From positions 2,356,001 through 2,420,000 of the forward strand of contig NC_011901.1 of NCBI RefSeq assembly GCF_000021985.1: a stretch of 64,000 nt of DNA. Direction: 5' to 3'. The stretch's first letter is position 1. Each line of letters starts with the position of its first letter. This document shows positions 1 through 64,000 of this stretch, in pieces. The position numbers were made by a program, and so were the translations under genes. The notes beneath the pieces were generated by a model that ran no database searches, was not told where the DNA came from, and saw only the letters and a program-made list of their open reading frames with translations. The stretch comes from Thioalkalivibrio sulfidiphilus HL-EbGr7 (lineage in GTDB: Bacteria > Pseudomonadota > Gammaproteobacteria > Ectothiorhodospirales > Ectothiorhodospiraceae).

Positions 1-13
1 CCTACGGGTTGAT

Positions 14-811
14 TCACCTTCCTTCGTCACGCATGCGCTGCAGGCGCTGTTCCGCCAACCGCGCCACGGCACTGCCGGCATGGTCGCGTCGCACCTGCTC
101 CAGGGTCTCCCGGGCCTTGTCCCACTGGCCCAGCTCGTAGTGGGTGAAGCCCAGCTTGAGCTGGGCGTCGGCCACCTTGTTGCTGTCGGGATACTGCCTG
201 AGCACCTTCTCGAACTCGGTGAGTGCCGAGGGGAAATCCCGGCTCACGTACTTGGCCTCGCCCAGCCAGTACTGGGCATTGGAGGCAAGACCGCTCTCGG
301 GATAGGCCTCGAGGAAGCGACGGAACGCGCTCACCGACTGCTCGTAGCGACCCTCCCGGAGCAGATCGAAGGCCGCACGATAGGACTGCTGTTCCTCGGC
401 CGAATTGCCGCTGCTCGCCGCAGCCGGTGCCACCGGCTGTGCGGGCGTCTCGGGACCCGGCACTGCGGCCGAGGGCGCAGCGGAGGCGGCCGGTACGCCG
501 CCCTCCTCGAGTGTCTGGAGCCTGCGGTCCACGTCCAGGTAAAGCTCACGCTGGCGGGCGCGCAGCGTGTCGATCTCGTGGGCATTGGCCTCGGTGTCGC
601 CGCGCAGGGCACGCACGTCCTGCTCCAGGGCCTCGAGTCGACGCATCATGTCCATGAGCGTCTGGTTGTCCATGAGGCGTTCCAGGCGCTCGATACGGGC
701 ATCGAGCACGCGCGGGTCAGGCATGGCCCCCTGCTGCTGTGCGGGCGCAAGCCCGGGCACCAGCAGGCTGGCGCCCAGGCACAGGCCCGCGGCGATGCGC
801 GCCCGGCTCAC
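14..811 (-). CDS. cpoB: CpoB (YbgF), Tol-Pal system periplasmic coordinator
   Basis: Periplasmic TPR protein that links the Tol-Pal machine to septal peptidoglycan synthesis in characterised relatives. The 265-residue protein has a signal peptide (about 1-24), a heptad-rich coiled coil (about 35-100), a Pro/Ala linker (about 106-138) and TPR-like repeats from about 141 to the end (YWLGEAKY, LKLGFTHYELGQWDKA). This is the standard family layout and length. Its ATG overlaps the pal stop by 4 nt (ATGA), so it is probably translationally coupled as the last gene of the tol-pal operon. Confidence 0.95.
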   Translation of the reverse strand: MSRARIAAGLCLGASLLVPGLAPAQQQGAMPDPRVLDARIERLERLMDNQTLMDMMRRLEALEQDVRALRGDTEANAHEIDTLRARQRELYLDVDRRLQTLEEGGVPAASAAPSAAVPGPETPAQPVAPAAASSGNSAEEQQSYRAAFDLLREGRYEQSVSAFRRFLEAYPESGLASNAQYWLGEAKYVSRDFPSALTEFEKVLRQYPDSNKVADAQLKLGFTHYELGQWDKARETLEQVRRDHAGSAVARLAEQRLQRMRDEGR

Positions 812-1353
812 ATGCCCGCCCGGTCATAGACCAGTTCCACGCGGCGGTTCTGGGCCCAGGATTCCTCGTCCCGGCCAAAGGCCACGGGCATCTCCTCGCC
901 GTAGCTCACCACCTGGATCTGGTCGGCGCGGGCACCCTGCAGCATGAGCATGCGCTGTACCGCCTGGGCACGGCGCTCGCCCAGGCCCAGGTTGTATTCG
1001 CGGGTACCGCGTTCGTCGGTATGACCCTCGGCACGCACCTGCATGTTGGGATTCTGGGCCAGGAAGCGGCCGTGGGCGATGATCACTTCCTCGAACTCCG
1101 GCTTGATGTCACTGCGGTCGAATTCGAAGTAGATGATGCGGTTGGCCAGCGGACTGGCGGGATCGCTCAGGGCATCCATGCCGAGCATTCCGTCGCGGTC
1201 CAGGGGCAGGGCCTCGATGCCCGAATCAGGCACCGGGCGCATGGAAGGATCGGTGCCCGGGGCCGGCTCCTCGCCGGGTTTGGTGGCGCGGGCGCAGGCG
1301 CCCAGGACCAGGGCCAGCATCAGGATCACGGCAAGGCGAAGCATGGCAATCAT
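808..1353 (-). CDS. pal: Pal, peptidoglycan-associated lipoprotein
   Basis: Outer-membrane lipoprotein that anchors the envelope to peptidoglycan and is a partner of TolB. The signal peptide ends in a lipobox (LVLGAC, Cys20), followed by a short Pro-rich linker and an OmpA-like peptidoglycan-binding domain (about 70-180) with the family signatures FEFDRSDI, EGHTDERGT and NRRVELVY. A start three residues later (MLRL) is also possible. It lies between tolB and cpoB as in most gammaproteobacteria. Confidence 0.96.
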   Translation of the reverse strand: MIAMLRLAVILMLALVLGACARATKPGEEPAPGTDPSMRPVPDSGIEALPLDRDGMLGMDALSDPASPLANRIIYFEFDRSDIKPEFEEVIIAHGRFLAQNPNMQVRAEGHTDERGTREYNLGLGERRAQAVQRMLMLQGARADQIQVVSYGEEMPVAFGRDEESWAQNRRVELVYDRAGM

Positions 1354-1422
1354 GGCAAGACTCCTTCAAAGAATCGGTTCGGTTGTGAATGAGGGTTTGT
1401 GGACTATCAGTTCGTATGCACG

Positions 1423-2730
1423 TCAATCGAGAAACGGTGACCAGGCCGGCTCGCGCACCTCGCCCTCCTGCAGAACCAGGCTCTGGCGCACGCGGCCATC
1501 GGCGCTGACCGCGGCCAGTTCGCCCTGGCCGCCCCGGCCTGCGGTGGCGTAGATGATCATGCTGCCGTTGGGTGCGAAGCTCGGTGCCTCGTCCAGGCGG
1601 CCGTCGGTGAGCAGGCGGAACTGGCGGGTCTGGCGATCCAGCACCGCGATGCGGAAACGCCCGCCATCACCGTTGACCATGGCCACTAGGCGGCCGTCCG
1701 GGGAGAGGGTCGGGTTGCCGTTGTAACGGCCGTCAAACGTTAACCGCCGGGGCTGACCGCCGCTGAGACTCTGTTCGTAGATCTGCGGATTCCCGGCCCG
1801 GTCCGAGGTGAACAGCAGGTTGCGGCCGTCGGGCGTCCACTCCGGCTCGGTGTCGATGGAGCGGCTGTTGGTCACGCGCAGAAGACTGCGGTCGGCAAGG
1901 TTCATGACGTAGATATCGGGCTGGCCGTCCCGGGACAGGGTCAGGGCCATGCGCCGGCCGTCCGGCGACCAGGCCGGGGCGCTGTTGATGCCCTGGAAAC
2001 TGGCGATGCGTTCGCGCTGGGCGCCGTCGATGTCCTGGACGTAGATCTCCGAGTTGCGGTTCTCGAAGGACACGTAGGCCAGGCGCCGGCCGTCCGGCGA
2101 CCAAACCGGCGACAGGATGGGCTGGCGGGAGCGGAAGATGGTGCGCGGGTTGTGGCCGTCGGCATCGGCCACCTGCAGGGCGAAGCGCTGCTCACCGCCC
2201 TCGCGGGTGACGCTCACATAGGCCACCCGGGTGTTGAAGGCACCGCGCACCCCGGTGATCTGCTGGTAAATGATGTCGCTGGCCATGTGGGCGGCGCGGC
2301 GCAGCTGGCTGGACGATGCCGGTATGCTGTAGCCGGTCACCTGCCGGCCGCGCACCGTGTCGAACAGCTGGAACTGCACGTTGAAACGATCCGCCCCGGC
2401 GGGCACCAGGCGGCCGATCACCACGTAATCCACCCCGGCCCCGCGCCAGACCTGGAAGTTCACGTCCTGGCCCCGGGTGGGCCGCTGGGGCATGCGACCC
2501 TGCTCCATGGGCGAGAACTGGCCGCTGCGGTGCAGGTTGGCCTGGATGATGGCGCCGATGTCCTCCGGCGGGCGGGCGCCCGGGCCCTCCCAGCCGAAGG
2601 GCACGATGGCGATGGGCATGGCACCTTCCACACCCTGGGTGATTCGAATCTCCAGCGCTGCCTGGGCGCCGAGGGGCAGCAGGCAGAACAGGAGAAGCAG
2701 GCTTCGGATCATCTTGGGCATCGGGATCAT
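1423..2730 (-). CDS. tolB: TolB, periplasmic beta-propeller of the Tol-Pal system
   Basis: Periplasmic protein that binds Pal and transmits TolA-driven force. It has a Sec signal peptide (about 1-24, ending GAQA), an N-terminal TolB domain, then a C-terminal six-bladed propeller from about residue 195 built of PD40-type repeats (SPDGRRLAYVS, SPDGRRMALTL, TPDGRNLLFTS, SPDGRLVAMVN). Its 435 residues are normal for the family. Several in-frame ATGs lie within the first 7 codons, so the exact start is uncertain. It lies 18 nt after tolA, with a 69-nt gap before pal. Confidence 0.96.
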   Translation of the reverse strand: MIPMPKMIRSLLLLFCLLPLGAQAALEIRITQGVEGAMPIAIVPFGWEGPGARPPEDIGAIIQANLHRSGQFSPMEQGRMPQRPTRGQDVNFQVWRGAGVDYVVIGRLVPAGADRFNVQFQLFDTVRGRQVTGYSIPASSSQLRRAAHMASDIIYQQITGVRGAFNTRVAYVSVTREGGEQRFALQVADADGHNPRTIFRSRQPILSPVWSPDGRRLAYVSFENRNSEIYVQDIDGAQRERIASFQGINSAPAWSPDGRRMALTLSRDGQPDIYVMNLADRSLLRVTNSRSIDTEPEWTPDGRNLLFTSDRAGNPQIYEQSLSGGQPRRLTFDGRYNGNPTLSPDGRLVAMVNGDGGRFRIAVLDRQTRQFRLLTDGRLDEAPSFAPNGSMIIYATAGRGGQGELAAVSADGRVRQSLVLQEGEVREPAWSPFLD

Positions 2731-2748
2731 GGTCTGGATTCCGTCCGG

Positions 2749-3675
2749 TTAACTGGGTTCGAAGGTGAAACGGATCTCCCGGGCGAACAGTTCCGGGTCG
2801 GGCGGACTGGGCAGGGGTTCCGCCCGGCGCACCGCCGCCTCCACGGAACGGCAGAAGGCCGGGTTGCCGGTGCAGCTCTCGATGCGCACCTCCTGGATGA
2901 AACCGCCCGGCGCCTGGCGCACGAACACCACCGCACGCTGCCCAGACTGGTGGTCCGCCGGCCGCAGCCAGGCCCTTTCCACGGCGCTGCGGATGGCCGC
3001 CATGTACTGCTGGCGCTGGCTGTCCAGCTGCGCCTGCCGGGCCGCCTGGCGGCGCGCCTCCTCCTCCCGGGCACGCTGCGCGGCGGCCTCCTGCAGACGG
3101 CGCTCCTCAGCCGCCAGGGCCGCCTGACGGCGTGCCTCCTCGGCGCGGCGTTCCTCTTCCAGTCGCCGCTGGCGTTCCGCCTCCGCCTGACGCTGGCGCT
3201 CCGCTTCGGCCTGGCGACGCGCCTCTTCCTGACGTCGCTGCTCCTCCTGACGCTGACGCTCGGCCTCGGCCTGGCGCCGTGCCTCTTCCTGGCGGCGACG
3301 TTCGGCCTCGGCCTCCGCCTGGCGGCGACGCTCCGCTTCCTGGCGGGCCTGCTCCTGTCTGCGGGCCTCCTCCTGGCGCTGGCGCTCCGCCTCGGCGCGG
3401 CGGCGTTCCTCATCCAGGCGCCGCTGGCGTTCCGCCTCGACACGCTGACGTTCGGCCTCGCGCTTCTGCTCCTCGATGCGATCGAAGCTGCGCGCATCCA
3501 CGGCCACCGCCTCGATTACCTGTACCGGCTCGGCATCCGCCACGGAGATCTCCATCACCGAGGCCTTGCTGCGGGGCGTGAACTCGAAACCGAGCAGCAT
3601 CACCGCCAGCAACAGCAGGTGGATGCCGGCCACGGTTCCCAGGATGCGCGGATGCTCCCTAAGCGTCTGCCACAT
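2749..3675 (-). CDS. tolA: TolA, inner-membrane force-transducing protein
   Basis: Links the TolQR proton channel to TolB/Pal. One N-terminal membrane segment (about 15-34) is followed by a long charged helix (about 66-215) and a C-terminal globular domain (about 220-308, GQRAVVFVRQAPGG) with two cysteines. The helix is built of Glu/Arg/Gln-rich units such as RRQEEARRQAEAERQ rather than the Lys/Ala-rich repeats of E. coli, as expected at high GC. Total length is shorter than E. coli TolA. The tolQRAB order supports the call. Confidence 0.94.
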   Translation of the reverse strand: MWQTLREHPRILGTVAGIHLLLLAVMLLGFEFTPRSKASVMEISVADAEPVQVIEAVAVDARSFDRIEEQKREAERQRVEAERQRRLDEERRRAEAERQRQEEARRQEQARQEAERRRQAEAEAERRRQEEARRQAEAERQRQEEQRRQEEARRQAEAERQRQAEAERQRRLEEERRAEEARRQAALAAEERRLQEAAAQRAREEEARRQAARQAQLDSQRQQYMAAIRSAVERAWLRPADHQSGQRAVVFVRQAPGGFIQEVRIESCTGNPAFCRSVEAAVRRAEPLPSPPDPELFAREIRFTFEPS

Positions 3676-3694
3676 GGAACCTAACCACTGGGCC

Positions 3695-4141
<447 letters not shown>

Positions 4142-4178
4142 GGGCACACCCCCTGACCCTGTGACACGCGGGTCCGCA

Positions 4179-4865
4179 TCAGGCGGATTCCTCCGTGGCC
4201 GGCGCCTGGCGCTGCAACAGGGAGGTGAACTCCTCGGTGAAGTTGTCGTAGCGGGTGACGATGCGGTCCACGTCGTCGGAGAAACGGTTGTAGGCGATCA
4301 CCGCCGGGATGGCGGCGAACAGGCCGAGCGCGGTGGCGATGAGCGCCTCGGCGATGCCGGGCGCCACCATGGCGAGCGTTGCCTGCTGCGCGCCGGACAG
4401 GCCGATGAAGGCGTGCATGATGCCCCACACGGTACCGAACAGGCCGATGTAGGGGCTGGTGGAACCGACCGTGGCGAGGAAGGAGAGATAACTCTCCAGG
4501 CCGTCCACTTCCCGTGATACCGCCACGCGCATGGAACGCTGCGCGGATTCACCCAGGGTCGCGCCCCGGTCACTGCGGTGCTTGCGGCCGCGCAGGAATT
4601 CCTTGAAGCCGGCCATGAACACGTGCTCAAGCCCGGTGACCTCGCTCTTGCGCCGGATGCCCTCGTAGAGATGGGCCAGGTCCACGCCGGACCAGAAGCG
4701 TTCCTCGAACTCGTCGGTGGCGGCACGGGTGTCGCGCAGCACGCGCCACTTGATGATCATCACCGTCCAGGACAGGACAGACATGACCACCAGGATGAGC
4801 ATCACCAGCTGCACGATGAAGCTGGCTTCCAGGATCAGGCGGTACAGGGAAAGATCAACGCTCAC
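4179..4865 (-). CDS. tolQ: TolQ, Tol-Pal proton-channel subunit
   Basis: MotA/TolQ/ExbB-family inner-membrane protein. A first helix (about 13-36) and two further helices around the conserved SPYIGLFGTVWGIMHAF region (about 135-155) and the AEALIATALGLFAAIPAVIAYN region (about 168-190) form the channel with TolR. Its 228 residues are typical. The first codons overlap the end of ybgC by 11 nt, as in many tol operons. Confidence 0.96.
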   Translation of the reverse strand: MSVDLSLYRLILEASFIVQLVMLILVVMSVLSWTVMIIKWRVLRDTRAATDEFEERFWSGVDLAHLYEGIRRKSEVTGLEHVFMAGFKEFLRGRKHRSDRGATLGESAQRSMRVAVSREVDGLESYLSFLATVGSTSPYIGLFGTVWGIMHAFIGLSGAQQATLAMVAPGIAEALIATALGLFAAIPAVIAYNRFSDDVDRIVTRYDNFTEEFTSLLQRQAPATEESA

Positions 4866-5331
4866 GTGTCTCGACCTCCGGGTCCGACAGGGCTTTGAGA
4901 ATGTTTTCAGGAACGCTCACGGGTCTGAAACCGCCTGCATCCAGACAGGCAATCTTGACCTCGCCGCGGCATAACAGTTCCGGCGCGTCCGATTCCCGCA
5001 GTCGCTCCACCGTCTGTGCGAATACCAGGCTCGCGCGTCCCCGCTGACTGATGGTCGCGGTGACTTCGAGCCGATCGTCCAGCCGGGCGGGGCGCAGGTA
5101 GTCCACCTGCACCGAGCGCACGGCGAACAGCACACCCTGCTGTTCCATGAGCCGCGCCTGATCGAAACCGAGGCTGCGCAGCCATTCGGTTCGGGCACGC
5201 TCCATGAAGCGCAGGTAATTGGCATAGAACACCACGCCGCCGGCATCGGTGTCCTCGTAGTAGACACGCACGGGCCAGACGAAGCTGCCGGGCGCGCGGC
5301 TCATGTTGGGGGATGCGTCACCGGAAGTCAC
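4855..5331 (-). CDS. ybgC: YbgC, Tol-Pal-associated acyl-CoA thioesterase
   Basis: Hot-dog-fold thioesterase of the 4-hydroxybenzoyl-CoA thioesterase type, acting on short-chain acyl-CoA or acyl-ACP in characterised relatives. The active-site segment YYEDTDAGGVVFYANYL (catalytic Asp29) and ERARTEWLR are conserved. It is the first gene of the ybgC-tolQRAB-pal-cpoB block and follows ruvB by 9 nt. A shorter start at MSRAPG (5304) is possible because the first nine residues are not conserved. Confidence 0.95.
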   Translation of the reverse strand: MTSGDASPNMSRAPGSFVWPVRVYYEDTDAGGVVFYANYLRFMERARTEWLRSLGFDQARLMEQQGVLFAVRSVQVDYLRPARLDDRLEVTATISQRGRASLVFAQTVERLRESDAPELLCRGEVKIACLDAGGFRPVSVPENILKALSDPEVETRER

Positions 5332-5340
5332 AGGCGTGGT

Positions 5341-6402
<1,062 letters not shown>

Positions 6403-6422
6403 AAGGGGGTCAACGGGGTACA

Positions 6423-6548
6423 GAGGCAAGATACAAGAGGCAAGATACAAGAAAAAACATGAAAAAAGAACGACAACAGCCTGTCAGATAGAAATATTTT
6501 CTCACCCCTGGTCTTTTCTTGTCTCTTGAATCTTGCCTCTTGTATCTG
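6423..6548. repeat. Iterated-heptamer inverted repeat, CAAG class (R1)
   Basis: The left arm (6423-6455) is a run of 7-nt words CAAGATA/CAAGAGG ending in an A tract. The right arm (6515-6548) is its reverse complement with one extra heptamer. The loop (6456-6514) is AT-richer than the surroundings. It fills the ruvA-ruvB gap, with the ruvA stop 5 nt beyond its right edge and the ruvB ATG about 20 nt from its left edge. Confidence 0.85.
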
Positions 6549-6552
6549 CGCT

Positions 6553-7158
6553 CTATTTGAGCGTTGCCTTCAAGGCCAGCCGGATCAGGTCCTCGGAACG
6601 CTCCGCCTCCCCCTCCACGGCGCTGATCAGGCGACTGGCCTCCTGGGGCTTGTAGCCCAGGGATACCAGGGCGGAGACGGCGTCACTGACCGGGTCCGGG
6701 GCCCTGGCGGCCGCGGCGGCCGGCTTGCCGCCGGTCAGCGTGACCGCGGCGGGCAGACTGCCCAGGCGGTCACGCATCTCCACCACCAGCCGCTCGGCGG
6801 TCTTGCGGCCGATGCCCGGCAGGCGCACCAGGGAGGCCACGTCTCCATCCATGACACAGCGGGAGAACTCGCTGGCGGTCATGCCCGAGAGGATGGCCAG
6901 TGCCATCTTGGCGCCCACGCCGGTGACCTTGATCAGGCTGCGGAACAGGGCGCGCTCCGACTCACTGGCGAAGCCGTAGAGCACGTGGGCGTCCTCGCGC
7001 ACGTGCAGGTGGGTGTGCAGGGTGACCTGCCCGCCCGGCTCGGGCAGGTCGTAGAAGGTGGAAAGCGGCGCCTCGATCTCGTAGCCCACCCCCTGCACGT
7101 CCAGGAGCAGGAAGGGGGGCTGCTTGCTCACCAACTCGCCACGCAGGCGCCCGATCAT
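6553..7158 (-). CDS. ruvA: RuvA, Holliday-junction-binding protein
   Basis: Tetrameric junction-recognition subunit of RuvAB. An N-terminal OB-fold ([10 protein letters not shown]...[11 protein letters not shown]), two helix-hairpin-helix motifs ([35 protein letters not shown]) and a C-terminal RuvB-contact domain ([13 protein letters not shown]) are evident in 201 residues. The ATG at 7158 overlaps the ruvC stop by 4 nt. The longer open frame reading back into ruvC has no family support. Confidence 0.97.
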
Positions 7159-7694
7159 CGCCGGGTCCTCCGCCGGCTGCCCCGGGAGCGGAAGGCGAGG
7201 CCCTGCAGGGCCTCGGGGATCTGGCTCACGGTGGCCTGGGTATGGGCGTGGCACAGGGCCACGGCCAGGGCATCGGCCTGGTCGGCGGCCGGTGCGTCCT
7301 TGAGGGAGAGGATCATGGTGATCATGTGCTGGACCTGTTCCTTGCTGGCGGCGCCGGTGCCCACCACCGCCTGCTTGATGGACGTGGGGCTGTATTCGGA
7401 GACCGGCAGGCCGGCGCGCACCCCGGCGCAGATGGCCGCGCCCCGGGCCTGCCCCAGTTTCAGGGCGGAGGACGGATTGCGGGAGACGAACACCTGTTCG
7501 ATGGCCAGGACCTCGGGACGGTGGGTCTCCACCAGCAGGCTGACCTCGTCGAAGATGCGGCCCAGGCGCACCACCAGGTCCTCCCCCTTCACCCGGATGC
7601 AGCCGCTGTGCACGTGGACGCTCCTGCGCCCGTCACTGTCGACGATGCCGAAGCCGGTGACCAGGGAGCCTGGGTCGATGCCTAGGATGCGCAT
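7155..7694 (-). CDS. ruvC: RuvC, Holliday-junction endonuclease
   Basis: Dimeric resolvase with an RNase-H-like fold. The four acidic catalytic residues fall exactly at the E. coli positions: Asp7 (GIDPGS), Glu66 (AIEQVF), Asp138 and Asp141 ([11 protein letters not shown]). MRILGIDPG at 7694 gives 179 residues. The 28-residue upstream extension of the frame is translated repeat DNA and is rejected. Overlaps ruvA by 4 nt. Confidence 0.97.
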
Positions 7695-7702
7695 TGTATG
7701 CG

Positions 7703-7780
7703 CAGTGGCAAGTGGCAAGTGGCAAGTGGCAAGGAACCCCTGGTTTTCCCTTGCCACTTGCCACTTGAGACTTGCCACTG
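7703..7780. repeat. Iterated-heptamer inverted repeat, AAGTGGC class (R2)
   Basis: Two 32-nt arms (7703-7734 and 7749-7780) around a 14-nt loop. The left arm is four successive copies of the 7-nt word AGTGGCA. The right arm is its reverse complement except for one unit (GTCTCAA for GTGGCAA). Located between yebC and ruvC, ending 8 nt before the ruvC start codon. This is the clearest example of the period-7 architecture in the window. Confidence 0.92.
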
Positions 7781-7804
7781 TTCAACCATAGTTTGTATAA
7801 ACCC

Positions 7805-8554
7805 TCAGGCCTCAAGTGCCTGCATCACTTCGTCCGGGAAATCAGCGTTCGTATATACATTCTGCACGTCGTCCAGGTCGTCCAGCATGTCCAGGAGCTT
7901 GAGCAGGGAGGGTGCGCTTTCCACGTCCACGGGGGCGGCGGTGCCGGCGCGCATGGTGACCTCGTTGTGCTCGGGCTTGAGACCGGCCTCGGTCATGGCG
8001 GCGCGCACTGCCTCGTAGTCGTCGGGGTTGGTGATCACCTCGATGGAGCCGTCGTCACCCACCGCCACATCCTCAGCGCCGGCCTCCAGGGCCACCTCCA
8101 TGATCCGGTCCTCGTCGCTGCCCGCGGGATAGCTCAGCACGCCCTGCTTCTCGAACAGGTAGGCCACGGAGCCGTCGGTGCCCAGGTTGCCGCCGCACTT
8201 GGTGAAGGCGTGGCGCACCTCGGCCACGGTGCGGTTGCGGTTGTCGGTCATGGTGTCGACCATGATGGCCACGCCGCCGGGGCCGTAGCCCTCGTAGCGG
8301 ATCTCCTCGTAGTTGACCCCTTCCAGCTCACCGGCGCCGCGCTTGATGGCGCGCTCCACCGTGTCCTTGGTCATGTTGGCGTCCAGGGCCTTGTCCACCG
8401 CCAGGCGCAGGCGGGGGTTGGAGTTCAGGTCCGAGCCGCCCATGCGGGCCGCTACGGTGATCTCCTTGATGAGCTTGGTGAAGAGCTTGCCGCGCTTGGC
8501 ATCCTGGGCGTTCTTGCGGTGCTGGATGTTCGCCCATTTACTGTGTCCGGCCAT
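7805..8554 (-). CDS. yebC: YebC/PmpR-family translation or transcription factor
   Basis: Conserved cytoplasmic protein. Family members are described as transcriptional regulators or as factors that relieve ribosome stalling at proline-rich stretches. The hallmark N-terminus [22 protein letters not shown] and the acidic C-terminal domain are intact, and 249 residues is the usual length. It sits directly upstream of ruvC, a very common arrangement, and is separated from it by repeat R2. Confidence 0.95.
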
Positions 8555-8594
8555 GGAGGTCTGTCTCGCAGAGTGGTTCGGTTGGATTGGGGGA

Positions 8595-8663
8595 GATTCG
8601 CGGCGAGGTCGCCGCTCCTACCTTGATCCCTGATCGCGTAGGAGGCCCGACCCCGGGCCGAAC
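8595..8663. repeat. Pair of REP palindromes with GTAG heads
   Basis: Two REP-like units face each other in the 169-nt yebC/hydrolase gap. At 8638-8663 a unit on the plus strand starts GTAGGAGGCCCGA. At 8595-8621 a unit on the minus strand starts GTAGGAGCGGCGACC. Each is a head tetranucleotide GTAG followed by an imperfect GC-rich palindrome, the layout of REPs mobilised by RAYT transposases. No RAYT gene is in the window. Confidence 0.75.
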
Positions 8664-8723
8664 CCTCCGTGCGCACAGCGCATCACGGGGGCCCTGAAAT
8701 CATCACGCTAGTTTAACCCAGGC

Positions 8724-9353
8724 TCAGGATGCGGCGAAATCGCCGGTCCTGAGGAAGGCCGCCACCGCGTCCGCCACCGGCGCCGACCAGAGCATGGCGA
8801 AATGCCCGTAGGGCACGCTCAGGTGGGCGTTGATCTCCGGCGCACGCGTCTCGGCCAGGGCCACGGTGCCGTCGTTGGGCTGCTCCAGGGCACGGCAGAA
8901 CAGGGTGCCGATGCCAAAGCCCCGGTGGCCCGCCACCATGCCCAGTTCCCGTCCACCCTTCCAGCGCGGCGCGCCGCCCAGCAGACCCCGGCGAATGCTG
9001 CGCCCCAGGAGCCAGCGGGTGAGGGGCGTGCGGGCGAAGCAGGCGGCGGTGCGACTGCCGTTGATCGGGGTGCCCAGCATGAGCACGCGGCCGGGGCGCT
9101 GCACAGGATAGCGGTCGAACAGATGCAGCAGCACCAGCCCACCCAGGCTGTGGGCCACCAGGTGCACCACGTCCGCCTCCACCCCGCTGAGAAAGCGGTT
9201 GAGGCGGGCCGCGTTGTCCTCGGGCGCGGCCAGCAGGCTCGGATAGCTGAACTGGCGGCAGGAGAAACCCCCACGGGCGAGGCGGCGGCGCAGCGGGGTC
9301 ATCTCGAGCCCCGTCATCCACGCCCCGTGGATGAAGACCACCGCCTCACGCAT
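8724..9353 (-). CDS. Alpha/beta hydrolase, lipase/PGAP1-like
   Basis: Predicted serine esterase or lipase of 209 residues without a signal peptide. The oxyanion region VVFIHGAWM (about 5-13), nucleophile elbow VAHSLGGLVLL (serine about 69) and a late histidine (PYGHFAMLW, about 183) form a plausible triad. The substrate is unknown. The first codons overlap the nudB stop by 8 nt, so it is likely cotranscribed with nudB and aspS. Confidence 0.8.
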   Translation of the reverse strand: MREAVVFIHGAWMTGLEMTPLRRRLARGGFSCRQFSYPSLLAAPEDNAARLNRFLSGVEADVVHLVAHSLGGLVLLHLFDRYPVQRPGRVLMLGTPINGSRTAACFARTPLTRWLLGRSIRRGLLGGAPRWKGGRELGMVAGHRGFGIGTLFCRALEQPNDGTVALAETRAPEINAHLSVPYGHFAMLWSAPVADAVAAFLRTGDFAAS

Positions 9354-9792
9354 CGCGTCCGCCTTCCCCCAGGACCTGCTCGCGGATCACCCGGGCGTTG
9401 CTCCAGGAAAAGCACCACTCGGCGGCCTGGGCCGCGGGCAGCCAGCGGTATTCCGTATGCTCCCGGGGCTCGATGCGCACGGGCACCGGTTCCGGCAGGC
9501 GCAGCAGGAAGACATGCTCCAGGTTTTCATGGGCATCGGGGCCGTAGCGATGCCGCCAGGCCGTGTGGATGGGGAAGCGGTACTGGAGGTGACAATCCAC
9601 GAGCCCGTCGGCGCCGAGCCCGGTCTCCTCGAAGAGTTCCCGGCGGGCGGCCTGCAGCGGCGCTTCGCCCCACTCGAGGCTGCCGGTCACCGACTGCCAG
9701 AAATCCGGGGGCTCGCGGCGGCGCAGGAGCAGCACATCGCCGCCCTGGGTGTAGACGACGATCAGGACCGATTCGGGGCGTTTAGGAAACAC
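9346..9792 (-). CDS. nudB: NudB, dihydroneopterin triphosphate diphosphatase
   Basis: Nudix hydrolase expected to remove pyrophosphate from dihydroneopterin triphosphate in folate synthesis. The Nudix box runs from GSLEWGE to RELFEETGLG (about 42-65), and DFWQSVTGS and SNARVIREQVL match NudB specifically. Start set at GTG 9792 (FPKRPESVLIVVYT), giving 148 residues as in E. coli. The longer frame (MSLASCIL...) is translated repeat. It follows aspS, a common arrangement. Confidence 0.92.
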   Translation of the reverse strand: MFPKRPESVLIVVYTQGGDVLLLRRREPPDFWQSVTGSLEWGEAPLQAARRELFEETGLGADGLVDCHLQYRFPIHTAWRHRYGPDAHENLEHVFLLRLPEPVPVRIEPREHTEYRWLPAAQAAEWCFSWSNARVIREQVLGEGGRDA

Positions 9793-9873
9793 GAGAGACA
9801 AGATACAAGAGGCAAGAGACAAGAAAAACCGCTTTTCACCTGTCTCTTGCCCCTTGCCTCTTGTATCTTGTCA
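9793..9873. repeat. Iterated-heptamer inverted repeat, CAAG class (R3)
   Basis: The left arm (about 9793-9825) reads GAGACAAGATACAAGAGG then CAAGAGACAAG. The right arm (about 9838-9873) is its reverse complement with one extra 7-nt unit (GGGGCAA). It occupies the whole aspS-nudB gap: its right end touches the aspS stop (9874-9876) and its left end touches the GTG of nudB (9792). Confidence 0.88.
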
Positions 9874-11652
9874 CTAACCGCTTGCGGTCTGCTTCTTGAC
9901 CCGGATGCTCAGTTCCTTCAGCTGCGCGTCGGACACCTCGGCGGGCGCGTCCGTGAGCGGGCAGTGGGCGGTCTGGGTCTTGGGGAAGGCCATCACGTCG
10001 CGGATGGACTGGCTGCCGGTCATGAGCATGACCAGACGGTCCAGGCCGAAGGCGATGCCGCCGTGGGGCGGGCAGCCGTATTTCAGGGCGTCCAGCAGGA
10101 AGCCGAACTTATCCCGGGCCTCGGCCTCGCCGATGCCCAGCAGGTTGAACACGGCCTGCTGCATGGCGGTGGTGTGGATACGCACGGAACCGCCGCCCAC
10201 CTCGGTGCCATTGAGCACCATGTCGTAGGCCCGGGAGATCATCTCGCCGGGGTTGCCGGTGAGTTCCTCGGGACGCTCGACGCGGGGAGCGGTGAAGGGG
10301 TGGTGCAGGGCCACCCAGCGGCCTTCCTTCTCGTCATGCTCGAACATGGGGAAGTCCACCACCCACAGCGGCCGCCAGCCACGCTCCACCAGGCCCAGAT
10401 CGTGGCCCAGCTTCACGCGCAGGGCGCCCAGGGCCTCGTTCACGATACGCGCCTTGTCGGCGCCGAAGAAGATCAGGTCGCCGTCCTCGGCGCCGGTGCG
10501 GCCCAGGATCTCCACCACCACCGTGTCGGGCATGAACTTGAGGATGGGGGACTGCAGGCCCTCGCGCCCGGCATTGAGGTCGTTGACCTTGATGTAGGCC
10601 AGGCCCTTGGCACCGTAGCGGCCGACGAAATGGGTGTAGTCGTCGATGTCCTTGCGGGACAGCTCGCCGCCCTTGGGCACGCGCAGGGCGGCCACTCGGC
10701 CGGCGGGGTCCCTGGCGGGGCCGGAGAAGACCTTGAAGTCCACCTCGCCCATGATGTCGGTGAGCTCGGTCAGCTCCAGCGGGATGCGCAGGTCCGGCTT
10801 GTCGGAGCCGTAACGGGCCATGGCCTCGGCGTAGCTCATGCGCTGGAACGGGGTATGCAGGGGCACTTCCAGCACCTGGGCGAACAGCTCGCGCACCATC
10901 TCCTCCATGAGGCCCATGATGCCCTCCTCGTCCATGAAGGAGGTCTCGATGTCCAGCTGGGTGAACTCGGGCTGGCGGTCGGCGCGCAGGTCCTCGTCCC
11001 GGAAGCAGCGCACGATCTGGTAGTAGCGGTCCATGCCGCCCATCATCAGCAGCTGCTTGAACAGCTGCGGCGACTGGGGCAGCGCGAAGAAGCTGCCGGG
11101 ATGGGTGCGGCTGGGCACGATGTAGTCCCGGGCACCCTCGGGGGTGGCCTTGGTGAGCATCGGGGTCTCGATGTCCAGGAAGCCGTTGTCCTCCAGGAAG
11201 CGGCGCAGGGTGCGGGACACCCGGGCACGCATCTGCAGGCGCTTCTGCATCGCTGGCCGGCGCAGGTCCACGTACCGGTAACGCAGGCGGGTCTCCTCGT
11301 TGACCTCGTCCTCGTCCAGCTGGAAGGGGGGCGTCTCGGCGCTGTTGAGCACCGTCAACTCGCGGCCCAGCACCTCGATGGCGCCGGTGGGCAGGTCCGG
11401 GTTCTCGGTGCCGGCGGGGCGGCGGCGCACACGGCCTTTCACCTTGAGCACGTATTCGCTGCGCACCCGCTCGGCGGTGGCGAAGACCTCGGGCAGGTCC
11501 GGGTCGAACACCACCTGAACCAGGCCTTCCCGGTCACGCAGATCAATGAAGATCACGCCGCCGTGGTCCCGGCGCCGGTTGACCCATCCGCACAGGGTGA
11601 CTTCCTGGTCCAAGTGTGACTCGTTGACAGAACCGCAGTAATGGCTACGCAT
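9874..11652 (-). CDS. aspS: Aspartyl-tRNA synthetase
   Basis: Class II aminoacyl-tRNA synthetase charging tRNA-Asp (possibly also tRNA-Asn). An N-terminal OB-fold anticodon domain ([26 protein letters not shown]), catalytic motifs 2 ([20 protein letters not shown], near residue 215) and 3 ([12 protein letters not shown]) and the bacterial GAD insertion are visible. MRSHYCGSV at 11652 is the family start (592 residues). The upstream 45-residue extension is rejected. Upstream gene of the aspS-nudB-hydrolase group. Confidence 0.97.
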
Positions 11653-11813
11653 TTCCAGCCCTTTATGAACGATGGGGATCCGCCCCGACGGGTGCCGAAA
11701 CGGCAGGGGGCGCGGCGCACGGGAGACCGCGCCGGGAGCGGGAACCGAAAAGGGAGCAATGGTACGGCCTGCCCTGCAACGGCGCAACTCGCGCCCGGGG
11801 CGGAGGGAACGCG

Positions 11814-11853
11814 AAAACGGCGCGGCGCGGGGCCTGATCAGCCCCGCGCCGCG
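11814..11853 (-). terminator. Probable intrinsic terminator of the DUF1631 gene
   Basis: A perfect 13-bp GC stem (11821-11833 with 11841-11853) around a 7-nt loop lies 9 nt past the DUF1631 stop. On the minus strand it is followed within a few bases by a short T tract (CCGTTTTCG). It sits in the 210-nt gap before aspS, which otherwise shows only GC-rich sequence where an aspS promoter would be expected. Confidence 0.6.
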
Positions 11854-11862
11854 CCGCTTGCA

Positions 11863-14211
11863 TCACAGGGCCGGGGCGCCGCTCTTGCTCAGACTGGCCA
11901 TCAGGGTGCTGATGGCCCGATCGAACACCGGCACATCCTCAATGACACGGGCCCGGCCGGCGCGGAACTCCGCGCCCAGCCCGTAGACGGTCATTTCCTT
12001 GACCTTCAGGCCCTGTCGGTTGACGAAGAAGTACTTGCCGCTGATCAGACTCTTCCAGGACAGCTTGGCACGCAGGGGCTGGCCGTCGGCATCGGTCAAT
12101 TCCAGCCAGGTGCCCTCCTCCATTTCGCGGGCCTGCTGGACGTACTGGTCCTCATCCACAGGTTCGCTCGCACCGGCCTCGCCAATCACCACTTCCTCGT
12201 AGACCTTGAATCGGCCGTCGGAGATGAGCCGGTTGATCTCGGCCACCTTGCGCGCCATGAAGGAGCGGCCGTCGCTCGCCCCATCGGTCTCGGCGTCGGT
12301 GCTCGTCTCCTGGACAGACGGCGCTGCCACAGCGGCATCCACGGGCCGCACAGTCTCGGCCGCGGCTTGCTCGACGGGCCGGGCATCGTGCTCTGCATGT
12401 TCCACAGCGGGCACGGACTGCACGTCCAGGTCGAGCTCGGGATCGCGCACGATCCGGGCATGTTCCCGGGCCAGCAGGGCGATGATCCCCTGGCGCTCGG
12501 TCTCGCTGCAGGACATGCGGTTCATGCCCTCCTGCAGGGCCTTGAGCAGGGAGGGCAGCATGCCGGTCAACTGCTCGCGTTCCGCCTGGCTCGACTTGGG
12601 CAGCAGGCTCCAGATCAGCAGCGAGGCCACGTTCAGGGCCTTCTGCCAGAGCTTGCCGTGCTGGCCGTCCTTGAGATAGATGAGAACCAGCAGGTCCTTC
12701 CAGGTGGTCTTGAGCAACTGGGTGATGGGCTCGGGCAGGGTCTGCCCTTCCAGCAGACGGGCGATGGACTCCTCGGCCACGCCCTTGGCCACGCGCAGGT
12801 GCTCACGACCCTGGGCCGCCAGGGCACTCTGCTCCTCGCGCTGCGCGGCACGCTCGCTCTGATCCTGACACCATTCTTGGAAGGCCACCAGTTCCTGCTC
12901 GAACAGACTCGTGTCACCGGAGGCGTCATTGACCAGTCTATCAACCACCGACTGGATGCGGGTACGCAGACCGTCTTCACGCTCCTCCGCCTCGGTCCAG
13001 CCGATACCGGCACGGGCCAGCTCGTTGAGCAGGCGACGGGCGGGATGCTTCTTGCGGCTGAAGAAGGTCCTGTCGCTGATGGCCACCCGCAGCACCGGGA
13101 TCTGAAGACGACCGATCAACTCCTTGATGGGTGCGGGCAGCGCCGGATCATCGAAGATGAAGTCGAACAGCATGGCGACGATGTCGATGGCCGTCTCGTC
13201 CATGCGATTGAGGGCCAGGCCGGTGGGATCACCGTTGTTGACTGCAGTGAGCACCACATCTTTGAGTTCGGCGCTGGTGAATACGCTGCCGGAGGCAGGG
13301 GTGATCACCGGGATGCGTGGCACGGCGCTGAGCAGGGACTTGGAATCCACCAATGTCACCCCGGGCAACATCGGGCTGCCACCCCTGGCCGCGAGCTGTT
13401 GCAGGGCGGCCAGCAATTCACCGGCATCCGCCATTTCGCCCGCAATCGGCTCATGCTCGTCATCGATTTCGCGGGACTGGGAGGGACTGACGCGGCGACG
13501 AGTCTGTGCCGCCGTCGCTGTGGTCTTGAGCTCGGGCAACAGGCCGCGCTCCGCCAGCTCACGGTTGATCTCCTGATACAGCGCCGGCAGCGCGCCGACC
13601 ACGTACTTGTCGAACAGCTTGTAGATGATCAACCGAACCCGCAGGTCCACGTCCAGCACCTTCATGGTGCTGCGGAAGGACTCGCACAGGGACATGGGGG
13701 TCAGGGGATGCGCATCCTCGGACAGCTTGGGACGGTTGAGCGCCACCACCAGCCGACGGGTCAGGGCCTCCAGCTCCGCCTTGTTGACGCGGCTGGCCTT
13801 GGCGATCATGCCTTCCAGGGCCAGGTTCTCCTCCAGTTCCTCCTGACCTACCAGGGAGAGTTCCAGCTCACCTGCGCTCGCCAGCTTGGCGGCGGCGCTG
13901 GGGCCGGCCTGGAGAAACGAGTCGAAGGCGCGCGCCAGCTGGGATGGGTACTCGGACTCCATGGTGGAGCGCTTGAGGCGCACCTCGCGCATGGCGTCGA
14001 AGTACTCGCTCTGGGTGCGATTGTCCTCGGCCTGGTCGGCCAGCTTGAACAGGGCGTCGTCGGTGTTGTCGAGCATCTCCTTGAGGAAACGCTCCAGGTG
14101 GGTCGTGGTGAGATTGCGGCAACGCCCGATGATCTGCATGGCGGAGCCCGGCGACTCACGCCGTGCAGCCACATCAAAGGGAACTACTTTTTCGCTCGCG
14201 CCGTCGCTCAT
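11863..14211 (-). CDS. DUF1631 family protein
   Basis: Large cytoplasmic protein (782 residues) of the DUF1631 family. Most of it is alpha-helical. The last 110 residues (EGTWLELTD, LRAKLSWKSLI, KYFFVNRQGLKVKEM) resemble the PilZ-like beta-barrel seen at the C-terminus of this family, but the RxxxR c-di-GMP signature of true PilZ domains was not found. Start MSDGASEKVV at 14211. The 58-residue upstream extension covers the divergent promoter region. Transcribed away from the HDOD gene at 14366. Function unknown. Confidence 0.85.
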   Translation of the reverse strand: MSDGASEKVVPFDVAARRESPGSAMQIIGRCRNLTTTHLERFLKEMLDNTDDALFKLADQAEDNRTQSEYFDAMREVRLKRSTMESEYPSQLARAFDSFLQAGPSAAAKLASAGELELSLVGQEELEENLALEGMIAKASRVNKAELEALTRRLVVALNRPKLSEDAHPLTPMSLCESFRSTMKVLDVDLRVRLIIYKLFDKYVVGALPALYQEINRELAERGLLPELKTTATAAQTRRRVSPSQSREIDDEHEPIAGEMADAGELLAALQQLAARGGSPMLPGVTLVDSKSLLSAVPRIPVITPASGSVFTSAELKDVVLTAVNNGDPTGLALNRMDETAIDIVAMLFDFIFDDPALPAPIKELIGRLQIPVLRVAISDRTFFSRKKHPARRLLNELARAGIGWTEAEEREDGLRTRIQSVVDRLVNDASGDTSLFEQELVAFQEWCQDQSERAAQREEQSALAAQGREHLRVAKGVAEESIARLLEGQTLPEPITQLLKTTWKDLLVLIYLKDGQHGKLWQKALNVASLLIWSLLPKSSQAEREQLTGMLPSLLKALQEGMNRMSCSETERQGIIALLAREHARIVRDPELDLDVQSVPAVEHAEHDARPVEQAAAETVRPVDAAVAAPSVQETSTDAETDGASDGRSFMARKVAEINRLISDGRFKVYEEVVIGEAGASEPVDEDQYVQQAREMEEGTWLELTDADGQPLRAKLSWKSLISGKYFFVNRQGLKVKEMTVYGLGAEFRAGRARVIEDVPVFDRAISTLMASLSKSGAPAL

Positions 14212-14286
14212 GACTGACTCTCCTGACAGTTGACGATCCCCCGATGTAGATGCCCCCGGGAGATCACGCTGCCCTGCAAAACCTGG

Positions 14287-14316
14287 TTGACTTGCCAAAC
14301 TTATAGCCCATAGTGT
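14287..14316 (+). promoter_or_regulatory. Candidate sigma-70 promoter for the HDOD gene
   Basis: TTGACT at 14287-14292 and TAGTGT at 14311-14316 are 18 nt apart in the 154-nt divergent region between DUF1631 and the HDOD gene. The -35 match is good and the -10 match is weak. A GAGAGGT purine run lies about 11 nt before the HDOD start. No comparably good promoter was seen on the other strand. Confidence 0.35.
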
Positions 14317-14365
14317 CTCCAAACAGCCATCGCATACCAGCGAAAGCGAGAGGTAAATCAGACTT

Positions 14366-15241
14366 ATGAGCTCGGTTTCCGACAAAAGGCAGGAAATTCA
14401 GGATCTGCTGAAGGACCTCTCGGCGCTGGTCTCGCCACCGGAGATCATCATCCGCCTGCGCCAGGACATGGAGTCCCCCAAGAGCACGGCGGAAAGCCTG
14501 GCCAAGATCGTCATGCAGGACCCGAACCTGAGTGCGCGCATCCTGCACATGGCCAACTCCGCCATGTACGGCCTCAATCACCGCATCGAGACCGTGAGCC
14601 GGGCCATCTCCATCATCGGCCAGCGCGCCCTCTATCACCTGGCGCTGGCCGTGAGCGCCACCAAGACCTTCTCCAAACTGCCCAGCGAACTGGTCAACAT
14701 CGCCGTGTTCTGGCGCCACAGCGTGTTCACCGCGCTGATCGCCCGCAACCTGGCGCAGCGCTGTCATGTGCTGCACCCGGAACGACTGTTCGTGGGCGGA
14801 CTGCTGCACGATATCGGCAGCCTGGTGCTGTATCACCGGTATCCGGACATCCTGCGCGACTCCCTGCTCGCGGCACGCGGCAACGAGGAGGTGCTGGCCC
14901 AGCAGGAGCGGGAACTGATCGGCTTCGATCATGCCGAGGTGGGTGGCGCGCTGATGGAGATGTGGGGCTTGCCGGAAAGCCTGCAGCAGGCGGTGGCCTT
15001 CCACCACCGACCGGGCGCCACCGCCAACAACATGGAAGTGGCCATCGTGCACCTGGCCGACACCCTGGCCAACCGCACCGACCAGGGCAGCTTCAGTGAG
15101 TTCGGCGCCTTCGCCAGCATGCCTCATCCCGGCGTGTGGAAGACCCTCGGCCTCGACGAAGACATCACCGAGGACCTCTGGCGTGACGTGAACATGCAAT
15201 TCATGGAGACACTGCATGTGATCCTGCCGCAGGCTAAATAA
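14366..15241 (+). CDS. HDOD-domain signalling protein
   Basis: Single-domain HDOD protein of 291 residues. The domain spans roughly 20-220 (DPNLSARILHMANSAMYG, ISIIGQRALYHLAL, FVGGLLHDIGSLVLY). HDOD proteins act in signal transduction, often with c-di-GMP or chemotaxis-type partners, and most lack phosphohydrolase activity although an HD pair is present here (LLHDIG). Divergent from the DUF1631 gene. The partner is not identifiable from sequence. Confidence 0.88.
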   Translation: MSSVSDKRQEIQDLLKDLSALVSPPEIIIRLRQDMESPKSTAESLAKIVMQDPNLSARILHMANSAMYGLNHRIETVSRAISIIGQRALYHLALAVSATKTFSKLPSELVNIAVFWRHSVFTALIARNLAQRCHVLHPERLFVGGLLHDIGSLVLYHRYPDILRDSLLAARGNEEVLAQQERELIGFDHAEVGGALMEMWGLPESLQQAVAFHHRPGATANNMEVAIVHLADTLANRTDQGSFSEFGAFASMPHPGVWKTLGLDEDITEDLWRDVNMQFMETLHVILPQAK

Positions 15242-15243
15242 GC

Positions 15244-15337
15244 GATTCGAAATTCAAGATTCAAGATTCAAAGGTGAGGACGCGTGGGTTTTCCCTTTGA
15301 ATTTTGAATCTTGAATCTTGAATTTGAATTATGAATC
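15244..15337. repeat. Iterated-heptamer inverted repeat, GATTCAA class (R4)
   Basis: The left arm (15244-15272) is a run of the 7-nt word GATTCAA. The right arm (about 15296-15337) is its reverse complement with extra units. The loop (15273-15295) contains GACGCGTGG and GGTTTTCCC, words shared with the loops of R22 and R2. It lies between convergent genes: 2 nt after the HDOD stop and touching the acyP stop (15338-15340). Confidence 0.9.
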
Positions 15338-15625
15338 TCATCCCGTCCTGAATCCCTCCGTCACCTCGCCCGCGAATTCCTCCGCCAGCACCTCATCCAC
15401 CTGCGCTGCCGGCGGACCCTGCCAGAGCCAGGCCTCCAGTTCATCGACTGCTGCGCAGGGTCCGGCCGCCAGCACCTCCACACGACCGTCCGGCAGGTTT
15501 TTCGCATGGCCGGACAGACCCAGGCGTTGCGCCTCCCGACGCGTGGAGGCGCGGTAGAAGACCCCCTGCACCCGGCCGCTTACCAGAAATCTCCGGGCGC
15601 AGTGTTTCTCGAAATGGGACGACAT
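15338..15625 (-). CDS. acyP: Acylphosphatase
   Basis: Small enzyme (95 residues) that hydrolyses acyl phosphates. The phosphate loop with catalytic arginine (GRVQGVFYRAS, Arg25) and the catalytic asparagine (AKNLPDG, Asn43) are both conserved. Convergent with the HDOD gene across repeat R4. Upstream is a bidirectional terminator, so it probably has its own promoter. Confidence 0.95.
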   Translation of the reverse strand: MSSHFEKHCARRFLVSGRVQGVFYRASTRREAQRLGLSGHAKNLPDGRVEVLAAGPCAAVDELEAWLWQGPPAAQVDEVLAEEFAGEVTEGFRTG

Positions 15626-15672
15626 GTCAGGTGTACCGTTGATGGGCTCATGCCAGTATCCGGGTCAGAAAC

Positions 15673-15703
15673 AAAAAAGGCCCGCACAGGGCGGGCCTTT
15701 TTC
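15673..15703. terminator. Bidirectional intrinsic terminator
   Basis: A 10-bp stem AAAGGCCCGC/GCGGGCCTTT with a 5-nt loop is flanked by an A tract on the left and a T tract on the right, so it can stop transcription on either strand. It lies between the acyP start and the end of the LysM lipoprotein gene on the minus strand, where it most likely ends the LysM transcript. Confidence 0.85.
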
Positions 15704-15722
15704 TGCATCAGGTGATGCCGGA

Positions 15723-16193
15723 TCAGCGCATGGGGCGCAGGCCGTACTGATCCAGGTAACGCAGATCGGAACTCTCGACGCGACCCAGTTCCCAGGCACC
15801 ACGGGTGCGGGCGTGGTTCACGGCCGCATCCACATCAGCACTGGAGGGGTTGAGCTGCACGGTCAGGCGCTGGCCGGGGAAGATCAGGTCGGCGTCGCGG
15901 ATCTGGGAGGCGTTGGCCCTGTAGATCAGCGGCCACTGGTACGGGTTGCCGTACACGGAGCTGCGACCGGAGATCTTCCACAGGCTGTCACCGCGCACCA
16001 CCTCGTAGGTCATGGTGGTGGGGGCCGCCGGGGGCGGAGCCGGGGCCGGAGCAGGCTCGGCACGGGGGGCCGGAGCAGGCGCCGGGGCCGGGGCCGGTTC
16101 GGGTTCCGGGGCCGGCTGGGTGGAGGCACATCCGACGGTCAGCCCAAGGGCAATGGCGCCGGCAAGGACAAGCCGCAGCTGTTTCGTATTCAT
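15723..16193 (-). CDS. LysM-domain lipoprotein
   Basis: Predicted lipoprotein of 156 residues: signal peptide with lipobox LTVGC (Cys22), a Pro/Ala/Glu-rich linker (about 26-70), and one LysM peptidoglycan-binding domain near residues 76-127 (YEVVRGDSLWKISG, NPYQWPLIYRAN, IFPGQRLTV). It probably tethers to the cell wall, but its role is unknown. The start was moved 22 codons down from the open frame so that the signal peptide is N-terminal. Confidence 0.88.
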   Translation of the reverse strand: MNTKQLRLVLAGAIALGLTVGCASTQPAPEPEPAPAPAPAPAPRAEPAPAPAPPPAAPTTMTYEVVRGDSLWKISGRSSVYGNPYQWPLIYRANASQIRDADLIFPGQRLTVQLNPSSADVDAAVNHARTRGAWELGRVESSDLRYLDQYGLRPMR

Positions 16194-16417
16194 GTCAAAA
16201 GCTCCTGATTTTTGGGAATTCTTTGAGCGGGCATACAACACGGCACTACGTGTATCCAAGCTAACACCGGAAAACTTGAGGCGTCAAGAACAAGCAGAGA
16301 CGCACGTCACGGAACGGCTCATCGGGACGATGATCGGGTGTTGGGAGAATTCTGAACGGTGCCATATTCCGATGCAATCCCTCCTGCTCAGACCCGACGC
16401 GCTCAGGGGCTTAAATA

Positions 16418-16723
16418 TCAGGGGATCGCGTCCAGCGCCTCCTGGCGTGCCTTGAGGGCCTCGCTGCGCGCCTGTTCGGCCTTGTCCCGGGCGGCCCGGT
16501 ATTCGCCCGCCTGCAACAGGCTCTCGGCGGACTCGAGCAGGCTGCGGGCCGTCTCGTAGGTAGGCGCGGCGCGCTGGGGGGCACCCACCTGCTCCGCCGC
16601 CCGCAGGGCCTGGCGCGCGTCACTCATCTCCTGGACAGGGGCGGTGGCGGCACATCCGGCAAGGGCGAGCACCGACAGGTATAATGCGATCACAAGCGCG
16701 GTACGCAGTCGTTGACTCCACAT
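16418..16723 (-). CDS. DUF4398-like small lipoprotein
   Basis: 101-residue predicted lipoprotein. A signal peptide ending in lipobox LALAGC (Cys24) precedes two amphipathic helices rich in Ala, Glu and Arg (SDARQALRAAEQ; YETARSLLESAESLLQAGEY), which resembles the DUF4398 family often found beside OmpA/LysM proteins. Start taken at MWSQRL (16723). The 224-nt gap to the LysM gene holds no other recognisable feature beyond room for that gene's promoter. Confidence 0.75.
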   Translation of the reverse strand: MWSQRLRTALVIALYLSVLALAGCAATAPVQEMSDARQALRAAEQVGAPQRAAPTYETARSLLESAESLLQAGEYRAARDKAEQARSEALKARQEALDAIP

Positions 16724-16851
16724 GGGGCAGGATTCGGGCGTAATAGGCGGGTGGAGACTAAGGTTGATTCCCGACGCTATCACCCACCCCCCATGCCGTC
16801 AAGACACGCCCCAGGTCCGCACCTGATTCACCGAAAGCAGAAGGCAGCCCG

Positions 16852-18170
<1,319 letters not shown>

Positions 18171-18183
<13 letters not shown>

Positions 18184-18230
18184 GAAGTGGGACTTAACTT
18201 CGCACTTCCAAATTCACACTTCCCACTTCA
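18171..18230. repeat. Iterated-heptamer inverted repeat, AAGTGTG class (R5)
   Basis: Compact element between convergent genes. The left arm (about 18172-18193, AAGTGAAGTGAGAAGTGGGA) and right arm (about 18200-18230, reverse complement TGAAGTGGGAAGTGTGAA) share 7-nt spacing of the word AAGTGNN. The left arm contains the DUF2069 stop (18181-18183) and the right arm contains the hda stop (18228-18230). Confidence 0.82.
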
Positions 18231-18929
18231 CCCCCCCTCCCCCAGAACCGCCCGGGCGAACGGCAGGGTCACCCGGCGCTGATCCCGCAGGGACGCCTGT
18301 TCCAGACGCTCCAGTTGCACCATGAGCGTGGCAAGATCACGGGCACAGGTGCGCAGCAGAAACTCCCCCACCTCCCCGGGTAGATCGAAGCCGCGGCGCC
18401 GGGCGCGTTCCACGAGCACGGCTCGCTTGCCGGCATCATCCAGAGGCTGTAGCTGGAACACCGGACCCCAGACCAGGCGTGAGCCCAGGTCGGGAAGCGC
18501 CGCCGACAGGGCCCGCGGGGCATGGGTATCGGCAAGCACCAGCCGGGTATCGCGGCACCTCGAGGCGTTGATGAGGTTGAACAGGCCCGTCTCGGTCTCC
18601 ACACACCCGACTAGCGCACTGATGCCATCCAGGCAGACCAGATCCAGCTGATCCAGACCTTCCAGTGCGTGTGCGCCACCCTGGCGCAGCAGGAAGGCGG
18701 GGAGGTAGGCGGCGCGGCGCCCCCATAGCGATGCCTCGTGACAGGCGGCCTGCAGCAGGTGGGTCTTGCCGCTGCCGGGCTCGCCGTAGAGATAGAGCTG
18801 GCGCTCCCCCTCGCCCCGGGCCAGGGCGCGCAGGCTGTCCAGGGCCAGGCCGTTGGCACCCGCGTGGAAAGCATCGAAATCGGACCCGTCCGGCAGGGTC
18901 ACGTCCAGGGTCAGCTGGCGCGCCTGCAT
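18228..18929 (-). CDS. hda: Hda, DnaA-inactivating AAA+ protein
   Basis: DnaA-like protein that promotes ATP hydrolysis on DnaA with the sliding clamp. 233 residues: N-terminal clamp-binding-like segment (ARQLTLDV, about 3-10), Walker A GEPGSGKT (49-56), Walker B-like DLVCLDGISAL and a C-terminal AAA lid with an arginine-rich sensor (ERARRRGFDLP). Start MQARQLTL at 18929, 1 nt after the perM stop. The 39-residue upstream frame is rejected. The TGA stop is inside repeat R5. Confidence 0.93.
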   Translation of the reverse strand: MQARQLTLDVTLPDGSDFDAFHAGANGLALDSLRALARGEGERQLYLYGEPGSGKTHLLQAACHEASLWGRRAAYLPAFLLRQGGAHALEGLDQLDLVCLDGISALVGCVETETGLFNLINASRCRDTRLVLADTHAPRALSAALPDLGSRLVWGPVFQLQPLDDAGKRAVLVERARRRGFDLPGEVGEFLLRTCARDLATLMVQLERLEQASLRDQRRVTLPFARAVLGEGG

Positions 18930-18930
18930 G

Positions 18931-20037
18931 TCAGTCCCCGGGCTTGGCCGAATCGCCCGCGTAGAGGGCGCTGCCCCGGTAGTCCGCATGGGCGTGGCGC
19001 ACCAGCACCGCCAGTACCGCGGCCGCAGGCAGGGCCAGCAGTACACCGAAGAAACCGAACAGCTGCCCGCCGGCGAGCACGGCGAAGATCACCGCCACCG
19101 GGTGCAGGCCGATGCGATCGCCCACCAGCCAGGGGGTGAGCACCAGGCTTTCCAGCAACTGCCCCACGCCGAACACCGCCAGCACCCAGATGAGCAGCCA
19201 GGGGTCGGTACTCTGCAGCAGGGCCGCCGCCACCCCCAGACCCACGCCCACGATCACGCCCAGGTAGGGCACGAAACTCACCAGCCCGGCAGTGACCCCC
19301 ACGGCGATGGCCAGATCCAGACCCGCGAACCACAGGCCCACGGCATAGAAGGCCGCCAGGGAGATCATCACCAGCAGCTGGCCGCGGATGAAGGTGGCCA
19401 GCACCGCGTCGGACTCCCGCACGATGCGCACCACCCGGGGCTCGATGGAACGGGGCAGCAGGCCATGCAGGGCGGCCACCAGGCGCTCCCAGTCCCGCAG
19501 CAGGTAGAAGGTCACCACCGGTACCAGCACCAGGTTGAGCAGCCAGGCAAACACCAGGCCGCCGGAACGGCCCATGGAACCCAGGGCACCCAGGGCCCAC
19601 TCCCCCGCCTGCTGCCAGTGCTCCGAGAGCAGACCCGAGAGCGTGCCCATCTCCGGACCTTCCAGGGGCAGTCCGAAACGGTTCTCGAGCCAGGGCAGAG
19701 CCTCGGCGCGGAACCACGCGAGCCACTGGGGCAGCCATTCCAGGAACCGGGCCAGTTCACGCTGCAGCACCGGTACCAGCGTCAGCACCGCCAGCAGCAG
19801 CCCCAGGAAGAGGAGCAGAAACACCAGGATCACCGCCGCGGTCCGGGGCAGGCGCCACTTCCAGCGCCGCCCCTCCCGCTGCAGACGCAGCACCAGCGGA
19901 TTGCCCAGGTAGGCGAACAGGGCGGCGAGCAGGAAGGGGGTCAGGATGGGGCGCAGCCAGTACACCAGCAGGCCGGCCGCGGCGAAGAACAGCAGCAGGG
20001 TCAGCCGCTGACTTGCGGCACCGGGCTGCGTGTTCAT
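18931..20037 (-). CDS. perM: PerM/AI-2E-transporter-family permease
   Basis: Polytopic inner-membrane protein (368 residues) of the AI-2E/PerM family, with about eight helices, the long loop after helix 3 and the C-terminal signature region (VGVTAGLVSFVPYLGVIVGVGLG, GQLLESLVLTPWLVGDRIGLHPV). Substrate not established from sequence. It overlaps the upstream CDP-alcohol transferase gene by 4 nt and sits upstream of hda, the usual neighbourhood of this family in gammaproteobacteria. Confidence 0.9.
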   Translation of the reverse strand: MNTQPGAASQRLTLLLFFAAAGLLVYWLRPILTPFLLAALFAYLGNPLVLRLQREGRRWKWRLPRTAAVILVFLLLFLGLLLAVLTLVPVLQRELARFLEWLPQWLAWFRAEALPWLENRFGLPLEGPEMGTLSGLLSEHWQQAGEWALGALGSMGRSGGLVFAWLLNLVLVPVVTFYLLRDWERLVAALHGLLPRSIEPRVVRIVRESDAVLATFIRGQLLVMISLAAFYAVGLWFAGLDLAIAVGVTAGLVSFVPYLGVIVGVGLGVAAALLQSTDPWLLIWVLAVFGVGQLLESLVLTPWLVGDRIGLHPVAVIFAVLAGGQLFGFFGVLLALPAAAVLAVLVRHAHADYRGSALYAGDSAKPGD

Positions 20038-20591
20038 ACGCCGGGCTGCCGGGCGGCCAGGGCGCGCCGGGACCAGCCCACCACGTAGGCCACGCCGCTG
20101 GAGACGGTGGTCACCAGGACGATGCCCACCAGGGCATCCAGGTAGAGCTGGGGCAGGGAAATGACCCCGGCGTTGACCAGCACGGACAGCACCAGCACGA
20201 TCTGGAAGAAGGTGTTGAGCTTGCTGATGAGCAGAGGCTGCATCTCCAGGCTGCGGGTCACCGCCCGGTAGGCCAGGGCCCCGAGGATGATCACCACGTC
20301 ACGGGCCACCACCAGCACCATGAGCCACCAGGGGATCAGGCCCACCCAGGCCACAGTGAAATAGGTGCCCATCATGAGCACCTTGTCCGCCAGGGGATCC
20401 AGATAGCCGCCCAGCCGGGTGTGCCAGCCGTAGCGGCGCACCAGCCAGCCGTCCAGGCCATCGGAGATGCCGGCCAGCAGCAGGAGCGCCAGCACCCAGC
20501 CATAGTGGCCGTCGAGCAGGGCCAGCACGATGGGCAGCGTCAGCAGCAGACGCAGCACCGTGATCACATTGGGCAGCTGGCGCAGGCTCAC
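20034..20591 (-). CDS. CDP-alcohol phosphatidyltransferase family protein (PgsA-like)
   Basis: 185-residue membrane enzyme with the CDP-alcohol transferase motif: SDGLDGWLVRR followed by GGYLDPLADK (about 44-72), matching D-x2-D-G...G-x3-D-x3-D. Val replaces the usual Ala before the motif arginine. It could make phosphatidylglycerophosphate or act as a cardiolipin synthase; sequence alone does not decide. GTG start overlaps the DUF2066 stop (GTGA), and the stop overlaps perM. The much longer open frame through this region is a high-GC artefact. Confidence 0.87.
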   Translation of the reverse strand: MSLRQLPNVITVLRLLLTLPIVLALLDGHYGWVLALLLLAGISDGLDGWLVRRYGWHTRLGGYLDPLADKVLMMGTYFTVAWVGLIPWWLMVLVVARDVVIILGALAYRAVTRSLEMQPLLISKLNTFFQIVLVLSVLVNAGVISLPQLYLDALVGIVLVTTVSSGVAYVVGWSRRALAARQPGV

Positions 20592-21664
20592 CGGGACAGA
20601 CGCAGACTGACGCTGCTCATGCGTTGCTCGTGGAAGGGCAGCTCGGCGGCGGCCTCGGCGGGCACCAGCACCCGGCCCAGGCGCACGCCCCGCTCCAGGT
20701 CCCGGGGACTGCCGCGCAGGCGGGTGATGAACACCGCCTGACCGGCCTCGAGGCGGTGCGGGCGGATCTCCGCCACCACGCTCAGCTCCGCCAGGTACTG
20801 ACGCACCGCCTGGAAATCGGCGAGGCTCTGCACCCCGTCCACGGTCACCAGCACGTGGTCCTCGCTGGCCATCAGCCCGGCGATGGCCAGGCGCCGCCCC
20901 AGGGCGTCGGCGACCCGCTGCAGCCCCTCGTCCAGGGCCGCCTCCGGCGTCTCCCCCTCGGCCGTGTAGTCCTCCTGGAAATCCTGCCCCATGAGCCGCC
21001 AGCGGCCGCTCCAGAGATTGCCACGGCGCTGCACATGGGCGGCCAGCACGAAGCGGCTTCCGTAGCGGGTGGAGGCCTGGATGACCGGCTCGTTGAATCC
21101 GCCGGCCAGGTCGGCGTAGCTCACCGCCGACTGATCCTGGAGGTCCATGACGGGAAACACCAGGCGCAGGCCTCGCTCGCCGGCCACCCGCTCCAGGGTC
21201 TCGCGCAGTTCGCGGCCCTCCTCGCCGCCCAGCACCACGCGCTGTCCCTGGTGGATCGCGCCGACCCACATGAGCACCGCCGGGCGGTCGGCACCCCATA
21301 CGGGCAGCCCTCGGCTGATCAGCTGGCGCTCCAGGGCGGCGCCGTCGAACAGCACCTCGAGACCCGGCTGACCGTCGCCCAGATCCACATAGCGGAAACG
21401 CTGCACGTAGCGGGAGACCGCCGAGCGGATGTCGTCCAGGCGGGGGTCCCGCAGCACCTGTCGGTCGCCGGTCAGCTTGAGCAGCACCCGGTCCAGGGCG
21501 GCCTCGAAGCCCGCCTGCCGAGCCGCACGGTCCCGGTCCTGCACGGGCACGGTGGCCTCGTGGAGCCCGGCGCCGGCGGCCTGGAGCGCACCGGTGAAAC
21601 CGGCCGTGAGCAGACAGACCAGGGCAAGAACGGGTAAGCGGCGCAACAGAGGTCGCAAGTTCAT
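20588..21664 (-). CDS. DUF2066 domain-containing exported protein
   Basis: Predicted periplasmic protein of 358 residues with an N-terminal signal peptide (about 1-29, ending LQA/AGA). The rest matches the DUF2066 layout: FEAALDRVLLKLTGD, RYVDLGDGQPGLEVLFD and GEEGRELRETLERVAGERGL. No catalytic motif is evident. First gene of the DUF2066-pgsA-like-perM-hda operon and divergent from purM; this gene order is common in gammaproteobacteria. Confidence 0.87.
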   Translation of the reverse strand: MNLRPLLRRLPVLALVCLLTAGFTGALQAAGAGLHEATVPVQDRDRAARQAGFEAALDRVLLKLTGDRQVLRDPRLDDIRSAVSRYVQRFRYVDLGDGQPGLEVLFDGAALERQLISRGLPVWGADRPAVLMWVGAIHQGQRVVLGGEEGRELRETLERVAGERGLRLVFPVMDLQDQSAVSYADLAGGFNEPVIQASTRYGSRFVLAAHVQRRGNLWSGRWRLMGQDFQEDYTAEGETPEAALDEGLQRVADALGRRLAIAGLMASEDHVLVTVDGVQSLADFQAVRQYLAELSVVAEIRPHRLEAGQAVFITRLRGSPRDLERGVRLGRVLVPAEAAAELPFHEQRMSSVSLRLSR

Positions 21665-21747
21665 GGGAAAGGCGGCGTTTTCGCTTGGATTGAGAGTTCG
21701 CTAACATATCACAGTTGATCCTGCCGTGAGCCTGATGGGCGCCACGC

Positions 21748-21776
21748 TTTACACCCCCTTATGGCCCTCGTAACAT
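21748..21776 (+). promoter_or_regulatory. purM: Candidate sigma-70 promoter of purMN
   Basis: TTTACA (21748-21753) and TAACAT (21771-21776) are exactly 17 nt apart, a strong match to the -35/-10 layout. It lies 33 nt upstream of the chosen purM ATG. It also argues against the longer frame starting at 21761, which would begin inside the promoter. No PurR-like operator was recognised. Confidence 0.5.
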
Positions 21777-21808
21777 CGTCGGCCCCCAACCCCCAGGACC
21801 CTAAGTCC

Positions 21809-22879
21809 ATGTCCCAATCCGATCCCCACGCCAAGGACCCGTCCACCGGCCTGCGCTACCGCGACGCAGGTGTCGACATCGACGCCGGCAATGCCCTGGT
21901 GGAACGCATCAAGCCCCACGCCCGACGCACCCATCGCCCCGGCGTGCTGGCGGGCCTCGGCGGCTTCGGCGCCCTGTTCGAACTGCCGGTGGGCAGATTC
22001 AAGGAACCGGTGCTGGTCTCCGGCACCGACGGCGTGGGCACCAAGCTGCGTGTGGCGATGCAGCTCAAGCGCCACGACACCATCGGCATCGACCTGGTGG
22101 CCATGTGCGTGAACGACGTGGTGGTGCAGGGGGCGGAGCCGCTGTTCTTCCTGGATTACTACGCCACCGGCCGGCTGGACGTGGACGTGGCCGCCGACGT
22201 GGTCAAGGGCATCGCCGACGGCTGCGAGCTGGCCGGCTGCGCCCTGGTGGGTGGTGAGACCGCCGAGATGCCCGGCATGTATGCCGAGGGCGACTACGAC
22301 CTGGCCGGCTTCACCGTCGGCATCGTGGAGAAGTCCCAGATCCTGGATGGCCGCCTGGTTCGCGAAGGCGACGTGATGCTGGGCCTGGCCTCCTCCGGCC
22401 CCCACTCCAACGGCTACTCCCTGATCCGCAAGGTCCTGGAGGTCAGCCAGGCGGACCTGGACCAGCCCTGCGGCGACACCAGCCTGGGCGATGCCCTGCT
22501 GGCCCCCACCCGCATCTACGTGCGCCCCCTGCTGGCCCTGATGCAGAAGCAGCCGGTGCACGCCCTGGCCCACATCACCGGCGGCGGCCTGCTGGAAAAC
22601 ATCCCCCGGGTCCTGCCGCCCGGCACCTGCGCCCGGCTGGACCCCAACGCCTGGACCCGCCCGCCGGTGTTCAACTGGCTGCAGGAGGCCGGCCAGGTAC
22701 AGCCCCGGGAAATGCTGCGCACCTTCAACTGCGGCATCGGCATGGTGGTGATCCTGCCCGCCGAGGGCGTGGACAGCGCCCGCGCCCACCTGACCGAGGC
22801 CGGCATCGAGTCCTGGGTCCTTGGGCAGATCGGCGCCAGCGAGCACGTGCCGCCCCACGTGGAACTGATCACTGAATGA
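21809..22879 (+). CDS. purM: Phosphoribosylformylglycinamidine cyclo-ligase (AIR synthetase)
   Basis: Fifth step of purine synthesis: ATP-dependent closure of FGAM to AIR in the cytoplasm. Conserved [20 protein letters not shown] near the N-terminus, [33 protein letters not shown] and [13 protein letters not shown] are all present in 356 residues. Start MSQSDPHA chosen because the upstream 16 codons overlap the promoter. The stop overlaps the purN start by 4 nt. Confidence 0.97.
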
Positions 22880-23547
22880 CCCTGCCGGAACCAATGCCGG
22901 TGGTGGTGCTCATCTCCGGCACCGGCACCAACCTGCAGGCATTGATCGACGCCATCGCCGCCGGCGAGGTGCGGGCGCGCATCGCGGCGGTGATCAGCAA
23001 CCGCCCCGGCGCCGGCGGCCTGGAACGGGCCCGGCGGGCGGGCATCCCCACCCACGTGCTGGACCACACCGGTTACCCGGACCGGGCCGCCTTCGACGCC
23101 GCCCTGGCAGCCGCCATCGACAGCCATCAACCCGGCCTGGTGGTGCTGGCCGGCTTCATGCGCATCCTCACCCCCGGCTTCGTGGAGCACTATGCCGGAC
23201 GCATGATCAACATCCACCCTTCCCTGCTGCCGGACTTCCGCGGCCTCAACACCCATGAACGGGCGTTGCGCGCCGGGGTCAAAGAACATGGCGCCAGCGT
23301 CCACTTCGTCAACAACGAACTGGACGGCGGCCCCGTGATCATGCAGGCCCGGGTTCCGGTCAGGTCCGACGACACCCCCCAGACCCTGGCCGCACGGGTC
23401 CAACAGCGGGAGCACCGCCTCTATCCCCGGGTGGTGGGTCTGCTGGCCGATGGCCACCTGAAACTCCAGGGCGGTGAGGTCTGGTTCGACGGTACGCCGC
23501 TGGACGCCCCCCTGGACCTGGACGCGCAGGCATCCGCGGAGGATTGA
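22876..23547 (+). CDS. purN: Phosphoribosylglycinamide formyltransferase
   Basis: Transfers a formyl group from 10-formyl-THF to GAR. The catalytic Asn and His are in [12 protein letters not shown] and the catalytic Asp is in the following LDGGPVI segment. The phosphate loop [13 protein letters not shown] is N-terminal. At 223 residues it is slightly longer than E. coli PurN because of a C-terminal extension. ATGA overlap with purM shows an operon. Confidence 0.96.
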
Positions 23548-23552
23548 TCGAC

Positions 23553-24269
23553 ATGGCATGGAACACCCTCAGCACCCGGCTCGCACTGTTCATCCTGCTG
23601 CTCGGCGCCGGCACCCCGGCCCTGGCGATGCCCCCGGCCCATACTGCCTTCTACGAGGCCGTCGCCTATGGCAACACCCTCAAGACCCGCAGCACCGTGA
23701 ACTACGAACCGGGCCTGGTGCGCATGAGCCTGGACGCCCGGATCGTGGGTTTCCTGCGCATCCTGGGGCGCTTCGAGATGTCCCGGGAAAGCATCCTCAG
23801 CAATGGTCCCGAAGGCCTGCGCCTGCTGGAAAGCCATCACAGCGAGACCCAGCCCCGTCGCAGCCGCGAGGTGCACACCCGCTTTGACTGGGACGCACAC
23901 CTGGCCCGGGGTGTGCAGAACGGTAATCCCTTCGAACTGGAGGTGCAGGACGGCACCCTGGACTACCTGTCCGTGCTGATGATGCTCATGCAGGAACTGC
24001 GCACCGGCAGTGTCGAGGCCCGTGAAACCGTGGAAGTGGTGGAGCGCCATCGCCTGCGCACCTACACCCTGATCCGTGAAGGCAACGAACGCCTGCAGAC
24101 GGACCTCGGCCGCCTGGACACGGTGAAGATCACCCGCCGGGACGAGGAGCGGGGTATCGCCCTCAGTGCCTGGTTTGCCCCTGAACTGCACTACATCCCG
24201 GTACGCTTCGACTACGAGGCCGACGGGCGCGTCTACGCCCTGAGGATCACCGGGGTGGAGTGGCATTGA
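23553..24269 (+). CDS. DUF3108 exported protein
   Basis: Predicted periplasmic or outer-membrane-associated protein of 238 residues with a signal peptide (about 1-26, ending PALA). The DUF3108 pattern is visible: AFYEAVAYGNTLKTRSTVNYEP, FDWDAHLARGVQ, DTVKITRRDE, WFAPELHYIPVRFDYE. ATG at 23553 is favoured over TTG 23544 because GGAGG ends 10 nt upstream. It follows purN directly, as it often does in gammaproteobacteria. Function unknown. Confidence 0.85.
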   Translation: MAWNTLSTRLALFILLLGAGTPALAMPPAHTAFYEAVAYGNTLKTRSTVNYEPGLVRMSLDARIVGFLRILGRFEMSRESILSNGPEGLRLLESHHSETQPRRSREVHTRFDWDAHLARGVQNGNPFELEVQDGTLDYLSVLMMLMQELRTGSVEARETVEVVERHRLRTYTLIREGNERLQTDLGRLDTVKITRRDEERGIALSAWFAPELHYIPVRFDYEADGRVYALRITGVEWH

Positions 24270-24349
24270 GGCTTCCTCAAGCGTGCCTTGGTCAGGGTTG
24301 TTGATCATGCCGTCCGCCTGATTCCAGGCATTTGTGCGAAGAACCTTTT

Positions 24350-24443
24350 GCCACAGAGGACACAGAGGTCGCAGAGAAAAATCATAAGACTGACAGTTTG
24401 TGGCCTTTCTTGAAAACTCTGTGACCTCTGTGTCCTCTGTGGC
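24350..24443. repeat. Iterated-word inverted repeat, CACAGAGGA class (R6)
   Basis: Arms 24350-24376 and 24417-24443 are near-perfect reverse complements built of a 9-nt word (CACAGAGGA, CACAGAGGT). The loop is about 40 nt. It lies in the 248-nt gap between the DUF3108 gene and the lpd-like gene, 81 nt after the former's stop. Nothing else was recognised in that gap. Confidence 0.88.
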
Positions 24444-24517
24444 TGAATTAACTTTGCGTTTTCTCATTCACCCAGACACTGACCACCCATCCATTCCAAG
24501 CCATCGGAACACCCACC

Positions 24518-25933
24518 ATGAGCGAACACTTCGACCTGGCCGTGATCGGCTCCGGACCGGGCGGCTATCGCGCCGCGATCCTCGGCGCCCTGCGCGGGCT
24601 CAACGTGGCCATCATCGAGAAGGCCGACTGGGGCGGCTGCTGCCTCAACCGGGGCTGCGTCCCCAAGAAGGACTGGTACCACAGCGCGAAACTCATCGCC
24701 GCCCAGCGCCACTTCGCCGGGCGAGGCATCGAGGGCACGCTCACTGCGTCCATGGACGCCGCCTGGGAACACCAGGAGACCGTGGTGGCCACCGTGCAGC
24801 AGAGCTACGTGGACTACATGAAGCACCTGAAGATCAGCGCGCTGCAGGGCGCTGCCCGCTTCAAGGACACCCATACGCTCGAGATCACCGCCAGCGACGG
24901 CAGCACGCAACTCATCCAGGCCAGGCACAGCATCATCGCCACCGGCGCCACCGCCTTCGTGCCCGAACCCTTCGAGGCCGTGGACGGCAAGGTGCTGACC
25001 AGCGACATGCTGTTCGACAGTCCGCCGCCGAAGGGCAAGCGCGTGGCGGTGATCGGCAACGGCGTGGTGGCCACCGAGTTCGCCTTCATCTTCGCCATGC
25101 TGGGCAAAGAAGTGGTGTGGCTGTCCCGCTCCGCCGCCCTGCGCAAGATCCCCTTCAGCCCCCAGGCCATGGGCGCGTTGAAGACCGCCTTCAAGGAGCA
25201 CGGCATCGAGCACCGCCAGGGCGTGGGCTTCGAGTCCGTGGACACCGCCGGTGACGGCGTGGTGATCACCCTCAAGGACGGCGAAAAGATCCAGGTGGAC
25301 TGGGTGTGTCTCGGCACCGGCCGCACGCCCCACACCGAGGGCCTCGGCCTGGAGGCCGTGGGCGTGAAGCTGGACCGGGACGGCTTCGTGAAACGCAACG
25401 ACTTCCTGCAGACCGATGCCGCGAACATCTACGCCATCGGCGACGTGGCCAGCCCCTGGATGACCGCCAACCACGCCCTGTCGGACGCCACCGTGGCCGT
25501 GGACAACATTATCAGCGGCAACACCCGCAAACAGGATGGCCTGCAGGTGCCCATCGTCATCTACAGCGCCATCGAGATGGCGCGTCTGGGGATGGACGAG
25601 GACATGGCCGAGGACGAGGAACTGGAACCGGCGGTCGGCTTTGCCGCCTTCGAGACCTCCCCCTGCGCCCTGGGCCAGGACGACACTGCCGGCTTCGTGC
25701 GCCTGATCGGCGACATGGATTCCGGCGCCCTGCTGGGCGGTGAGATCGTGGGTGGCGAGGCCGGTGAACTGATCCACCTGCTGTCGCTCGCGCCTGACCG
25801 GGAGACGGGGCTCAGCTGGATCGCCAAAGGCGTGTTCAACCACCCGGCCCGGGCGGAAGAGGTCCTCAATGCCACCGAGACCCTGGCGAGCAAGTGGGGG
25901 CTTGCGGATCAGGTGTTTGGATTTGGTCAGTAG
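24518..25933 (+). CDS. Dihydrolipoamide-dehydrogenase-like flavoprotein disulfide reductase
   Basis: Class I pyridine-nucleotide disulfide oxidoreductase (471 residues). FAD site VIGSGPGGYRAA (about 9-20), redox disulfide in GGCCLNRGCVPKK (Cys42-Cys47), NAD site VIGNGVVATEFAF, second FAD motif IYAIGDV and a C-terminal His-Pro segment (VFNHPARAEEVL) that can serve as the base pair partner. The disulfide region differs from standard Lpd (extra Cys41, Lys after Pro). No 2-oxoacid dehydrogenase genes are adjacent, so the partner is unknown. The TAG stop is in repeat R7. Confidence 0.85.
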   Translation: MSEHFDLAVIGSGPGGYRAAILGALRGLNVAIIEKADWGGCCLNRGCVPKKDWYHSAKLIAAQRHFAGRGIEGTLTASMDAAWEHQETVVATVQQSYVDYMKHLKISALQGAARFKDTHTLEITASDGSTQLIQARHSIIATGATAFVPEPFEAVDGKVLTSDMLFDSPPPKGKRVAVIGNGVVATEFAFIFAMLGKEVVWLSRSAALRKIPFSPQAMGALKTAFKEHGIEHRQGVGFESVDTAGDGVVITLKDGEKIQVDWVCLGTGRTPHTEGLGLEAVGVKLDRDGFVKRNDFLQTDAANIYAIGDVASPWMTANHALSDATVAVDNIISGNTRKQDGLQVPIVIYSAIEMARLGMDEDMAEDEELEPAVGFAAFETSPCALGQDDTAGFVRLIGDMDSGALLGGEIVGGEAGELIHLLSLAPDRETGLSWIAKGVFNHPARAEEVLNATETLASKWGLADQVFGFGQ

Positions 25934-25990
25934 TCAGTAGTCAGTAGTCAGTGGCAAATTTCTACTGACCACTGACCACTGACCACTGAC
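25926..25990. repeat. Iterated-heptamer inverted repeat, AGTCAGT class (R7)
   Basis: The left arm (25926-25951) is GTCAG followed by repeated TAGTCAG heptamers. The right arm (about 25964-25990) repeats CACTGAC, the reverse complement with one changed base per unit. The lpd-like stop codon TAG (25931-25933) is the first TAG of the left arm. The convergent phosphatase gene ends 4 nt beyond the right arm. Confidence 0.88.
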
Positions 25991-25994
25991 AAAT

Positions 25995-26729
25995 TCATTC
26001 CCGCCTTAGAATGCGGTCCACCAGCAGATTGCCGAGTCTCCCGGAGCGGTACTGAAGGTTGATCTTGTCCGCATCGTAGACCTGTTCCACCCAGGTGCTG
26101 AAGTCCATGGGCGTCTCTGCCGCATCGCGCCGGTACTGCCTGAAGATCTCGTCCAGCACGCCGGTGCGGCCGATGCGCAGATGCCCGTAACGCAGCCGTA
26201 ACTGCGCCGCGGCCTCGTCCGCGTCGCGCCTCTCGTGCATGGCCAGATACACCGCCGACATGAGGCCCGCCCGGTCCGCCCCCGACTTGCAGTGCATCAG
26301 CGCCGGATAGTTGAGCTCCTGAAACATGCGCGCCGCCGCGAGCAGGGTCTCCCTGGGCGGCGCCCGCTTGGAGCTCACGGAAAAATTCACCAGCTCGATG
26401 CCGAAGCGCCGGCACGCCTCCGCCTCCAGGAGATAGGCACCGGTATCCCCCTCGCCGCGAAGATTGACGATGGTCTTCACGCCGAGATCGGCCATCTGTT
26501 TCACATGGGCCGGCGAAGGCTGCGCGGAGCGGTACATGCCCGGCGCCACCTGGTGTCGGTTGCTGTACAGGGCGCGGATGAAGCCGTGATCCACCAGCAG
26601 CAGTTCAAAGCGTCCGAGGAAACGCTGCCAGGGCGTGCGCATGTCTCCCCGGGCCCGGGAGACGACCCGGGCAAGCTTTCTGCCCACGGAATTGATGTAG
26701 CGCATCATGGCATCGAAGGACACAGGCAT
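25995..26729 (-). CDS. Dual-specificity/tyrosine phosphatase family protein
   Basis: Predicted cytoplasmic phosphatase of 244 residues. The active-site P-loop is MHCKSGADRAGL (C-x5-R), and upstream are GMYRSAQPS and VKTIVNLRGE, typical of bacterial DSP-like enzymes. Start MPVSFDAMM at 26729 is one of several close ATGs (26708 is the alternative); no clear ribosome site separates them. Convergent with the lpd-like gene and divergent from 26876. Confidence 0.8.
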   Translation of the reverse strand: MPVSFDAMMRYINSVGRKLARVVSRARGDMRTPWQRFLGRFELLLVDHGFIRALYSNRHQVAPGMYRSAQPSPAHVKQMADLGVKTIVNLRGEGDTGAYLLEAEACRRFGIELVNFSVSSKRAPPRETLLAAARMFQELNYPALMHCKSGADRAGLMSAVYLAMHERRDADEAAAQLRLRYGHLRIGRTGVLDEIFRQYRRDAAETPMDFSTWVEQVYDADKINLQYRSGRLGNLLVDRILRRE

Positions 26730-26816
26730 CGGGCGCCGGGCGCCCGGGAAGCAAGGAGGTGATCGGCACGCAAGGATAACAGTCCGCAGCGGTGACGTCT
26801 GCGCAGGCTCGCTGCT

Positions 26817-26845
26817 CTGGCACTCATCAGGACTTGATCTATGCT
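26817..26845 (+). promoter_or_regulatory. Candidate sigma-70 promoter
   Basis: CTGGCA (26817-26822) and TATGCT (26840-26845) are 17 nt apart, 30 nt before the start of the membrane-protein gene at 26876, which itself has GGAGG about 6 nt before its ATG. Each hexamer matches consensus at four positions. Confidence 0.35.
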
Positions 26846-26875
26846 TCAGGGACAGGACGTCCATGGAGGACGCAT

Positions 26876-27427
26876 ATGGATCAGCTGGAACGCCGCAGGC
26901 ACCTGCACACCATCACCCGACGCCTCATCATCCTCGCAGGCCTCTCCCTTGTCCTGTCGGGCATCATTTTCGCCGCCGCCTTCCTGGGCACCGGGCGCCT
27001 GATGCTCAGCTGGCTGTGCTTTCAGTGCGGCATCATCGGCGGTTTCGTCAGCATCCAGCAGCGGCTCAAGGACATCCAGGATGACGAACTGCAGCTGCTG
27101 GCCGAGTCCTGGTTCTCCGTGCTGCTCATCCCCGTCTATGGGGGCATCTTCGCCCTGGTGCTCTACGTGCTGTTCATTGCCCAGCTGGTGGGCGGCCAGC
27201 TGTTCCCAAGCTTCCACATCCCTGCCTTCAGTGTCCCGCCGAGCAGCGAGAACATCCATGCGCTGTTGACTGAGACCCTGCCTGCCAGCGGCCCCGATCT
27301 GGCGAAGCTGATCTTCTGGTCATTCGTGGCCGGATTTTCCGAGCGCTTCGTGCCCCAGGTGGTGCAGGGCATCGTGCAGCGGGGATCGGACGAGGGCGAC
27401 AAAGGCAAGGGGAAATCCCAGCCTTAG
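26876..27427 (+). CDS. Uncharacterised inner-membrane protein
   Basis: 183 residues, not recognised as a named family. Three predicted membrane helices (LIILAGLSLVLSGIIFAAAFL, about 19-39; LMLSWLCFQCGIIGGFVSI, about 43-61; FSVLLIPVYGGIFALVLYVLFIAQL, about 80-105), then a soluble region that ends FVAGFSERFVPQVVQGIV and a Lys/Gly tail. The C-terminal segment resembles the tail of bacterial membrane proteins annotated only as hypothetical. Strong Shine-Dalgarno GGAGG supports the start. Confidence 0.7.
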   Translation: MDQLERRRHLHTITRRLIILAGLSLVLSGIIFAAAFLGTGRLMLSWLCFQCGIIGGFVSIQQRLKDIQDDELQLLAESWFSVLLIPVYGGIFALVLYVLFIAQLVGGQLFPSFHIPAFSVPPSSENIHALLTETLPASGPDLAKLIFWSFVAGFSERFVPQVVQGIVQRGSDEGDKGKGKSQP

Positions 27428-27439
27428 ACGACTACCGCA

Positions 27440-28135
27440 TCAGGGCAATCGGGCCCGCAGGGCATCCCGTTCGAACCACCATTTGCCGCCCACGATGGCG
27501 TCCACGATCATGCCGAGCCGCGGGAAGAGCTTGTCGATGTTGTTGAGCTCGTACATCTCGATCCAGGTCTCCAGGGTCTCCTGGTCCTCGATACCCCGAT
27601 GACGCCTGGCCACCTTGGCGATGATCTGGTTGGTGAGGAAGGTGAGATTGTCCCGTTCCTTGCCCTCGGTGCGCAGGCCGGCGATGTAGTGGGCCGCCAT
27701 GGCCGCCACCGCCGCGCCATCGGCATTTTCCGGGGTCTCCTCCACCACGTGTCCCAGCATGGTCACCGTGGTGTGGGCCTTCACCGGGTAGGTGACCGAG
27801 AGCCACACGCCGTGGCCCAGGGCCACGATGGATTCCGCCTGCTCCGCCTGGTACAGCAGTTCGCAGGCCTCCACCGCCTCCTGCCACGCCTCGGCCTCGA
27901 TCAGCTCGTCCAGCAGCGGACGCACCGTCTCCCAGACCTCGCCATGGCGTTCCAGTCCCAGGCGCGCCTCCGCCATGTCCAGCAGCAGGTGCACCCGCTC
28001 CATGAAGGGGGTGTCCGCAGGCAGGGTCGCGAGCTTCAGCTGCATCTCCGCCAGCTGCTGCTCCATCGCTGCCTGTTCCGCGGCCAGCATGCCGGTGAAG
28101 GGATTGCCGGGTCGGGTCTCGGGATTCTGATCCAT
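27440..28135 (-). CDS. Conserved hypothetical soluble protein
   Basis: 231 residues, predicted cytoplasmic and mostly helical, with no signal peptide or membrane segment. The N-terminal half is Glu/Leu-rich and TPR-like (MLAAEQAAMEQQLAEMQLKL, ARLGLERHGEVWETVRPLLDELIEA). The C-terminus ends with a conserved-looking block (DKLFPRLGMIVDAIVGGKWWFERDALRARLP). Function not recognised. Converges with the membrane-protein gene, leaving only 12 nt, and is divergent from the rhodanese gene. Confidence 0.72.
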   Translation of the reverse strand: MDQNPETRPGNPFTGMLAAEQAAMEQQLAEMQLKLATLPADTPFMERVHLLLDMAEARLGLERHGEVWETVRPLLDELIEAEAWQEAVEACELLYQAEQAESIVALGHGVWLSVTYPVKAHTTVTMLGHVVEETPENADGAAVAAMAAHYIAGLRTEGKERDNLTFLTNQIIAKVARRHRGIEDQETLETWIEMYELNNIDKLFPRLGMIVDAIVGGKWWFERDALRARLP

Positions 28136-28259
28136 CTTGTCTTGCTCCGGGTGCGCCCGTGGGTCGTAGGGCCAGTGCCCGTGTTGTACCGAAGCCCCGG
28201 GGTGATGGCAATCGCCCAATCGGTATACTCAAGGACCCGACACCGCCCCCGAGGATCCC

Positions 28260-28721
28260 ATGAAGACCTACGAAACCCTCGTCGCCGAGGCCCTGACGGT
28301 GGTTCCCGAGATACTGCCCTGGGACCTGCAGAGCCGTCTCGAACAGGCCCCCGCCCCCCTGCTGCTGGACGTGCGCGAGCCCGAGGAATACGCCGCCATG
28401 CACATCCCCGGCAGCCTGCACGCCCCCCGGGGCATCCTGGAGGCCGCCGCCCAGTGGGGCTTCGAGGAGACCCTGCCCGAGCTGGTCCGGGCGCGGGATT
28501 CGGAGGTGGTGGTGATCTGCCGCTCGGGCCGGCGCAGCGCCCTGGCCGGCCGCACCCTGGTGGAGATGGGTTTCAAACAGGTGCAATCACTCAAGATGGG
28601 CGTGCGTGGCTGGAACGACGACGGCGGTGCGCTGGAAGATGCCGACGGCAACGAGGTGGACCCGGAACTGGCGGACGAGTATTTCCGGGCCCGGGTGCGG
28701 CCGGAGCAGATGGGGCCTTGA
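28260..28721 (+). CDS. Rhodanese-like sulfurtransferase
   Basis: Single-domain rhodanese of 153 residues. The catalytic loop is VVICRSGRRSALAG (active-site Cys near 91), with LLDVREPEEYAAMHIPGSLHAPRG before it and a C-terminal acidic extension. An N-terminal helix of about 35 residues precedes the domain. GAGG sits 6 nt before the ATG. A second, frameshifted rhodanese gene lies at 31490, on the other side of the motor pair. No signal peptide. Confidence 0.88.
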   Translation: MKTYETLVAEALTVVPEILPWDLQSRLEQAPAPLLLDVREPEEYAAMHIPGSLHAPRGILEAAAQWGFEETLPELVRARDSEVVVICRSGRRSALAGRTLVEMGFKQVQSLKMGVRGWNDDGGALEDADGNEVDPELADEYFRARVRPEQMGP

Positions 28722-28723
28722 GG

Positions 28724-28840
28724 CAGTGGCTAGTGGCAAGTCTCAAGTGGCAAGGAAAGAACCGTTCCCCCTCTCCCTCAGGGAGAGGGTCGGGGTGAGG
28801 GTGGTTTCCATTGCCACTTGAGACTTGCCACTGGCCACTT
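28724..28840. repeat. Iterated-heptamer inverted repeat with hairpin cargo, AAGTGGC class (R8)
   Basis: Arms 28724-28755 and 28808-28840 are reverse complements of heptamer runs (CAGTGGCTAGTGGCAAG...). The loop contains a separate GC-rich module at 28767-28804 with the palindrome CCCTCTCCCTCAGGGAGAGGG and a GGGGTGAGGG tail. The same module is in R10 and, inverted, in R20. The element starts 2 nt after the rhodanese stop and its right arm includes two bases of the OmpA-protein TAA. Confidence 0.9.
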
Positions 28841-30122
28841 AATTCGGCGCCGATGACAGGCGCATCTCGATGCGCCGGTTGCGCGAGAAGGCGGCCTCCG
28901 TGCTGCCCGCGTCCAGGGGGTGATACTCGCCGAAACCTGCCGCCGCCAGGCGGCGGGGTGCCACGCCCCGGCTGATCAGGTAATTGACGATGCTCTGGGC
29001 CCGGGCGCTGGACAGCTCCCAGTTGGACGGGAACTGCTCGGTGCGGATGGGACGCCGGTCGGTATGGCCTTCCACCATGAGCACCCAGCCGATGTCCCCG
29101 GGGATGCGGGCATCGATCTCGCGGATGGTGCGCGCCACCCGGTCCAGGCGCTCGCGGCCCTCGGGACCGATGTCCGCCGAGGCGGTCTCGAAGAACAGCT
29201 CCGACTGAAAACGGAACCGGTCGCCCACGATCTGGATGTCCTCCACGTCCGAAAGCACCTCCCGCAGGCGGCCGAAGAACTCGGAACGGTAGCGGGAGAG
29301 TTCCCTGACCTCCTCGGCAAGGGCCAGGTTCAGGCGCTCGCCCAGGTCGGCGATCTCCACCTGCTGGGCCTCAATGGTCTCCTCCCGGGCGCGCAGGGTC
29401 TCGTTGAGACGCGCCAGCTGCTGCTCCAGGTCCTGCATCTGGCGACGCAGGGCATCCACCCGGGCCTGGGCGTCGGCGGTGAGGCTGCGCTCCTCGACCA
29501 GGGCGCGGTCCCGCTCCTCGATGCCGGCCGCCAGGTCCTGGATGCGGATCTCCCGGGCCTCGATCTCCCGCTGGGCCAGCAGGGTGGTCTCCTGCGTCTC
29601 CGCCAGGCGTGCCTCCAGGGCGCGGCTGCGGTCCCGCAGCTGTCCGGCGCTGGCCTGGCTCTCCTCCAGTTCCGAGGCGAGCCGCCCCACCTGGGACTCC
29701 AGGTCCTCGCGCAGGCGGCGCAGGGCGTCGATGTCCTCCTGCAGGGAGGCGATCTGAAGCAGGTGCGCCTCCAGGGTCTCGGCCTGCTGCCTCAGTTCCG
29801 CCTGGCTCTGGTCGACGCTCTGCTGCAGTTGCTCCCGTTCGGCCAGGGTCACCTGTAGACGCCCGGAGAGGGCCTGGACACGCTCGCGCAGGTCCTCGGC
29901 CTCGGCCTCGCGCATGGACAGGGTCTCGGCCAGCTCCGTGACGCGGGTCTGCAGGGTCTCCAGGGCCCGGTGGCGCTCGAACAGCACGTCGGAGAGGTAG
30001 AACTGGGAGACCACGAACAGCATCAGCAGGAACACGAACACCAGGACCACCGTGGCGAGCACGTCCACGAAGCCCGGCCAGATGTCGGTGCTGCGACTGC
30101 GGCGTCGGCTGGTGCTGATCAT
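28839..30122 (-). CDS. MotB/OmpA-like stator protein with long coiled coil
   Basis: 427 residues: one N-terminal membrane helix with a membrane-embedded aspartate (WPGFVDVLATVVLVFVF, Asp20) as in MotB, TolR and ZorB; a coiled coil of about 210 residues (about 50-265); and a C-terminal OmpA-like peptidoglycan-binding domain (about 290-425; MVEGHTDRRPI, RNRRIEMRLS). With the MotA-like gene 7 nt upstream it should form a proton-driven, cell-wall-anchored motor unit. Not flagellar MotB by context. The stop is in repeat R8. Confidence 0.85.
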   Translation of the reverse strand: MISTSRRRSRSTDIWPGFVDVLATVVLVFVFLLMLFVVSQFYLSDVLFERHRALETLQTRVTELAETLSMREAEAEDLRERVQALSGRLQVTLAEREQLQQSVDQSQAELRQQAETLEAHLLQIASLQEDIDALRRLREDLESQVGRLASELEESQASAGQLRDRSRALEARLAETQETTLLAQREIEAREIRIQDLAAGIEERDRALVEERSLTADAQARVDALRRQMQDLEQQLARLNETLRAREETIEAQQVEIADLGERLNLALAEEVRELSRYRSEFFGRLREVLSDVEDIQIVGDRFRFQSELFFETASADIGPEGRERLDRVARTIREIDARIPGDIGWVLMVEGHTDRRPIRTEQFPSNWELSSARAQSIVNYLISRGVAPRRLAAAGFGEYHPLDAGSTEAAFSRNRRIEMRLSSAPN

Positions 30123-30129
30123 GGCCGGC

Positions 30130-31275
30130 TCAGTCCCGTCCGCCTTCGCTCACCCGGGCCACGGTGCGGGTGAGCAGCCGGATCTCCTCGCGCAGGGTGT
30201 CCACCAGTTCGGACCGCTCGGCCCCGAGGGTGTCGCGCACCCCGTCGAGACTCTGGGACAGGCGCTGCAGCTGCTCGCGCAGCTGCTGGTCGGTGTCGCT
30301 GCGCTCGGACGTGGATGCGGCCAGGGTCTGCAACACGCCCTGAAGCTCACCCTGGGTGCGCACCACGCCCAGCAGGGCCTTGTGGTCGCCGCGGGCCTGC
30401 TCCGCCAGGGCACCCACCTCGCCGATCAGGGCCTCCAGGCGCTGGTCCGTGGCGCGGCGGGTCTCCTCGCCCTTGCTCATGATGCGCTGCAATTTATCCA
30501 GGCTGTCGGCGGTCTGTTCCAGCAGGGCCTGGATGTAGGCGGGCACGCTGCCCTCCCCCTCCGCGACCAGGGCGCCGCTGGACAGGCGCGTCTGGCCCGC
30601 CAGCCATTCCTCCAGCTCGTTGTAGAAGCGGTTCTGGGCATGCCCCGCCTGCAGGTCGATGAAGCCCAGTACCAGGGCGCCGGCCAGGCCAAACAGGGAG
30701 GAACTGAAGGCGGTGCCCAGACCCGAGAGCGGCGCCTCCAGGCCCGCCTGCAGGCCGCGAAAGGCGGTGCCCACGTCCTCGCCGCCCAGGTTCAGGCCGC
30801 TGATCACGGCGCTCACCCCGCCCAGGGTGTCCAGCAGGCCCCAGAAGGTGCCCAGCAGGCCCAGGAACACCAGCAGGCCGATGATGTAGCGGGAGATGTC
30901 CCGGGACTCATCCAGGCGTGAACGGATGCCGTCCAGCAGGGTACGCAGGGAGGTGGTGGAGAGGGTGAACTGCTCGCCGTGGCGGCCGGTGAGCAGGCGG
31001 GCCATGGCCCCCAGCAGGCGGGTGCGGGGCAGGATGGCGGCATCGGGGGCGTCGGCGCGGCGGAAGCGCTCGATCCAGCGGGCCTCGGGGGCGAGGATCA
31101 GCACCTGGCGATAATTGATCACCAGGCCGGCCAGGAGCACCAGCAGGATCAGCCCGTTGAACACCGGATTGGCCATGAAGGCCCGGGCCAGGGGCACCGA
31201 GAGCACCGCCACCACCAGCGCCACCGCCAGCAGGAACAGGCTCATCCAGATCAGGGCATTGCGGGTGTTGCGCAT
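30130..31275 (-). CDS. MotA/TolQ/ExbB-like proton-channel protein
   Basis: 381 residues. Two N-terminal helices (about 8-28 and 38-54), then the MotA/TolQ core (about 130-230: YIIGLLVFLGLLGTFWGLLD; GLGTAFSSSLFGLAGALVLG), then a helical cytoplasmic tail of about 150 residues (RGDHKALLGVVRTQGELQGVL). The long tail resembles ZorA-type motors more than TolQ. GGGAGG 5 nt before ATG 31275 fixes the start. It forms an operon with the MotB/OmpA-like gene. No zorC, zorD or flagellar genes are nearby. Confidence 0.83.
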   Translation of the reverse strand: MRNTRNALIWMSLFLLAVALVVAVLSVPLARAFMANPVFNGLILLVLLAGLVINYRQVLILAPEARWIERFRRADAPDAAILPRTRLLGAMARLLTGRHGEQFTLSTTSLRTLLDGIRSRLDESRDISRYIIGLLVFLGLLGTFWGLLDTLGGVSAVISGLNLGGEDVGTAFRGLQAGLEAPLSGLGTAFSSSLFGLAGALVLGFIDLQAGHAQNRFYNELEEWLAGQTRLSSGALVAEGEGSVPAYIQALLEQTADSLDKLQRIMSKGEETRRATDQRLEALIGEVGALAEQARGDHKALLGVVRTQGELQGVLQTLAASTSERSDTDQQLREQLQRLSQSLDGVRDTLGAERSELVDTLREEIRLLTRTVARVSEGGRD

Positions 31276-31374
31276 GACACCTCCCGGCACAGTCCATGGA
31301 ACCGTCTGGGAGGGTAACCGCTATTCGGTGTCCTGTGCCACCTTGGCAGGTGGTTCTAACTGGTTACGTGGATG

Positions 31375-31463
31375 TAACGCAGAGCTCGCAAAGACGCAGA
31401 GAGCGCGAAGAAAAACAGGCAAAAAAACTTTGCGCCCTCCGCGTCTTTGCGAGCTCTGCGTTA
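31375..31463. repeat. Iterated-word inverted repeat, CGCAAAGA class (R9)
   Basis: Arms 31375-31410 and 31428-31463 are 36 nt each and nearly perfect reverse complements (TAACGCAGAGCTCGCAAAGA...). The word CGCAAAGA/CGCAGAG recurs every 8-9 nt. The loop is 17 nt. It sits in the 214-nt gap between the MotA-like start and the frameshifted rhodanese, which otherwise contains only the presumed motor promoter region. Confidence 0.9.
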
Positions 31464-31489
31464 TTTCGACGAAACCTGAAAAATGCGCT

Positions 31490-31867
31490 TCAGCAGGCCT
31501 CCGGGGACTTCTGCACCGGCTGGCCCTTGGAGACCCAGCCCTCGAAGCCGCCGGCCAGAGAGGTGAGCTTGCCGAAGCCCATGCGCTGCAGGGCCACGCA
31601 GGCGAGCGCGGGCGCGGCCGCCGGTGCGGCAGTAGACCAGGATCTCGGCATTGGGATCCTTGAGCGCCGGGTGCTCGCCCACCTTGAACTCCAGCACCCC
31701 CGGGGCACGTTCACGGCGCCGGGCAGATGCCCCTGCTCGAATTCACCCGGCTCGCGCACATCCAGCACGATTGCGTCCTTCTCCATCAGCGCGTAGGCGC
31801 CGTCGTGATCGGTCTCCTGGATCTGCTGCCTGGCCTCGGCCACCAGTTGCTGTGCGGTCATGGACAT
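31490..31867 (-). pseudogene. Rhodanese-like gene with two compensating frameshifts
   Basis: Reading from 31867, frame 1 gives MSMTAQQLVAEARQQI... LDVREPGEFEQGHLPGAVNVPRG. The reading must then shift near the C5 run at 31697-31701 (one base missing) to continue LEFKVGEHPALKDPNAEILVYCRTGGRA, and shift back near the G run at 31610-31612 (one base extra) to reach LACVALQRMGFGKLTSLAGGFEGWV. The active-site CRTGGRA would be in the middle frame. The 125-codon uninterrupted frame lacks it. Either a decaying gene or two sequencing errors in GC runs. Confidence 0.75.
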
Positions 31868-31883
31868 GGATAAAACCTCCTCT

Positions 31884-32030
31884 TGAAGTTGGAAGTGTGA
31901 ATCGGGAACACAAGTACGAAGTGTGAATTGGGAAGTGGGAAGTAAAACCGCTCAGTTACTTCCTCTCCCTCAGGGAGAGGGTTGGGGTGAGGGTGGTTTT
32001 ACTTCCCACTTCCAAACTCCCACTTCCAAG
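31884..32030. repeat. Iterated-heptamer inverted repeat with hairpin cargo, AAGTGTG class (R10)
   Basis: The left arm (about 31884-31945) is a long heptamer run (GGAAGTGTGAATCGGGAA, GAAGTGTGAATTGGGAAGT). The right arm (about 32000-32030) is the reverse complement of part of it. The loop holds the CTCTCCCTCAGGGAGAGGG module (about 31962-31997), as in R8. The element ends 2 nt before the pmbA stop and starts 16 nt from the rhodanese start. Confidence 0.85.
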
Positions 32031-32032
32031 TT

Positions 32033-33376
32033 TTATTCACCCGCCACAGTCACCTGTTCGAGCAGCAGCGAGCCGGTGCGGATGTTGCTGTCCACGTTCA
32101 CGTCGCGGCCCACGGCCTGGATACCCTTCAGGAGCTGCCTGAGGTTGCCGGCCACGGTGATCTCCTCCACGGGATAGGCGATCTCGCCGTTCTCCACCCA
32201 GAAGCCGGCGGCGCCCCGGGAGTAGTCACCGGTGACCAGGTTGATGCCGTGGCCGATGAGCTCGGTCACCAGCAGGCCGGTGCCCAGGGTGCGGATGAGA
32301 TCATCCAGGTCCTGCTCGCCGGGCTCGATGGTGAGGTTGTGTACGCCGCCGGCGTTGCCGGTGGTGCTCATACCCAGCTTGCGGGCCGAGTAGCTATCCA
32401 GCACGTAACCCTGCAGCACGCCGCCGGTGACCAGGTCACGGGGCCGGGTGGCCACGCCCTCGCTGTCGAAGGGCACGCTGCCCAGGGCGCCGGGCAGGTG
32501 GGGCTGTTCGTGGATGCGCACGAAGTCCGGGAACACCGACTGACCCAGGGCATCCACCAGGAAACTGGCCTTGCGGTACAGGGCGCCGCCGCGCACGGCG
32601 CCGACGAAATGTCCGATCAGGGAACGGGCCATCTCCGGCACGTAGATGGCCGGACACTGGCGGGTGGTCAGGCGCCGCCCGCCCAGGCGACGCACGGCAC
32701 GCCGGGCCGCCTCGCGGCCCACCGCCTCCGGGCTTTCGAGTCCGGCTGCGTCCCGGGCCACGGAATACCAGTAGTCCCGCTGCATGCCCTTCTCGTCCGC
32801 GGCCACCACGGAACAGCTCAGGGAATGCCGGGTGCCCGTGTAGGCACCGAGGAAGCCATGGCTGTTGCCGTACACCGCCATGCCGCGCATGGTGTTGGTC
32901 GAGGCGCCCTCGGAGTTGATGATGCGCGCGTCGAATTCCCGGGCCGTGGCCTCGCAGGCGCGGGCCAGTTCGATGGCGTGTTCCACGGACAGGTCCCAGG
33001 GATGATCCAGGTCCAGGTCCGGCCAGTCCTTCGCCATGAGTGCCGGGTCGGCGAGACCGGCGCAGCTGTCCTCCGCCGTGTAGCGGGCGATGCGGCAGGC
33101 CGCCTGCACCGCCTCGCGCAGGGCCTCCGGTGCCAGGTCCGAGGTGCTGGCCGTGCCCTTGCGCTGGCCGAAGTAGACCGTGATGGCCACGCCCTGGTCC
33201 TTGTGGTGCTCCAGAGTCTCCACCTCGCCCAGGCGCACGTTCACGGACAGCCCAAGGTCATTGCTGGCCGCCGCCTCGGCGCTGCTCGCACCCGCCTTGC
33301 GCGCCTCGTCCAGCATCTGCTCGACGATGGATTCCATGGTCCGCTGATCCCTGGGAAGGGCCTGAATCGCTGTCAT
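32033..33376 (-). CDS. pmbA: PmbA/TldE, subunit of the TldD/TldE metalloprotease
   Basis: 447-residue non-catalytic partner of TldD, needed with it for processing modified peptides (microcin B17, CcdA in E. coli). Family features include an N-terminal AGASSAEAAAS, the central STSDLAPEALREAV and the C-terminal GNAGGVHNLTIEPG and GYSRGAAGFWVENGEI-like block. Start MTAIQALPRD at 33376; the 33-residue upstream frame extension is rejected. Divergent from yjgA, with tldD 1.3 kb away. Confidence 0.95.
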   Translation of the reverse strand: MTAIQALPRDQRTMESIVEQMLDEARKAGASSAEAAASNDLGLSVNVRLGEVETLEHHKDQGVAITVYFGQRKGTASTSDLAPEALREAVQAACRIARYTAEDSCAGLADPALMAKDWPDLDLDHPWDLSVEHAIELARACEATAREFDARIINSEGASTNTMRGMAVYGNSHGFLGAYTGTRHSLSCSVVAADEKGMQRDYWYSVARDAAGLESPEAVGREAARRAVRRLGGRRLTTRQCPAIYVPEMARSLIGHFVGAVRGGALYRKASFLVDALGQSVFPDFVRIHEQPHLPGALGSVPFDSEGVATRPRDLVTGGVLQGYVLDSYSARKLGMSTTGNAGGVHNLTIEPGEQDLDDLIRTLGTGLLVTELIGHGINLVTGDYSRGAAGFWVENGEIAYPVEEITVAGNLRQLLKGIQAVGRDVNVDSNIRTGSLLLEQVTVAGE

Positions 33377-33469
33377 GTGTTTTCCCAAAATTCCTGGACC
33401 GGGCCGCGACCTGATCCTGTTGATCGTTGTAAGATGCGGCTGGCGATTCACGCGCCAGACAAAGCCATA

Positions 33470-33570
33470 CCGCAAAGGGCGCCAAGGTCTGCGCGAAGGC
33501 CGCGAAGGATTTTATTCATCACAAGCCTTATCTTTGCGCCCTCTGCGTCTTTGCGCCTTTGCGTTGAAGG
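33470..33570. repeat. Iterated-word inverted repeat, CGCAAAGA class (R11)
   Basis: The left arm (33470-33510) carries CGCAAAGGGCGCCAAGG and related 8-nt words. The right arm (about 33530-33570) is TTTGCGCCCTCTGCG, TCTTTGCGCC and TTTGCGTTGAAGG. The arms match less well than in other elements, but the right arm is almost identical to that of R13. It is the only element between divergent genes (pmbA and yjgA), and its right end is 3 nt before the TTG start of yjgA. Confidence 0.8.
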
Positions 33571-33573
33571 CCT

Positions 33574-34104
33574 TTGAATCTCATTCACCACACATCATCG
33601 AAGCCCGTGTACGAAGACGACGACGAGGAATACATCAGCCGCAACCAGCTCAAGCGCGAGGCCGAGGAGGCCCAGGCCCTGGGCGAACGGCTGGTCACGC
33701 TCAAGGAAGCGGAGCTCGCGGCCCTGGATCTGCCCGAGCCCCTGCTGGAGGCGATCCGCGCGGCGCGCAGCATCCGCCAGCACGGCGCCCTGCGTCGTCA
33801 GCGCCAGTACATCGGCAAGCTGATGCGCAAGATCGACATCGAGCCGATCCGCGCCGCCCTGACCGAACGGGAGCAGGACCGTCACCGTGACGCCCGGGCC
33901 TTCAAGGCCCTTGAGGCCTGGCGCGAGCGCCTGCTCAAGGAAGACGACAAGGCCCTGAACGCCTGGCTGGCCGAGCATCCGGAGAGCGATGCCGCAACCC
34001 TGCGGGACTTCATCGACACCGCCCGCAACGCCCCCAACGCCGCGGCCAGAAAGACCGCCTCCCGCGCCCTGTTCCGCTACCTGAGCGAACAGGGAACTGC
34101 GTAG
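33574..34104 (+). CDS. yjgA: YjgA (DarP/DUF615), ribosome-associated protein
   Basis: Small basic protein implicated in 50S subunit assembly. Core conserved: DEEYISRNQLKREAEEAQALG, RQRQYIGKLMRKIDIEPIRAAL, RTASRALFRYLSEQ-like end. 176 residues from TTG 33574. A GTG at 33607 would start just before YEDDDEEY and is an equally plausible start, since no ATG precedes the domain. The TAG stop is the TAG of a REP GTAG head. Its position between pmbA and tldD is standard. Confidence 0.92.
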   Translation: MNLIHHTSSKPVYEDDDEEYISRNQLKREAEEAQALGERLVTLKEAELAALDLPEPLLEAIRAARSIRQHGALRRQRQYIGKLMRKIDIEPIRAALTEREQDRHRDARAFKALEAWRERLLKEDDKALNAWLAEHPESDAATLRDFIDTARNAPNAAARKTASRALFRYLSEQGTA

Positions 34105-34168
34105 GTCGGGCTTCAGCCCGACACAGGCGGCTTCGAACCGCGAGCCGTCGGGCTGAAGCCCGACCTAC
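34101..34168. repeat. Inverted pair of REP palindromes (BIME-like)
   Basis: A plus-strand unit at 34101-34122 (GTAGGTCGGGCTTCAGCCCG) and a minus-strand unit at 34147-34168 are exact reverse complements, 24 nt apart. The GTAG head of the first unit contains the yjgA stop codon (34102-34104). Same head and palindrome layout as the units at 8595-8663 and 54883-54908. Confidence 0.82.
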
Positions 34169-34177
34169 AAATTACGC

Positions 34178-34218
34178 TCTGTGTCGTCTTGCCCCTTGCC
34201 CCTTGCCTCTTGCCTCTA
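34178..34218. repeat. Solitary half of an iterated-heptamer element, CAAG class (R12)
   Basis: On the minus strand the run reads GCTAGAGGCAAGAGGCAAG then two GGGCAAG units, a strict 7-nt period with the same GCTAGAGGCAAG terminus as R15. No matching second arm exists nearby: the REP pair occupies the position where it would be. It could be a half element left after a deletion or after REP insertion. Confidence 0.7.
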
Positions 34219-34224
34219 GCGCCC

Positions 34225-34488
34225 TCATGCACTTGCCCCGTGCTTGTTCACCGCCGTGCGGTTGCCCCAGCGATCCAGATCATCCACCTGCACGCCGACC
34301 CACCAGAGCGGTCCCACGCTGTCGCGGGTATAACCGCCCACCAGCTGCTGACCCTCGGCCAGCTTCACATGGGGCATGAAGGCCGCGGCGGCCTCGCGGC
34401 TGCGGAACACGTGCCACTGCACCACGTGATCCTTGCCATGGCCTTCCGGCAGGGCCAGTTCATGGGCCAGAAAGTCTTCGTCAACCAT
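34225..34488 (-). CDS. Small hypothetical protein (87 residues)
   Basis: Short soluble protein: VDEDFLAHELALPEGHGKDHVVQWHVFRS, EAAAAFMPHVKLAEGQQLVGGY, GPLWWVGVQVDDLDRWGNR. The fold may be ferredoxin-like, but no family is recognised. The start at 34488 is backed by AGGAGG 5 nt before the ATG, and the longer open frame runs into repeat R13 and is rejected. Single gene between yjgA and tldD. Confidence 0.7.
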   Translation of the reverse strand: MVDEDFLAHELALPEGHGKDHVVQWHVFRSREAAAAFMPHVKLAEGQQLVGGYTRDSVGPLWWVGVQVDDLDRWGNRTAVNKHGASA

Positions 34489-34560
34489 AGTCACCTCCTG
34501 TTGTCTGCCGTGTCTTTCCTGAAAATCTGTCTTCGATACGTTGATCATTGAAAGCATAAC

Positions 34561-34672
34561 CGCCAAGGACGCCAAGGGATGCGCGAAGGTCTCGAAGGTT
34601 TTCACCATGAATCTCTTTGCGCCCTCTGCGTCTTTGCGCCTTTGCGTTGAAGCTTTTAGCCTTTAGCCTTTA
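34561..34672. repeat. Iterated-word inverted repeat with heptamer tail, CGCAAAGA class (R13)
   Basis: The left arm (34561-34599) carries CGCCAAGGACGCCAAGG. The right arm (about 34613-34653) is TTTGCGCCCTCTGCGTCTTT and following, nearly identical to that of R11. It continues into 7-nt repeats of TTTAGCC (about 34654-34672), and on the minus strand the first TAAAGGC unit contains the tldD stop TAA. Confidence 0.8.
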
Positions 34673-36115
34673 AGTGCTCGTGCCGCCCACGGTAAGACCG
34701 TCCACCTTGAGCGTCGGCTGACCCACGCCCACCGGCACGCTCTGGCCGTCCTTGCCGCAGGTGCCGACACCGGCGTCCAGCTTCAGGTCGTTGCCCACCA
34801 TGGACACCCGGGTGAGCACCTCGGGCCCGTTGCCGATCAGGGTGGCGCCCTTCACCGGGCGGGTCACCCGGCCGTTCTCGATGAGATAGGCCTCGGAGGC
34901 GGAGAACACGAACTTGCCGGAGGTGATATCCACCTGGCCGCCGCCGAAGTTCACCGCATACAGGCCGTTCTTGACGCTTGCAAGGATTTCGCCGGGATCG
35001 TGCTCACCGGCCAGCATGTAGGTGTTGGTCATGCGCGGCATGGGCAGGTGGGCGTAGGACTCGCGCCGGCCGTTGCCGGTGGTGGGCACGCCCATGAGCC
35101 GGGCATTGAGCCGGTCCTGCATGAAGCCACGCAGCACGCCGTTCTCGATGAGCGTGGTGCACTGGGTGGGGATGCCCTCGTCGTCCACGTTCAGGGAGCC
35201 GCGCCGCCCGGCCAGGGTGCCGTCGTCCACCACGGTCACGCCGGGGCTCGCCACCTGCTGGCCGATGCGGCCGCTGAAGGCGGAGGTGCCCTTGCGGTTG
35301 AAGTCCCCTTCCAGGCCGTGGCCGACCGCCTCGTGCAGCAGTACGCCGGGCCAGCCGGGGCCGAGCACCACGGTGAGCGTACCCGCGGGGGCGTCCACCG
35401 CCTCCAGGTTCACCAGGGCCTGGCGCACCGCCTCGCGGGCATAGCCCAGGGCGCGCTCCTCGTCCAGGAAGAACTCGTAGCCGGAACGTCCGCCGCCGCC
35501 GGAGGAGGCCTGCTCCCGGCGCCCGTCCTTGCCTTCCACGATCACGTTCACATTCAGGCGCACCAGGGGGCGCACGTCGGCGGCCAGGGTGCCGTCGGTG
35601 TTGGCCACCATGATCACCTCGTGCACGCCGTTAAGGCTCACCATCACCTGGCTCACCCGGGGGTCCTGGCGCCGGGCCTCGGCGTCCACCCGGTGCAGCA
35701 GATCGATCTTGGCCTGCTCGTCCAGGGTGGCCAGCGGGTCCAGGGGGGCGTAGAGGCTGTGGCCGGCCTGGTCACGGCGCATGGCCGCGGTGCCGCTGCT
35801 GGCGGCCCGCGCGATGGCCCGCGCGGCCGAGGAGGCCTCCAGCAGGGTGGGCATGCGGATGTCGTCGGAGTAGGCGAAACCGGTCTTGTCACCGCTCAGG
35901 GCGCGCACGCCCACGCCCTGCTCGATGTTGTAGCTGCCGTCCTTGACGATGCCGTCCTCCAGGGACCAGGACTCGTGGCGGGTGAGCTGGAAGTACAGGT
36001 CACCGCCGTCGATGCCCGGCCCCATGAGGCCGCCCAGGACACGGTCCAGGTCACCCTCGGTGAGGCCGGCCGGCTCCATGAACTGTTGCTTGGCGATCTG
36101 CAGGACTTGGGTCAT
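34670..36115 (-). CDS. tldD: TldD metalloprotease subunit
   Basis: Catalytic half of the TldD/TldE protease. The zinc motif [11 protein letters not shown] (HExxxH) lies near residue 262, with the later zinc-ligand region [18 protein letters not shown] at the C-terminus. 481 residues, standard length. Genes pmbA and yjgA lie downstream on the other side of R13, and the nitrilase-family gene lies upstream. The stop codon is part of a heptamer repeat. Confidence 0.97.
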
Positions 36116-36238
36116 GGGAGGGTTGCTCCTTGGGAATGTGGCGAAGCCGGCGCGCGCGTCCGCGCATCGGTCTTTAGATCACAGTGGGGCCCCGGCGCGG
36201 GCAATTCAACCCGACAGGGGCCCGGGGTATTGGCGCGA

Positions 36239-37081
36239 TCAGCTGATGGCGCAGCTCAGGCGGCGGTGCTGCAAGCTCGGGAAGCTACGCCGGATGGAGG
36301 CAATACGCTCCGGATGCAGTTCCCCCAACACCACCCCCGAACCCCGCGCCAGGCGGTCCAGGACCTGGCCCCAGGGGTCTACTACCATGCTGTCGCCGTG
36401 GGTCTCACGACCGTTGACGTGGTAGCCACCCTGGGCCGCGGCCACCAGGTAGACCTGGTTCTCGATGGCCCGGGCCCGGATCAGGGCCTCCCAGTGGGCG
36501 CGGCCGGTGATGGCGGTGAAGGCCGACGGCAGCGCCAGCAGGTCCATGCCCTGGTCCATCATGCCGCGAAACAGCTCCGGGAAGCGCAGGTCGTAGCAGA
36601 TGGCCACGCCCAGCCGGCCGAAGGGGGTCTCCACCACCACCGCGGACTCTCCGGGCATGGTGGTCTCGGACTCGTGGTAGGACTCATCGCCCTCGGGCAG
36701 TTTCACGTCGAAAAGGTGGATCTTGTCATAGCGGGCCACCCGCCGGCCCTGGTCGTCGTAGACCAGGCAGCTGGCGTAGACACGACCCGGATCGGCGCTC
36801 CTGAGCGGAATGGTGCCGCCCACGATCCACAGACGGTGACGCCGCGCCAGGTCGGCCAGGAAATCCTGCATCGGACCCTCGCCATCGGCCTCGGCGATCT
36901 CCAGCTTGTCGCTCTCCTTCATGCCCATGTGGGCGAAGTTCTCGGGCAGCACCACGAGCCTGGCACCGGCCGCGGCGGCCTCGCCCACCAGCCGGGCGGC
37001 TTCGGACAGGTTGGCGGAGACATTGGGACCGGAGGCCATCTGGATGGCGGCGAGCAGGGTCGGCTTGGATTCAGTTTTCAT
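36239..37081 (-). CDS. Nit1-type carbon-nitrogen hydrolase (deaminated glutathione amidase-like)
   Basis: Nitrilase-superfamily amidase of 280 residues with the Glu-Lys-Cys triad: LVVLPENFAH (Glu), RYDKIHLFDV (Lys) and VAICYDLRFPEL (Cys). The YDKIHLFDV and LRFPELFR signatures favour the Nit1 group, which repairs deaminated glutathione. Start MKTESKPT at 37081. The neighbourhood yhdP-nit-tldD is conserved in gammaproteobacteria. The 123-nt gap to tldD shows no repeat. Confidence 0.9.
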   Translation of the reverse strand: MKTESKPTLLAAIQMASGPNVSANLSEAARLVGEAAAAGARLVVLPENFAHMGMKESDKLEIAEADGEGPMQDFLADLARRHRLWIVGGTIPLRSADPGRVYASCLVYDDQGRRVARYDKIHLFDVKLPEGDESYHESETTMPGESAVVVETPFGRLGVAICYDLRFPELFRGMMDQGMDLLALPSAFTAITGRAHWEALIRARAIENQVYLVAAAQGGYHVNGRETHGDSMVVDPWGQVLDRLARGSGVVLGELHPERIASIRRSFPSLQHRRLSCAIS

Positions 37082-37113
37082 GCTGGGCGGCTTGTCGGGC
37101 AAGTTGACGGGGA

Positions 37114-37455
37114 TCAGGGTTGGACCAGCAGGTCCACACGCTCAGTGACACCGGGATCGGCGCGCAGTTCGATGCGCGACGAGGGAATGCCCAGGGCCAC
37201 CAGCCAGTCGCGCAGTTCCGAGGCCCACAGTTCACCCTGCTCATCCTGGGGGTGACGGATCTGCAGGCGCCGATCGGCGCTGGCCTGGAGCGCCGCCACG
37301 GTCTCGCGCAGGGGCGCGAGGGCGATCAGGGATTCGGCGCTGCGGGGACGCGACCAGGTGTCCGCATCCAGGCTTGGCGCCGGCGGCTGCGCGGACAGGG
37401 CGAGGGGGATCAGCAGGCAGGAGAGGCACAGGGCCCGGAGCAGGTGTTCGAACAT
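37114..37455 (-). CDS. Small exported hypothetical protein
   Basis: 113 residues with a signal peptide (about 1-23, LCLSCLLIPLALSAQ). The mature part (LIALAPLRETVAALQASADRRLQIRHPQDEQGELWASELRDWLVALGIPSSRIEL) looks like the C-terminal half of an OmpA-type periplasmic domain but is too short to assign. Start MFEHLLRA is chosen so that the signal peptide is N-terminal. Lies between yhdP and the amidase gene, on the same strand. Confidence 0.72.
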   Translation of the reverse strand: MFEHLLRALCLSCLLIPLALSAQPPAPSLDADTWSRPRSAESLIALAPLRETVAALQASADRRLQIRHPQDEQGELWASELRDWLVALGIPSSRIELRADPGVTERVDLLVQP

Positions 37456-37513
37456 GCCGTCACTATACCAAGTCAGCCGAGCCCGTGTCTGTCCTCGGCA
37501 AGCCGGCCACACC

Positions 37514-40500
37514 CTACTGGACCTCCTCCACGGGCCTGGCCAGCACCTCCACCCGGGGTTCATCCCAGGAGCCGGTGATGCGGTATTCCACCCGGGAGGC
37601 CTCGTCGATGCGCCGCCCCATGCCCAGCAGGCGGTCCATGACGAACACGGCCACGCCCGCGACGGGCCCGCCCAGGATGGCGCCGGCCACCGGCAGGGTG
37701 CTGCCGACGCGGGGCATCACCGTGATCTTCTGGTCGTAATCCCGGGCCACGATCCCGGTGCGCCCCTCGATCTGCACCCGGGCGGCGGCGCTCTGGATGG
37801 TGAGGTCCGAGGTATAGGCATCGCTGTCCACGAAGCGGATGTTGCCCTCCATGCGGTCGAAGGCGAGTCCGCGCTGGAAGAGATCACGGAAGTCCAGGGC
37901 CAGACGGCGGGGGATCATGTTGAGACTGAACAGGCCCAGCAACCGCCCTGCCCCCGGCTCCACCTCGGTGAGCCGGCCATCCTTGACCTCCAGCTTCACG
38001 TTGCCGGTCAGCCCCTGCCAGGTGAATCGGGTGGTCGCATCGGGCCAGCGCATCTGGCCTTCCAGCTTCGCCGTGCCGCGGTGGAAGCCGTGCTCGAAGC
38101 CCAGATCCGTGAGTGCCTCGCCCACGTTCTCGCTGTCGATGGTGAAACGCAGCTGGGTCTGGTGCCGGTCTGCGCCACTCACCCGCCAGTCGCCGGTGAT
38201 GCGCATCCGGGCATGGTCCCGGGCACTGGCGAGCTGCAGGCTGTGGATCTGCAGGCCCTCGCGGATGCGGGTCGCCTCGATGCGCACGTCCCGGTAGAAG
38301 CGGCCGTCCAGCACCAGGGCGCCCACGTTGCCCCGGATGCCAGGCAGCTCCCGGGGATCCAGCCGGGCGGGCTGGCCTGCACTGCTGCCCTCCCGTGCCG
38401 CGGCCAGCTGATCCAGGTCCAGCAGCTCCAGGTTCAGGGTCAGGGGTGCCGCGCCGGTGAAGTCATGGGGAATGTCCAGCTGGCCGCGCAGGGCATCGGA
38501 GACCACCCGGGCCTCCCAGTGCTGGGGGGTGCGCTCGGCCTGGATCTGCAGATCGCGGAACAGCCGGTCGCCGCTGCGCAATGCACCGACGTGCACGTCC
38601 AGGCGATCCACCAGCTGCTCCGGGGCGGCCTGGGCACCGGCCGTGCGCGGTACTCGCTGCCGCAGGGCCAGCCAGTCATCCAGGGGGAGATCCTCGATCC
38701 GCCCCGCCAGACGCACACCCCGCTCGGGCATGCGTGCCGTGCCGTCGTTGAAACGCAACTCGCCCCGGGCGGCACGACCCGGGGCAGCCGTGCGCAGGCG
38801 CATGGACAGCAGCTGCCCCAGGTCCAGGGCCAAGGGCTGCGCACCGGCCTGGGTCAGCGGCACGGTCAGGGTGATGGGCAGGGTGCGGGCGGCGGGCTTG
38901 GCCAGGGGCTCGGGCAGGTTCGAGCTGACACCCCGCAGGTCCGATTGCAGACGCAGGGTGGTGGCGCCGCCATCCAGGGGGGCGGTCAGGCGGGCCTGCC
39001 AGCGGGCCCGACCCGCGAGTCTGGGCGCGAGCAGTTCGGGCAGCACCGTACGGAAGGACTCGATCCGCTGCAGGCCCTCCCCGTCCACGGTCAGGGGTCC
39101 GCCCCTGGGCATGCGCGCCGCGAGCGTCACCGCCTCGCCGTGAAGGTTTGCGCTGACCCCCTCGGCGTTCACCGTGGCCTCGGTAAAACGCACCTGGCCC
39201 TCAAGGTCCGTGAAATCCACCGGATGACCAGTAAGCGTCAGGCGGTTGCCCTTGAGGGTCACCGTGCCCTGGGCGGTGGTATTGGCGGTGCCGCCCTCAC
39301 GCCGGGTCAGGGGGATGCGCAGGGACAGATCCAGGTGGCTGTCGCCCTGGGCGCGGGAGTGATCCAGCAGGTCATCCAGCCCGCGCACCAGGGGGCTCTC
39401 GCGCACGTAGCGCAGCATGTCCTGGAGCGGGCCGTCCACCTGCCCCTGAATCTGCAGCACCGTGTTGTGATAATCCTCGATCACCACCGTCGCATCCTGG
39501 ATCTGCGCGCCAAACAGGCGACCGCTGGCGGACTGCGCACGCATGCCCCGGTCGGTGAAGATCAATTCTCCCGCCAGGGCGTCGATGGCAGGCCAGCCGC
39601 GCTGGTAGTCCAGCAGGCCCTCCTCCACCCGGGCGCGCACCTCGAACTCCCCTTCCCCCTCCTCGAAGGGAAGCCGGGTGAACGGCCCCCGGTAGACCAC
39701 GGTGCCCTCGGTGACACGGCCCGCCTTGATGCTCTCGCGCAGCCAGCGTGAGGTGTTCTGGGGCATGATGCCCACCGGCAGATAGGCGGCGGTGCGGCTG
39801 CCGTCACCATCGGCGAACGCCATCTCCAGCACCATGCCCGGGCGCTCGCCCAGTTCCACCTCGGCCCGCCCCCAGGCACGGATGTCGGCGTTGTGCACGC
39901 GGATCCCGTCGGCGGCCAGATGCAGCCCGTCCGCGCCGCGCTCGATCTTCAGCCGGGTCTCCAGGCCATCCAGCCACAGGGCATCGGCAAACAGCCGGGG
40001 GGCCTCGAATCGCAGCCCACGGCTGGCCAGGGTCACATCACCGCCCTCCTCGTGGAGGCTGAAGCTGCCTGCCAGGCCATGGAAACCGGGGATCTTGTCC
40101 AGGGGATTCACGCCCAGTTCGCTGAACTCGCCCTCCATCACCCCCGTGGGCCGGGCATCCTCCTCGACGGGCAAGCGGACATTGAAACGCGCCTTCCGGA
40201 TCTCGCCCGTAGGCGCCAGGCGTTCGAGCAGGTGGCGCTGGTCTTCCTCGAGCAAGGCCGGCTGGGCCAGCAGCAGCACGGAGAGACGCTCAAGACCCAC
40301 ACCCTCCAGTTCGCCCCAGACCTGGCGACCTTCGTCCCGGGGCGCGAAGGCCAGGGACAGCCCCATGGGCGAGCCGTCCTCGATGCGGGTATCGTGCAGG
40401 CGCAGCTGCCAGCCCCGGCCGCGTCGCTCCCAGAGCAGGTCGGTGCGCAATTCGGAGAACCTGTGCGCCGGTGCCTCCTCTGAGACAGGGCTGAAGCGCA

Positions 40501-41428
40501 GGTCCCTGGCACGGGCCCGGGCACGCAGCCGGTCCGGTTCGCCCGCTGACAGACGTCCCCAGACCTCCAGGTCCAGGACCCCCGAGTCCGCATGCACGCG
40601 ACGCATCAGGGCATGTTCCGGGAGCCCTTCGATGATGACCCCTTCGCCATGCACATAGAATTCGCCGCGCCAGCTCTCGCGCACCCCGGGGTCGCCGCGC
40701 AGGTCCAGGCCCACGGCCATGGCGGCACCCAGTTCCCTGGGCAGGAACACCTGGCCCGCCAGGCGCAGGCGATCGGCATCCACGGCCACGTCGAGGTTGA
40801 GATCGTCGAAGCGGTAATCCAGGGTGAGGATCTCGTCGCTGAAGCGCAGGCGGCTGGACTGGAGCTGGAAGCGGGTACCGGCGAGCAGGTCCAGCACCCG
40901 GGTCCCGGGGGCGGCGGGGGCAGCCTCGCCGGCCGCCGGGGCGAAGCCCGCGCCACTGATTTGGACACCGCCCTCCGCGTCCCGGTGGATGTGCACGTCG
41001 GCGCCCAGCACGCGCACCGAGTGCACCCGCAGCTGGCGGTGCCAGAGACTCAGGATGGCACGCACACCCACGTCCACCTGCGCCACATGGAGGGCCGGGG
41101 TGGTGTCGTCCTCGCCGTAGATGGCCACGTCGTCCAGCAGGATGCGTGGACCCAGCAGGCGCCAGCGGGCATCCAGGGCGCCGATCTCCACCCGGTGGCC
41201 CAACAGGCCGCCCAGCTCGGCGGCCATCTGTTCCCGGTACTCGGAGGCCATGGGCAGCACCAGGCGCAGGCTGGTCACCAGCACCGCCAGCAGGATCAGT
41301 ACGCTGGCCGTGATCCAGATCGCCGCGGTCTTGAGGCGACTGAGCCAGCCCCGCCAGGCCACACGCACACCCCCGGCACGATCATGCCGCGGGCTTTCAG
41401 GCTCCTGGGGCTGTGGCGTCTCGGACAT
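37514..41428 (-). CDS. yhdP: YhdP-family AsmA-like lipid-transport protein
   Basis: Very large (1304 residues) inner-membrane-anchored periplasmic protein of the AsmA superfamily. E. coli YhdP moves phospholipids to the outer membrane together with TamB and YdbH. One N-terminal helix (about 33-57), then repeated beta-rich segments, and the conserved C-terminus (ITVMPRVGSTLPVAGAILGGPVAG, DRLLG, YRITGSWDEPRVEVL). Starts 12 nt after rng, the usual operon partner. Confidence 0.94.
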   Translation of the reverse strand: MSETPQPQEPESPRHDRAGGVRVAWRGWLSRLKTAAIWITASVLILLAVLVTSLRLVLPMASEYREQMAAELGGLLGHRVEIGALDARWRLLGPRILLDDVAIYGEDDTTPALHVAQVDVGVRAILSLWHRQLRVHSVRVLGADVHIHRDAEGGVQISGAGFAPAAGEAAPAAPGTRVLDLLAGTRFQLQSSRLRFSDEILTLDYRFDDLNLDVAVDADRLRLAGQVFLPRELGAAMAVGLDLRGDPGVRESWRGEFYVHGEGVIIEGLPEHALMRRVHADSGVLDLEVWGRLSAGEPDRLRARARARDLRFSPVSEEAPAHRFSELRTDLLWERRGRGWQLRLHDTRIEDGSPMGLSLAFAPRDEGRQVWGELEGVGLERLSVLLLAQPALLEEDQRHLLERLAPTGEIRKARFNVRLPVEEDARPTGVMEGEFSELGVNPLDKIPGFHGLAGSFSLHEEGGDVTLASRGLRFEAPRLFADALWLDGLETRLKIERGADGLHLAADGIRVHNADIRAWGRAEVELGERPGMVLEMAFADGDGSRTAAYLPVGIMPQNTSRWLRESIKAGRVTEGTVVYRGPFTRLPFEEGEGEFEVRARVEEGLLDYQRGWPAIDALAGELIFTDRGMRAQSASGRLFGAQIQDATVVIEDYHNTVLQIQGQVDGPLQDMLRYVRESPLVRGLDDLLDHSRAQGDSHLDLSLRIPLTRREGGTANTTAQGTVTLKGNRLTLTGHPVDFTDLEGQVRFTEATVNAEGVSANLHGEAVTLAARMPRGGPLTVDGEGLQRIESFRTVLPELLAPRLAGRARWQARLTAPLDGGATTLRLQSDLRGVSSNLPEPLAKPAARTLPITLTVPLTQAGAQPLALDLGQLLSMRLRTAAPGRAARGELRFNDGTARMPERGVRLAGRIEDLPLDDWLALRQRVPRTAGAQAAPEQLVDRLDVHVGALRSGDRLFRDLQIQAERTPQHWEARVVSDALRGQLDIPHDFTGAAPLTLNLELLDLDQLAAAREGSSAGQPARLDPRELPGIRGNVGALVLDGRFYRDVRIEATRIREGLQIHSLQLASARDHARMRITGDWRVSGADRHQTQLRFTIDSENVGEALTDLGFEHGFHRGTAKLEGQMRWPDATTRFTWQGLTGNVKLEVKDGRLTEVEPGAGRLLGLFSLNMIPRRLALDFRDLFQRGLAFDRMEGNIRFVDSDAYTSDLTIQSAAARVQIEGRTGIVARDYDQKITVMPRVGSTLPVAGAILGGPVAGVAVFVMDRLLGMGRRIDEASRVEYRITGSWDEPRVEVLARPVEEVQ

Positions 41429-41440
41429 GGGTATTGGGGA

Positions 41441-42922
41441 CTAGAGCAGGACCACGTCGAACTGCTCCTGGGTGTAGAGGCTCTCCACCTGGAAGCGGAT
41501 GGGGATGCCGATGAATTCCTGCAGCTGGGCGACACTGGCGGATTCCTCATCCAACAGCAGGTCCACCACCGTCTGGGAGGCCATCACCAGCAGCTCCTTG
41601 GCGTCGAACTGGCGCGCCTCGCGCATGATCTCCCGGAACATCTCGTAGCACACGGTCTCGGCAGACTTGAGATAGCCCCGCCCTGAACAGGTGACGCAGG
41701 GTTCGCACAGGATGCGCTCCAGGCTTTCACGGGTGCGCTTGCGGGTCATCTCCACCAGGCCGAGCGGCGAGACCTCGCACAACTGGCTCTTGGCGTGATC
41801 CTTCTCCAGGGCCTTCTCCAGGGCGCGGAACACCTGGCGCTTGTGTTCGTCCTGGGTCATGTCGATGAAATCGATGATGATGATGCCGCCCAGGTTCCTC
41901 AGGCGCAGCTGCCGGGCGATGGCCTGGGCCGCCTCCAGGTTGGTCTTGAAGATGGTCTCTTCCAGGTTGCGATGGCCGACGAAGGCGCCGGTGTTGATGT
42001 CGATGGTGGTCATGGCCTCGGTCTGGTCGAAGATCAGGTAACCGCCGGACTTGAGCTCCACCTTGCGCTCCAGGGCCTTCTGGATCTCGTCCTCCACGTT
42101 GTAGAGATCGAAGATGGGCCGCTCGCCCGGGTAGTGTTCGATGCGGCCCAGCAACTCCGGCACGTAGCTCTCGGCGAACTCCGTCACCTTCTGCACCGTC
42201 TCCCGGGAGTCGATGCGGATCTTCTCCAGTTCCACGCCCACCATGTCACGCAGGATGCGCAGGGTGAGCGGCAGGTCGGTGTAGACCTCGGAACCGGGCG
42301 GCACCTGCTTGACCCGCTCGCTGATGGAGTGCCAGAGCTTGTGCAGGAAGTCCACGTCGTTGCGCATGGCCTCCTCGCTGGCCGCATCCGCGGCGGTGCG
42401 CACGATGAAGCCGTGGCCCTCGCTCTTGTCCGCCAGCACCGATTCCATGAAGCCCTTCAGGCGCGCACGTTCGGCCTCATCCTCGATGCGCGTGGAGACG
42501 CCGATGGTCGGGTTGTTGGGCATCAGCACGAGATAACGGGAGGGTACGGTGATGTAGGTGGTCAGGCGCGCGCCCTTGGTGCCGATGGGGTCCTTGATCA
42601 CCTGCACCAGCACGTCCTGGCCTTCCCGCAGCAGTTTCTGGATGGGTTCCGTGGGCTTGACACCCTCGCCGTTGGGCAGTTCTTCGCGCTCCACCGGCGC
42701 CACGTCCGAGGCGTGCAGGAAGGCGGCCCGTTCCAGGCCGATGTCCACGAAGGCCGCGTCCATGCCCGGCAGCACCCGGCTCACCCGACCCTTGTAGATG
42801 TTGCCCACCAGCCCGCGGCGGCGCGCGCGCTCCATGTTCAGTTCCACCAGCACGCCGTTCTCCACCAGGGCCACGCGGGTCTCCTGGGGAGTGACGTTCA
42901 TCAGTATCTCGGTGCCCATCAT
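41441..42922 (-). CDS. rng: Ribonuclease G
   Basis: RNase E/G-family endoribonuclease that matures 16S rRNA 5' ends. 493 residues: S1 domain (RGLVGNIYKGRVSRVLPGMDAAFVDIG, about 35-62), catalytic aspartates in TTIDINTGAFVGHRN and IIIIDFIDM, and the Zn-link cysteines CEPCVTCSGRG. ATG 42922 overlaps the maf stop by 4 nt; ATG 42919 is the alternative. The long upstream frame extension lies over maf. Confidence 0.96.
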   Translation of the reverse strand: MMGTEILMNVTPQETRVALVENGVLVELNMERARRRGLVGNIYKGRVSRVLPGMDAAFVDIGLERAAFLHASDVAPVEREELPNGEGVKPTEPIQKLLREGQDVLVQVIKDPIGTKGARLTTYITVPSRYLVLMPNNPTIGVSTRIEDEAERARLKGFMESVLADKSEGHGFIVRTAADAASEEAMRNDVDFLHKLWHSISERVKQVPPGSEVYTDLPLTLRILRDMVGVELEKIRIDSRETVQKVTEFAESYVPELLGRIEHYPGERPIFDLYNVEDEIQKALERKVELKSGGYLIFDQTEAMTTIDINTGAFVGHRNLEETIFKTNLEAAQAIARQLRLRNLGGIIIIDFIDMTQDEHKRQVFRALEKALEKDHAKSQLCEVSPLGLVEMTRKRTRESLERILCEPCVTCSGRGYLKSAETVCYEMFREIMREARQFDAKELLVMASQTVVDLLLDEESASVAQLQEFIGIPIRFQVESLYTQEQFDVVLL

Positions 42923-43524
42923 GTGCTTTGCATATCCTTTGAAGCCGCAGCGCCGTGACCACCATGGGTCACGCCGAAGGCCTCCAGTAATTGACCTGTC
43001 TCGAACAGGGGCAGCCCCACCACGCCGGTGTAGCTGCCCTCGATGTGTTCCACGAACAGCGCGCCCAGCCCCTGGATTCCGTAGGCGCCGGCCTTGTCGG
43101 CGGGCTCTCCGCTGGCCCAGTAATCGCTGATCTCCCGGGGCGAGAGGGTGCGAAAGCGCACCCGGGTCTCGGCACATTTCAGCGCCTCCCGGTCCCCGTG
43201 CACCAGGGCCACCGCAGACAGCACCCGGTGGGTGTTCCCGGACAGACGTCCCAGCATGTGCAGGGCCTCGTCGCGATCGGCGGGCTTGCCCAGTATGACC
43301 CCGTCCAGGGTCACCACGGTATCGGCCCCCAGCACCGACAATCCGCTCGACTGGGCCATCCATCCCGCCCGGGCCTTGGCCAGCGCCATGCGCTCGGCGA
43401 AGGCCCGGGGCGTCTCGCCGGCAAGGGGCGTCTCGTCCACGTCCACCGCCTGGACCCGGTAGGCCACGCCGATCTGCTCGAGCAGTTCACGGCGGCGGGG
43501 AGAGGAAGAGGCGAGGATCAGCAT
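42919..43524 (-). CDS. maf: Maf-family nucleoside triphosphate pyrophosphatase
   Basis: House-cleaning pyrophosphatase (YhdE-type, dTTP/UTP in E. coli) of 201 residues. The N-terminal ASSSPRRRELLEQIG, the ETP segment, GADTVVTLDGVILGKPAD and the GAYGIQGLGALFVEHIEGSYTGVVGLPL block are all conserved. Coupled to rng by a 4-nt overlap. Repeat R14 begins 9 nt before its start codon. Confidence 0.95.
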   Translation of the reverse strand: MLILASSSPRRRELLEQIGVAYRVQAVDVDETPLAGETPRAFAERMALAKARAGWMAQSSGLSVLGADTVVTLDGVILGKPADRDEALHMLGRLSGNTHRVLSAVALVHGDREALKCAETRVRFRTLSPREISDYWASGEPADKAGAYGIQGLGALFVEHIEGSYTGVVGLPLFETGQLLEAFGVTHGGHGAAASKDMQST

Positions 43525-43533
43525 AGGGGTTGA

Positions 43534-43646
43534 TGAAGTACGAAGTGTGAATTTGAAAGTGGGAACAAAAGGCCGAAATCCCGCTCGATCTTACCGCCTT
43601 TCACTTCGCACTTCCCAATTCACACTTCTGGCTTCCAACCCCACTT
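43534..43646. repeat. Iterated-heptamer inverted repeat, AAGTGTG class (R14)
   Basis: The left arm (about 43534-43564) is GAAGTACGAAGTGTGAA then TTTGAAAGTGGGAA. The right arm (about 43600-43646) is the reverse complement of GGAAGCCAGAAGTGTGAATT and GGGAAGTGCGAAGTGAAA. It fills the rlmH-maf gap, and the first two bases of the rlmH stop triplet (43645-43647) fall in its right end. Confidence 0.85.
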
Positions 43647-44115
43647 ATTCACGGTGATACGGGTGCCCCCGCAACAGGCTCCACGCCCGGTAGACCTGTT
43701 CGGCGAGGATCACCCGCACCAGGGGATGGGGGAAGGTGAGTGGCGACAGGGACCAGACGAGATCGGCGCGTGCGCGGCAGGCATCGGTCAGGCCCTCGGG
43801 GCCACCCACCAGCAGGGCGAGATCCCGGCCCGAGTGCATCCAGTCGTCCAGGCGGCGGGAGAGTTCGGCGGTGGAGAAACTGCGGCCCTTTTCATCCAGG
43901 GCGACGACGAGGCAATCCTTGGGGATCGCCTCCAGCATGCGCGCCCCCTCGGTCTCGGCGATGCGGGCCAGATCGGCGTTCTTGCCCCGCTTGACCGCCG
44001 GGATCTCCTTGAGGTTGAGGCTGCACTCGGCAGGCAGGCGGTTGGCGTACTCGGCGTAGGCGGCGTTGACCCAGGCGGGCATGCGCTCGCCCACCGCGAT
44101 CAGGTGAATGCGCAT
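43645..44115 (-). CDS. rlmH: RlmH, 23S rRNA pseudouridine-1915 N3-methyltransferase
   Basis: SPOUT-class methyltransferase of 156 residues acting on the 70S ribosome. The knotted SAM site is visible in LALLVGGPEGL and SLSPLTFPHPLVRVILAEQVYRAW, with the conserved end RGHPYHRE. It starts one base into the rsfS stop (TGATG), so the two are coupled, as in most bacteria. Confidence 0.97.
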   Translation of the reverse strand: MRIHLIAVGERMPAWVNAAYAEYANRLPAECSLNLKEIPAVKRGKNADLARIAETEGARMLEAIPKDCLVVALDEKGRSFSTAELSRRLDDWMHSGRDLALLVGGPEGLTDACRARADLVWSLSPLTFPHPLVRVILAEQVYRAWSLLRGHPYHRE

Positions 44116-44492
44116 CAGCGGCGCAGGCGCTTGACCTTGGTGACCGGCTCGGACTCCTCGGCGGCGGAGGCGTCGGTGAGCCAGAGCTTCTCCAGGTTGT
44201 AGAAGTCACGCACCCGGGGCAGCATCACGTGCACCACCACGTCGTTGAGGTCCACCAGGACCCACTCGTTGTCCCCCTGCCCCTCGGTGCCGAGCGGCAT
44301 CACCCCGGCTTCCTTGGCCTTGACGACCACGCTGTCGGCCAGGGCTTTCACGTGCCGGTCCGAGGTGCCGCTGGCGATCACCATCATGTCGGTGATGGCG
44401 GTCTTGCCGCGCACGTCGATGGCCTTGATGTCCTGGCCCTTGAGATCCTCGAGGGCCTTGATGACCAGTTCGGTGAGTTCTTCTGTCTGCAT
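44115..44492 (-). CDS. rsfS: RsfS, ribosomal silencing factor
   Basis: Binds uL14 on the 50S subunit and blocks subunit joining during starvation. 125 residues: [36 protein letters not shown] and [30 protein letters not shown] are diagnostic. A basic C-terminal tail follows. Start [10 protein letters not shown] at 44492 (the frame extends into nadD but without family support). Lies 16 nt downstream of nadD. Confidence 0.96.
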
Positions 44493-44508
44493 GTCTTCCC
44501 CGTGTGGG

Positions 44509-45171
44509 CTAAGCGAAGCGGGTGGCCGCGCCTTGGGTCGGTGAGGCGTCCAGGTACAGGCCCTGGGCGCGGATGTAATCGAGCACGCTGCTCGGCATGA
44601 GGTAGCGCGGGCTCTCGCCCCGGCGCAGCATGGCACGGATGGCGGTGGCGGAGATGTCCAGCTGGGTCACCGGCTGGAACCACACCGCACCCGCCGGCCG
44701 GGCACGCAGTTCATTGAGATCGCGGGTCGCCGCCTCGGTGGCCCAGTCGCCCAGATCGTGGGAGGCAGGGCTGCCAGGCCGGTGGGCCACCACGATGTGC
44801 GCGAGCTTGAGGATCTCCTCCCAGCGATGCCAGGAGGGCAGTCCCGCGAAGGCATCCATGCCCATCATCAGGCACAGGGGCGTGTCATTGCCCAGCTCGG
44901 CGCGCAGGCTCTCCAGGGTGTCCACGCTGTAGGAGGGCCCGTCCCGGTCCAGCTCACGCCGGTCCACCACGAAGCCCGGCTGGCCGTGCACCGCCCGCTC
45001 CACCATGGCCAGGCGATGCTCCACGGAGGCCACCGGGGTACGCCGGTGCGGCGGGATGCGGCAGGGCACGAAGCGCACCTCGTCCAGGCGCAGGTGTTCC
45101 ATGACCTCCAGCGCCGGGCGCAGGTGCCCGAAGTGGATGGGGTCGAAGGTGCCGCCGAGGATACCTAGCAT
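44509..45171 (-). CDS. nadD: NadD, nicotinate-nucleotide adenylyltransferase
   Basis: Adenylylates nicotinate mononucleotide in NAD synthesis. 220 residues: the nucleotide-binding [15 protein letters not shown] near the N-terminus and the ISATAIR motif near residue 180. Start MLGILGGTF at 45171. The seven extra codons of the open frame (MSLVSSA) come from repeat R15. Operon nadD-rsfS-rlmH. Confidence 0.95.
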
Positions 45172-45174
45172 GGC

Positions 45175-45272
45175 GCTAGAGACAAGAGACAAGTCGCTAG
45201 AGGCAAGTGAAGACCGGGACCACGGCCCTTCGGGCCGTTCTTGCCTCTTGTCTCTTGCATCTTGCCTCTAGC
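45175..45272. repeat. Iterated-heptamer inverted repeat, CAAG class (R15)
   Basis: Arms 45175-45215 (GCTAGAGACAAGAGACAAG and on) and 45240-45272 (reverse complement GCTAGAGGCAAGATGCAAG). Both outer ends read inward as GCTAGAGRCAAG. An internal hairpin ACGGCCC/GGGCCGT lies in the loop. The proA stop TAG (45268-45270) is in the right arm terminus, and the nadD ATG is 3 nt from the left end. Confidence 0.9.
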
Positions 45273-46560
45273 TTCGTACATGCCCGTCGCCCAGCACCAC
45301 GTACTTGAGCGTGGTCAGCCCCTCCAGCCCAACGGGCCCCCGTGCATGGAGCTTGTCGGTGCTGATGCCGATCTCGGCGCCGAGGCCGTATTCGAAGCCG
45401 TCGGCGAAGCGGGTGGAGGCGTTGACCATCACGGAGCTGGAATCCACCTCGCGCAGGAAGCGGCGCGCCCGGGTGTAGTCCTCGGTGATGATGCTGTCGG
45501 TGTGGTGGGAGCCGTAGGTGTTGATGTGCTCGATGGCGGCATCGAGGCCGTCCACCACGCGCACCGCCAGCACCGGGGCCAGGTATTCCTCGAACCAGTC
45601 CTGCTCGGTGGCCTCCTTGATGCCGGGCAGGATGGCCCGGGTGGCCGCGCAACCGCGCAGCTCCACGCCCTTCTCCTCAAAGGCCTGGCCCAGGGCAGGC
45701 AGCATCTGCTCTGCCACGGCGCGGGAGACCAGCAGGGTCTCCATGGTGTTGCAGGTGCCGTAGCGGTGGGTCTTGGCGTTGACCGACACCTTGAGCGCCT
45801 TGTCGGGATCGGCGCCGTCGTCCAGGTACACGTGGCAGACACCGTCCAGGTGCTTGATCACCGGGATCAGGGATTCCTCGCTCACCCGGGCGATCAGCCC
45901 CTTGCCGCCCCGGGGCACGATCACGTCCACGAAGTCCTTCATGCGCAGCAGCGCGCCCACGGCGGCGCGGTCGGTGGTGGCCACTACCTGCACCGCGTCA
46001 ACGGGCAGTCCCGCCTGTTCCAGGCCGGCGCGGATGCACTCGGCCAGGGCGCGGTTGGAGTGGAAGGCCTCAGAGCCGCCGCGCAGGATGCAGGCGTTGC
46101 CGGATTTGAGGCACAGACCCGCCGCGTCCACGGTCACGTTGGGGCGGGACTCGTAGATGATGCCGATGACCCCGAGCGGCACGCGCATGCGCCCCACCTG
46201 GATACCGCTGGGGCGGTAGTTGAGATCAGAGATGGCGCCCACCGGGTCCGGCAGGGTGGCGATCTGGCGCAGGCCCTCGGCCATCACCGCGATGCGCTCG
46301 GGGGTGAACGCCAGGCGGTCCAGCAGGGCCGCGTCCAGGCCGTTCTGCTCGCCGGCCTCCAGATCCTTGCGGTTCTCGGCCATCAGGGCCTCGGCCCGCG
46401 CCTCGATAACGCTCGCCATGGCCATGAGCGCGGCGTTCTTGGCGCCGGTCTCCGCTCGGGCGAGGGCGCGGGAGGCCGCGCGCGCGCGCCGACCCATCTC
46501 CTGCATCTGCCGCTCGATCTCGCCCGTCATGTTTTCAACCACTGCGTTCATTGCCATCAT
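45268..46560 (-). CDS. proA: Gamma-glutamyl phosphate reductase
   Basis: Second step of proline synthesis (NADPH reduction of glutamyl-5-phosphate). 430 residues of the aldehyde dehydrogenase superfamily: [35 protein letters not shown], the catalytic cysteine in [12 protein letters not shown] and [24 protein letters not shown]. The start may be any of the first three methionines. Its stop codon is formed by the repeat terminus of R15. proB is not in the window. Confidence 0.97.
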
Positions 46561-46603
46561 CCAGATTCATCAAAACTACGTGCCACTCCAAAAAGTCCCT
46601 TAG

Positions 46604-46681
46604 CTCTGTGATCTCTGTGTTCTCTGTGGCAAAAAATCCTTTCTAATCATTCTTGCCACAGAGAACACAGAGGTCACAGAG
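46604..46681. repeat. Iterated-word inverted repeat, CACAGAGGA class (R16)
   Basis: Arms 46604-46632 (CTCTGTGATCTCTGTGTTCT...) and 46653-46681 (reverse complement, CCACAGAGAACACAGAGGTC) are almost perfect complements with 9-nt word spacing. The loop is 20 nt. Situated between holA and proA: the holA stop is 9 nt beyond the right end. Same word family as R6, 22 kb away. Confidence 0.9.
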
Positions 46682-46690
46682 AATAAAGAT

Positions 46691-47725
46691 CTAGGGGGCC
46701 GGTCGGGAGGCCGGGCGTCCGAACAACGGACGCCCGGCCAAGCCTATTGTTAATTGTAACAACTCATCCCAGGGGCTGCCCGGTGCCTGGCCCTTGATCA
46801 CCCGGTCCGTGCGGGCGCACAGGGCCAGCAGGGCGCGCCAGGCGGGGGCCCGGTGCCGGGCGAGCGCCTTCTTCACCAGGGGCGCCCGCTTGGCCCAGAC
46901 GCTCTTCATGGCCTGGGCGGCAGGGGTGCCCGCCTCCATCTGCTCGGCGATGTCCGTGAGGCTGCGCACCTCCCGGGACAGGGCCCAGAGGATCAGCACC
47001 GCATCCACCCCCTCGCCGCGCAGGCCGTTGAGCACGTGCACCGCCCGGGCGCTGTCGCCGGCGAGCGCCGCATCGGCCAGGTCGTAGATGGTGTAGCGGG
47101 CAGCGTCGGAGACCGCCTCCAGCACCCCGTCGGCGTCCAGGGACCCCTCGCCCCGCAGCAGGGCCAGCTTCTCCACCTCCTGGGCGGCGGCCAGCAGGTT
47201 GCCCTCCACCCGCTCCGCTAGCAGGCGCACCGCCGGCTCGTCGGGCACGAGCCCCCGGCTGCGCAGGCGCCGGGCGATCCAGCCGGCGGTCTCGGCCAGC
47301 GACAAGGGCCAGACCTGGATCATCACCCCGGCCTGTTCCAGGGACTTGACCCACTTGCTGTTGGCTGCGCTCTTCTCCAGCTTGCCCGCATGCACCAGCA
47401 GCAGGGTGTCCTCGGGCAGCCGCAGGCAGTAGGCCTCCAGGGCCTTGGCGCCCTGGGTGCCCGGCTTGCCCGTGGGCAGACGCAGTTCCAGGATGCGCCG
47501 CTCGGCGAACAGGGACAGGCTGTCCGAGGCGGCCGTCAGCGCGCTCCAGTCAAAACTCCGGTCGGCGGTGAACACCTCCCGTTCCGTGTAGCCCCGGGTA
47601 CGCGCCGCGGCACGTACCGCGTCCGCCGCCTCCATGAGTTGCAGCGGCTCGTCGCCTGCGAACAGGTACACCGGGGCGAGGCCCTGTTCCAGGTGACGGG
47701 CGAGTTGTTCAGGCTTCAGGCGCAT
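46691..47725 (-). CDS. holA: HolA, DNA polymerase III delta subunit
   Basis: Clamp-loader delta subunit. 344 residues with an AAA-like N-terminus (PVYLFAGDEPLQLMEAADAVR), the central LPEDTLLLVHAGKLEKSAANSKW and C-terminal KSVWAKRAPLVKKALARH, matching HolA. Position leuS-lptE-holA is universal in gammaproteobacteria. The ATG is 12 nt from repeat R17. Confidence 0.95.
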   Translation of the reverse strand: MRLKPEQLARHLEQGLAPVYLFAGDEPLQLMEAADAVRAAARTRGYTEREVFTADRSFDWSALTAASDSLSLFAERRILELRLPTGKPGTQGAKALEAYCLRLPEDTLLLVHAGKLEKSAANSKWVKSLEQAGVMIQVWPLSLAETAGWIARRLRSRGLVPDEPAVRLLAERVEGNLLAAAQEVEKLALLRGEGSLDADGVLEAVSDAARYTIYDLADAALAGDSARAVHVLNGLRGEGVDAVLILWALSREVRSLTDIAEQMEAGTPAAQAMKSVWAKRAPLVKKALARHRAPAWRALLALCARTDRVIKGQAPGSPWDELLQLTIGLAGRPLFGRPASRPAP

Positions 47726-47736
47726 GGGACTTGGGG

Positions 47737-47897
47737 AATGGACAGGATGAACAGGATTTTTTCATGATGAACAGGAAAAATTATGGAATCTGAACCGCGA
47801 ATTACACATTCGCTTCGGATGCAGGCAGACCGTCTCACGGTTTTCAACTAGTCATGAGTCCTGTCAATCCTGAAAAATCCTGTTCATCCTGTCCATT
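47737..47897. repeat. Iterated-word inverted repeat, ACAGGATGA class (R17)
   Basis: Outer arms 47737-47762 (AATGGACAGGATGAACAGGA and on) and 47873-47897 (its reverse complement) have 9-nt word spacing. The long inner part (110 nt) contains degenerate copies of the same word (ATGAACAGGAAAAATT; GTCCTGTCAATCCTGAAAA). It fills the lptE-holA gap, with the lptE stop 8 nt to its right. Confidence 0.85.
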
Positions 47898-47905
47898 TTG
47901 AAGAG

Positions 47906-48400
47906 TCAACGCGCCGACTGCAGCCGGAACATCACCAGCTGGGCCAGGTCCCGCTCCATGGCCTCGCGCAGCGCCTGCTCCTGCTCGCCCTGGCTGAGCA
48001 CCAGCAGCGGGTCGTGCACGTATTCGCGGGTGATGTTGAGCGTCACCGGCTCCAGGGCCCATTCGCTGCCGCGGCCGCGCACCTCGTATTCCAGCACCAT
48101 GTAGAGTTCGTATTCGCTCACCCGGGCATCGCCACCCACGGACAGCACGCGCCGACCGGTGGTGAGTCGCTGCACCCGGAATTCAGCGGTGGACGCCTCG
48201 CGGCTGTCCACCAGGGTCACGCCGCCGGCCCGCAGCAAGCCCGACAGTTCCCGGGCGAAACCGTGATGGGCATTGATCCCGGTGAGCCAGGTACGCTCCA
48301 TCTGCGGCGGCAGGTCGGCCGCGCCGCGCAGTTGAAAGCCGCAGGAAGCAAGGAGCAGAGACAAGAGACAAGTGGCAAGAGACAAGTAAATGCGGGGCAC
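47906..48400 (-). CDS. lptE: LptE, LPS-assembly lipoprotein
   Basis: Outer-membrane lipoprotein that plugs LptD. GTG start at 48400 gives a 20-residue signal peptide MPRIYLSLATCLLSLLLASC (lipobox LASC, Cys20), followed by GFQLRGAADLPPQM and the LptE core to 164 residues. A longer frame (ATG 48439) would start inside the repeat with a charged N-terminus and is less likely. The hydrophobic core of the signal peptide is encoded by the arm of repeat R18. Flanked by holA and leuS. Confidence 0.9.
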   Translation of the reverse strand: MPRIYLSLATCLLSLLLASCGFQLRGAADLPPQMERTWLTGINAHHGFARELSGLLRAGGVTLVDSREASTAEFRVQRLTTGRRVLSVGGDARVSEYELYMVLEYEVRGRGSEWALEPVTLNITREYVHDPLLVLSQGEQEQALREAMERDLAQLVMFRLQSAR

Positions 48401-48448
48401 CCTGTGCCCGCCGTTCAACTTGCCTCTTGTCTCTTGCATCTTGTTTCT
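48341..48448. repeat. Iterated-heptamer inverted repeat, CAAG class (R18), partly inside lptE
   Basis: The left arm (48341-48389) is a 7-nt register GCAGGAA, GCAAGGA, GCAGAGA, CAAGAGA, CAAGTGG, CAAGAGA, CAAGTAA. The right arm (about 48414-48448) is the reverse complement of GAAACAAGATGCAAGAGA and CAAGAGGCAAG. A small GGGCAC/GTGCCC stem is in the loop. The left arm is translated as the lptE signal peptide on the minus strand, and the right end is adjacent to the leuS stop (48450-48452). Confidence 0.88.
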
Positions 48449-48449
48449 C

Positions 48450-51077
<2,628 letters not shown>

Positions 51078-51129
51078 CTACACTCATGAACGGGACATCC
51101 CGACCAATCCGTTCTCCCAGGAGGTACCC

Positions 51130-51495
51130 ATGCACCCCGACATGAACGAGATCCTCAACCCCAGCGCCGCCAGCCATGACCCTGCCTTCCGCCATGCCCC
51201 GTCCGGCTGGAGTCGGGACGAGGCCATCCGGGTCGCCCAGGCCGATGGTCTGAGACTCACCGACGATCACTGGGAAGTGGTGCGCGCCCTGCAGGAGTAC
51301 TACGCCCGACACCCGGACAGCCGGGTCAACCTGCGCGAGCTGCACGATGCCCTGGACGAGAAGTTCCACCGCCAGGGCGGGCGCAAGTACCTGTTCGGCC
51401 TGCTGCCCGGCGGCCCCGTGGCCCAGGGCTGCCGCCTGGCCGGCCTGCAGCCACCCGCCGGTGCCGTGCAGTCGGGCTTCGGCAGCGTCGCCTGA
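51130..51495 (+). CDS. DsrC/TusE-family sulfur-carrier-like protein lacking the penultimate cysteine
   Basis: 121-residue DsrC-fold protein (LTDDHWEVVRALQEYYARHP, FHRQGGRKYLFGLLPGGPVAQGC, CRLAGLQPPAGAV). In DsrC the C-terminal arm has an upstream Cys and a penultimate Cys; TusE keeps only the latter. Here the upstream Cys is present (GPVAQGC) but the penultimate position is Ala (PPAGAV), and a tail of seven residues follows. It therefore cannot act like TusE or canonical DsrC. AGGAGGT 5 nt before ATG 51130 fixes the start. Confidence 0.88.
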   Translation: MHPDMNEILNPSAASHDPAFRHAPSGWSRDEAIRVAQADGLRLTDDHWEVVRALQEYYARHPDSRVNLRELHDALDEKFHRQGGRKYLFGLLPGGPVAQGCRLAGLQPPAGAVQSGFGSVA

Positions 51496-51517
51496 TCCGC
51501 CTGGCTCAGGACTCATG

Positions 51518-51540
51518 GCCCCCGCCCCGCGGGCGGGGGC
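51518..51540 (+). terminator. GC hairpin downstream of the DsrC-like gene
   Basis: A perfect 10-bp stem GCCCCCGCCC/GGGCGGGGGC with a 3-nt loop lies 23 nt after the DsrC-like stop. No T tract follows, so it could be a weak terminator, an RNA-protecting hairpin or both. Confidence 0.45.
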
Positions 51541-52989
51541 GTGATCCTGTCCGCAAGGATTGATCCCTCTGCGGGTTTGCTTCATGCGGATCAGTGGCTA
51601 CCATGGGTCCGATCATCAGGAAACCGGCCAGACACCTTGACGCCTGATACGCCCCACAACAGACCATCCACCCCCACCGACCCGGCCGTGGAGGTGCTGC
51701 ACAAGCTGCGCGACGCCCGCGAACTGGAATCGGTCATCCACAACCTGCCGGGCTTTCTCTACGAACTGCGCCAGTCCCCCAACGGCAGCTTCAGATTCAC
51801 CTACCTGAGCCGGCGGGTGGAGGAGATGTTCCACATCCGGGTGGAAGACGCCCTGGCCGACGCCAACGTGCTGCTGGGCATGATCCATGCCGACGACCTG
51901 CACGTCATCGAGGACAGCATCCGGCACGCCCATATCGACGGCACCTCCTGCACCGACATGCGCATGATCCGGCCCGATGGCCGGATGTTCTGGATCGAGG
52001 CCTATGACACCCTGCACTTCCCGCCCGAGGGCGGCGTCATCTGGACCGGCTATGCCCAGGACATCACCGAGCGCAAGCTGCTGGAACAGGACCTGCGCCT
52101 GAGCGAGGCCAAGTTCCGCACCCTGGTGGAGAACGCCAACGACATCATCTACACCCTCACACCCGAGGGTGAACTGAGCTACATCTCCCCCAACTGGCAG
52201 GACGTCCTGGGCTACGAGGTGGAGCCCTTCATCGGCCATTCCTACGAGCCGCTGATTCACCCCAACGACCTGGACAGGACCCGGGAGTTCATGCGCGCCG
52301 TGTTCACCACCGGGAAGAAGCAGAGCGGCGTGGAATACCGCATCCGGCACGCCGACGGCAGCTGGCGCTGGCACACCTCCAATGCCTCTCCCGTGCTGGA
52401 TGAAGCCGGCCGCGTCAGCGCCTACCTGGGCATTGCCCGGGAGATCACCGAACGCAAGCAGCAGGAGGCGCAGATACACCATCTGGCCCACCACGACCTG
52501 CTCACCGGTCTGCCCAACCGCGCCATGTTCTTCGATCGGCTGGAAGCGGCCATCGACGAGGCCTCCGCCGAGTCCCGGAAACTGGCCCTGATGTTCGTGG
52601 ATCTGGACCGGTTCAAGCCGGTCAATGACCGACACGGTCACGCCGTGGGGGATCAGTTGCTGCAGGCGGTGGCCGGGCGCATGCACACCATACTACGCGC
52701 CGGCGACCTGGTGGGGCGCATCGGCGGCGACGAGTTCATCGTGCTGCTGCATGACATCCGCACAGAAGACGACGCCCTGACCGCCGCGGAAAAACTGCGC
52801 TGCCACCTGGAGACTCCCTTCGACATCGAGGGCCGACGCCTGCAAATCTCCGCCAGCATCGGCATCGCCCTCTACCCCAGCCACGCCGACAACGCCCGCG
52901 AACTGGCCCGGCGCGCCGACGAGGCCATGTACCTGTCCAAGGCCGAAGGACGCAATCTGACGACGCTCTATTCACCCGGACGGGATTGA
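51541..52989 (+). CDS. PAS-PAS-GGDEF diguanylate cyclase
   Basis: Soluble sensor (up to 482 residues). Two PAS domains with PAC tails (about 60-180 and 190-312: GYAQDITERK, GIAREITERK) precede an intact GGDEF domain (about 320-480; DLDRFKPVNDRHGH, RIGGDEF). The inhibitory RxxD site (RAGD) five residues before GGDEF suggests product feedback. No EAL domain. The start is uncertain: GTG 51541 abuts a hairpin, while in-frame TTGs at 51577 and 51637 are alternatives. No convincing ribosome site. Confidence 0.88.
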   Translation: MILSARIDPSAGLLHADQWLPWVRSSGNRPDTLTPDTPHNRPSTPTDPAVEVLHKLRDARELESVIHNLPGFLYELRQSPNGSFRFTYLSRRVEEMFHIRVEDALADANVLLGMIHADDLHVIEDSIRHAHIDGTSCTDMRMIRPDGRMFWIEAYDTLHFPPEGGVIWTGYAQDITERKLLEQDLRLSEAKFRTLVENANDIIYTLTPEGELSYISPNWQDVLGYEVEPFIGHSYEPLIHPNDLDRTREFMRAVFTTGKKQSGVEYRIRHADGSWRWHTSNASPVLDEAGRVSAYLGIAREITERKQQEAQIHHLAHHDLLTGLPNRAMFFDRLEAAIDEASAESRKLALMFVDLDRFKPVNDRHGHAVGDQLLQAVAGRMHTILRAGDLVGRIGGDEFIVLLHDIRTEDDALTAAEKLRCHLETPFDIEGRRLQISASIGIALYPSHADNARELARRADEAMYLSKAEGRNLTTLYSPGRD

Positions 52990-53074
52990 GCCCATGCCCC
53001 TCCCGCAAGCCTGGCCGATACATGGCCGGCGATTTCCCTGATAGACATTCAGGCTCTACCAAGGAAGCACGGAC

Positions 53075-54076
53075 CTACCAGCCACCGGAGGGCGCCCAGA
53101 TGTCCGCCTCGATGCCCGCATCGATGCGCGCCTGGATCGCCACCTGATCATGATGCTCGCGCAGTTTCTGGGCCACGTAGCTGCCAAGCGGCATCTCCCG
53201 AAGCTGTTCCGGGTAGCGCTCCGTCAACTCGAACCACGCGATGAGCCGCTGCTCCAGACGCGCCGGCCCCGGCTCACGCAGATAGGCCTTGAGCGCGAAA
53301 TAAAAGCGCAGGGTGTTGCGCTCGATCATGCCGCGCATGCCGCTCACATGGACGGGCTGGCCCGCCTCGTCCAGCCCTTCCACCGTGAAGCCGATGCGGT
53401 CACGGCCACCCACCGAGAAGTACAGGGCAAGGGTCATGCGCCCCAGGGCGCCATAGCGCAATGCATAGCGCAACCGCAGGAGACTGCGCTCTGCATCCAG
53501 GCGCATCGCGGAAAGCTCCAGGGAGAGATCTCTCAGGCCATGGGGACCGCGCTCTGCCTGCAAGCGGACGAGAAACGTCTCCGTGTTTAAGTGCTGGGCC
53601 TCGAAGCGCATGCCCAGTCGTTCCACCACCTCCGGGTCCTGGTAACGCTTCCGCCCGATATGCAGTCGGATCTCCTGACCTGGATGGGCCTCCTTGCGCT
53701 CAAGCACACAGGCCTTGATGTTGAAGTGCAGAAAGAAGATTTCACACCAGGCCTCGGCACTGTCGAGCTGGCGGACAAGCGCCTCGAAGGGGGCGTCCAG
53801 GATGGCGTGGACCTCGCCATGGACAGCACCCCTCTCCTCCACCGAGACCAGGTGCACGGGCTCTCCATCGAGCGGGCTGGTGCGGATCGCCTCGAGAATG
53901 GCGGCCTGATCAGCGTACAGCCCGGCCAGGGCGTCCCGGCCGAGGCACAGCATCAGCACCAGGCACAGCAGGCACAGCCATCGCCCCGGCAGGCAGCCAC
54001 TGATCGAGAACCCGCCGCAAGCACCGGGACCGTATACGCCACTAACCCGGAAGGCTCCCGATACCCCCGTACCCAT
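53075..54076 (-). CDS. Hypothetical exported protein
   Basis: 333 residues with an N-terminal hydrophobic segment (about 33-51, LCLLCLVLMLCLGRDALA) preceded by 30 Gly-rich residues, so the true start may be internal and the protein exported. The body is mixed alpha/beta (GEVHAILDAPFEALVRQLDSAEAWC, ALYFSVGGRDRIGFTVEGL) with two cysteines about 25 residues apart. No family recognised. Monocistronic, convergent with the diguanylate cyclase gene. The 279-nt gap on its other side holds no repeat. Confidence 0.65.
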   Translation of the reverse strand: MGTGVSGAFRVSGVYGPGACGGFSISGCLPGRWLCLLCLVLMLCLGRDALAGLYADQAAILEAIRTSPLDGEPVHLVSVEERGAVHGEVHAILDAPFEALVRQLDSAEAWCEIFFLHFNIKACVLERKEAHPGQEIRLHIGRKRYQDPEVVERLGMRFEAQHLNTETFLVRLQAERGPHGLRDLSLELSAMRLDAERSLLRLRYALRYGALGRMTLALYFSVGGRDRIGFTVEGLDEAGQPVHVSGMRGMIERNTLRFYFALKAYLREPGPARLEQRLIAWFELTERYPEQLREMPLGSYVAQKLREHHDQVAIQARIDAGIEADIWAPSGGW

Positions 54077-54355
54077 CGCATTCCACCTCCTGCATGCTCA
54101 CAGGATCACCCAATCGGACTGCCCCCATCACGACCCGGACACATCATCGCCCGATCGCACCACGCCTGTCTGCCCACGACCGATGTCCCGGAACACGGAC
54201 CCAAGCACCCGGCCTGATCGTGGGCGCCTCGACCACCCGGCATCAATGACTGATGCAGCTCAATTTGCCGCGGGAATCCGATAGCCATCCACACCGGGAC
54301 TTGGTAGCCTTCAAAAATAGATTCACCCGCGAGCGCCACCGCACGGAGGATTCCC

Positions 54356-54886
54356 ATGAGCGAGCAAAAGCACGAAGAGAACGTCAAGGACCGCCTGGCC
54401 CACGCCTACGACCGCATGCTGGAGCGGGTGCGCCACAGCCTTGAGACTGCCGAACACAAGGTGGCGCCGACCCTGGAGCATGCCCTGGAGGCGGCCAGGG
54501 AGAAGGCGGTGGAACTGGGTGAGATCACCCGGGAGGAAGCGGAGAAGGTGGGCGACTACGTGCGCCGCGACCTGCACGACATGGCGGACTACCTCAACGA
54601 GGCGAGCGACGACTACCGCAAGTGGTTCCGCATGGATCTGCAGCTGATCGAGGCCAGGATCATGGACCTGCTCGGCTCCATCGCGGACCGCACCCGGGTG
54701 GAAATCGCCGAAATCGCCGCCCGCGCCACGGTGCGCGAACGCCACACCGGCGAGATCACCGGACCCGGCGTGCTCATGTGCACCGAATGCGGCGAGGAAC
54801 TGCACTTCAAGAGCAGCGGCCACATCCCGCCCTGCCCCAAGTGCAAGTCCACCACCTTCCGGCGCACCCGCGGCGAAACATCGTAG
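54356..54886 (+). CDS. DUF1451 (YbeL-like) zinc-ribbon protein
   Basis: 176-residue cytoplasmic protein: an N-terminal helical region (about 1-110) followed by two CxxC knuckles (CTECGEELHF and PCPKCKSTTF) forming a zinc ribbon, as in E. coli YbeL. Function unknown. GGAGG lies 6-7 nt before the ATG. The stop codon TAG is part of the GTAG head of a REP element. Confidence 0.9.
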   Translation: MSEQKHEENVKDRLAHAYDRMLERVRHSLETAEHKVAPTLEHALEAAREKAVELGEITREEAEKVGDYVRRDLHDMADYLNEASDDYRKWFRMDLQLIEARIMDLLGSIADRTRVEIAEIAARATVRERHTGEITGPGVLMCTECGEELHFKSSGHIPPCPKCKSTTFRRTRGETS

Positions 54887-54908
54887 GCGCGGCGACCCCG
54901 CCGCGAAC
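54883..54908 (+). repeat. REP palindrome with GTAG head
   Basis: GTAGGCGCGGCGACCCCGCC and a few more bases, matching the GTAG-headed units at 8595-8663 and 34101-34168. The TAG at 54884-54886 is the DUF1451 stop codon. Located immediately upstream of repeat R19 in the convergent gap to the DsrS-like gene. Confidence 0.72.
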
Positions 54909-54940
54909 CTCTCCGGGATAAGCCAAAAGTCCCTATCTCA

Positions 54941-55027
54941 CGCAGAGGGCGCAGAGACGCGGAGATCGCAGAGGATTTTTGACATCAATTCTTTGCGCCC
55001 TCTGCGTCTTTGCGTCCTCTGCGTTAA
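54941..55027. repeat. Iterated-word inverted repeat, CGCAAAGA class (R19)
   Basis: The left arm (54941-54975) is CGCAGAGGGCGCAGAGACGC and on. The right arm (54990-55027) is the reverse complement of TTAACGCAGAGGACGCAAAG, with 8-9 nt word spacing. The loop is 14 nt. It separates the convergent DUF1451 and DsrS-like genes; the latter's stop is 7 nt to the right. Confidence 0.88.
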
Positions 55028-55034
55028 CTACCGA

Positions 55035-56177
55035 TCACCGAGTTCCTTTTCCGCGCAGGCGATGCACATGCGGCATGAGCGGCCCGGTCACCGGCTCGAT
55101 GCTCTGCCGCAGGGCGATACCGACGGAGTCCGACAAGCCGAAGATGGGGGCAATGAGCTGCTCGCCCACGCAGGCCAGGACCCGCAGGCTTTCAAGCAAG
55201 GGATGATCCTGTTCCGGCAGGGCGGACCTGAGCGCGGCCAGCTCGCCGCAAAGCCGCGCATCGGCCGGTCCACTGTCCGCTGCGGTGCAGACCGCCAGCA
55301 GGGATGCCATGTCCCGGTAGCGAGCCTCGGCGGGCTTGATGGGGGCGAAGTAGGCCTCGATGGCCTCGAACAGCTGGATCACCACACCCTGATCCGCACT
55401 GCGACCCAACACCCCTTCCACCGTCTCCAGCCAGGCCTGGCCCTGGGGACTCAACAGCCGCATAAGCAACCGGGCGTGGGCATTGCCGCCTTCGGCCAGG
55501 GCCGTAAGCAGCGGCTCCAGCTCGGCCAGGCGCGGATGGGGCGGCTGCTGCGAGGGCAGTGCATCGGGCAGGGTCTTCAGGAAACCCACCCGAAACGCGG
55601 GCTTGCGCTGGCCCCGGGACCAGAGGGAGGCCTGCACCTGCTCGCCCACCAGTCCGGGCTGCAGCACCAGGCGCACTGACTCCGCCACCTTCTGACTGTC
55701 CTCCTCGAAGGGCATGAACTCCACCAGGAACTCCGCCAGCACCCGGCCCATGTCGCTCGTCGCCACCTGTGCCCGGCGCAGCATGGCCCGCGCATGATCC
55801 GGGGACTGGTCCACCCACCAGGCGTGTCGGGCGATCTCCTCGGTGAGGCCTTCGGCATGCACCACCGCTGCCACCGCCTCAGGCTCGCCCAGGCGCAGCA
55901 GCTTGGTGAGGCTCTCGGTGCGGGCGTGGCCCGTGCGGGTCCAGCGGTGCATGAAGCGGGGATAGCCGTGGGGGGAACCCAGCACCTGGTTGGAGATCAT
56001 CTCGCGCACCTGGCGCAGGTATTTCTCCTCCGGGCAGTTGGGATGCAGCTGCACCTTGGCCTCGCCCCGGGGCGTGAGCCCCACCACCAGCAGCTTGCCC
56101 TCGTCGATGCGCAGGGCCTGGAGCTCCTGCTTGAGGAGGACGTTTAAACGCAGGCTGTCTTCTGGGCTCAGGTTCAT
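55035..56177 (-). CDS. dsrS: Probable DsrS-like sulfur-oxidation protein
   Basis: 380-residue soluble protein: LRLNVLLKQELQALRIDE near the N-terminus, VREMISNQVLGSPHGYPRFMHRWTRTGHAR, and the C-terminal half rich in helices. From memory this matches the DsrS family of sulfur oxidisers, whose first residues and LGSPxGYP block are similar. Catalytic residues are not known. Not in a dsr operon here: downstream on the same strand is R19, upstream is a VWA/MoxR pair. If not DsrS it is an unrecognised family. Confidence 0.58.
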   Translation of the reverse strand: MNLSPEDSLRLNVLLKQELQALRIDEGKLLVVGLTPRGEAKVQLHPNCPEEKYLRQVREMISNQVLGSPHGYPRFMHRWTRTGHARTESLTKLLRLGEPEAVAAVVHAEGLTEEIARHAWWVDQSPDHARAMLRRAQVATSDMGRVLAEFLVEFMPFEEDSQKVAESVRLVLQPGLVGEQVQASLWSRGQRKPAFRVGFLKTLPDALPSQQPPHPRLAELEPLLTALAEGGNAHARLLMRLLSPQGQAWLETVEGVLGRSADQGVVIQLFEAIEAYFAPIKPAEARYRDMASLLAVCTAADSGPADARLCGELAALRSALPEQDHPLLESLRVLACVGEQLIAPIFGLSDSVGIALRQSIEPVTGPLMPHVHRLRGKGTR

Positions 56178-56199
56178 GGTTCAACCAGTGGTTGTAATG

Positions 56200-56361
56200 A
56201 AGTGGCAAGTCTCAAGTGGCAAGTGGCAAGTTAAACCACCCTCACCCCAGCCCTCTCCCTGAGGGAGAGGGAGCAAAACCAGACATAACACCCTGCCTTA
56301 AATCGTGGTGAGGTTTGATATGGGTGTCCCTTGCCACTAGCCACTTGAAACTAGCCACTCG
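56200..56361. repeat. Iterated-heptamer inverted repeat with hairpin cargo, AAGTGGC class (R20)
   Basis: The left arm (56200-56232) is heptamers AGTGGCAAGTCTCAAGTGGC and on. The right arm (56328-56361) is the reverse complement with CTAG variants. The loop contains the hairpin module CCCTCTCCCTGAGGGAGAGGG (56237-56273) in inverted orientation, plus 50 nt of further sequence. It fills most of the gap between the VWA gene and the DsrS-like gene. Confidence 0.85.
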
Positions 56362-56364
56362 CGT

Positions 56365-57648
56365 TCAGTTCAACTGAACGCGCTGCCCCCAGGGCACCGG
56401 CGTCTTGCCCTTGACCAGCCACACCACGGGATAGTGGGGCGGCAGCGGGGGGAAATCCCCCTGGGCGTCGGTGAAGTACACCAGCAGGTCCGGCTGGCGG
56501 TCGAGGCCCGCGATCCAGTCGAATACGGGCCGGAAGTCGGTGCCGCCGCCGCCCTGGAAGGACTCGGGCAGGCGCAGGGTCTCCCAGGGCTCGAACACCC
56601 AGGGGCCATCGGCATTCATCTGGTGATCACAGGCGTGCAGGGTGACCCGGGCGCGGATCTGGCCCTTGATGGCGTCCACCTCGGTGATGAAGTCGGTCAT
56701 CTCCTTCGCAGACACGGAACCACTGGTGTCCAGCACCACCACCACGTCCAGGTTGTGGCTCCTGAGGTTCGGCAGGATGGCGGGCTCGCCGCGCCTGGAC
56801 GAGGGACGGCTGTAGCTGTAGTCGTCCCGGGCCTGGGCGCTCATGTAGCGGGCCAGCAGCATGCGCCAGGGCAGCTGGGGTTGCAGCAGGTGATCCACCA
56901 GGCGCGCCATGTCGCCGCTGAGCTTGCCCGCCTGCATGGCCTGCTGGGCGGCGCCGGCCAGACGCTGGCGCCACTGCACCGCCAGTTCCTCCCGCTCCTG
57001 GTGGCCGAGCGGCGGGGGCGGCTGGTCACCGCCCTGGTGCTCGTCGGTCTCCCGTTCGGGACTCTCGGCTTCGTTCTGCCCCTCGCCGGGATCCTGCTGC
57101 GGGTTCTCGTCGCGGCGCTTGCCCATGTCCTCCCCGGACTCCGGCGGCGGCTGCTTGCCCTTGCCGCTGCGCTGCTCCTCGGGCTGGTCGTAGACGTGCT
57201 GGTCCAGGGTCGAGTCGTTCTCGTTGTCCTGGATGAAGGGGTAAATCTCCTCGGCGGACATGCCCTCGTAGCTGCGTTCATACAGCATGCCCGGAGGCGG
57301 CGTGAGGCCGTCGTTGATGAGGATGGGATTGATGGCGTAGTCGCAGGCGATGTCCCAGAGGTGCTTGACCCGGTGGCCGCGACGGGCGAAGTGCCCCAGT
57401 GCACAGTGCAGGGCCTCGTGGGCCAGCATGTACTGCACCTCGGCCAAGTTGAGCTTGTCGATGTACTCGGCGTTGTAATAGAGCTTGCGCGCGTCCGTGG
57501 CGGTGGTCCTGCACCAGTCTCCGGCGGGCTCAAGCGGCAGGCGCAGGACCAGGGCGCCGAGAAACGGCTTGTCCAGGATCAGGCGCGTGCGCGCCGCGCC
57601 CAGCTTGGTTTCGACGTCCGGCCGGCTCACGAGAAGGCTGGCCCGCAT
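56365..57648 (-). CDS. VWA-like protein with DUF2201-type metallopeptidase motif
   Basis: 427 residues. The N-terminal half has a zinc-protease-like motif HEALHCALGHFARR (HExxH, about 94) as in the DUF2201 family. The middle is a charged, low-complexity region (about 145-215). The C-terminal half is a VWA-like domain (VVVLDTSGSVSAKEM, about 305; MIDAS DxSxS). These proteins pair with MoxR ATPases in complex assembly. The start ATG is inside a 29-bp inverted repeat; GTG 57630 is a plausible alternative. Confidence 0.85.
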   Translation of the reverse strand: MRASLLVSRPDVETKLGAARTRLILDKPFLGALVLRLPLEPAGDWCRTTATDARKLYYNAEYIDKLNLAEVQYMLAHEALHCALGHFARRGHRVKHLWDIACDYAINPILINDGLTPPPGMLYERSYEGMSAEEIYPFIQDNENDSTLDQHVYDQPEEQRSGKGKQPPPESGEDMGKRRDENPQQDPGEGQNEAESPERETDEHQGGDQPPPPLGHQEREELAVQWRQRLAGAAQQAMQAGKLSGDMARLVDHLLQPQLPWRMLLARYMSAQARDDYSYSRPSSRRGEPAILPNLRSHNLDVVVVLDTSGSVSAKEMTDFITEVDAIKGQIRARVTLHACDHQMNADGPWVFEPWETLRLPESFQGGGGTDFRPVFDWIAGLDRQPDLLVYFTDAQGDFPPLPPHYPVVWLVKGKTPVPWGQRVQLN

Positions 57649-57773
57649 ATCTCACCGGTCGGACTCCGGCGGGAACAGTCTGTCATGCTGAGATTGACGA
57701 CCATTTCAACGTATTCCACATATGTATCGACCTGTTGTGCGCCAGCCGGTGTCCGACCGGTGAGATATGCGGG
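57642..57773. mobile_element. 132-bp element with 29-bp terminal inverted repeats (MITE-like)
   Basis: Ends 57642-57670 (CCCGCATATCTCACCGGTCG and on) and 57745-57773 are reverse complements with about one mismatch. The internal 74 nt is unrelated to the gene families here and has no coding capacity. The left end contains the VWA start codon, and the right end is adjacent to the MoxR stop (57774-57776). Flanks on both sides continue with partial similarity (GGCCAGC versus GGCTAGC). No target-site duplication is clear. Confidence 0.65.
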
Positions 57774-58820
57774 CTAGCTCTCGTAGAGCATCAGGTCCGC
57801 CACCTCGGTGGCCCAGCGGCCGAACTCCGGCACCGCGAACAGCGGCTCGCCCAGGGCACGGTGCATGTCCATGATCATCATCACGCCCATCTCCCGCTGC
57901 GGGAACACGCCGGCGTAGTTGAGGATGTTGCCCCAGACCACCGGTGCCTCCTCCGCCTCCCGGGCACGGATGGCGCGCCCCACCAGGGCGGCGGCCACGG
58001 CGTACTGCAGGTCGATCTCCCGGGGCGCCGGCAGGCGCTCGCCGCCGATGATGGCGTCCAGATCCGGCAGATCCTCCAGGTGGGCGAGGAAGGCGGCCAG
58101 TTCGATGCCGGCGGCCTGGCCGACACAGGCCTGCAGCGCGCCGGAGAGCAGCTCCGGCTGGCCCTCGAACTTCTGCAGGGCCCGGTGGGCGAACTCCCAG
58201 GAACGGGGCGAGGGGAAGGCCACGGGGTTATGGGCCGGGTCGAAATCGAACAGCAGGTCCGGGCGGAAACGGATGAAGGCGATGATGCGATCGTCGATAC
58301 CGGCACCGTAGGCCCAGGCGGCCCAGTCGTCCACGTTCAGGTCCACCTCGAAGTGGGAGAATCGGTTGGCGAGCGGCGCGGGCATGGTGTAGGTCACGCC
58401 CCGGTCGCCCTGGCGGTTGCCGGCGGCGAAGATCGCCCAGCCCTCGGGCACCTGGTAGTTGCCCAGGCGTCGGTCCAGGATCAGCTGGTAGGCGGCGGCC
58501 GAGACACTGGGCGGCGCCGAGGTGATCTCGTCCAGGAACAGGACGCCCTCGGGCCCGTGCCGCTCGGCATCAGGCAACATGGAGGGGATGGCCCACTCCA
58601 CCCGGTCGCCGTGCTTGAAGGGGATGCCGCGCAGGTCCGAGGGCTCCATCTGGGACAGGCGGATGTCGATCAGCGGCACGCCGTGGCGGTTCGCCACCTC
58701 AGTGATCATCTGGGACTTGCCCACCCCCGGCGGGCCCCAGAGCATCACGGGGGTGTGATGCCCCGAACGGGTGCTCTGAAACTCCCGGTCCAGCACTTGC
58801 AGCAACAGCGCAGGTCGCAT
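57774..58820 (-). CDS. MoxR-like AAA+ ATPase
   Basis: 348 residues, AAA_5 type. Walker A WGPPGVGKS near residue 29, Walker B GVLFLDEIT near residue 95, sensor GNRQGDRGVTYTMP and the C-terminal lid. It partners the VWA/DUF2201-like protein encoded immediately downstream on the same strand, as in many MoxR-VWA pairs acting in metal-centre or complex assembly. Target unknown. The 268-nt gap to 59089 contains no recognised signal. Confidence 0.9.
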   Translation of the reverse strand: MRPALLLQVLDREFQSTRSGHHTPVMLWGPPGVGKSQMITEVANRHGVPLIDIRLSQMEPSDLRGIPFKHGDRVEWAIPSMLPDAERHGPEGVLFLDEITSAPPSVSAAAYQLILDRRLGNYQVPEGWAIFAAGNRQGDRGVTYTMPAPLANRFSHFEVDLNVDDWAAWAYGAGIDDRIIAFIRFRPDLLFDFDPAHNPVAFPSPRSWEFAHRALQKFEGQPELLSGALQACVGQAAGIELAAFLAHLEDLPDLDAIIGGERLPAPREIDLQYAVAAALVGRAIRAREAEEAPVVWGNILNYAGVFPQREMGVMMIMDMHRALGEPLFAVPEFGRWATEVADLMLYES

Positions 58821-59088
58821 GGCGCTCCTCAGGCAAAAAACTTGATCAAACCGATGAGACTACCGGAGGAGCAGCGCCCGCCGCAAAACCACATGGGAGA
58901 GGGTCGCACTACCCATTCGGGATAGACGGGGTCCCTGCACCAGGGCCGCGCAGGGATGGGGCACTGCCGCCCGGTTTCGTGCACGGCGGTCCGGCAATGT
59001 GCCGTTCGTACCGGAAATCGCGCCGCTCATCCAGCCCGCATCTTGCTGTGGGTATTGGTGCGACACACAACCACAACAGGGATGCCCC

Positions 59089-60927
59089 ATGCTCCAACTC
59101 CTACGCTCGTTGACCCTGCTTGGCGCCTTCAATCCCGACACCGCCGGCAGCGAAGCACCGCCCGCCGACCCGGTCCCCGTCGACAGCGCTTCGACCAGCG
59201 CCGAACCCCTGCCCGTGCCATCCGCCGTGCAACTCATGGCCCTGGCCCGACGCCTGCTGGAACACGCGGAGCAAGGCAGTGCCAGCCTGGCCCAGCGCAT
59301 GGACGAGATGGACCAGCGCTCCAGCACGCTGAAGATCGCCCTGGATGCGGCGGAAACCCAGATGCAGCAAAGCCTGCACTCGGCGGAGGCCCTGGAGGGC
59401 GAGATCGCCACCGGCGTGCAGGACACCCAGCGCCACATCGGTGAAGGCCTGGCCCGCATCGACGGGGAACTCACCCGCCGCCTGGCCGAAACCACGCAGA
59501 TCGTCTCCCTCATCGAGGGCATCGCCAACGAGCTCAACCTGCTGGCCATCAACGCGGCCATCGAGGCCGCCCACGCGGAGCGCCACGGGGCCACCTTCGG
59601 CGTGGTGGCAGAGCGTATCCGGGAGCTGGCGGGATCGACCCGCAGCCATGCCCAACGCATCAAGGAACAGCTGGATTTCGGCGACCTGCACGAGGCCCTC
59701 GAACGCTTCCAGCAGGACACGGGAGACACCCTGGGCGCGCTGGCCGACAGCACCTCGGCATCCACCCGCCGGCAGCTGGGCAATTTCCAGCACATGCACG
59801 CGCACCTGGAATCGGTGCGGGACAACAACAAGGTGATCTTCGAGGTGCTGGGCCAGAGCCAGTCGGCGGTGGAGCGGGTCGCGGGCAAGACCCGCTGGAG
59901 CCGGTCGCTGCTCGCCGAGGGTACAACCGCGCTGGAACAGGGCGGCGAGCCGGCCCTCACCCGCCTGCTGCAGGACCGGGATCTGCTGCGCGCGCCGGAC
60001 TTCGACCGCCTGGCCGAGATCCGCCGGCGCGGCGTGCTCCGGGTGGCCATCGAGCCGGACTTCAAGGGCCTGTCCTTCAGGCGCCGTCCCGGCGATCCCC
60101 TGCAGGGCCTGGATGCGGACTACGCCCGGGCCTTCGCCCGCTGGCTCGGCGTGGAGTGCCAGTTCCTGGAGTGCCCCTGGGACCAGTGCACCGAACTGCT
60201 GGCCGCTGGCCGTGCCCCGGGAGAACCGGAGGCGGATCTGGTGTGGAGTGCCCTGCCCCCCAATGCCAGCTACCGTGACGTGGCCTTCTCGGAATCCTAT
60301 ACCTACCTGCCCTATGCCCTGGCCCGGCGCAAGGGGGATACCCGCATCAGCGGCATCGCCGACCTGGAGGGACGGGTGCTGGGCTGCATCAACGACCCGG
60401 CCGCCTTCGACACCCTGGCGGGCGCGGGCCTGCGCTGGCCGGCCAACCAGGACCAGCCAGGAGGCCGGGTGCGTCTGGCCAACCTGGTGGCCTACTCCGA
60501 CCAGGGGCGCATCCACGACTGCCTGGCGGATGGCCTGGTGGACGCCTTCGCGGTGGACCGGCCCATCTACTGGTGGGCCTGTTACGGCGAGGACAGCCCC
60601 TGGCGCGGACAGATCGAACTGCTCCCCGCCCCCATCAGCGCCTCGCCCTGGTACTACGCTGCTGGGGTGTCGGCAGAACCCTCCGGCTACCACCTGCTGG
60701 CGGCGCTGAACCGTTTCATCGGCGAGTTCCGGGGCAGCCCGGAACGCCGCGCCATCGAACAGCGCTGGCAGGGCCAGCTGCTCGATGGCACCCAGAGCTA
60801 TCGGCAGGAACCCGGCGACCTGCCGGGGGAGACGGAGTTGCGGGAGCGCTACCTGGACCATTGCCAGAGACTCGGCATCGAGCCCAGGACGGCGGAGGAT
60901 GCCGATCCGCGGCGACTGTCCGCCTGA
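59089..60927 (+). CDS. Soluble chemoreceptor-type signalling domain fused to a solute-binding domain
   Basis: 612 residues with no membrane helix and no signal peptide (start MLQLLRSLTLL; AGGGA just upstream). Residues about 60-260 are coiled coil with the MCP hairpin tip signature (ELNLLAINAAIEAAHAERHG, ATFGVVAERIRELAGST). Residues about 330-585 match a family-3 solute-binding domain (RRGVLRVAIEPDFKGLSFR, LEGRVLGCINDPAAFDTLAG). In ordinary receptors the ligand domain is N-terminal and periplasmic; here it is C-terminal and seemingly cytoplasmic. No che genes nearby. Confidence 0.82.
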   Translation: MLQLLRSLTLLGAFNPDTAGSEAPPADPVPVDSASTSAEPLPVPSAVQLMALARRLLEHAEQGSASLAQRMDEMDQRSSTLKIALDAAETQMQQSLHSAEALEGEIATGVQDTQRHIGEGLARIDGELTRRLAETTQIVSLIEGIANELNLLAINAAIEAAHAERHGATFGVVAERIRELAGSTRSHAQRIKEQLDFGDLHEALERFQQDTGDTLGALADSTSASTRRQLGNFQHMHAHLESVRDNNKVIFEVLGQSQSAVERVAGKTRWSRSLLAEGTTALEQGGEPALTRLLQDRDLLRAPDFDRLAEIRRRGVLRVAIEPDFKGLSFRRRPGDPLQGLDADYARAFARWLGVECQFLECPWDQCTELLAAGRAPGEPEADLVWSALPPNASYRDVAFSESYTYLPYALARRKGDTRISGIADLEGRVLGCINDPAAFDTLAGAGLRWPANQDQPGGRVRLANLVAYSDQGRIHDCLADGLVDAFAVDRPIYWWACYGEDSPWRGQIELLPAPISASPWYYAAGVSAEPSGYHLLAALNRFIGEFRGSPERRAIEQRWQGQLLDGTQSYRQEPGDLPGETELRERYLDHCQRLGIEPRTAEDADPRRLSA

Positions 60928-60951
60928 GCTGCCAGCGCGCCCTGACAACCC

Positions 60952-60967
60952 CCGGCCACAAGGCCGG
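60952..60967. terminator. Short hairpin between convergent genes
   Basis: CCGGCC/GGCCGG stem with a 4-nt loop, in the 40-nt gap between the receptor-fusion gene and lnt, immediately beside the lnt stop. No T tract. A weak candidate terminator. Confidence 0.35.
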
Positions 60968-62491
60968 TCAGGCCCGCAGCCAGCGGCGTCCCAGGCTGCC
61001 CGCGGCCAGCAGGACCAGGCTGAGCCACACCGCCACGCTGTTGCCCCACAGGGCAAAGGGCGTGCGCCCGGTGCGCGGCTGGGCGTGGGCCGTGAGCACG
61101 TCCACCTCGAACTGGGGCGAGGTGGCGATCAGCTCGCCGCGGTGACCGATCACGGCGGACACGCCGGTGTTGGTGGCGCGCAGCATGTCGCGCCCGGTCT
61201 CGAGCGAACGCATACGCGCGATCTCCAGGTGCTGGTGGGGGGCGATGGAATCGCCGAACCAGGCATCGTTGCTCACGTTGATCAGCAACTTCGCCTCGGG
61301 CAGGGCATCGATCACCTGCCCGCCGAAGGCATCCTCGTAGCACACGGACATGCCCACGGGCAGATCGCCCACGTACATGAGCGGACGCCAGCCGCCCTTG
61401 GAGAGATCCGACATGGGGATCTCCAGCCAGTCATCCAGCCACATGAGCAGGCCCCTCAGGGGCAGGTATTCGCCGAAGGGCACCAGGTGGCGCTTGTGGT
61501 AGGCAGCGGGTTCCGCGGTGGCATGCACGATGCTGTTGTACATGGCGCCGGTCTCGAAGTCGTAGACGAAAATGCCGGTGATCAGCGCCCCGCCCCGGGC
61601 CTCCACCGCATCGGCCAGTTCCATGAGGGGTTCATGGATCTCGTGATAGAAGGCAGGGATGGCGGTCTCGGGCCACAGCACGATGTCCACCGCTTCGGCC
61701 TCGACCAGGACCTTTCGGGTGAGCCCGCCGTAGAGCGCCAGGGCCTCATCGATGCTGTCGGGCCCCCACTTCTCTTCCTGGGCCACGTTGCCCTGGATGA
61801 GATGCACCGACAGCGCCTCCCCCTCGGGCCGGGTCCAGTCCATCCGGGACAGCCCCAGACCCGCGAGCCACAGGCACAACACGGCGGCAGCGCCCACGCC
61901 CAGGGCCCGGGGTGACCAGCGCACCAGGACAAAGGCCAGCAGCCCGGCCATGAGCGCCACCACCAGGCTCGCGCCGTAGGCCCCCACCACCGGCACGTAG
62001 CCGGCCAGGGCCGTATCCACCTGGGCGGTGCCCAGCAGCAGCCAGGGGAAGCCGGTGAGGAACCAGCCCCGCCACCATTCCCACAGCACCCAGGCGGCCG
62101 GGAAACACAGCACCAGGGCCGCAACCGGCAGGCGCGGGGCGAAGCGGGCCAGCAGGTAGCCGAGCAGCGCCGGATACAGGGCCAGCACCGCCACGAACAG
62201 GGCGGTGATCAGGGCCGCCAGGGGCGCGATGGCGGAACCGAACAGGTGCAGGCTGTAATAGATCCACGAGACCCCCGCGCCGAACATCCCCAGACCGAAC
62301 AGGTAGCCCCGCCACGCGGCCCGGCCCGGCGCCTGGTCCCACCACAGCAGGAACAGCGCCGCCGGCGCCAGCACGGCGAACACGCGCAGTTCATAGGGGG
62401 CGAAGGCCAGGCTCAGCGACACGCCAGCGATCAGGGCCAGGAGATGGCCGAGACAGGGACGGGCCTCGAGGAAGGAGATGACCGGGTTCAT
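60968..62491 (-). CDS. lnt: Apolipoprotein N-acyltransferase
   Basis: Completes lipoprotein acylation in the inner membrane. 507 residues: about six N-terminal helices, then a nitrilase-fold domain with the catalytic Glu (VLWPETAIPAF), Lys (YHKRHLVPFGEY) and Cys (GMSVCYEDAFGG). Start MNPVISFLEAR at 62491. The upstream 34 codons of the frame fall partly on repeat R21. The lnt-corC-ybeY order is standard. Confidence 0.96.
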   Translation of the reverse strand: MNPVISFLEARPCLGHLLALIAGVSLSLAFAPYELRVFAVLAPAALFLLWWDQAPGRAAWRGYLFGLGMFGAGVSWIYYSLHLFGSAIAPLAALITALFVAVLALYPALLGYLLARFAPRLPVAALVLCFPAAWVLWEWWRGWFLTGFPWLLLGTAQVDTALAGYVPVVGAYGASLVVALMAGLLAFVLVRWSPRALGVGAAAVLCLWLAGLGLSRMDWTRPEGEALSVHLIQGNVAQEEKWGPDSIDEALALYGGLTRKVLVEAEAVDIVLWPETAIPAFYHEIHEPLMELADAVEARGGALITGIFVYDFETGAMYNSIVHATAEPAAYHKRHLVPFGEYLPLRGLLMWLDDWLEIPMSDLSKGGWRPLMYVGDLPVGMSVCYEDAFGGQVIDALPEAKLLINVSNDAWFGDSIAPHQHLEIARMRSLETGRDMLRATNTGVSAVIGHRGELIATSPQFEVDVLTAHAQPRTGRTPFALWGNSVAVWLSLVLLAAGSLGRRWLRA

Positions 62492-62550
62492 CGGATCAGG
62501 CACGGGTTCGGATTCGGCCGGTAGTGTACCGGATGGGCGTGAAGGCAGGA

Positions 62551-62689
62551 TAAAAGCCCTGAACGCAAAGACGCGAAGGCGCCAAGAACGCAAAAAAGCT
62601 CAATTGATACTTATGAAAACCCGGAACAAAGCATCAGCAAAACCTTCGCGTTCCTTTGCGTCTTCGCGTCTTTGCGTCGAGGGCCTTTA
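62551..62689. repeat. Iterated-word inverted repeat, CGCAAAGA class (R21)
   Basis: The left arm (62551-62595: TAAAAGCCCTGAACGCAAAG, ACGCGAAGGCGCCAAGAACG) and the right arm (62645-62689: reverse complement TAAAGGCCCTCGACGCAAAG and on) have 8-nt spacing. The last three bases of the right arm are the corC stop codon TAA (62687-62689). The loop is about 50 nt. Located between lnt and corC. Confidence 0.88.
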
Positions 62690-63556
62690 CTCCCCGTCCA
62701 CCGTCGGCTCCACATCCTCCCGCAGCCGCATCTCCAGCAGGTGCACGCGACGATTGTCAGCGCGCAGGACGCGCACCTGGAAGCGGTCGAACACCAGTTC
62801 GTCGCCGCGCTTGGGCACGTGGCCGAAGCGGTTGACCACCAGGCCGCCGATGGTGTCGAACTCCTCCTCGCTGTAGTCGGTGGAGAAGTACTGGTTGAAC
62901 TCGTCGATGGGGGTGAGCGCCTTGACCGTGTAGCGGCCGCTGGGGTGACGCATGATGTGGGTGAGGTAGTCCTCGATGTCGTGCTCGTCGTCGATCTCGC
63001 CGACGATCTGCTCCAGCACGTCCTCGATGGTCACCAGCCCCGCCACGCCGCCGTACTCGTCCACCACGATGGCCATGTGGTTGCGGCTGTTGCGGAACTC
63101 CTTGAGCAGCACGTTCAGACGCTTGCTCTCCGGCACGAACACCGCCGGGCGCAGCACGTCGCGCATGTCGAAGTCTTCGGTGTTGCCGTCCACGAAATAG
63201 CGCAGCAGGTCCTTGGCCAGCAGGATGCCCAGCACCTCGTCGCGGCTGTCGCCCACCACCGGAAAACGGGAATGGGCCGACTCGGTGATCACCGGCAGGA
63301 TATCCATCAGCTGTCCGTCGCCGCGCACCACGTCCATCTGCGCCCGGGGCACCATGATGTCGCGCACCTGCATCTCGGCCACCTGCAGCACGCCCTCGAT
63401 CATGCCCAGGGCATCCGGATCCAGGATCTCCCGCTGGTGCGCGCTGCGCAGCAGGTCGATGAGCTGCGCCCGGTCGCGGGGCTCACCGGTGAAGGCAAGA
63501 CTCAGGCGTTCCAGCCAGTTCCTCAGGGGCGGTGCGTTTCTTGATTTGTCGTTCAT
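62687..63556 (-). CDS. corC: CorC/YbeX-family CBS-domain protein
   Basis: 289 residues: N-terminal helical part, two CBS domains (IMVPRAQMDVV...HSRFPVVGDSRDEVLGIL; RNHMAIVVDEYGGVAGLVTIEDVLEQIVG) and a C-terminal CorC_HlyC domain (DYSEEEFDTIGGLVVNRFGHVP). Linked in other bacteria to magnesium/cobalt efflux and Lnt-pathway genetics. Start MNDKSRNAPP at 63556. The 14 upstream codons (MPLVSCLL...) are repeat R22. The stop is in R21. Confidence 0.93.
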   Translation of the reverse strand: MNDKSRNAPPLRNWLERLSLAFTGEPRDRAQLIDLLRSAHQREILDPDALGMIEGVLQVAEMQVRDIMVPRAQMDVVRGDGQLMDILPVITESAHSRFPVVGDSRDEVLGILLAKDLLRYFVDGNTEDFDMRDVLRPAVFVPESKRLNVLLKEFRNSRNHMAIVVDEYGGVAGLVTIEDVLEQIVGEIDDEHDIEDYLTHIMRHPSGRYTVKALTPIDEFNQYFSTDYSEEEFDTIGGLVVNRFGHVPKRGDELVFDRFQVRVLRADNRRVHLLEMRLREDVEPTVDGE

Positions 63557-63567
63557 AAAAGAAAGCG

Positions 63568-63682
63568 TTAGATACAAGAGACAAGAGACAAGAGGCAAGA
63601 TCGGGGACGCGTGGCTTCGACGGCCTCAGCGTCGACCCCAGGGCCTTTTCTTGCCTCTTGTATCTTGCATCTTGTCTCTAGT
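63568..63682. repeat. Iterated-heptamer inverted repeat, CAAG class (R22)
   Basis: The left arm (63568-63600: TTAGATACAAGAGACAAGAG, ACAAGAGGCAAGA) and the right arm (63646-63682: reverse complement GACTAGAGACAAGATGCAAG and on) have 7-nt units. The loop contains GACGCGTGG, as in R4, and a GCCTCAGCGTCGACCCCAGG stretch. It fills the gap between ybeY and corC, ending 11 nt before the corC ATG. Confidence 0.9.
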
Positions 63683-63685
63683 CCT

Positions 63686-64000
63686 TTATTCATAGGGATT
63701 TTCATAACCGAGCCCGGACAGTATCTCTTTTTCGAGGGCCTCCATGCGGGCCGCCTCGGCGTCTTCGATGTGGTCGTGGCCCTGCAGATGCAGCATGCCG
63801 TGGATCACCATGTGGGCCCAGTGGGCCTCGGCGGTCTTGCCCTGCTCGGCGGCCTCGCGCAGCACCACCGGGGCGCAGATCACCAGATCGCCCAGGTGGC
63901 CCTCGGCGAACTCCGGCGGCGCCTCGAAGGGAAAGGACAGCACATTGGTCGGGCCCTGCTTGTGACGGTAGGTGCCGTTGAGTTCGGCACTCTCGGCCTC
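63686..64000 (-). CDS. ybeY: YbeY, 16S rRNA-maturation endoribonuclease (5' part beyond window)
   Basis: C-terminal part of YbeY (about 104 residues in window; the frame continues past 64000). The conserved [17 protein letters not shown] block and the zinc motif [15 protein letters not shown] are present, as is the tail [14 protein letters not shown]. It lies upstream of corC and lnt, the standard order. The stop codon TAA is 3 nt from repeat R22. Confidence 0.93.

Follow-up and report, generated by a model that had tools for sequence, protein, structure and literature searches.

In the genome of Thioalkalivibrio sulfidiphilus HL-EbGr7, intergenic gaps carry inverted repeats in which each arm is a run of a short degenerate word that differs between elements. 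What are these elements, and how do they stay palindromic? The question was raised by a stretch of 64,000 nucleotides (the window, in whose coordinates the elements are given, without strand), for which the original prediction described 21 elements and one half-element. A hairpin search with a cut-off score of at least 17 found 17 hairpins, each intergenic or overlapping a predicted gene over at most 24% of its length. Two fall outside the class: a GTAG-type REP pair (34101–34168) and a MITE-like element (57625–57789). Of the 15 left, 11 passed a strict periodicity test (left-arm autocorrelation of at least 0.55 at lag 7, 8 or 9); four more degenerate ones, starting at 31362, 47737, 54940 and 62551, are placed in the class on the basis of word content (CGCAAAG/CGCAGAG, ACAGGATGA). 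With lower thresholds, 43535–43635, 45175–45272, 48357–48441 and a weak candidate at 18175–18231 join them. The window total of 18 inverted repeats, one weak one and one lone half-array confirms a dispersed family with short-word arms; the earlier count of 21 was higher, and may have included the REP pair and the MITE-like element. The lone array, CAAGGGG at 34187–34207, is a possible half-element and may correspond to the one predicted. Rfam gave no match at gathering score within the window.

The words and their fate in other genomes of the genus (G001–G004, G004 being a sister species with 93.0% identity over 259,582 aligned positions) vary from site to site. AAGTGGC forms the arms at 7703–7780, in the yebC–ruvC gap, where all five genus genomes have a hairpin in the same place; at 28725–28839, where the loop is inverted in G004; and at 56201–56359, with the same family in G002. 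The loops of the last two, and that of a GAAGTGN element at 31906–32038, hold a CCCTCTCCC palindrome. GAAGTGN recurs at 43535–43635, with the same family at the orthologous G002 site, and the weak repeat at 18175–18231 (score 12) has GAAGTG words. The CAAGAGG/CAAGATA repeat in the ruvA–ruvB gap (6422–6554) is also found in G004 and G003, and its word is present on one arm only in G002 and G001; the CAAGATA/CAAGAGG repeat after aspS (9791–9875) has a same-place GGTACAA hairpin in G003 and a single arm left in G002. Related words occur at 45175–45272 (CAAGANN; an AAGTGGC hairpin at the orthologous G002 site), 48357–48441 (CAAGAGA; same family in G002) and 63559–63690 (CAAGANN; decayed arms in G002). 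ATTCAAG at 15245–15329 has an inverted loop in G004 and the word GTTCAAG in G002. The period-9 CACAGAGGA repeat at 24350–24443 and the AGTCAGT repeat at 25921–25994 were not found in the corresponding G004 gaps, which are unalignable. CACAGAG at 46604–46681, of period 9 and pyrimidine-first, is absent in G002, and the degenerate period-9 ACAGGATGA repeat at 47737–47897 has the same family in G002 and an inverted loop in G004. The remaining three, classed by word, are the degenerate CGCAAAG/CGCAGAG (31362–31476) and CGCAGAG (54940–55024, a GTAG REP pair occupying the G002 gap) repeats and CGCAAAGA at 62551–62689, with a GTTCAAG hairpin at the orthologous G002 site.

Of 113 strong hairpins across 734 kb of the genome, 61 have periodic arms: 41 with a period of 7 nt, 6 of 8 nt and 14 of 9 nt. 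A systematic 400 kb sample of the genome, together with the window, yielded 76 hairpins scoring at least 17; dinucleotide-preserving shuffling, performed three times on each of the 21 sequences, yielded none. The best left-arm lag was 7 in 32 of the 76, 9 in 18 and 8 in 8. When hairpins are ignored, tandem arrays in the 734 kb total 77 for lag 7, compared to 16 for lag 5, 18 for lag 6 and 0–4 for lags 8–12; block shuffling left none at lags 7 and 9. As a correction to the prediction, the 8–9 nt families are degenerate and appear as hairpins rather than clean arrays. Arms have a median length of 31 nt at lag 7 (quartiles 28–32) and 27 nt in the 9-nt families, which corresponds to some four units of 7 nt or three of 9 nt. 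The tandem 7-nt unit combines constant and variable positions, arrays picked by CAAG varying at the other three letters, and the same order of units over 20–30 nt (e.g. GAAGTGNGAAGTGTGAATTGGGAAGTGGGAA, AGTGGCAAGTCTCAAGTGGC) turns up in several species and at many loci that are not linked.

The periodic hairpins also share position and polarity. Gaps contain 58 of the 61; stop codons lie at a median distance of 9 nt (n = 72), start codons at one of 60 nt (n = 44). Among the gap types, convergent ones are enriched (17 observed, 9.3 expected) and divergent ones depleted (3 against 11.4), while in tandem gaps the stop side is nearer in 34 of 38. All 41 of the 7-periodic pairs are purine-rich first, as are 20/22 and 17/18 in two sister species; the purine strands of the two arms converge on the loop. 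Neighbouring lag-7 arrays at most 200 nt apart are convergent in 20/22 cases here, 22/27 in G004, 14/19 in G003 and 11/16 in G002. Shared unit number, convergent purine strands and a position just past stop codons support the proposal of one architectural class. The prediction was to fall if such arms were as frequent in shuffled or coding DNA, or if each was an isolated coincidence; it stands, since none arose in shuffles, only 7 of the 77 lag-7 arrays lie mostly inside predicted genes, and the shared architecture spans the genome and its sister species.

Two patterns searched among sampled genomes of the family matched in all five of the genus and in none of the 26 others. Matches to an ACAGGAT pattern, overlapping ones counted, number 54, 43, 19, 3 and 1 in five species. 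Further afield, Gemmatirosa, from another phylum, has the same architecture as inverted repeats with some words identical; similar words are inverted on one Bacteroides plasmid stretch and form single arrays in another Bacteroides and on a cyanobacterial plasmid. In a sample of 200 Pseudomonadota genomes, a strict CACAGAGG pattern matched 3 of the 199 others and its reversed control none; AGTGGC matched 4/199 and its reversed control 3/199, so that of those four only G048, with 11 matches in inverted pairs, stands out. The earlier statement that similar words occur in many unrelated bacteria thus holds for particular distant cases, but strict patterns are rare in the 199 Pseudomonadota. A plasmid search with a GAAGTG arm gave no match; the same search with an AGTGGC arm matched 10 Klebsiella plasmid records, and a phage search with a CACAGAG arm gave two weak matches.

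Degenerate heptads on both arms of a stem are a feature of the P6b stem of the cyanobacterial tRNA-Leu intron. That hairpin lies inside an intron at a single locus, in contrast to the elements here, which are dispersed between genes. The closest precedent is provided by the GGGAATC pairs of Xanthomonas, (GGGANTN)n, a 7-nt unit with positions 1–4 and 6 constant and mostly four units; two species carry 70 and 75 pairs in convergent orientation (Rehm et al. 2015, PMC4692102). These are intergenic, on average 28 nt from the upstream ORF compared to 160 nt from the downstream one, and few lie between divergent ORFs (PMC4692102). As far as the compared parts of that paper go, the 7-nt unit, the approximate four units, the convergent arrays and the intergenic position near the upstream ORF are all found here. 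The Xanthomonas repeat is, however, a single G-rich word studied as a G-quadruplex (PMC4692102), whereas this genome has many words, most of them lacking G3 tracts, plus 8–9 nt families; judged from the words, AAGTGGC, CAAGANN, ATTCAAG, ACAGGATT and CACAGAGG have no such tract, and some are present in the GAAGTGN family. The compared parts of the Xanthomonas paper mention neither loop inversion nor word replacement (PMC4692102). Heptamer arrays are also described for Beggiatoaceae (TAACTGA; largely intergenic, patchy across phyla; PMC4679880) and Geobacter metallireducens (GGGACCG, four units; PMC2700814), in the sections consulted as direct arrays, with one inverted TAACTGA case. A search of the open-access literature, partly judged by titles, found no description of such pairs beyond the Xanthomonas/Nostoc, Beggiatoaceae and Geobacter papers.

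The history of the elements can be followed at orthologous sites. For 38 periodic elements with an orthologous G004 gap, the loop is inverted in 6, direct in 22 and unresolved in 10, compared to 1, 542 and 142 control non-hairpin intergenic windows. Inversion thus affects 6/28 resolvable elements against 1/543 controls (Fisher p = 5e-8), and the sole inverted control window falls within another inverted repeat, built of CGCCAAGACG words. An earlier pass with less data and a different score gave 5 inverted, 7 direct and 4 unrelated loops. One terminator (L001:12401) has an inverted 4-nt loop as well, a change more readily explained by template switching than by crossover; a second (36384, joined coordinates) is unchanged. 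An apparent loop inversion in the REP at 109206 was left uncounted because three copies (109206, 306896 and L008:8376) share one similar G004 sequence. Most loops of periodic elements are unrelated in G002 (14 unrelated, 1 direct, and 1 inverted, with a palindrome in its loop) and in G003 (4 unrelated, 1 direct), and flips are therefore not traceable further back.

Units and words change as well. Whole-unit indels of 24 bp (3 × 8), 9 bp and 7 bp were found, and one right arm has grown to about ten units in G002. In the yebC–ruvC gap, with flanks kept, AAGTGGC has become GGTACAA on both arms in G003, and G004 carries one AAGTAGC unit on each arm. ATTCAA is replaced by GTTCAA in G002 at three orthologous loci; across the sample the first letter is A in 91/93 units here and G in 99/117 G002 units, and one orthologous TTCAA locus (65204) is still ATTCAA in G002. 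At the distance of G004, arm homogenisation is slow: 383 arm columns in 14 equal-length periodic elements contain 3 paired, 24 one-sided and 1 double unpaired change. Of 83 gaps compared with G002, 11 are occupied in both, 8 only here, 6 only in G002 and 58 in neither (odds ratio 13, p = 3e-5). Different families in one gap were set aside as weak evidence of in-place word switching, as permissive gaps could fill twice by chance; the evidence for word change is limited to same-family shifts and the yebC–ruvC case, and even there a new element may have replaced an old one.

We consider it probable that these are old, dispersed intergenic hairpins of two convergent word arrays, remodelled by slippage and template switching. 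The elements would have spread in an ancestor of the genus and would now be mostly inherited in place. During replication a single strand may fold arm on arm, and the DNA polymerase, by analogy with published template-switch genetics, may change template between the arms; such a switch would invert the loop and tend to copy the letters of one arm into the other, while slippage would add or remove whole 7-, 8- or 9-nt units. Any unit could pair with any unit of the opposite arm, and tandem words would thus let the hairpin withstand both slippage and mutation. In the transcript, the stem just past the stop codon may be tolerated, or may protect or insulate the mRNA end as REP elements can. In the parts of two published studies compared (PMC8604942, PMC8794818), arm-to-arm switching produces both spacer inversion and arm homogenisation; the former has its counterpart in the inverted loops here, whereas both-arm word changes here are seen at larger distance. 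The published cases concern yeast coding DNA with short spacers and RNA genes (PMC8604942, PMC8794818), compared to dispersed bacterial repeats with loops of 15–82 nt in this genome. At the level of sequence comparison, loop inversion and unit indels are demonstrated, and the common process that had been proposed is upheld for remodelling but not for origin. Events within single elements do not account for the genome-wide word shifts, for which ectopic conversion or new copies are required. Where unlinked loci have the same unit order, sequence must likewise have been copied from one locus to another, and this analysis found no mechanism for spread or such copying.

REP and BIME elements, associated with RAYT transposases, are high-copy intergenic palindromes near gene 3' ends, and MITEs are short non-coding inverted repeats. 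It is unlikely, in our estimate, that a trans-acting transposase moves whole hairpins in a comparable manner, sites being refilled by other families. The same unit order at unlinked loci, the unequal ACAGGAT counts and patchy distribution, different families in one orthologous gap and the presence of five loci of the Y1 transposase family (PF01797) all speak for it. However, target duplications in 117 elements do not exceed shuffled expectation, and no clean empty site was found among periodic elements whose sister-species gap is much shorter (L202:14300 shows a clean indel, but inside the element), whereas four MITE copies give clean empty sites in that same comparison. The MITE-like element in the window also behaves differently from the periodic ones. 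Loops of at least 20 nt are unshared within a family; the exceptions are an inserted palindrome, a single match of 13 nt and local duplicates. GTAG REPs coexist in the genome as a separate set; the periodic elements lack the GTAG motif and the combination of GTAG, short hairpin and nearby cognate RAYT. No cognate heptamer element adjoins the gene at any of the five PF01797 loci: two have GTAG-type REPs beside it, one of these with a heptamer hairpin about 1.4 kb off, and three have no clear periodic hairpin. The suggested mobile-element role therefore gains no support in its simple form. Less plausible again would be hairpins spanning phyla whose words are (re)written on both arms, at many loci, by a dedicated copying process, giving each species its own word at inherited sites; as part of the same doubtful proposal, this would be a polymerase or reverse-transcriptase-like activity on folded single strands.

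Selection for RNA hairpins at gene 3' ends, as terminators or mRNA stabilisers with pairing kept and words free, is a tentative possibility. Such a role would be consistent with the position near stop codons and in convergent gaps, the uniform purine-first orientation and the persistence of the yebC–ruvC hairpin through a change of word, but avoidance of promoters and genes would yield the same positions. Predicted intrinsic terminators are equally common in gaps with an element (8/57) and without (33/199; p = 0.84), and in this comparison there is no sign of terminator function or of elements replacing canonical terminators; a T-run lies within 10 nt of 33 of 150 element ends, a count with no background rate estimated. 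Absence of the two tested patterns from the 26 other sampled family genomes indicates that the element is not generally needed. A role as binding sites for a DNA-structuring protein, one that recognises purine-rich words converging at a fixed spacing, seems very improbable: the fixed polarity and the similar length of 7-nt and 9-nt arms would suit it, but many unrelated words occur within one genome. Scarcely credible is local birth as microsatellites, in which slippage and inverted copying would create each element on the spot and any likeness between words would reflect chance or composition; the unit indels and the ten-unit arm would agree with it, as would the over-representation of heptamers among simple repeats of many bacteria noted in parts of two papers (PMC4692102, PMC4679880), but it is largely refuted because unit order is shared by unlinked loci and several species.

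So far, the heptamer repeats recorded in several bacteria have been treated as isolated curiosities. The present genome suggests that such repeats can be members of a single architectural class, whose polarity and position are fixed whatever the word. The inverted loops provide a direct record of apparent template switching in wild bacteria, and compensatory changes that come in pairs in such stems do not necessarily signal selection for RNA structure. How dispersed palindromes stay palindromic, a long-standing question, becomes testable, since any two strains can be compared for the orientation of their loops.

Inverted repeats whose arms are runs of a short degenerate word are abundant in the T. 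sulfidiphilus genome, a single contig of 3,464,554 bp in which the window occupies bases 2,356,001–2,420,000. In the window and a 400 kb systematic sample, 76 hairpins scored 17 or more, as against zero in three dinucleotide-preserving shuffles; the class is thus not a product of chance. Nor are the elements isolated coincidences. Among 113 hairpins in 734 kb of this genome, 61 were periodic (arm autocorrelation at least 0.55), 41 at lag 7, 6 at lag 8 and 14 at lag 9; another 7 had lags of 10–12, and the remainder had no such period. Counting tandem arrays independently of hairpins gave the same picture of period 7, with 77 arrays at lag 7 versus 16 at lag 5 and 18 at lag 6.

Within the window, the original prediction of a periodic-arm family holds for 18 inverted repeats, one weak element and one half-array, while two inverted repeats proved to be of other kinds. 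A strict periodicity test was passed by 11 of the 15 class repeats with a score of at least 17; the remaining four were placed by word. One of the two others is a GTAG-type REP pair (BIME-like; 34101–34168). GTAG REPs adjoin Y1 transposase-family genes at genome positions 2,915,433 and 1,416,320, and a gene of this family also adjoins a CRISPR-like array (repeat GTCCCTACCCGGGAAGCCGTTAAGGCTGTTGAAAC) in sampled stretch L022, upstream of genome position 1,920,675. The other is a MITE-like element (57625–57789) whose terminal inverted repeats are GCCCGCATATCTCACC/GGTGAGATATGCGGGC; it has related copies in the sister species G004, and the matching sites are cleanly empty here. Longer relatives (about 180–240 bp), with TTAA or CTAG near their ends, lie in sampled stretch L202 (10372–10613) and in G004 (C2:63912–64089 and C13:842–1027). 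A CCCTCTCCCTGAGGGAGAGGG palindrome occurs, in either orientation and in two families, within the loops at 28725–28839, 31906–32038, 56201–56359 and L002:2945–3045.

Arms at lag 7 have a median length of 31 nt (quartiles 28–32), or about four heptads, and those at lag 9 a median of 27 nt, or about three nonads. A purine-rich left arm is seen in 41/41 lag-7 elements here, 20/22 in G002 and 17/18 in G003 (both more distant sister species), and in 5/6 lag-8 and 13/14 lag-9 elements of this genome. Adjacent lag-7 arrays are convergent in 20/22 cases here, 22/27 in G004, 14/19 in G003 and 11/16 in G002. When lag-7 arrays were selected by CAAG, the other three letters were mainly TGG, AGG, AGA, ATT, ATA and TCT in this genome's sample; GTA was frequent in G003 and GTT led in G002.

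Of the 61 periodic elements, 58 lie within gaps of at least 60 nt and 3 partly overlap predicted genes. The median distance is 9 nt to a stop codon (n = 72) and 60 nt to a start codon (n = 44), and individual values may be off, as genes were called with a simple codon-usage caller. Convergent gaps are in excess (17 versus 9.3 expected) and divergent gaps in deficit (3 versus 11.4; p = 0.002), and in tandem gaps the element is nearer the stop side in 34/38. Such a gene-adjacent position would suit a 3′-end RNA hairpin, or the elements may simply be tolerated there. Gaps with an element have canonical terminators as often (8/57) as those without (33/199). The ten element-adjacent proteins covered by a Pfam scan were RuvA, RuvB, YebC, aspartyl-type and leucyl-tRNA synthetases, an HDOD protein, a pyridine nucleotide oxidoreductase, an OmpA-family protein, a PmbA/TldD protease and an aldehyde dehydrogenase; ruvC is so labelled only from its operon place. 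For RuvA, the nearest named relatives belong to a Thioalkalivibrio MAG (88%) and to species of Ectothiorhodospira (68–75%).

Comparison with G004 (259,582 aligned positions, 93.0% identity) found an orthologous gap for 62 of 137 hairpins. The loops of 38 periodic hairpins were direct in 22, inverted in 6 and unresolved in 10; those of the 24 other hairpins were direct in 7, inverted in 1, unresolved in 9 and too short in 7, the inverted one belonging to a degenerate ACAGGAT element at window position 47737. Non-hairpin intergenic windows under the same test gave 542 direct, 142 unresolved and 1 inverted, this last within another CGCCAAGACG inverted repeat. In an earlier pass, which used less data, 5 periodic loops were inverted, 7 direct and 4 unrelated. 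At L004:5718, the loop GGGTCATGAAAGACGAGTCCTTGTCTCA is an exact reverse complement in G004. The intrinsic terminator at L001:12401–12446 has the 4-nt loop CTTT here and AAAG in the sister species, a possible template-switch footprint. At larger distances loops are mostly unrelated (14/16 versus G002, 4/5 versus G003).

Template switching by the polymerase between short inverted repeats, with spacer inversion and arm homogenisation, is described for yeast and for RNA genes (PMC8604942, PMC8794818). Switching between arms would invert the element loops, and our data agree with it. In 14 equal-length periodic elements (383 columns), arm changes versus G004 were 3 paired, 24 one-sided and 1 double unpaired, which suggests that arm homogenisation is slower than loop flipping; at larger distances both arms change together. 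Whole units are gained or lost (24, 9 and 7 bp). For long loops, homologous crossover between the arms may also be a source of flips. Elements with several unrelated words flip in the same way as a terminator loop of 4 nt, which argues against a site-specific invertase. The G004 inversions seem unlikely to be assembly errors, as sequencing reads normally span elements this short. As to spread, unlinked loci have unit order in common and loops not in common. No target duplication beyond chance was found among 117 elements, nor any clean empty site in a comparison where four MITE copies show clean ones.

The yebC–ruvC hairpin is present in all five genus genomes, with AAGTGGC words in four and GGTACAA in both arms in G003, the flanks being kept; the 12 other family loci inspected have a gap of 0–65 nt there and no hairpin. 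In G002 the ATTCAA family reads GTTCAA, both at three orthologous loci and in 17/20 sampled arrays, and ATTCAA is kept at orthologous locus 65204. At ruvA–ruvB, G002 retains the word on one arm only, a broken state. Of 83 gaps comparable between this genome and G002, both genomes have an element in 11, this genome alone in 8, G002 alone in 6 and neither in 58.

A four-unit TTCAA pattern occurs in 5/5 genus genomes (matches versus reversed control: 145 versus 2 here, 215 versus 1 in G001, 338 versus 48 in G002) and in 0/26 other sampled family genomes. An ACAGGAT pattern gives 54, 43, 19, 3 and 1 matches across the five, overlaps included (the last of these genomes is 82% complete), and is absent from those 26. 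In 280 kb from other genera of the family, zero of 5 hairpins were periodic. A set of 80 named loci from Gammaproteobacteria (1.27 Mb) had 34 hairpins, 4 of them periodic, and one of these four is in L026, a near relative. Among 199 other Pseudomonadota genomes, 3 match a strict CACAGAGG pattern and none its control; one of the 3 has it as an inverted repeat. AGTGGC is matched in 4/199, and its reversed control is nearly as frequent (3/199), so it is weaker evidence of spread; the one convincing genome is G048, which has 11 matches and inverted pairs of GAGTGGC. In Gemmatirosa kalamazoonensis (Gemmatimonadota), three stretches of two plasmids, 140 kb in all, have 31 hairpins, of which 15 are periodic inverted repeats (autocorrelation of 0.5 or more), a density from a non-random sample, as the stretches were picked via short-arm hits to those plasmids. 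Twelve of the 15 are purine-first. The words GGACAGGATGAACAGGAT, CGCAGAGGACGCAGAGGA and ACCACAGAGGACACAGAGG are identical or almost so to those here; GGGACTC and families of 10- and 11-nt words (such as AGGACTGAAGA), beside 7–9 nt words in L247, L269 and L270, are its own. An inverted repeat of this kind also occurs in one Bacteroides plasmid stretch; only a single array is present in another Bacteroides stretch and in a cyanobacterial plasmid.

Template switching does not account for the fixed purine-first polarity. More than any other feature, this polarity hints at a constraint acting on the transcript or at a binding protein. Related direct heptamer arrays are described in Geobacter (PMC2700814) and Beggiatoaceae (PMC4679880). 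The (GGGANTN)n pairs of Xanthomonas resemble the present elements in the length and number of their units, in convergence and in position. They were studied as quadruplexes (PMC4692102), structures not open to most of the present words, which lack G3 tracts. The elements are thus kin of the little-studied Xanthomonas heptamer pairs; what is new is the wider range of words and a described mode of remodelling.

Follow-up and report, generated by a model that had tools for sequence, protein, structure and literature searches.

A soluble chemoreceptor-type protein of Thioalkalivibrio sulfidiphilus with a C-terminal solute-binding domain: a candidate family of internal chemical sensors

In Thioalkalivibrio sulfidiphilus HL-EbGr7 (genome of 3,464,554 bp), we have found a gene whose 612-residue product combines an N-terminal MCP signalling hairpin with a C-terminal family-3 solute-binding (SBP) domain, and contains no membrane segment. 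We consider it probable that this protein is a soluble, cytosolic chemoreceptor-type sensor, in which the C-terminal PBP domain would read an internal solute and its closure would bias the tip that faces CheA and CheW. Because the same layout recurs in scattered, otherwise unrelated bacteria, these proteins appear to make up a small family of as yet uncharacterised sensors of internal chemicals.

Cytosolic chemoreceptors sense the internal state, yet ligands have been assigned to few of them, and among C-terminal sensors the zinc-binding CZB type is the one best known. A family with a cytosolic PBP pocket would place an input module on the distal end of the hairpin whose ligand mechanics are well understood and can be followed by closure, thermal shift and ITC, and the ligand and the signal path should therefore be testable using the isolated domain. 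A search of the openly available papers yielded no description of an MCP hairpin followed by SBP_bac_3.

Results

Gene and domain architecture

The gene is located in the 64,000-nucleotide stretch of DNA that was analysed (hereafter, the window), and its features are given in Table 1. The ORF tool called a longer alternative start (GTG 58999), but the ATG at 59089 is favoured because it is preceded by a Shine-Dalgarno-like sequence and because the reading frame of strain ALJ17 closes nine codons upstream of the equivalent ATG. The open reading frame, its coordinates, the tip motif and the order of the domains are all as a first-pass annotation of this DNA had them, and its assignment of the hairpin to the N-terminal and the binding domain to the C-terminal part is borne out by the Pfam order, both here and in relatives. 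MCPsignal is matched with 57.7 bits (E 1.8e-15, cut-off 34.6) and SBP_bac_3 with 52.1 bits (E 7.2e-14, cut-off 26.4). The MCPsignal alignment spans only positions 31-117 of the 172 in the profile, so that the match is limited to some 90 residues on either side of and including the tip; the entire hairpin is predicted to comprise residues 46-296, with its tip near 163-166, and the binding domain residues ~304-600. Hence, although the order stands, the simple adjacency of the two domains does not, since the C-terminal hairpin arm intervenes. The CZB domain, which is defined by a His/Cys zinc site, has no Pfam match in the 612-residue protein.

The full-length AlphaFold2 model (monomer, nine-sequence alignment) was of moderate confidence, with a mean pLDDT of 68 and a pTM of 0.48. 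It predicts one long helix, a turn, and two further helices leading to an alpha/beta domain, such that the arms on either side of the tip (residues 46-162 versus 167-296) would be of similar length. Modelled alone, the binding domain reached a pTM of 0.81, which is better than the full-length model. A Foldseek search with the isolated domain produced 1,190 PDB matches at E <= 0.001, and the top matches were family-3 amino-acid binding proteins (E ~1e-14, TM-score by target length ~0.7).

The receptor gene is divergent from a MoxR-VWA type pair, in which a gene encoding an AAA (MoxR-like) ATPase (57774-58820, minus strand) adjoins one encoding a DUF2201 metallopeptidase/VWA-like protein (56365-57648, minus strand). 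Beside this pair is a gene (55035-56177, minus strand) for whose 380-residue product no Pfam family exceeded its cut-off, and a DUF1451 zinc-ribbon protein (175.5 bits, Pfam) is encoded at 54356-54886 on the plus strand.

Table 1. Features of the receptor gene; coordinates are positions in the window.
Feature	Coordinates	Strand	Basis
AGGGA, Shine-Dalgarno-like (putative role)	59078..59082	+	6 bases before ATG 59089; read directly
Whole gene, 612 aa, stop included	59089..60927	+	full-length ALJ17 protein 97% identical
N-terminal tail, residues 1-45, predicted unstructured, unconstrained	59089..59223	+	pLDDT <50 for residues 1-42; dN/dS ~1.15
N-terminal arm of MCP hairpin, residues 46-162, one long predicted helix	59224..59574	+	AlphaFold2 model
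MCPsignal (PF00015) match, residues 120-212	59446..59724	+	Pfam
Hairpin turn, residues 163-166 (predicted)	59575..59586	+	AlphaFold2 model
Tip changes E164, T169, R176 (Tsr G390, G395, E402) and R165, A168 (Tsr E391, R394), residues 164-176	59578..59616	+	family alignment
C-terminal arm helix 1, residues 167-194 (predicted)	59587..59670	+	AlphaFold2 model
Predicted helix break, residues 195-197, at conserved [DN][LFM] motif, ~31 residues past tip	59671..59679	+	model and family alignment
C-terminal arm helix 2, residues 198-296 (predicted)	59680..59976	+	AlphaFold2 model
Solute-binding domain, PBP type II fold, residues 304-600 (SBP_bac_3 match 317-562 = 60037-60774)	59998..60888	+	Pfam, model, structure search
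ECPWDQCTELL, residues 361-371	60169..60201	+	E361, P363, W364, D365, L371 invariant in family
D490, invariant, at amine-binding aspartate position of amino-acid SBPs (putative role)	60556..60558	+	alignment

Topology and selection

The highest 19-residue Kyte-Doolittle mean in the protein is 1.27 and that of its relatives (n=30) is at most 1.7; ten MCPs of T. sulfidiphilus itself have maxima of 2.49-3.25. In this hydropathy scan, a transmembrane-like or signal-peptide hydrophobic segment was found in none of the 31 members, which agrees with the first-pass annotation. The proteins of HL-EbGr7 and ALJ17 differ at 20 of the 612 residues, corresponding to an overall dN/dS of 0.18. The regional values, which are rough because they derive from this one strain pair with few changes, are ~1.15 for residues 1-45, 0.16 for the hairpin, 0.17 for the tip and 0.08 for the SBP domain. 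Both domains are therefore under purifying selection and the first 45 residues are not; being unconstrained, unlike a needed signal, these residues argue against a hidden export signal.

Family and distribution

We recovered 30 further members, all of which (30/30) have the MCP-then-SBP order without membrane segments, and the MCP tip was found in 31/31. Both Pfam models were matched in the order MCPsignal, SBP_bac_3 in all ten relatives scanned. A search for the same domain order in other genomes, a check that the first-pass annotation had proposed, thus gave a positive answer. The members are from strain ALJ17, Methylobacterium/Methylorubrum and several further Pseudomonadota lineages; when each species was represented by one genome, the full-length relatives found were those of ALJ17 (97%) and of seven Methylobacterium/Methylorubrum species (43-46% identity).

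A profile search with the binding domain was positive in 7 of 398 sampled Pseudomonadota genomes, T. sulfidiphilus included. Fused members scored at least 380 bits and the next best match 61 bits, and this drop leaves no close SBP-only orthologue of the C-terminal domain. Members were present in 2 of 5 Thioalkalivibrio genomes, in 1 of 149 sampled genomes of the Methylobacterium family, in 13 of 29 genomes of family f241 and in 7 of 48 of a second further family; no full-length relative was encountered among 72,556 plasmids. In a comparison by eye that took in T. sulfidiphilus, a number of loci from the Methylobacterium group and five other genomes, the flanking genes differed among the lineages. 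The gene is an orphan everywhere, and its context therefore gives no clue to the ligand or a partner. The patchy occurrence of this orphan gene suggests loss or transfer.

Several loci have features of their own. Most f241 carriers have two tandem receptor genes with ~70% mutual identity (L044/L051-L062), suggesting, from the sequences, that the copies may be paralogues with different ligands. A second subfamily (L047, L067, L068 and L069) is marked by an additional conserved stretch at the N-terminus, W....LC.GDIE.AL..., and by PWDRCLQ.L instead of PWD..TELL. At L073, in one carrier genome, a gene that by eye encodes a membrane-type MCP (4884-6590, minus strand) is near the receptor gene, which is flanked on the opposite side by what looks like an ammonium transporter gene.

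Chemosensory genes and the signalling tip

T. sulfidiphilus HL-EbGr7 is a motile sulfur oxidiser with a polar flagellum (PMC3072093), and its genome encodes 14 MCPsignal proteins. Its CheW-domain matches are clustered near 1.44-1.45 Mb and again, in a Pil-Chp-like cluster, near 3.04-3.05 Mb; two CheV-like genes stand on their own. The receptor gene, at 2.415 Mb, is far from all of them. The cytoplasmic che cluster that the first-pass annotation advised looking for was not seen as a dedicated locus in this CheW-domain search. CheA and CheW are encoded in every carrier genome tested, and in three of these (G407, G743 and G630) just a single CheA-like ORF is seen, together with one CheW.

Among 16 representatives, the 612-residue protein is the sole exception at three otherwise invariant positions, all of them in the hairpin tip. 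These are equivalent to G390, G395 and E402 of Tsr and are changed only in the two Thioalkalivibrio proteins, being invariant in the 29 other members and in ten host MCPs. The equivalents of E391 and R394 are also changed in the Thioalkalivibrio proteins, to Arg and Ala, respectively, and so is the R388 position, which is non-Arg in five other members too. In receptor trimers, an E385-R388 lock and stacking of F396 have been described (PMC8144572). The T. sulfidiphilus protein keeps the equivalents of N381, E385, G393, F396, V398, V399, A400 and L406, and the rest of the family keeps those of N381, E385, G390, G393, G395, F396, V398 and E402. Most of the MCP tip is thereby preserved in the family, but Q374, the first residue of the motif QTN (Tsr 374-376) that is canonical at the tip, is missing throughout. 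The MCPsignal score of T. sulfidiphilus is the lowest of the eleven members scanned, with 74-87 bits for the relatives. Because the dN/dS of the tip is still low, its function in Thioalkalivibrio looks altered rather than lost, as far as one strain pair can indicate. The proposal of the first-pass annotation that the protein feeds a chemosensory array is likely to hold for the family, but CheA/CheW coupling is uncertain for the T. sulfidiphilus receptor because three tip residues that are invariant elsewhere are changed.

The binding domain and its ligand

Between Thioalkalivibrio and Methylobacterium, identity is ~56% in the binding domain versus ~28% in the hairpin, so that the input end appears to be under the stronger constraint. 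The 16 representatives share 81 invariant positions, including P363, W364, D365, D383, P390, P391, D490 and W496. W364 coincides with the position at which family-3 SBPs have their stacking aromatic residue, which would place it in the pocket. In amino-acid SBPs, the TxxR arginine holds the alpha-carboxylate and an aspartate binds the amine. When aligned through AncQR/AncCDT, the TxxR arginine is absent from 31/31 sequences; hence, of the residues of the amino-acid-binding subgroup, the Arg is missing in all members and the Asp (D490) is kept. This makes it unlikely that the domain binds a free alpha-amino acid in the usual pose, even though the aspartate of the amine site remains, and the "amino-acid type" of ligand put forward in the first-pass annotation finds no support. 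The ligand would be an internal small molecule, probably one that is amine-bearing or otherwise non-canonical.

It should be noted that the cysteine pair C362/C367 (CPWDQC, 60172-60189) is present in Thioalkalivibrio and Methylobacterium only; a metal or redox site of the family was considered here and rejected, as one or both cysteines are missing in most other members.

Discussion

In the mechanism that we propose, two chains would pair through their antiparallel hairpins to form a four-helix coiled coil, the tip of which would be the end facing CheA/CheW. At the opposite end, the C-terminal arm would enter the PBP type II domain directly, and each dimer would therefore have two cytosolic clam-shell pockets. 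An internal small molecule may close the clam shell, and the resulting pull on the C-terminal arm could bias the tip, for which the conserved helix break 31 residues past the tip is a plausible hinge. The step from the tip to the kinase is the least certain one in T. sulfidiphilus. Of the earlier idea of a cytoplasmic sensor of a small solute of the amino-acid type, the cytoplasmic sensor is retained, in a family kept in genomes that encode CheA and CheW, and the amino-acid type is not.

Other explanations have to be weighed against this one. That two genes were joined through a frameshift or misassembly, as the first-pass annotation had allowed for, has a negligible probability and can be regarded as refuted, because the relatives carry the same continuous order: the frame is uninterrupted in another strain as well as across many lineages, and the order in 30 further members. 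SBP_bac_3 domains are mostly periplasmic, and it could accordingly be argued that the C-terminal domain reaches the outside of the membrane through an unrecognised route. We consider this very improbable, since 0/31 members have a hydrophobic segment, the 45 N-terminal residues, where the first-pass annotation had left room for an export signal, are free to vary, and the hairpin must be cytosolic to contact CheA/CheW. In addition, a survey with SBP Pfam profiles recorded matches that are cytosolic proteins, among them sensor domains of cytosolic signalling proteins (PMC9602780). It is less far-fetched, but still improbable, that the binding domain does not sense a solute and acts instead as an enzyme or as an interaction module without a ligand. 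Cyclohexadienyl dehydratase (CDT) has the family-3 fold, the best sequence matches in the PDB are reconstructions of ancestral CDT, and the canonical carboxylate arginine is missing. However, a consensus effect probably explains the CDT match, given that the best-scoring chains are ancestral reconstructions (CDT-Anc1 / AncCDT-1, AncQR), the residues W364, D365, D383, P390, P391 and D490 of the cleft region are invariant, and the binding domain is the best-conserved part of the protein.

The most probable of the alternatives, although we regard it as unlikely, concerns the tip: the T. sulfidiphilus receptor may have lost normal kinase coupling and may now be a decoy, a modifier of the array or a scaffold that responds to ligand and works with another partner, with its relatives still using CheA/CheW. 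The three tip exceptions, at positions that host MCPs also keep invariant, and the lowest MCPsignal score would fit such a role, and the selection on the tip in the two strains indicates that it is not decaying. Against this, eight of the characteristic tip residues listed above are retained, and compensating changes are possible in the CheW or CheV of the host. A bolder and rather doubtful form of our own reading would be that the family constitutes a distinct class, in which a periplasmic-type clam shell was moved into the cytosol for an internal metabolite, and in which the standard kinase-facing residues of the Thioalkalivibrio tip were given up under continuing selection, resulting in a changed partner or a ligand-controlled array modifier. 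Returning to the preferred reading of a cytosolic sensor, the divergent Thioalkalivibrio tip offers a natural variant for learning which tip residues the kinase needs.

Comparison with known systems

The closest parallels in layout are TlpD of Helicobacter pylori, a cytosolic receptor whose sensor is C-terminal and whose structure has been solved (PMC12871147), and the other CZB chemoreceptors, which are likewise soluble, have the hairpin before a C-terminal sensor and lack a transmembrane helix (PMC12871147, PMC7390727). In both cases the sensor is attached to the end of the arm that is distal to the kinase tip. The sensor of TlpD and the other CZB receptors is the Zn-binding four-helix CZB domain, whereas here it is a two-lobed PBP domain; moreover, TlpD has a PAS domain in front of its hairpin, and the T. 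sulfidiphilus protein differs also by its divergent tip. An archaeal survey counts SBP_bac domains as LBDs of chemoreceptors and also records cytoplasmic receptors with C-terminal LBDs; the text consulted does not name the MCP-SBP_bac_3 pairing (PMC9680633).

Methylobacterium, which also carries the MCP-SBP_bac_3 family, has a soluble MCP, MtpA, a receptor for formaldehyde/methanol taxis whose GFP fusion is cytosolic and in which its authors detected the MCP signalling domain alone (Pfam at E 0.001) (PMC10613068, PMC12202990). Identity with MtpA was rejected on this reported domain content; it is probably a different protein because the SBP_bac_3 domain of the present family is detectable at 1e-8 or better.

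In fold and overall sequence, the C-terminal domain resembles the periplasmic family-3 amino-acid binding proteins GlnH, LAO and ArgBP (PF00497), but it has no signal peptide, is placed after an MCP hairpin and lacks the TxxR arginine, and clade-specific motifs (PWD..TELL / PWDRCLQ.L, A[LIMV]PP and DAFA.D.P) set it apart from them. The use of a family-3 SBP-like domain as signalling input is shared with the BvgS-type Venus-flytrap kinases. There, the input domain lies in the periplasm, at the N-terminal end of a transmembrane histidine kinase, whereas here it forms the C-terminal part of a soluble MCP.
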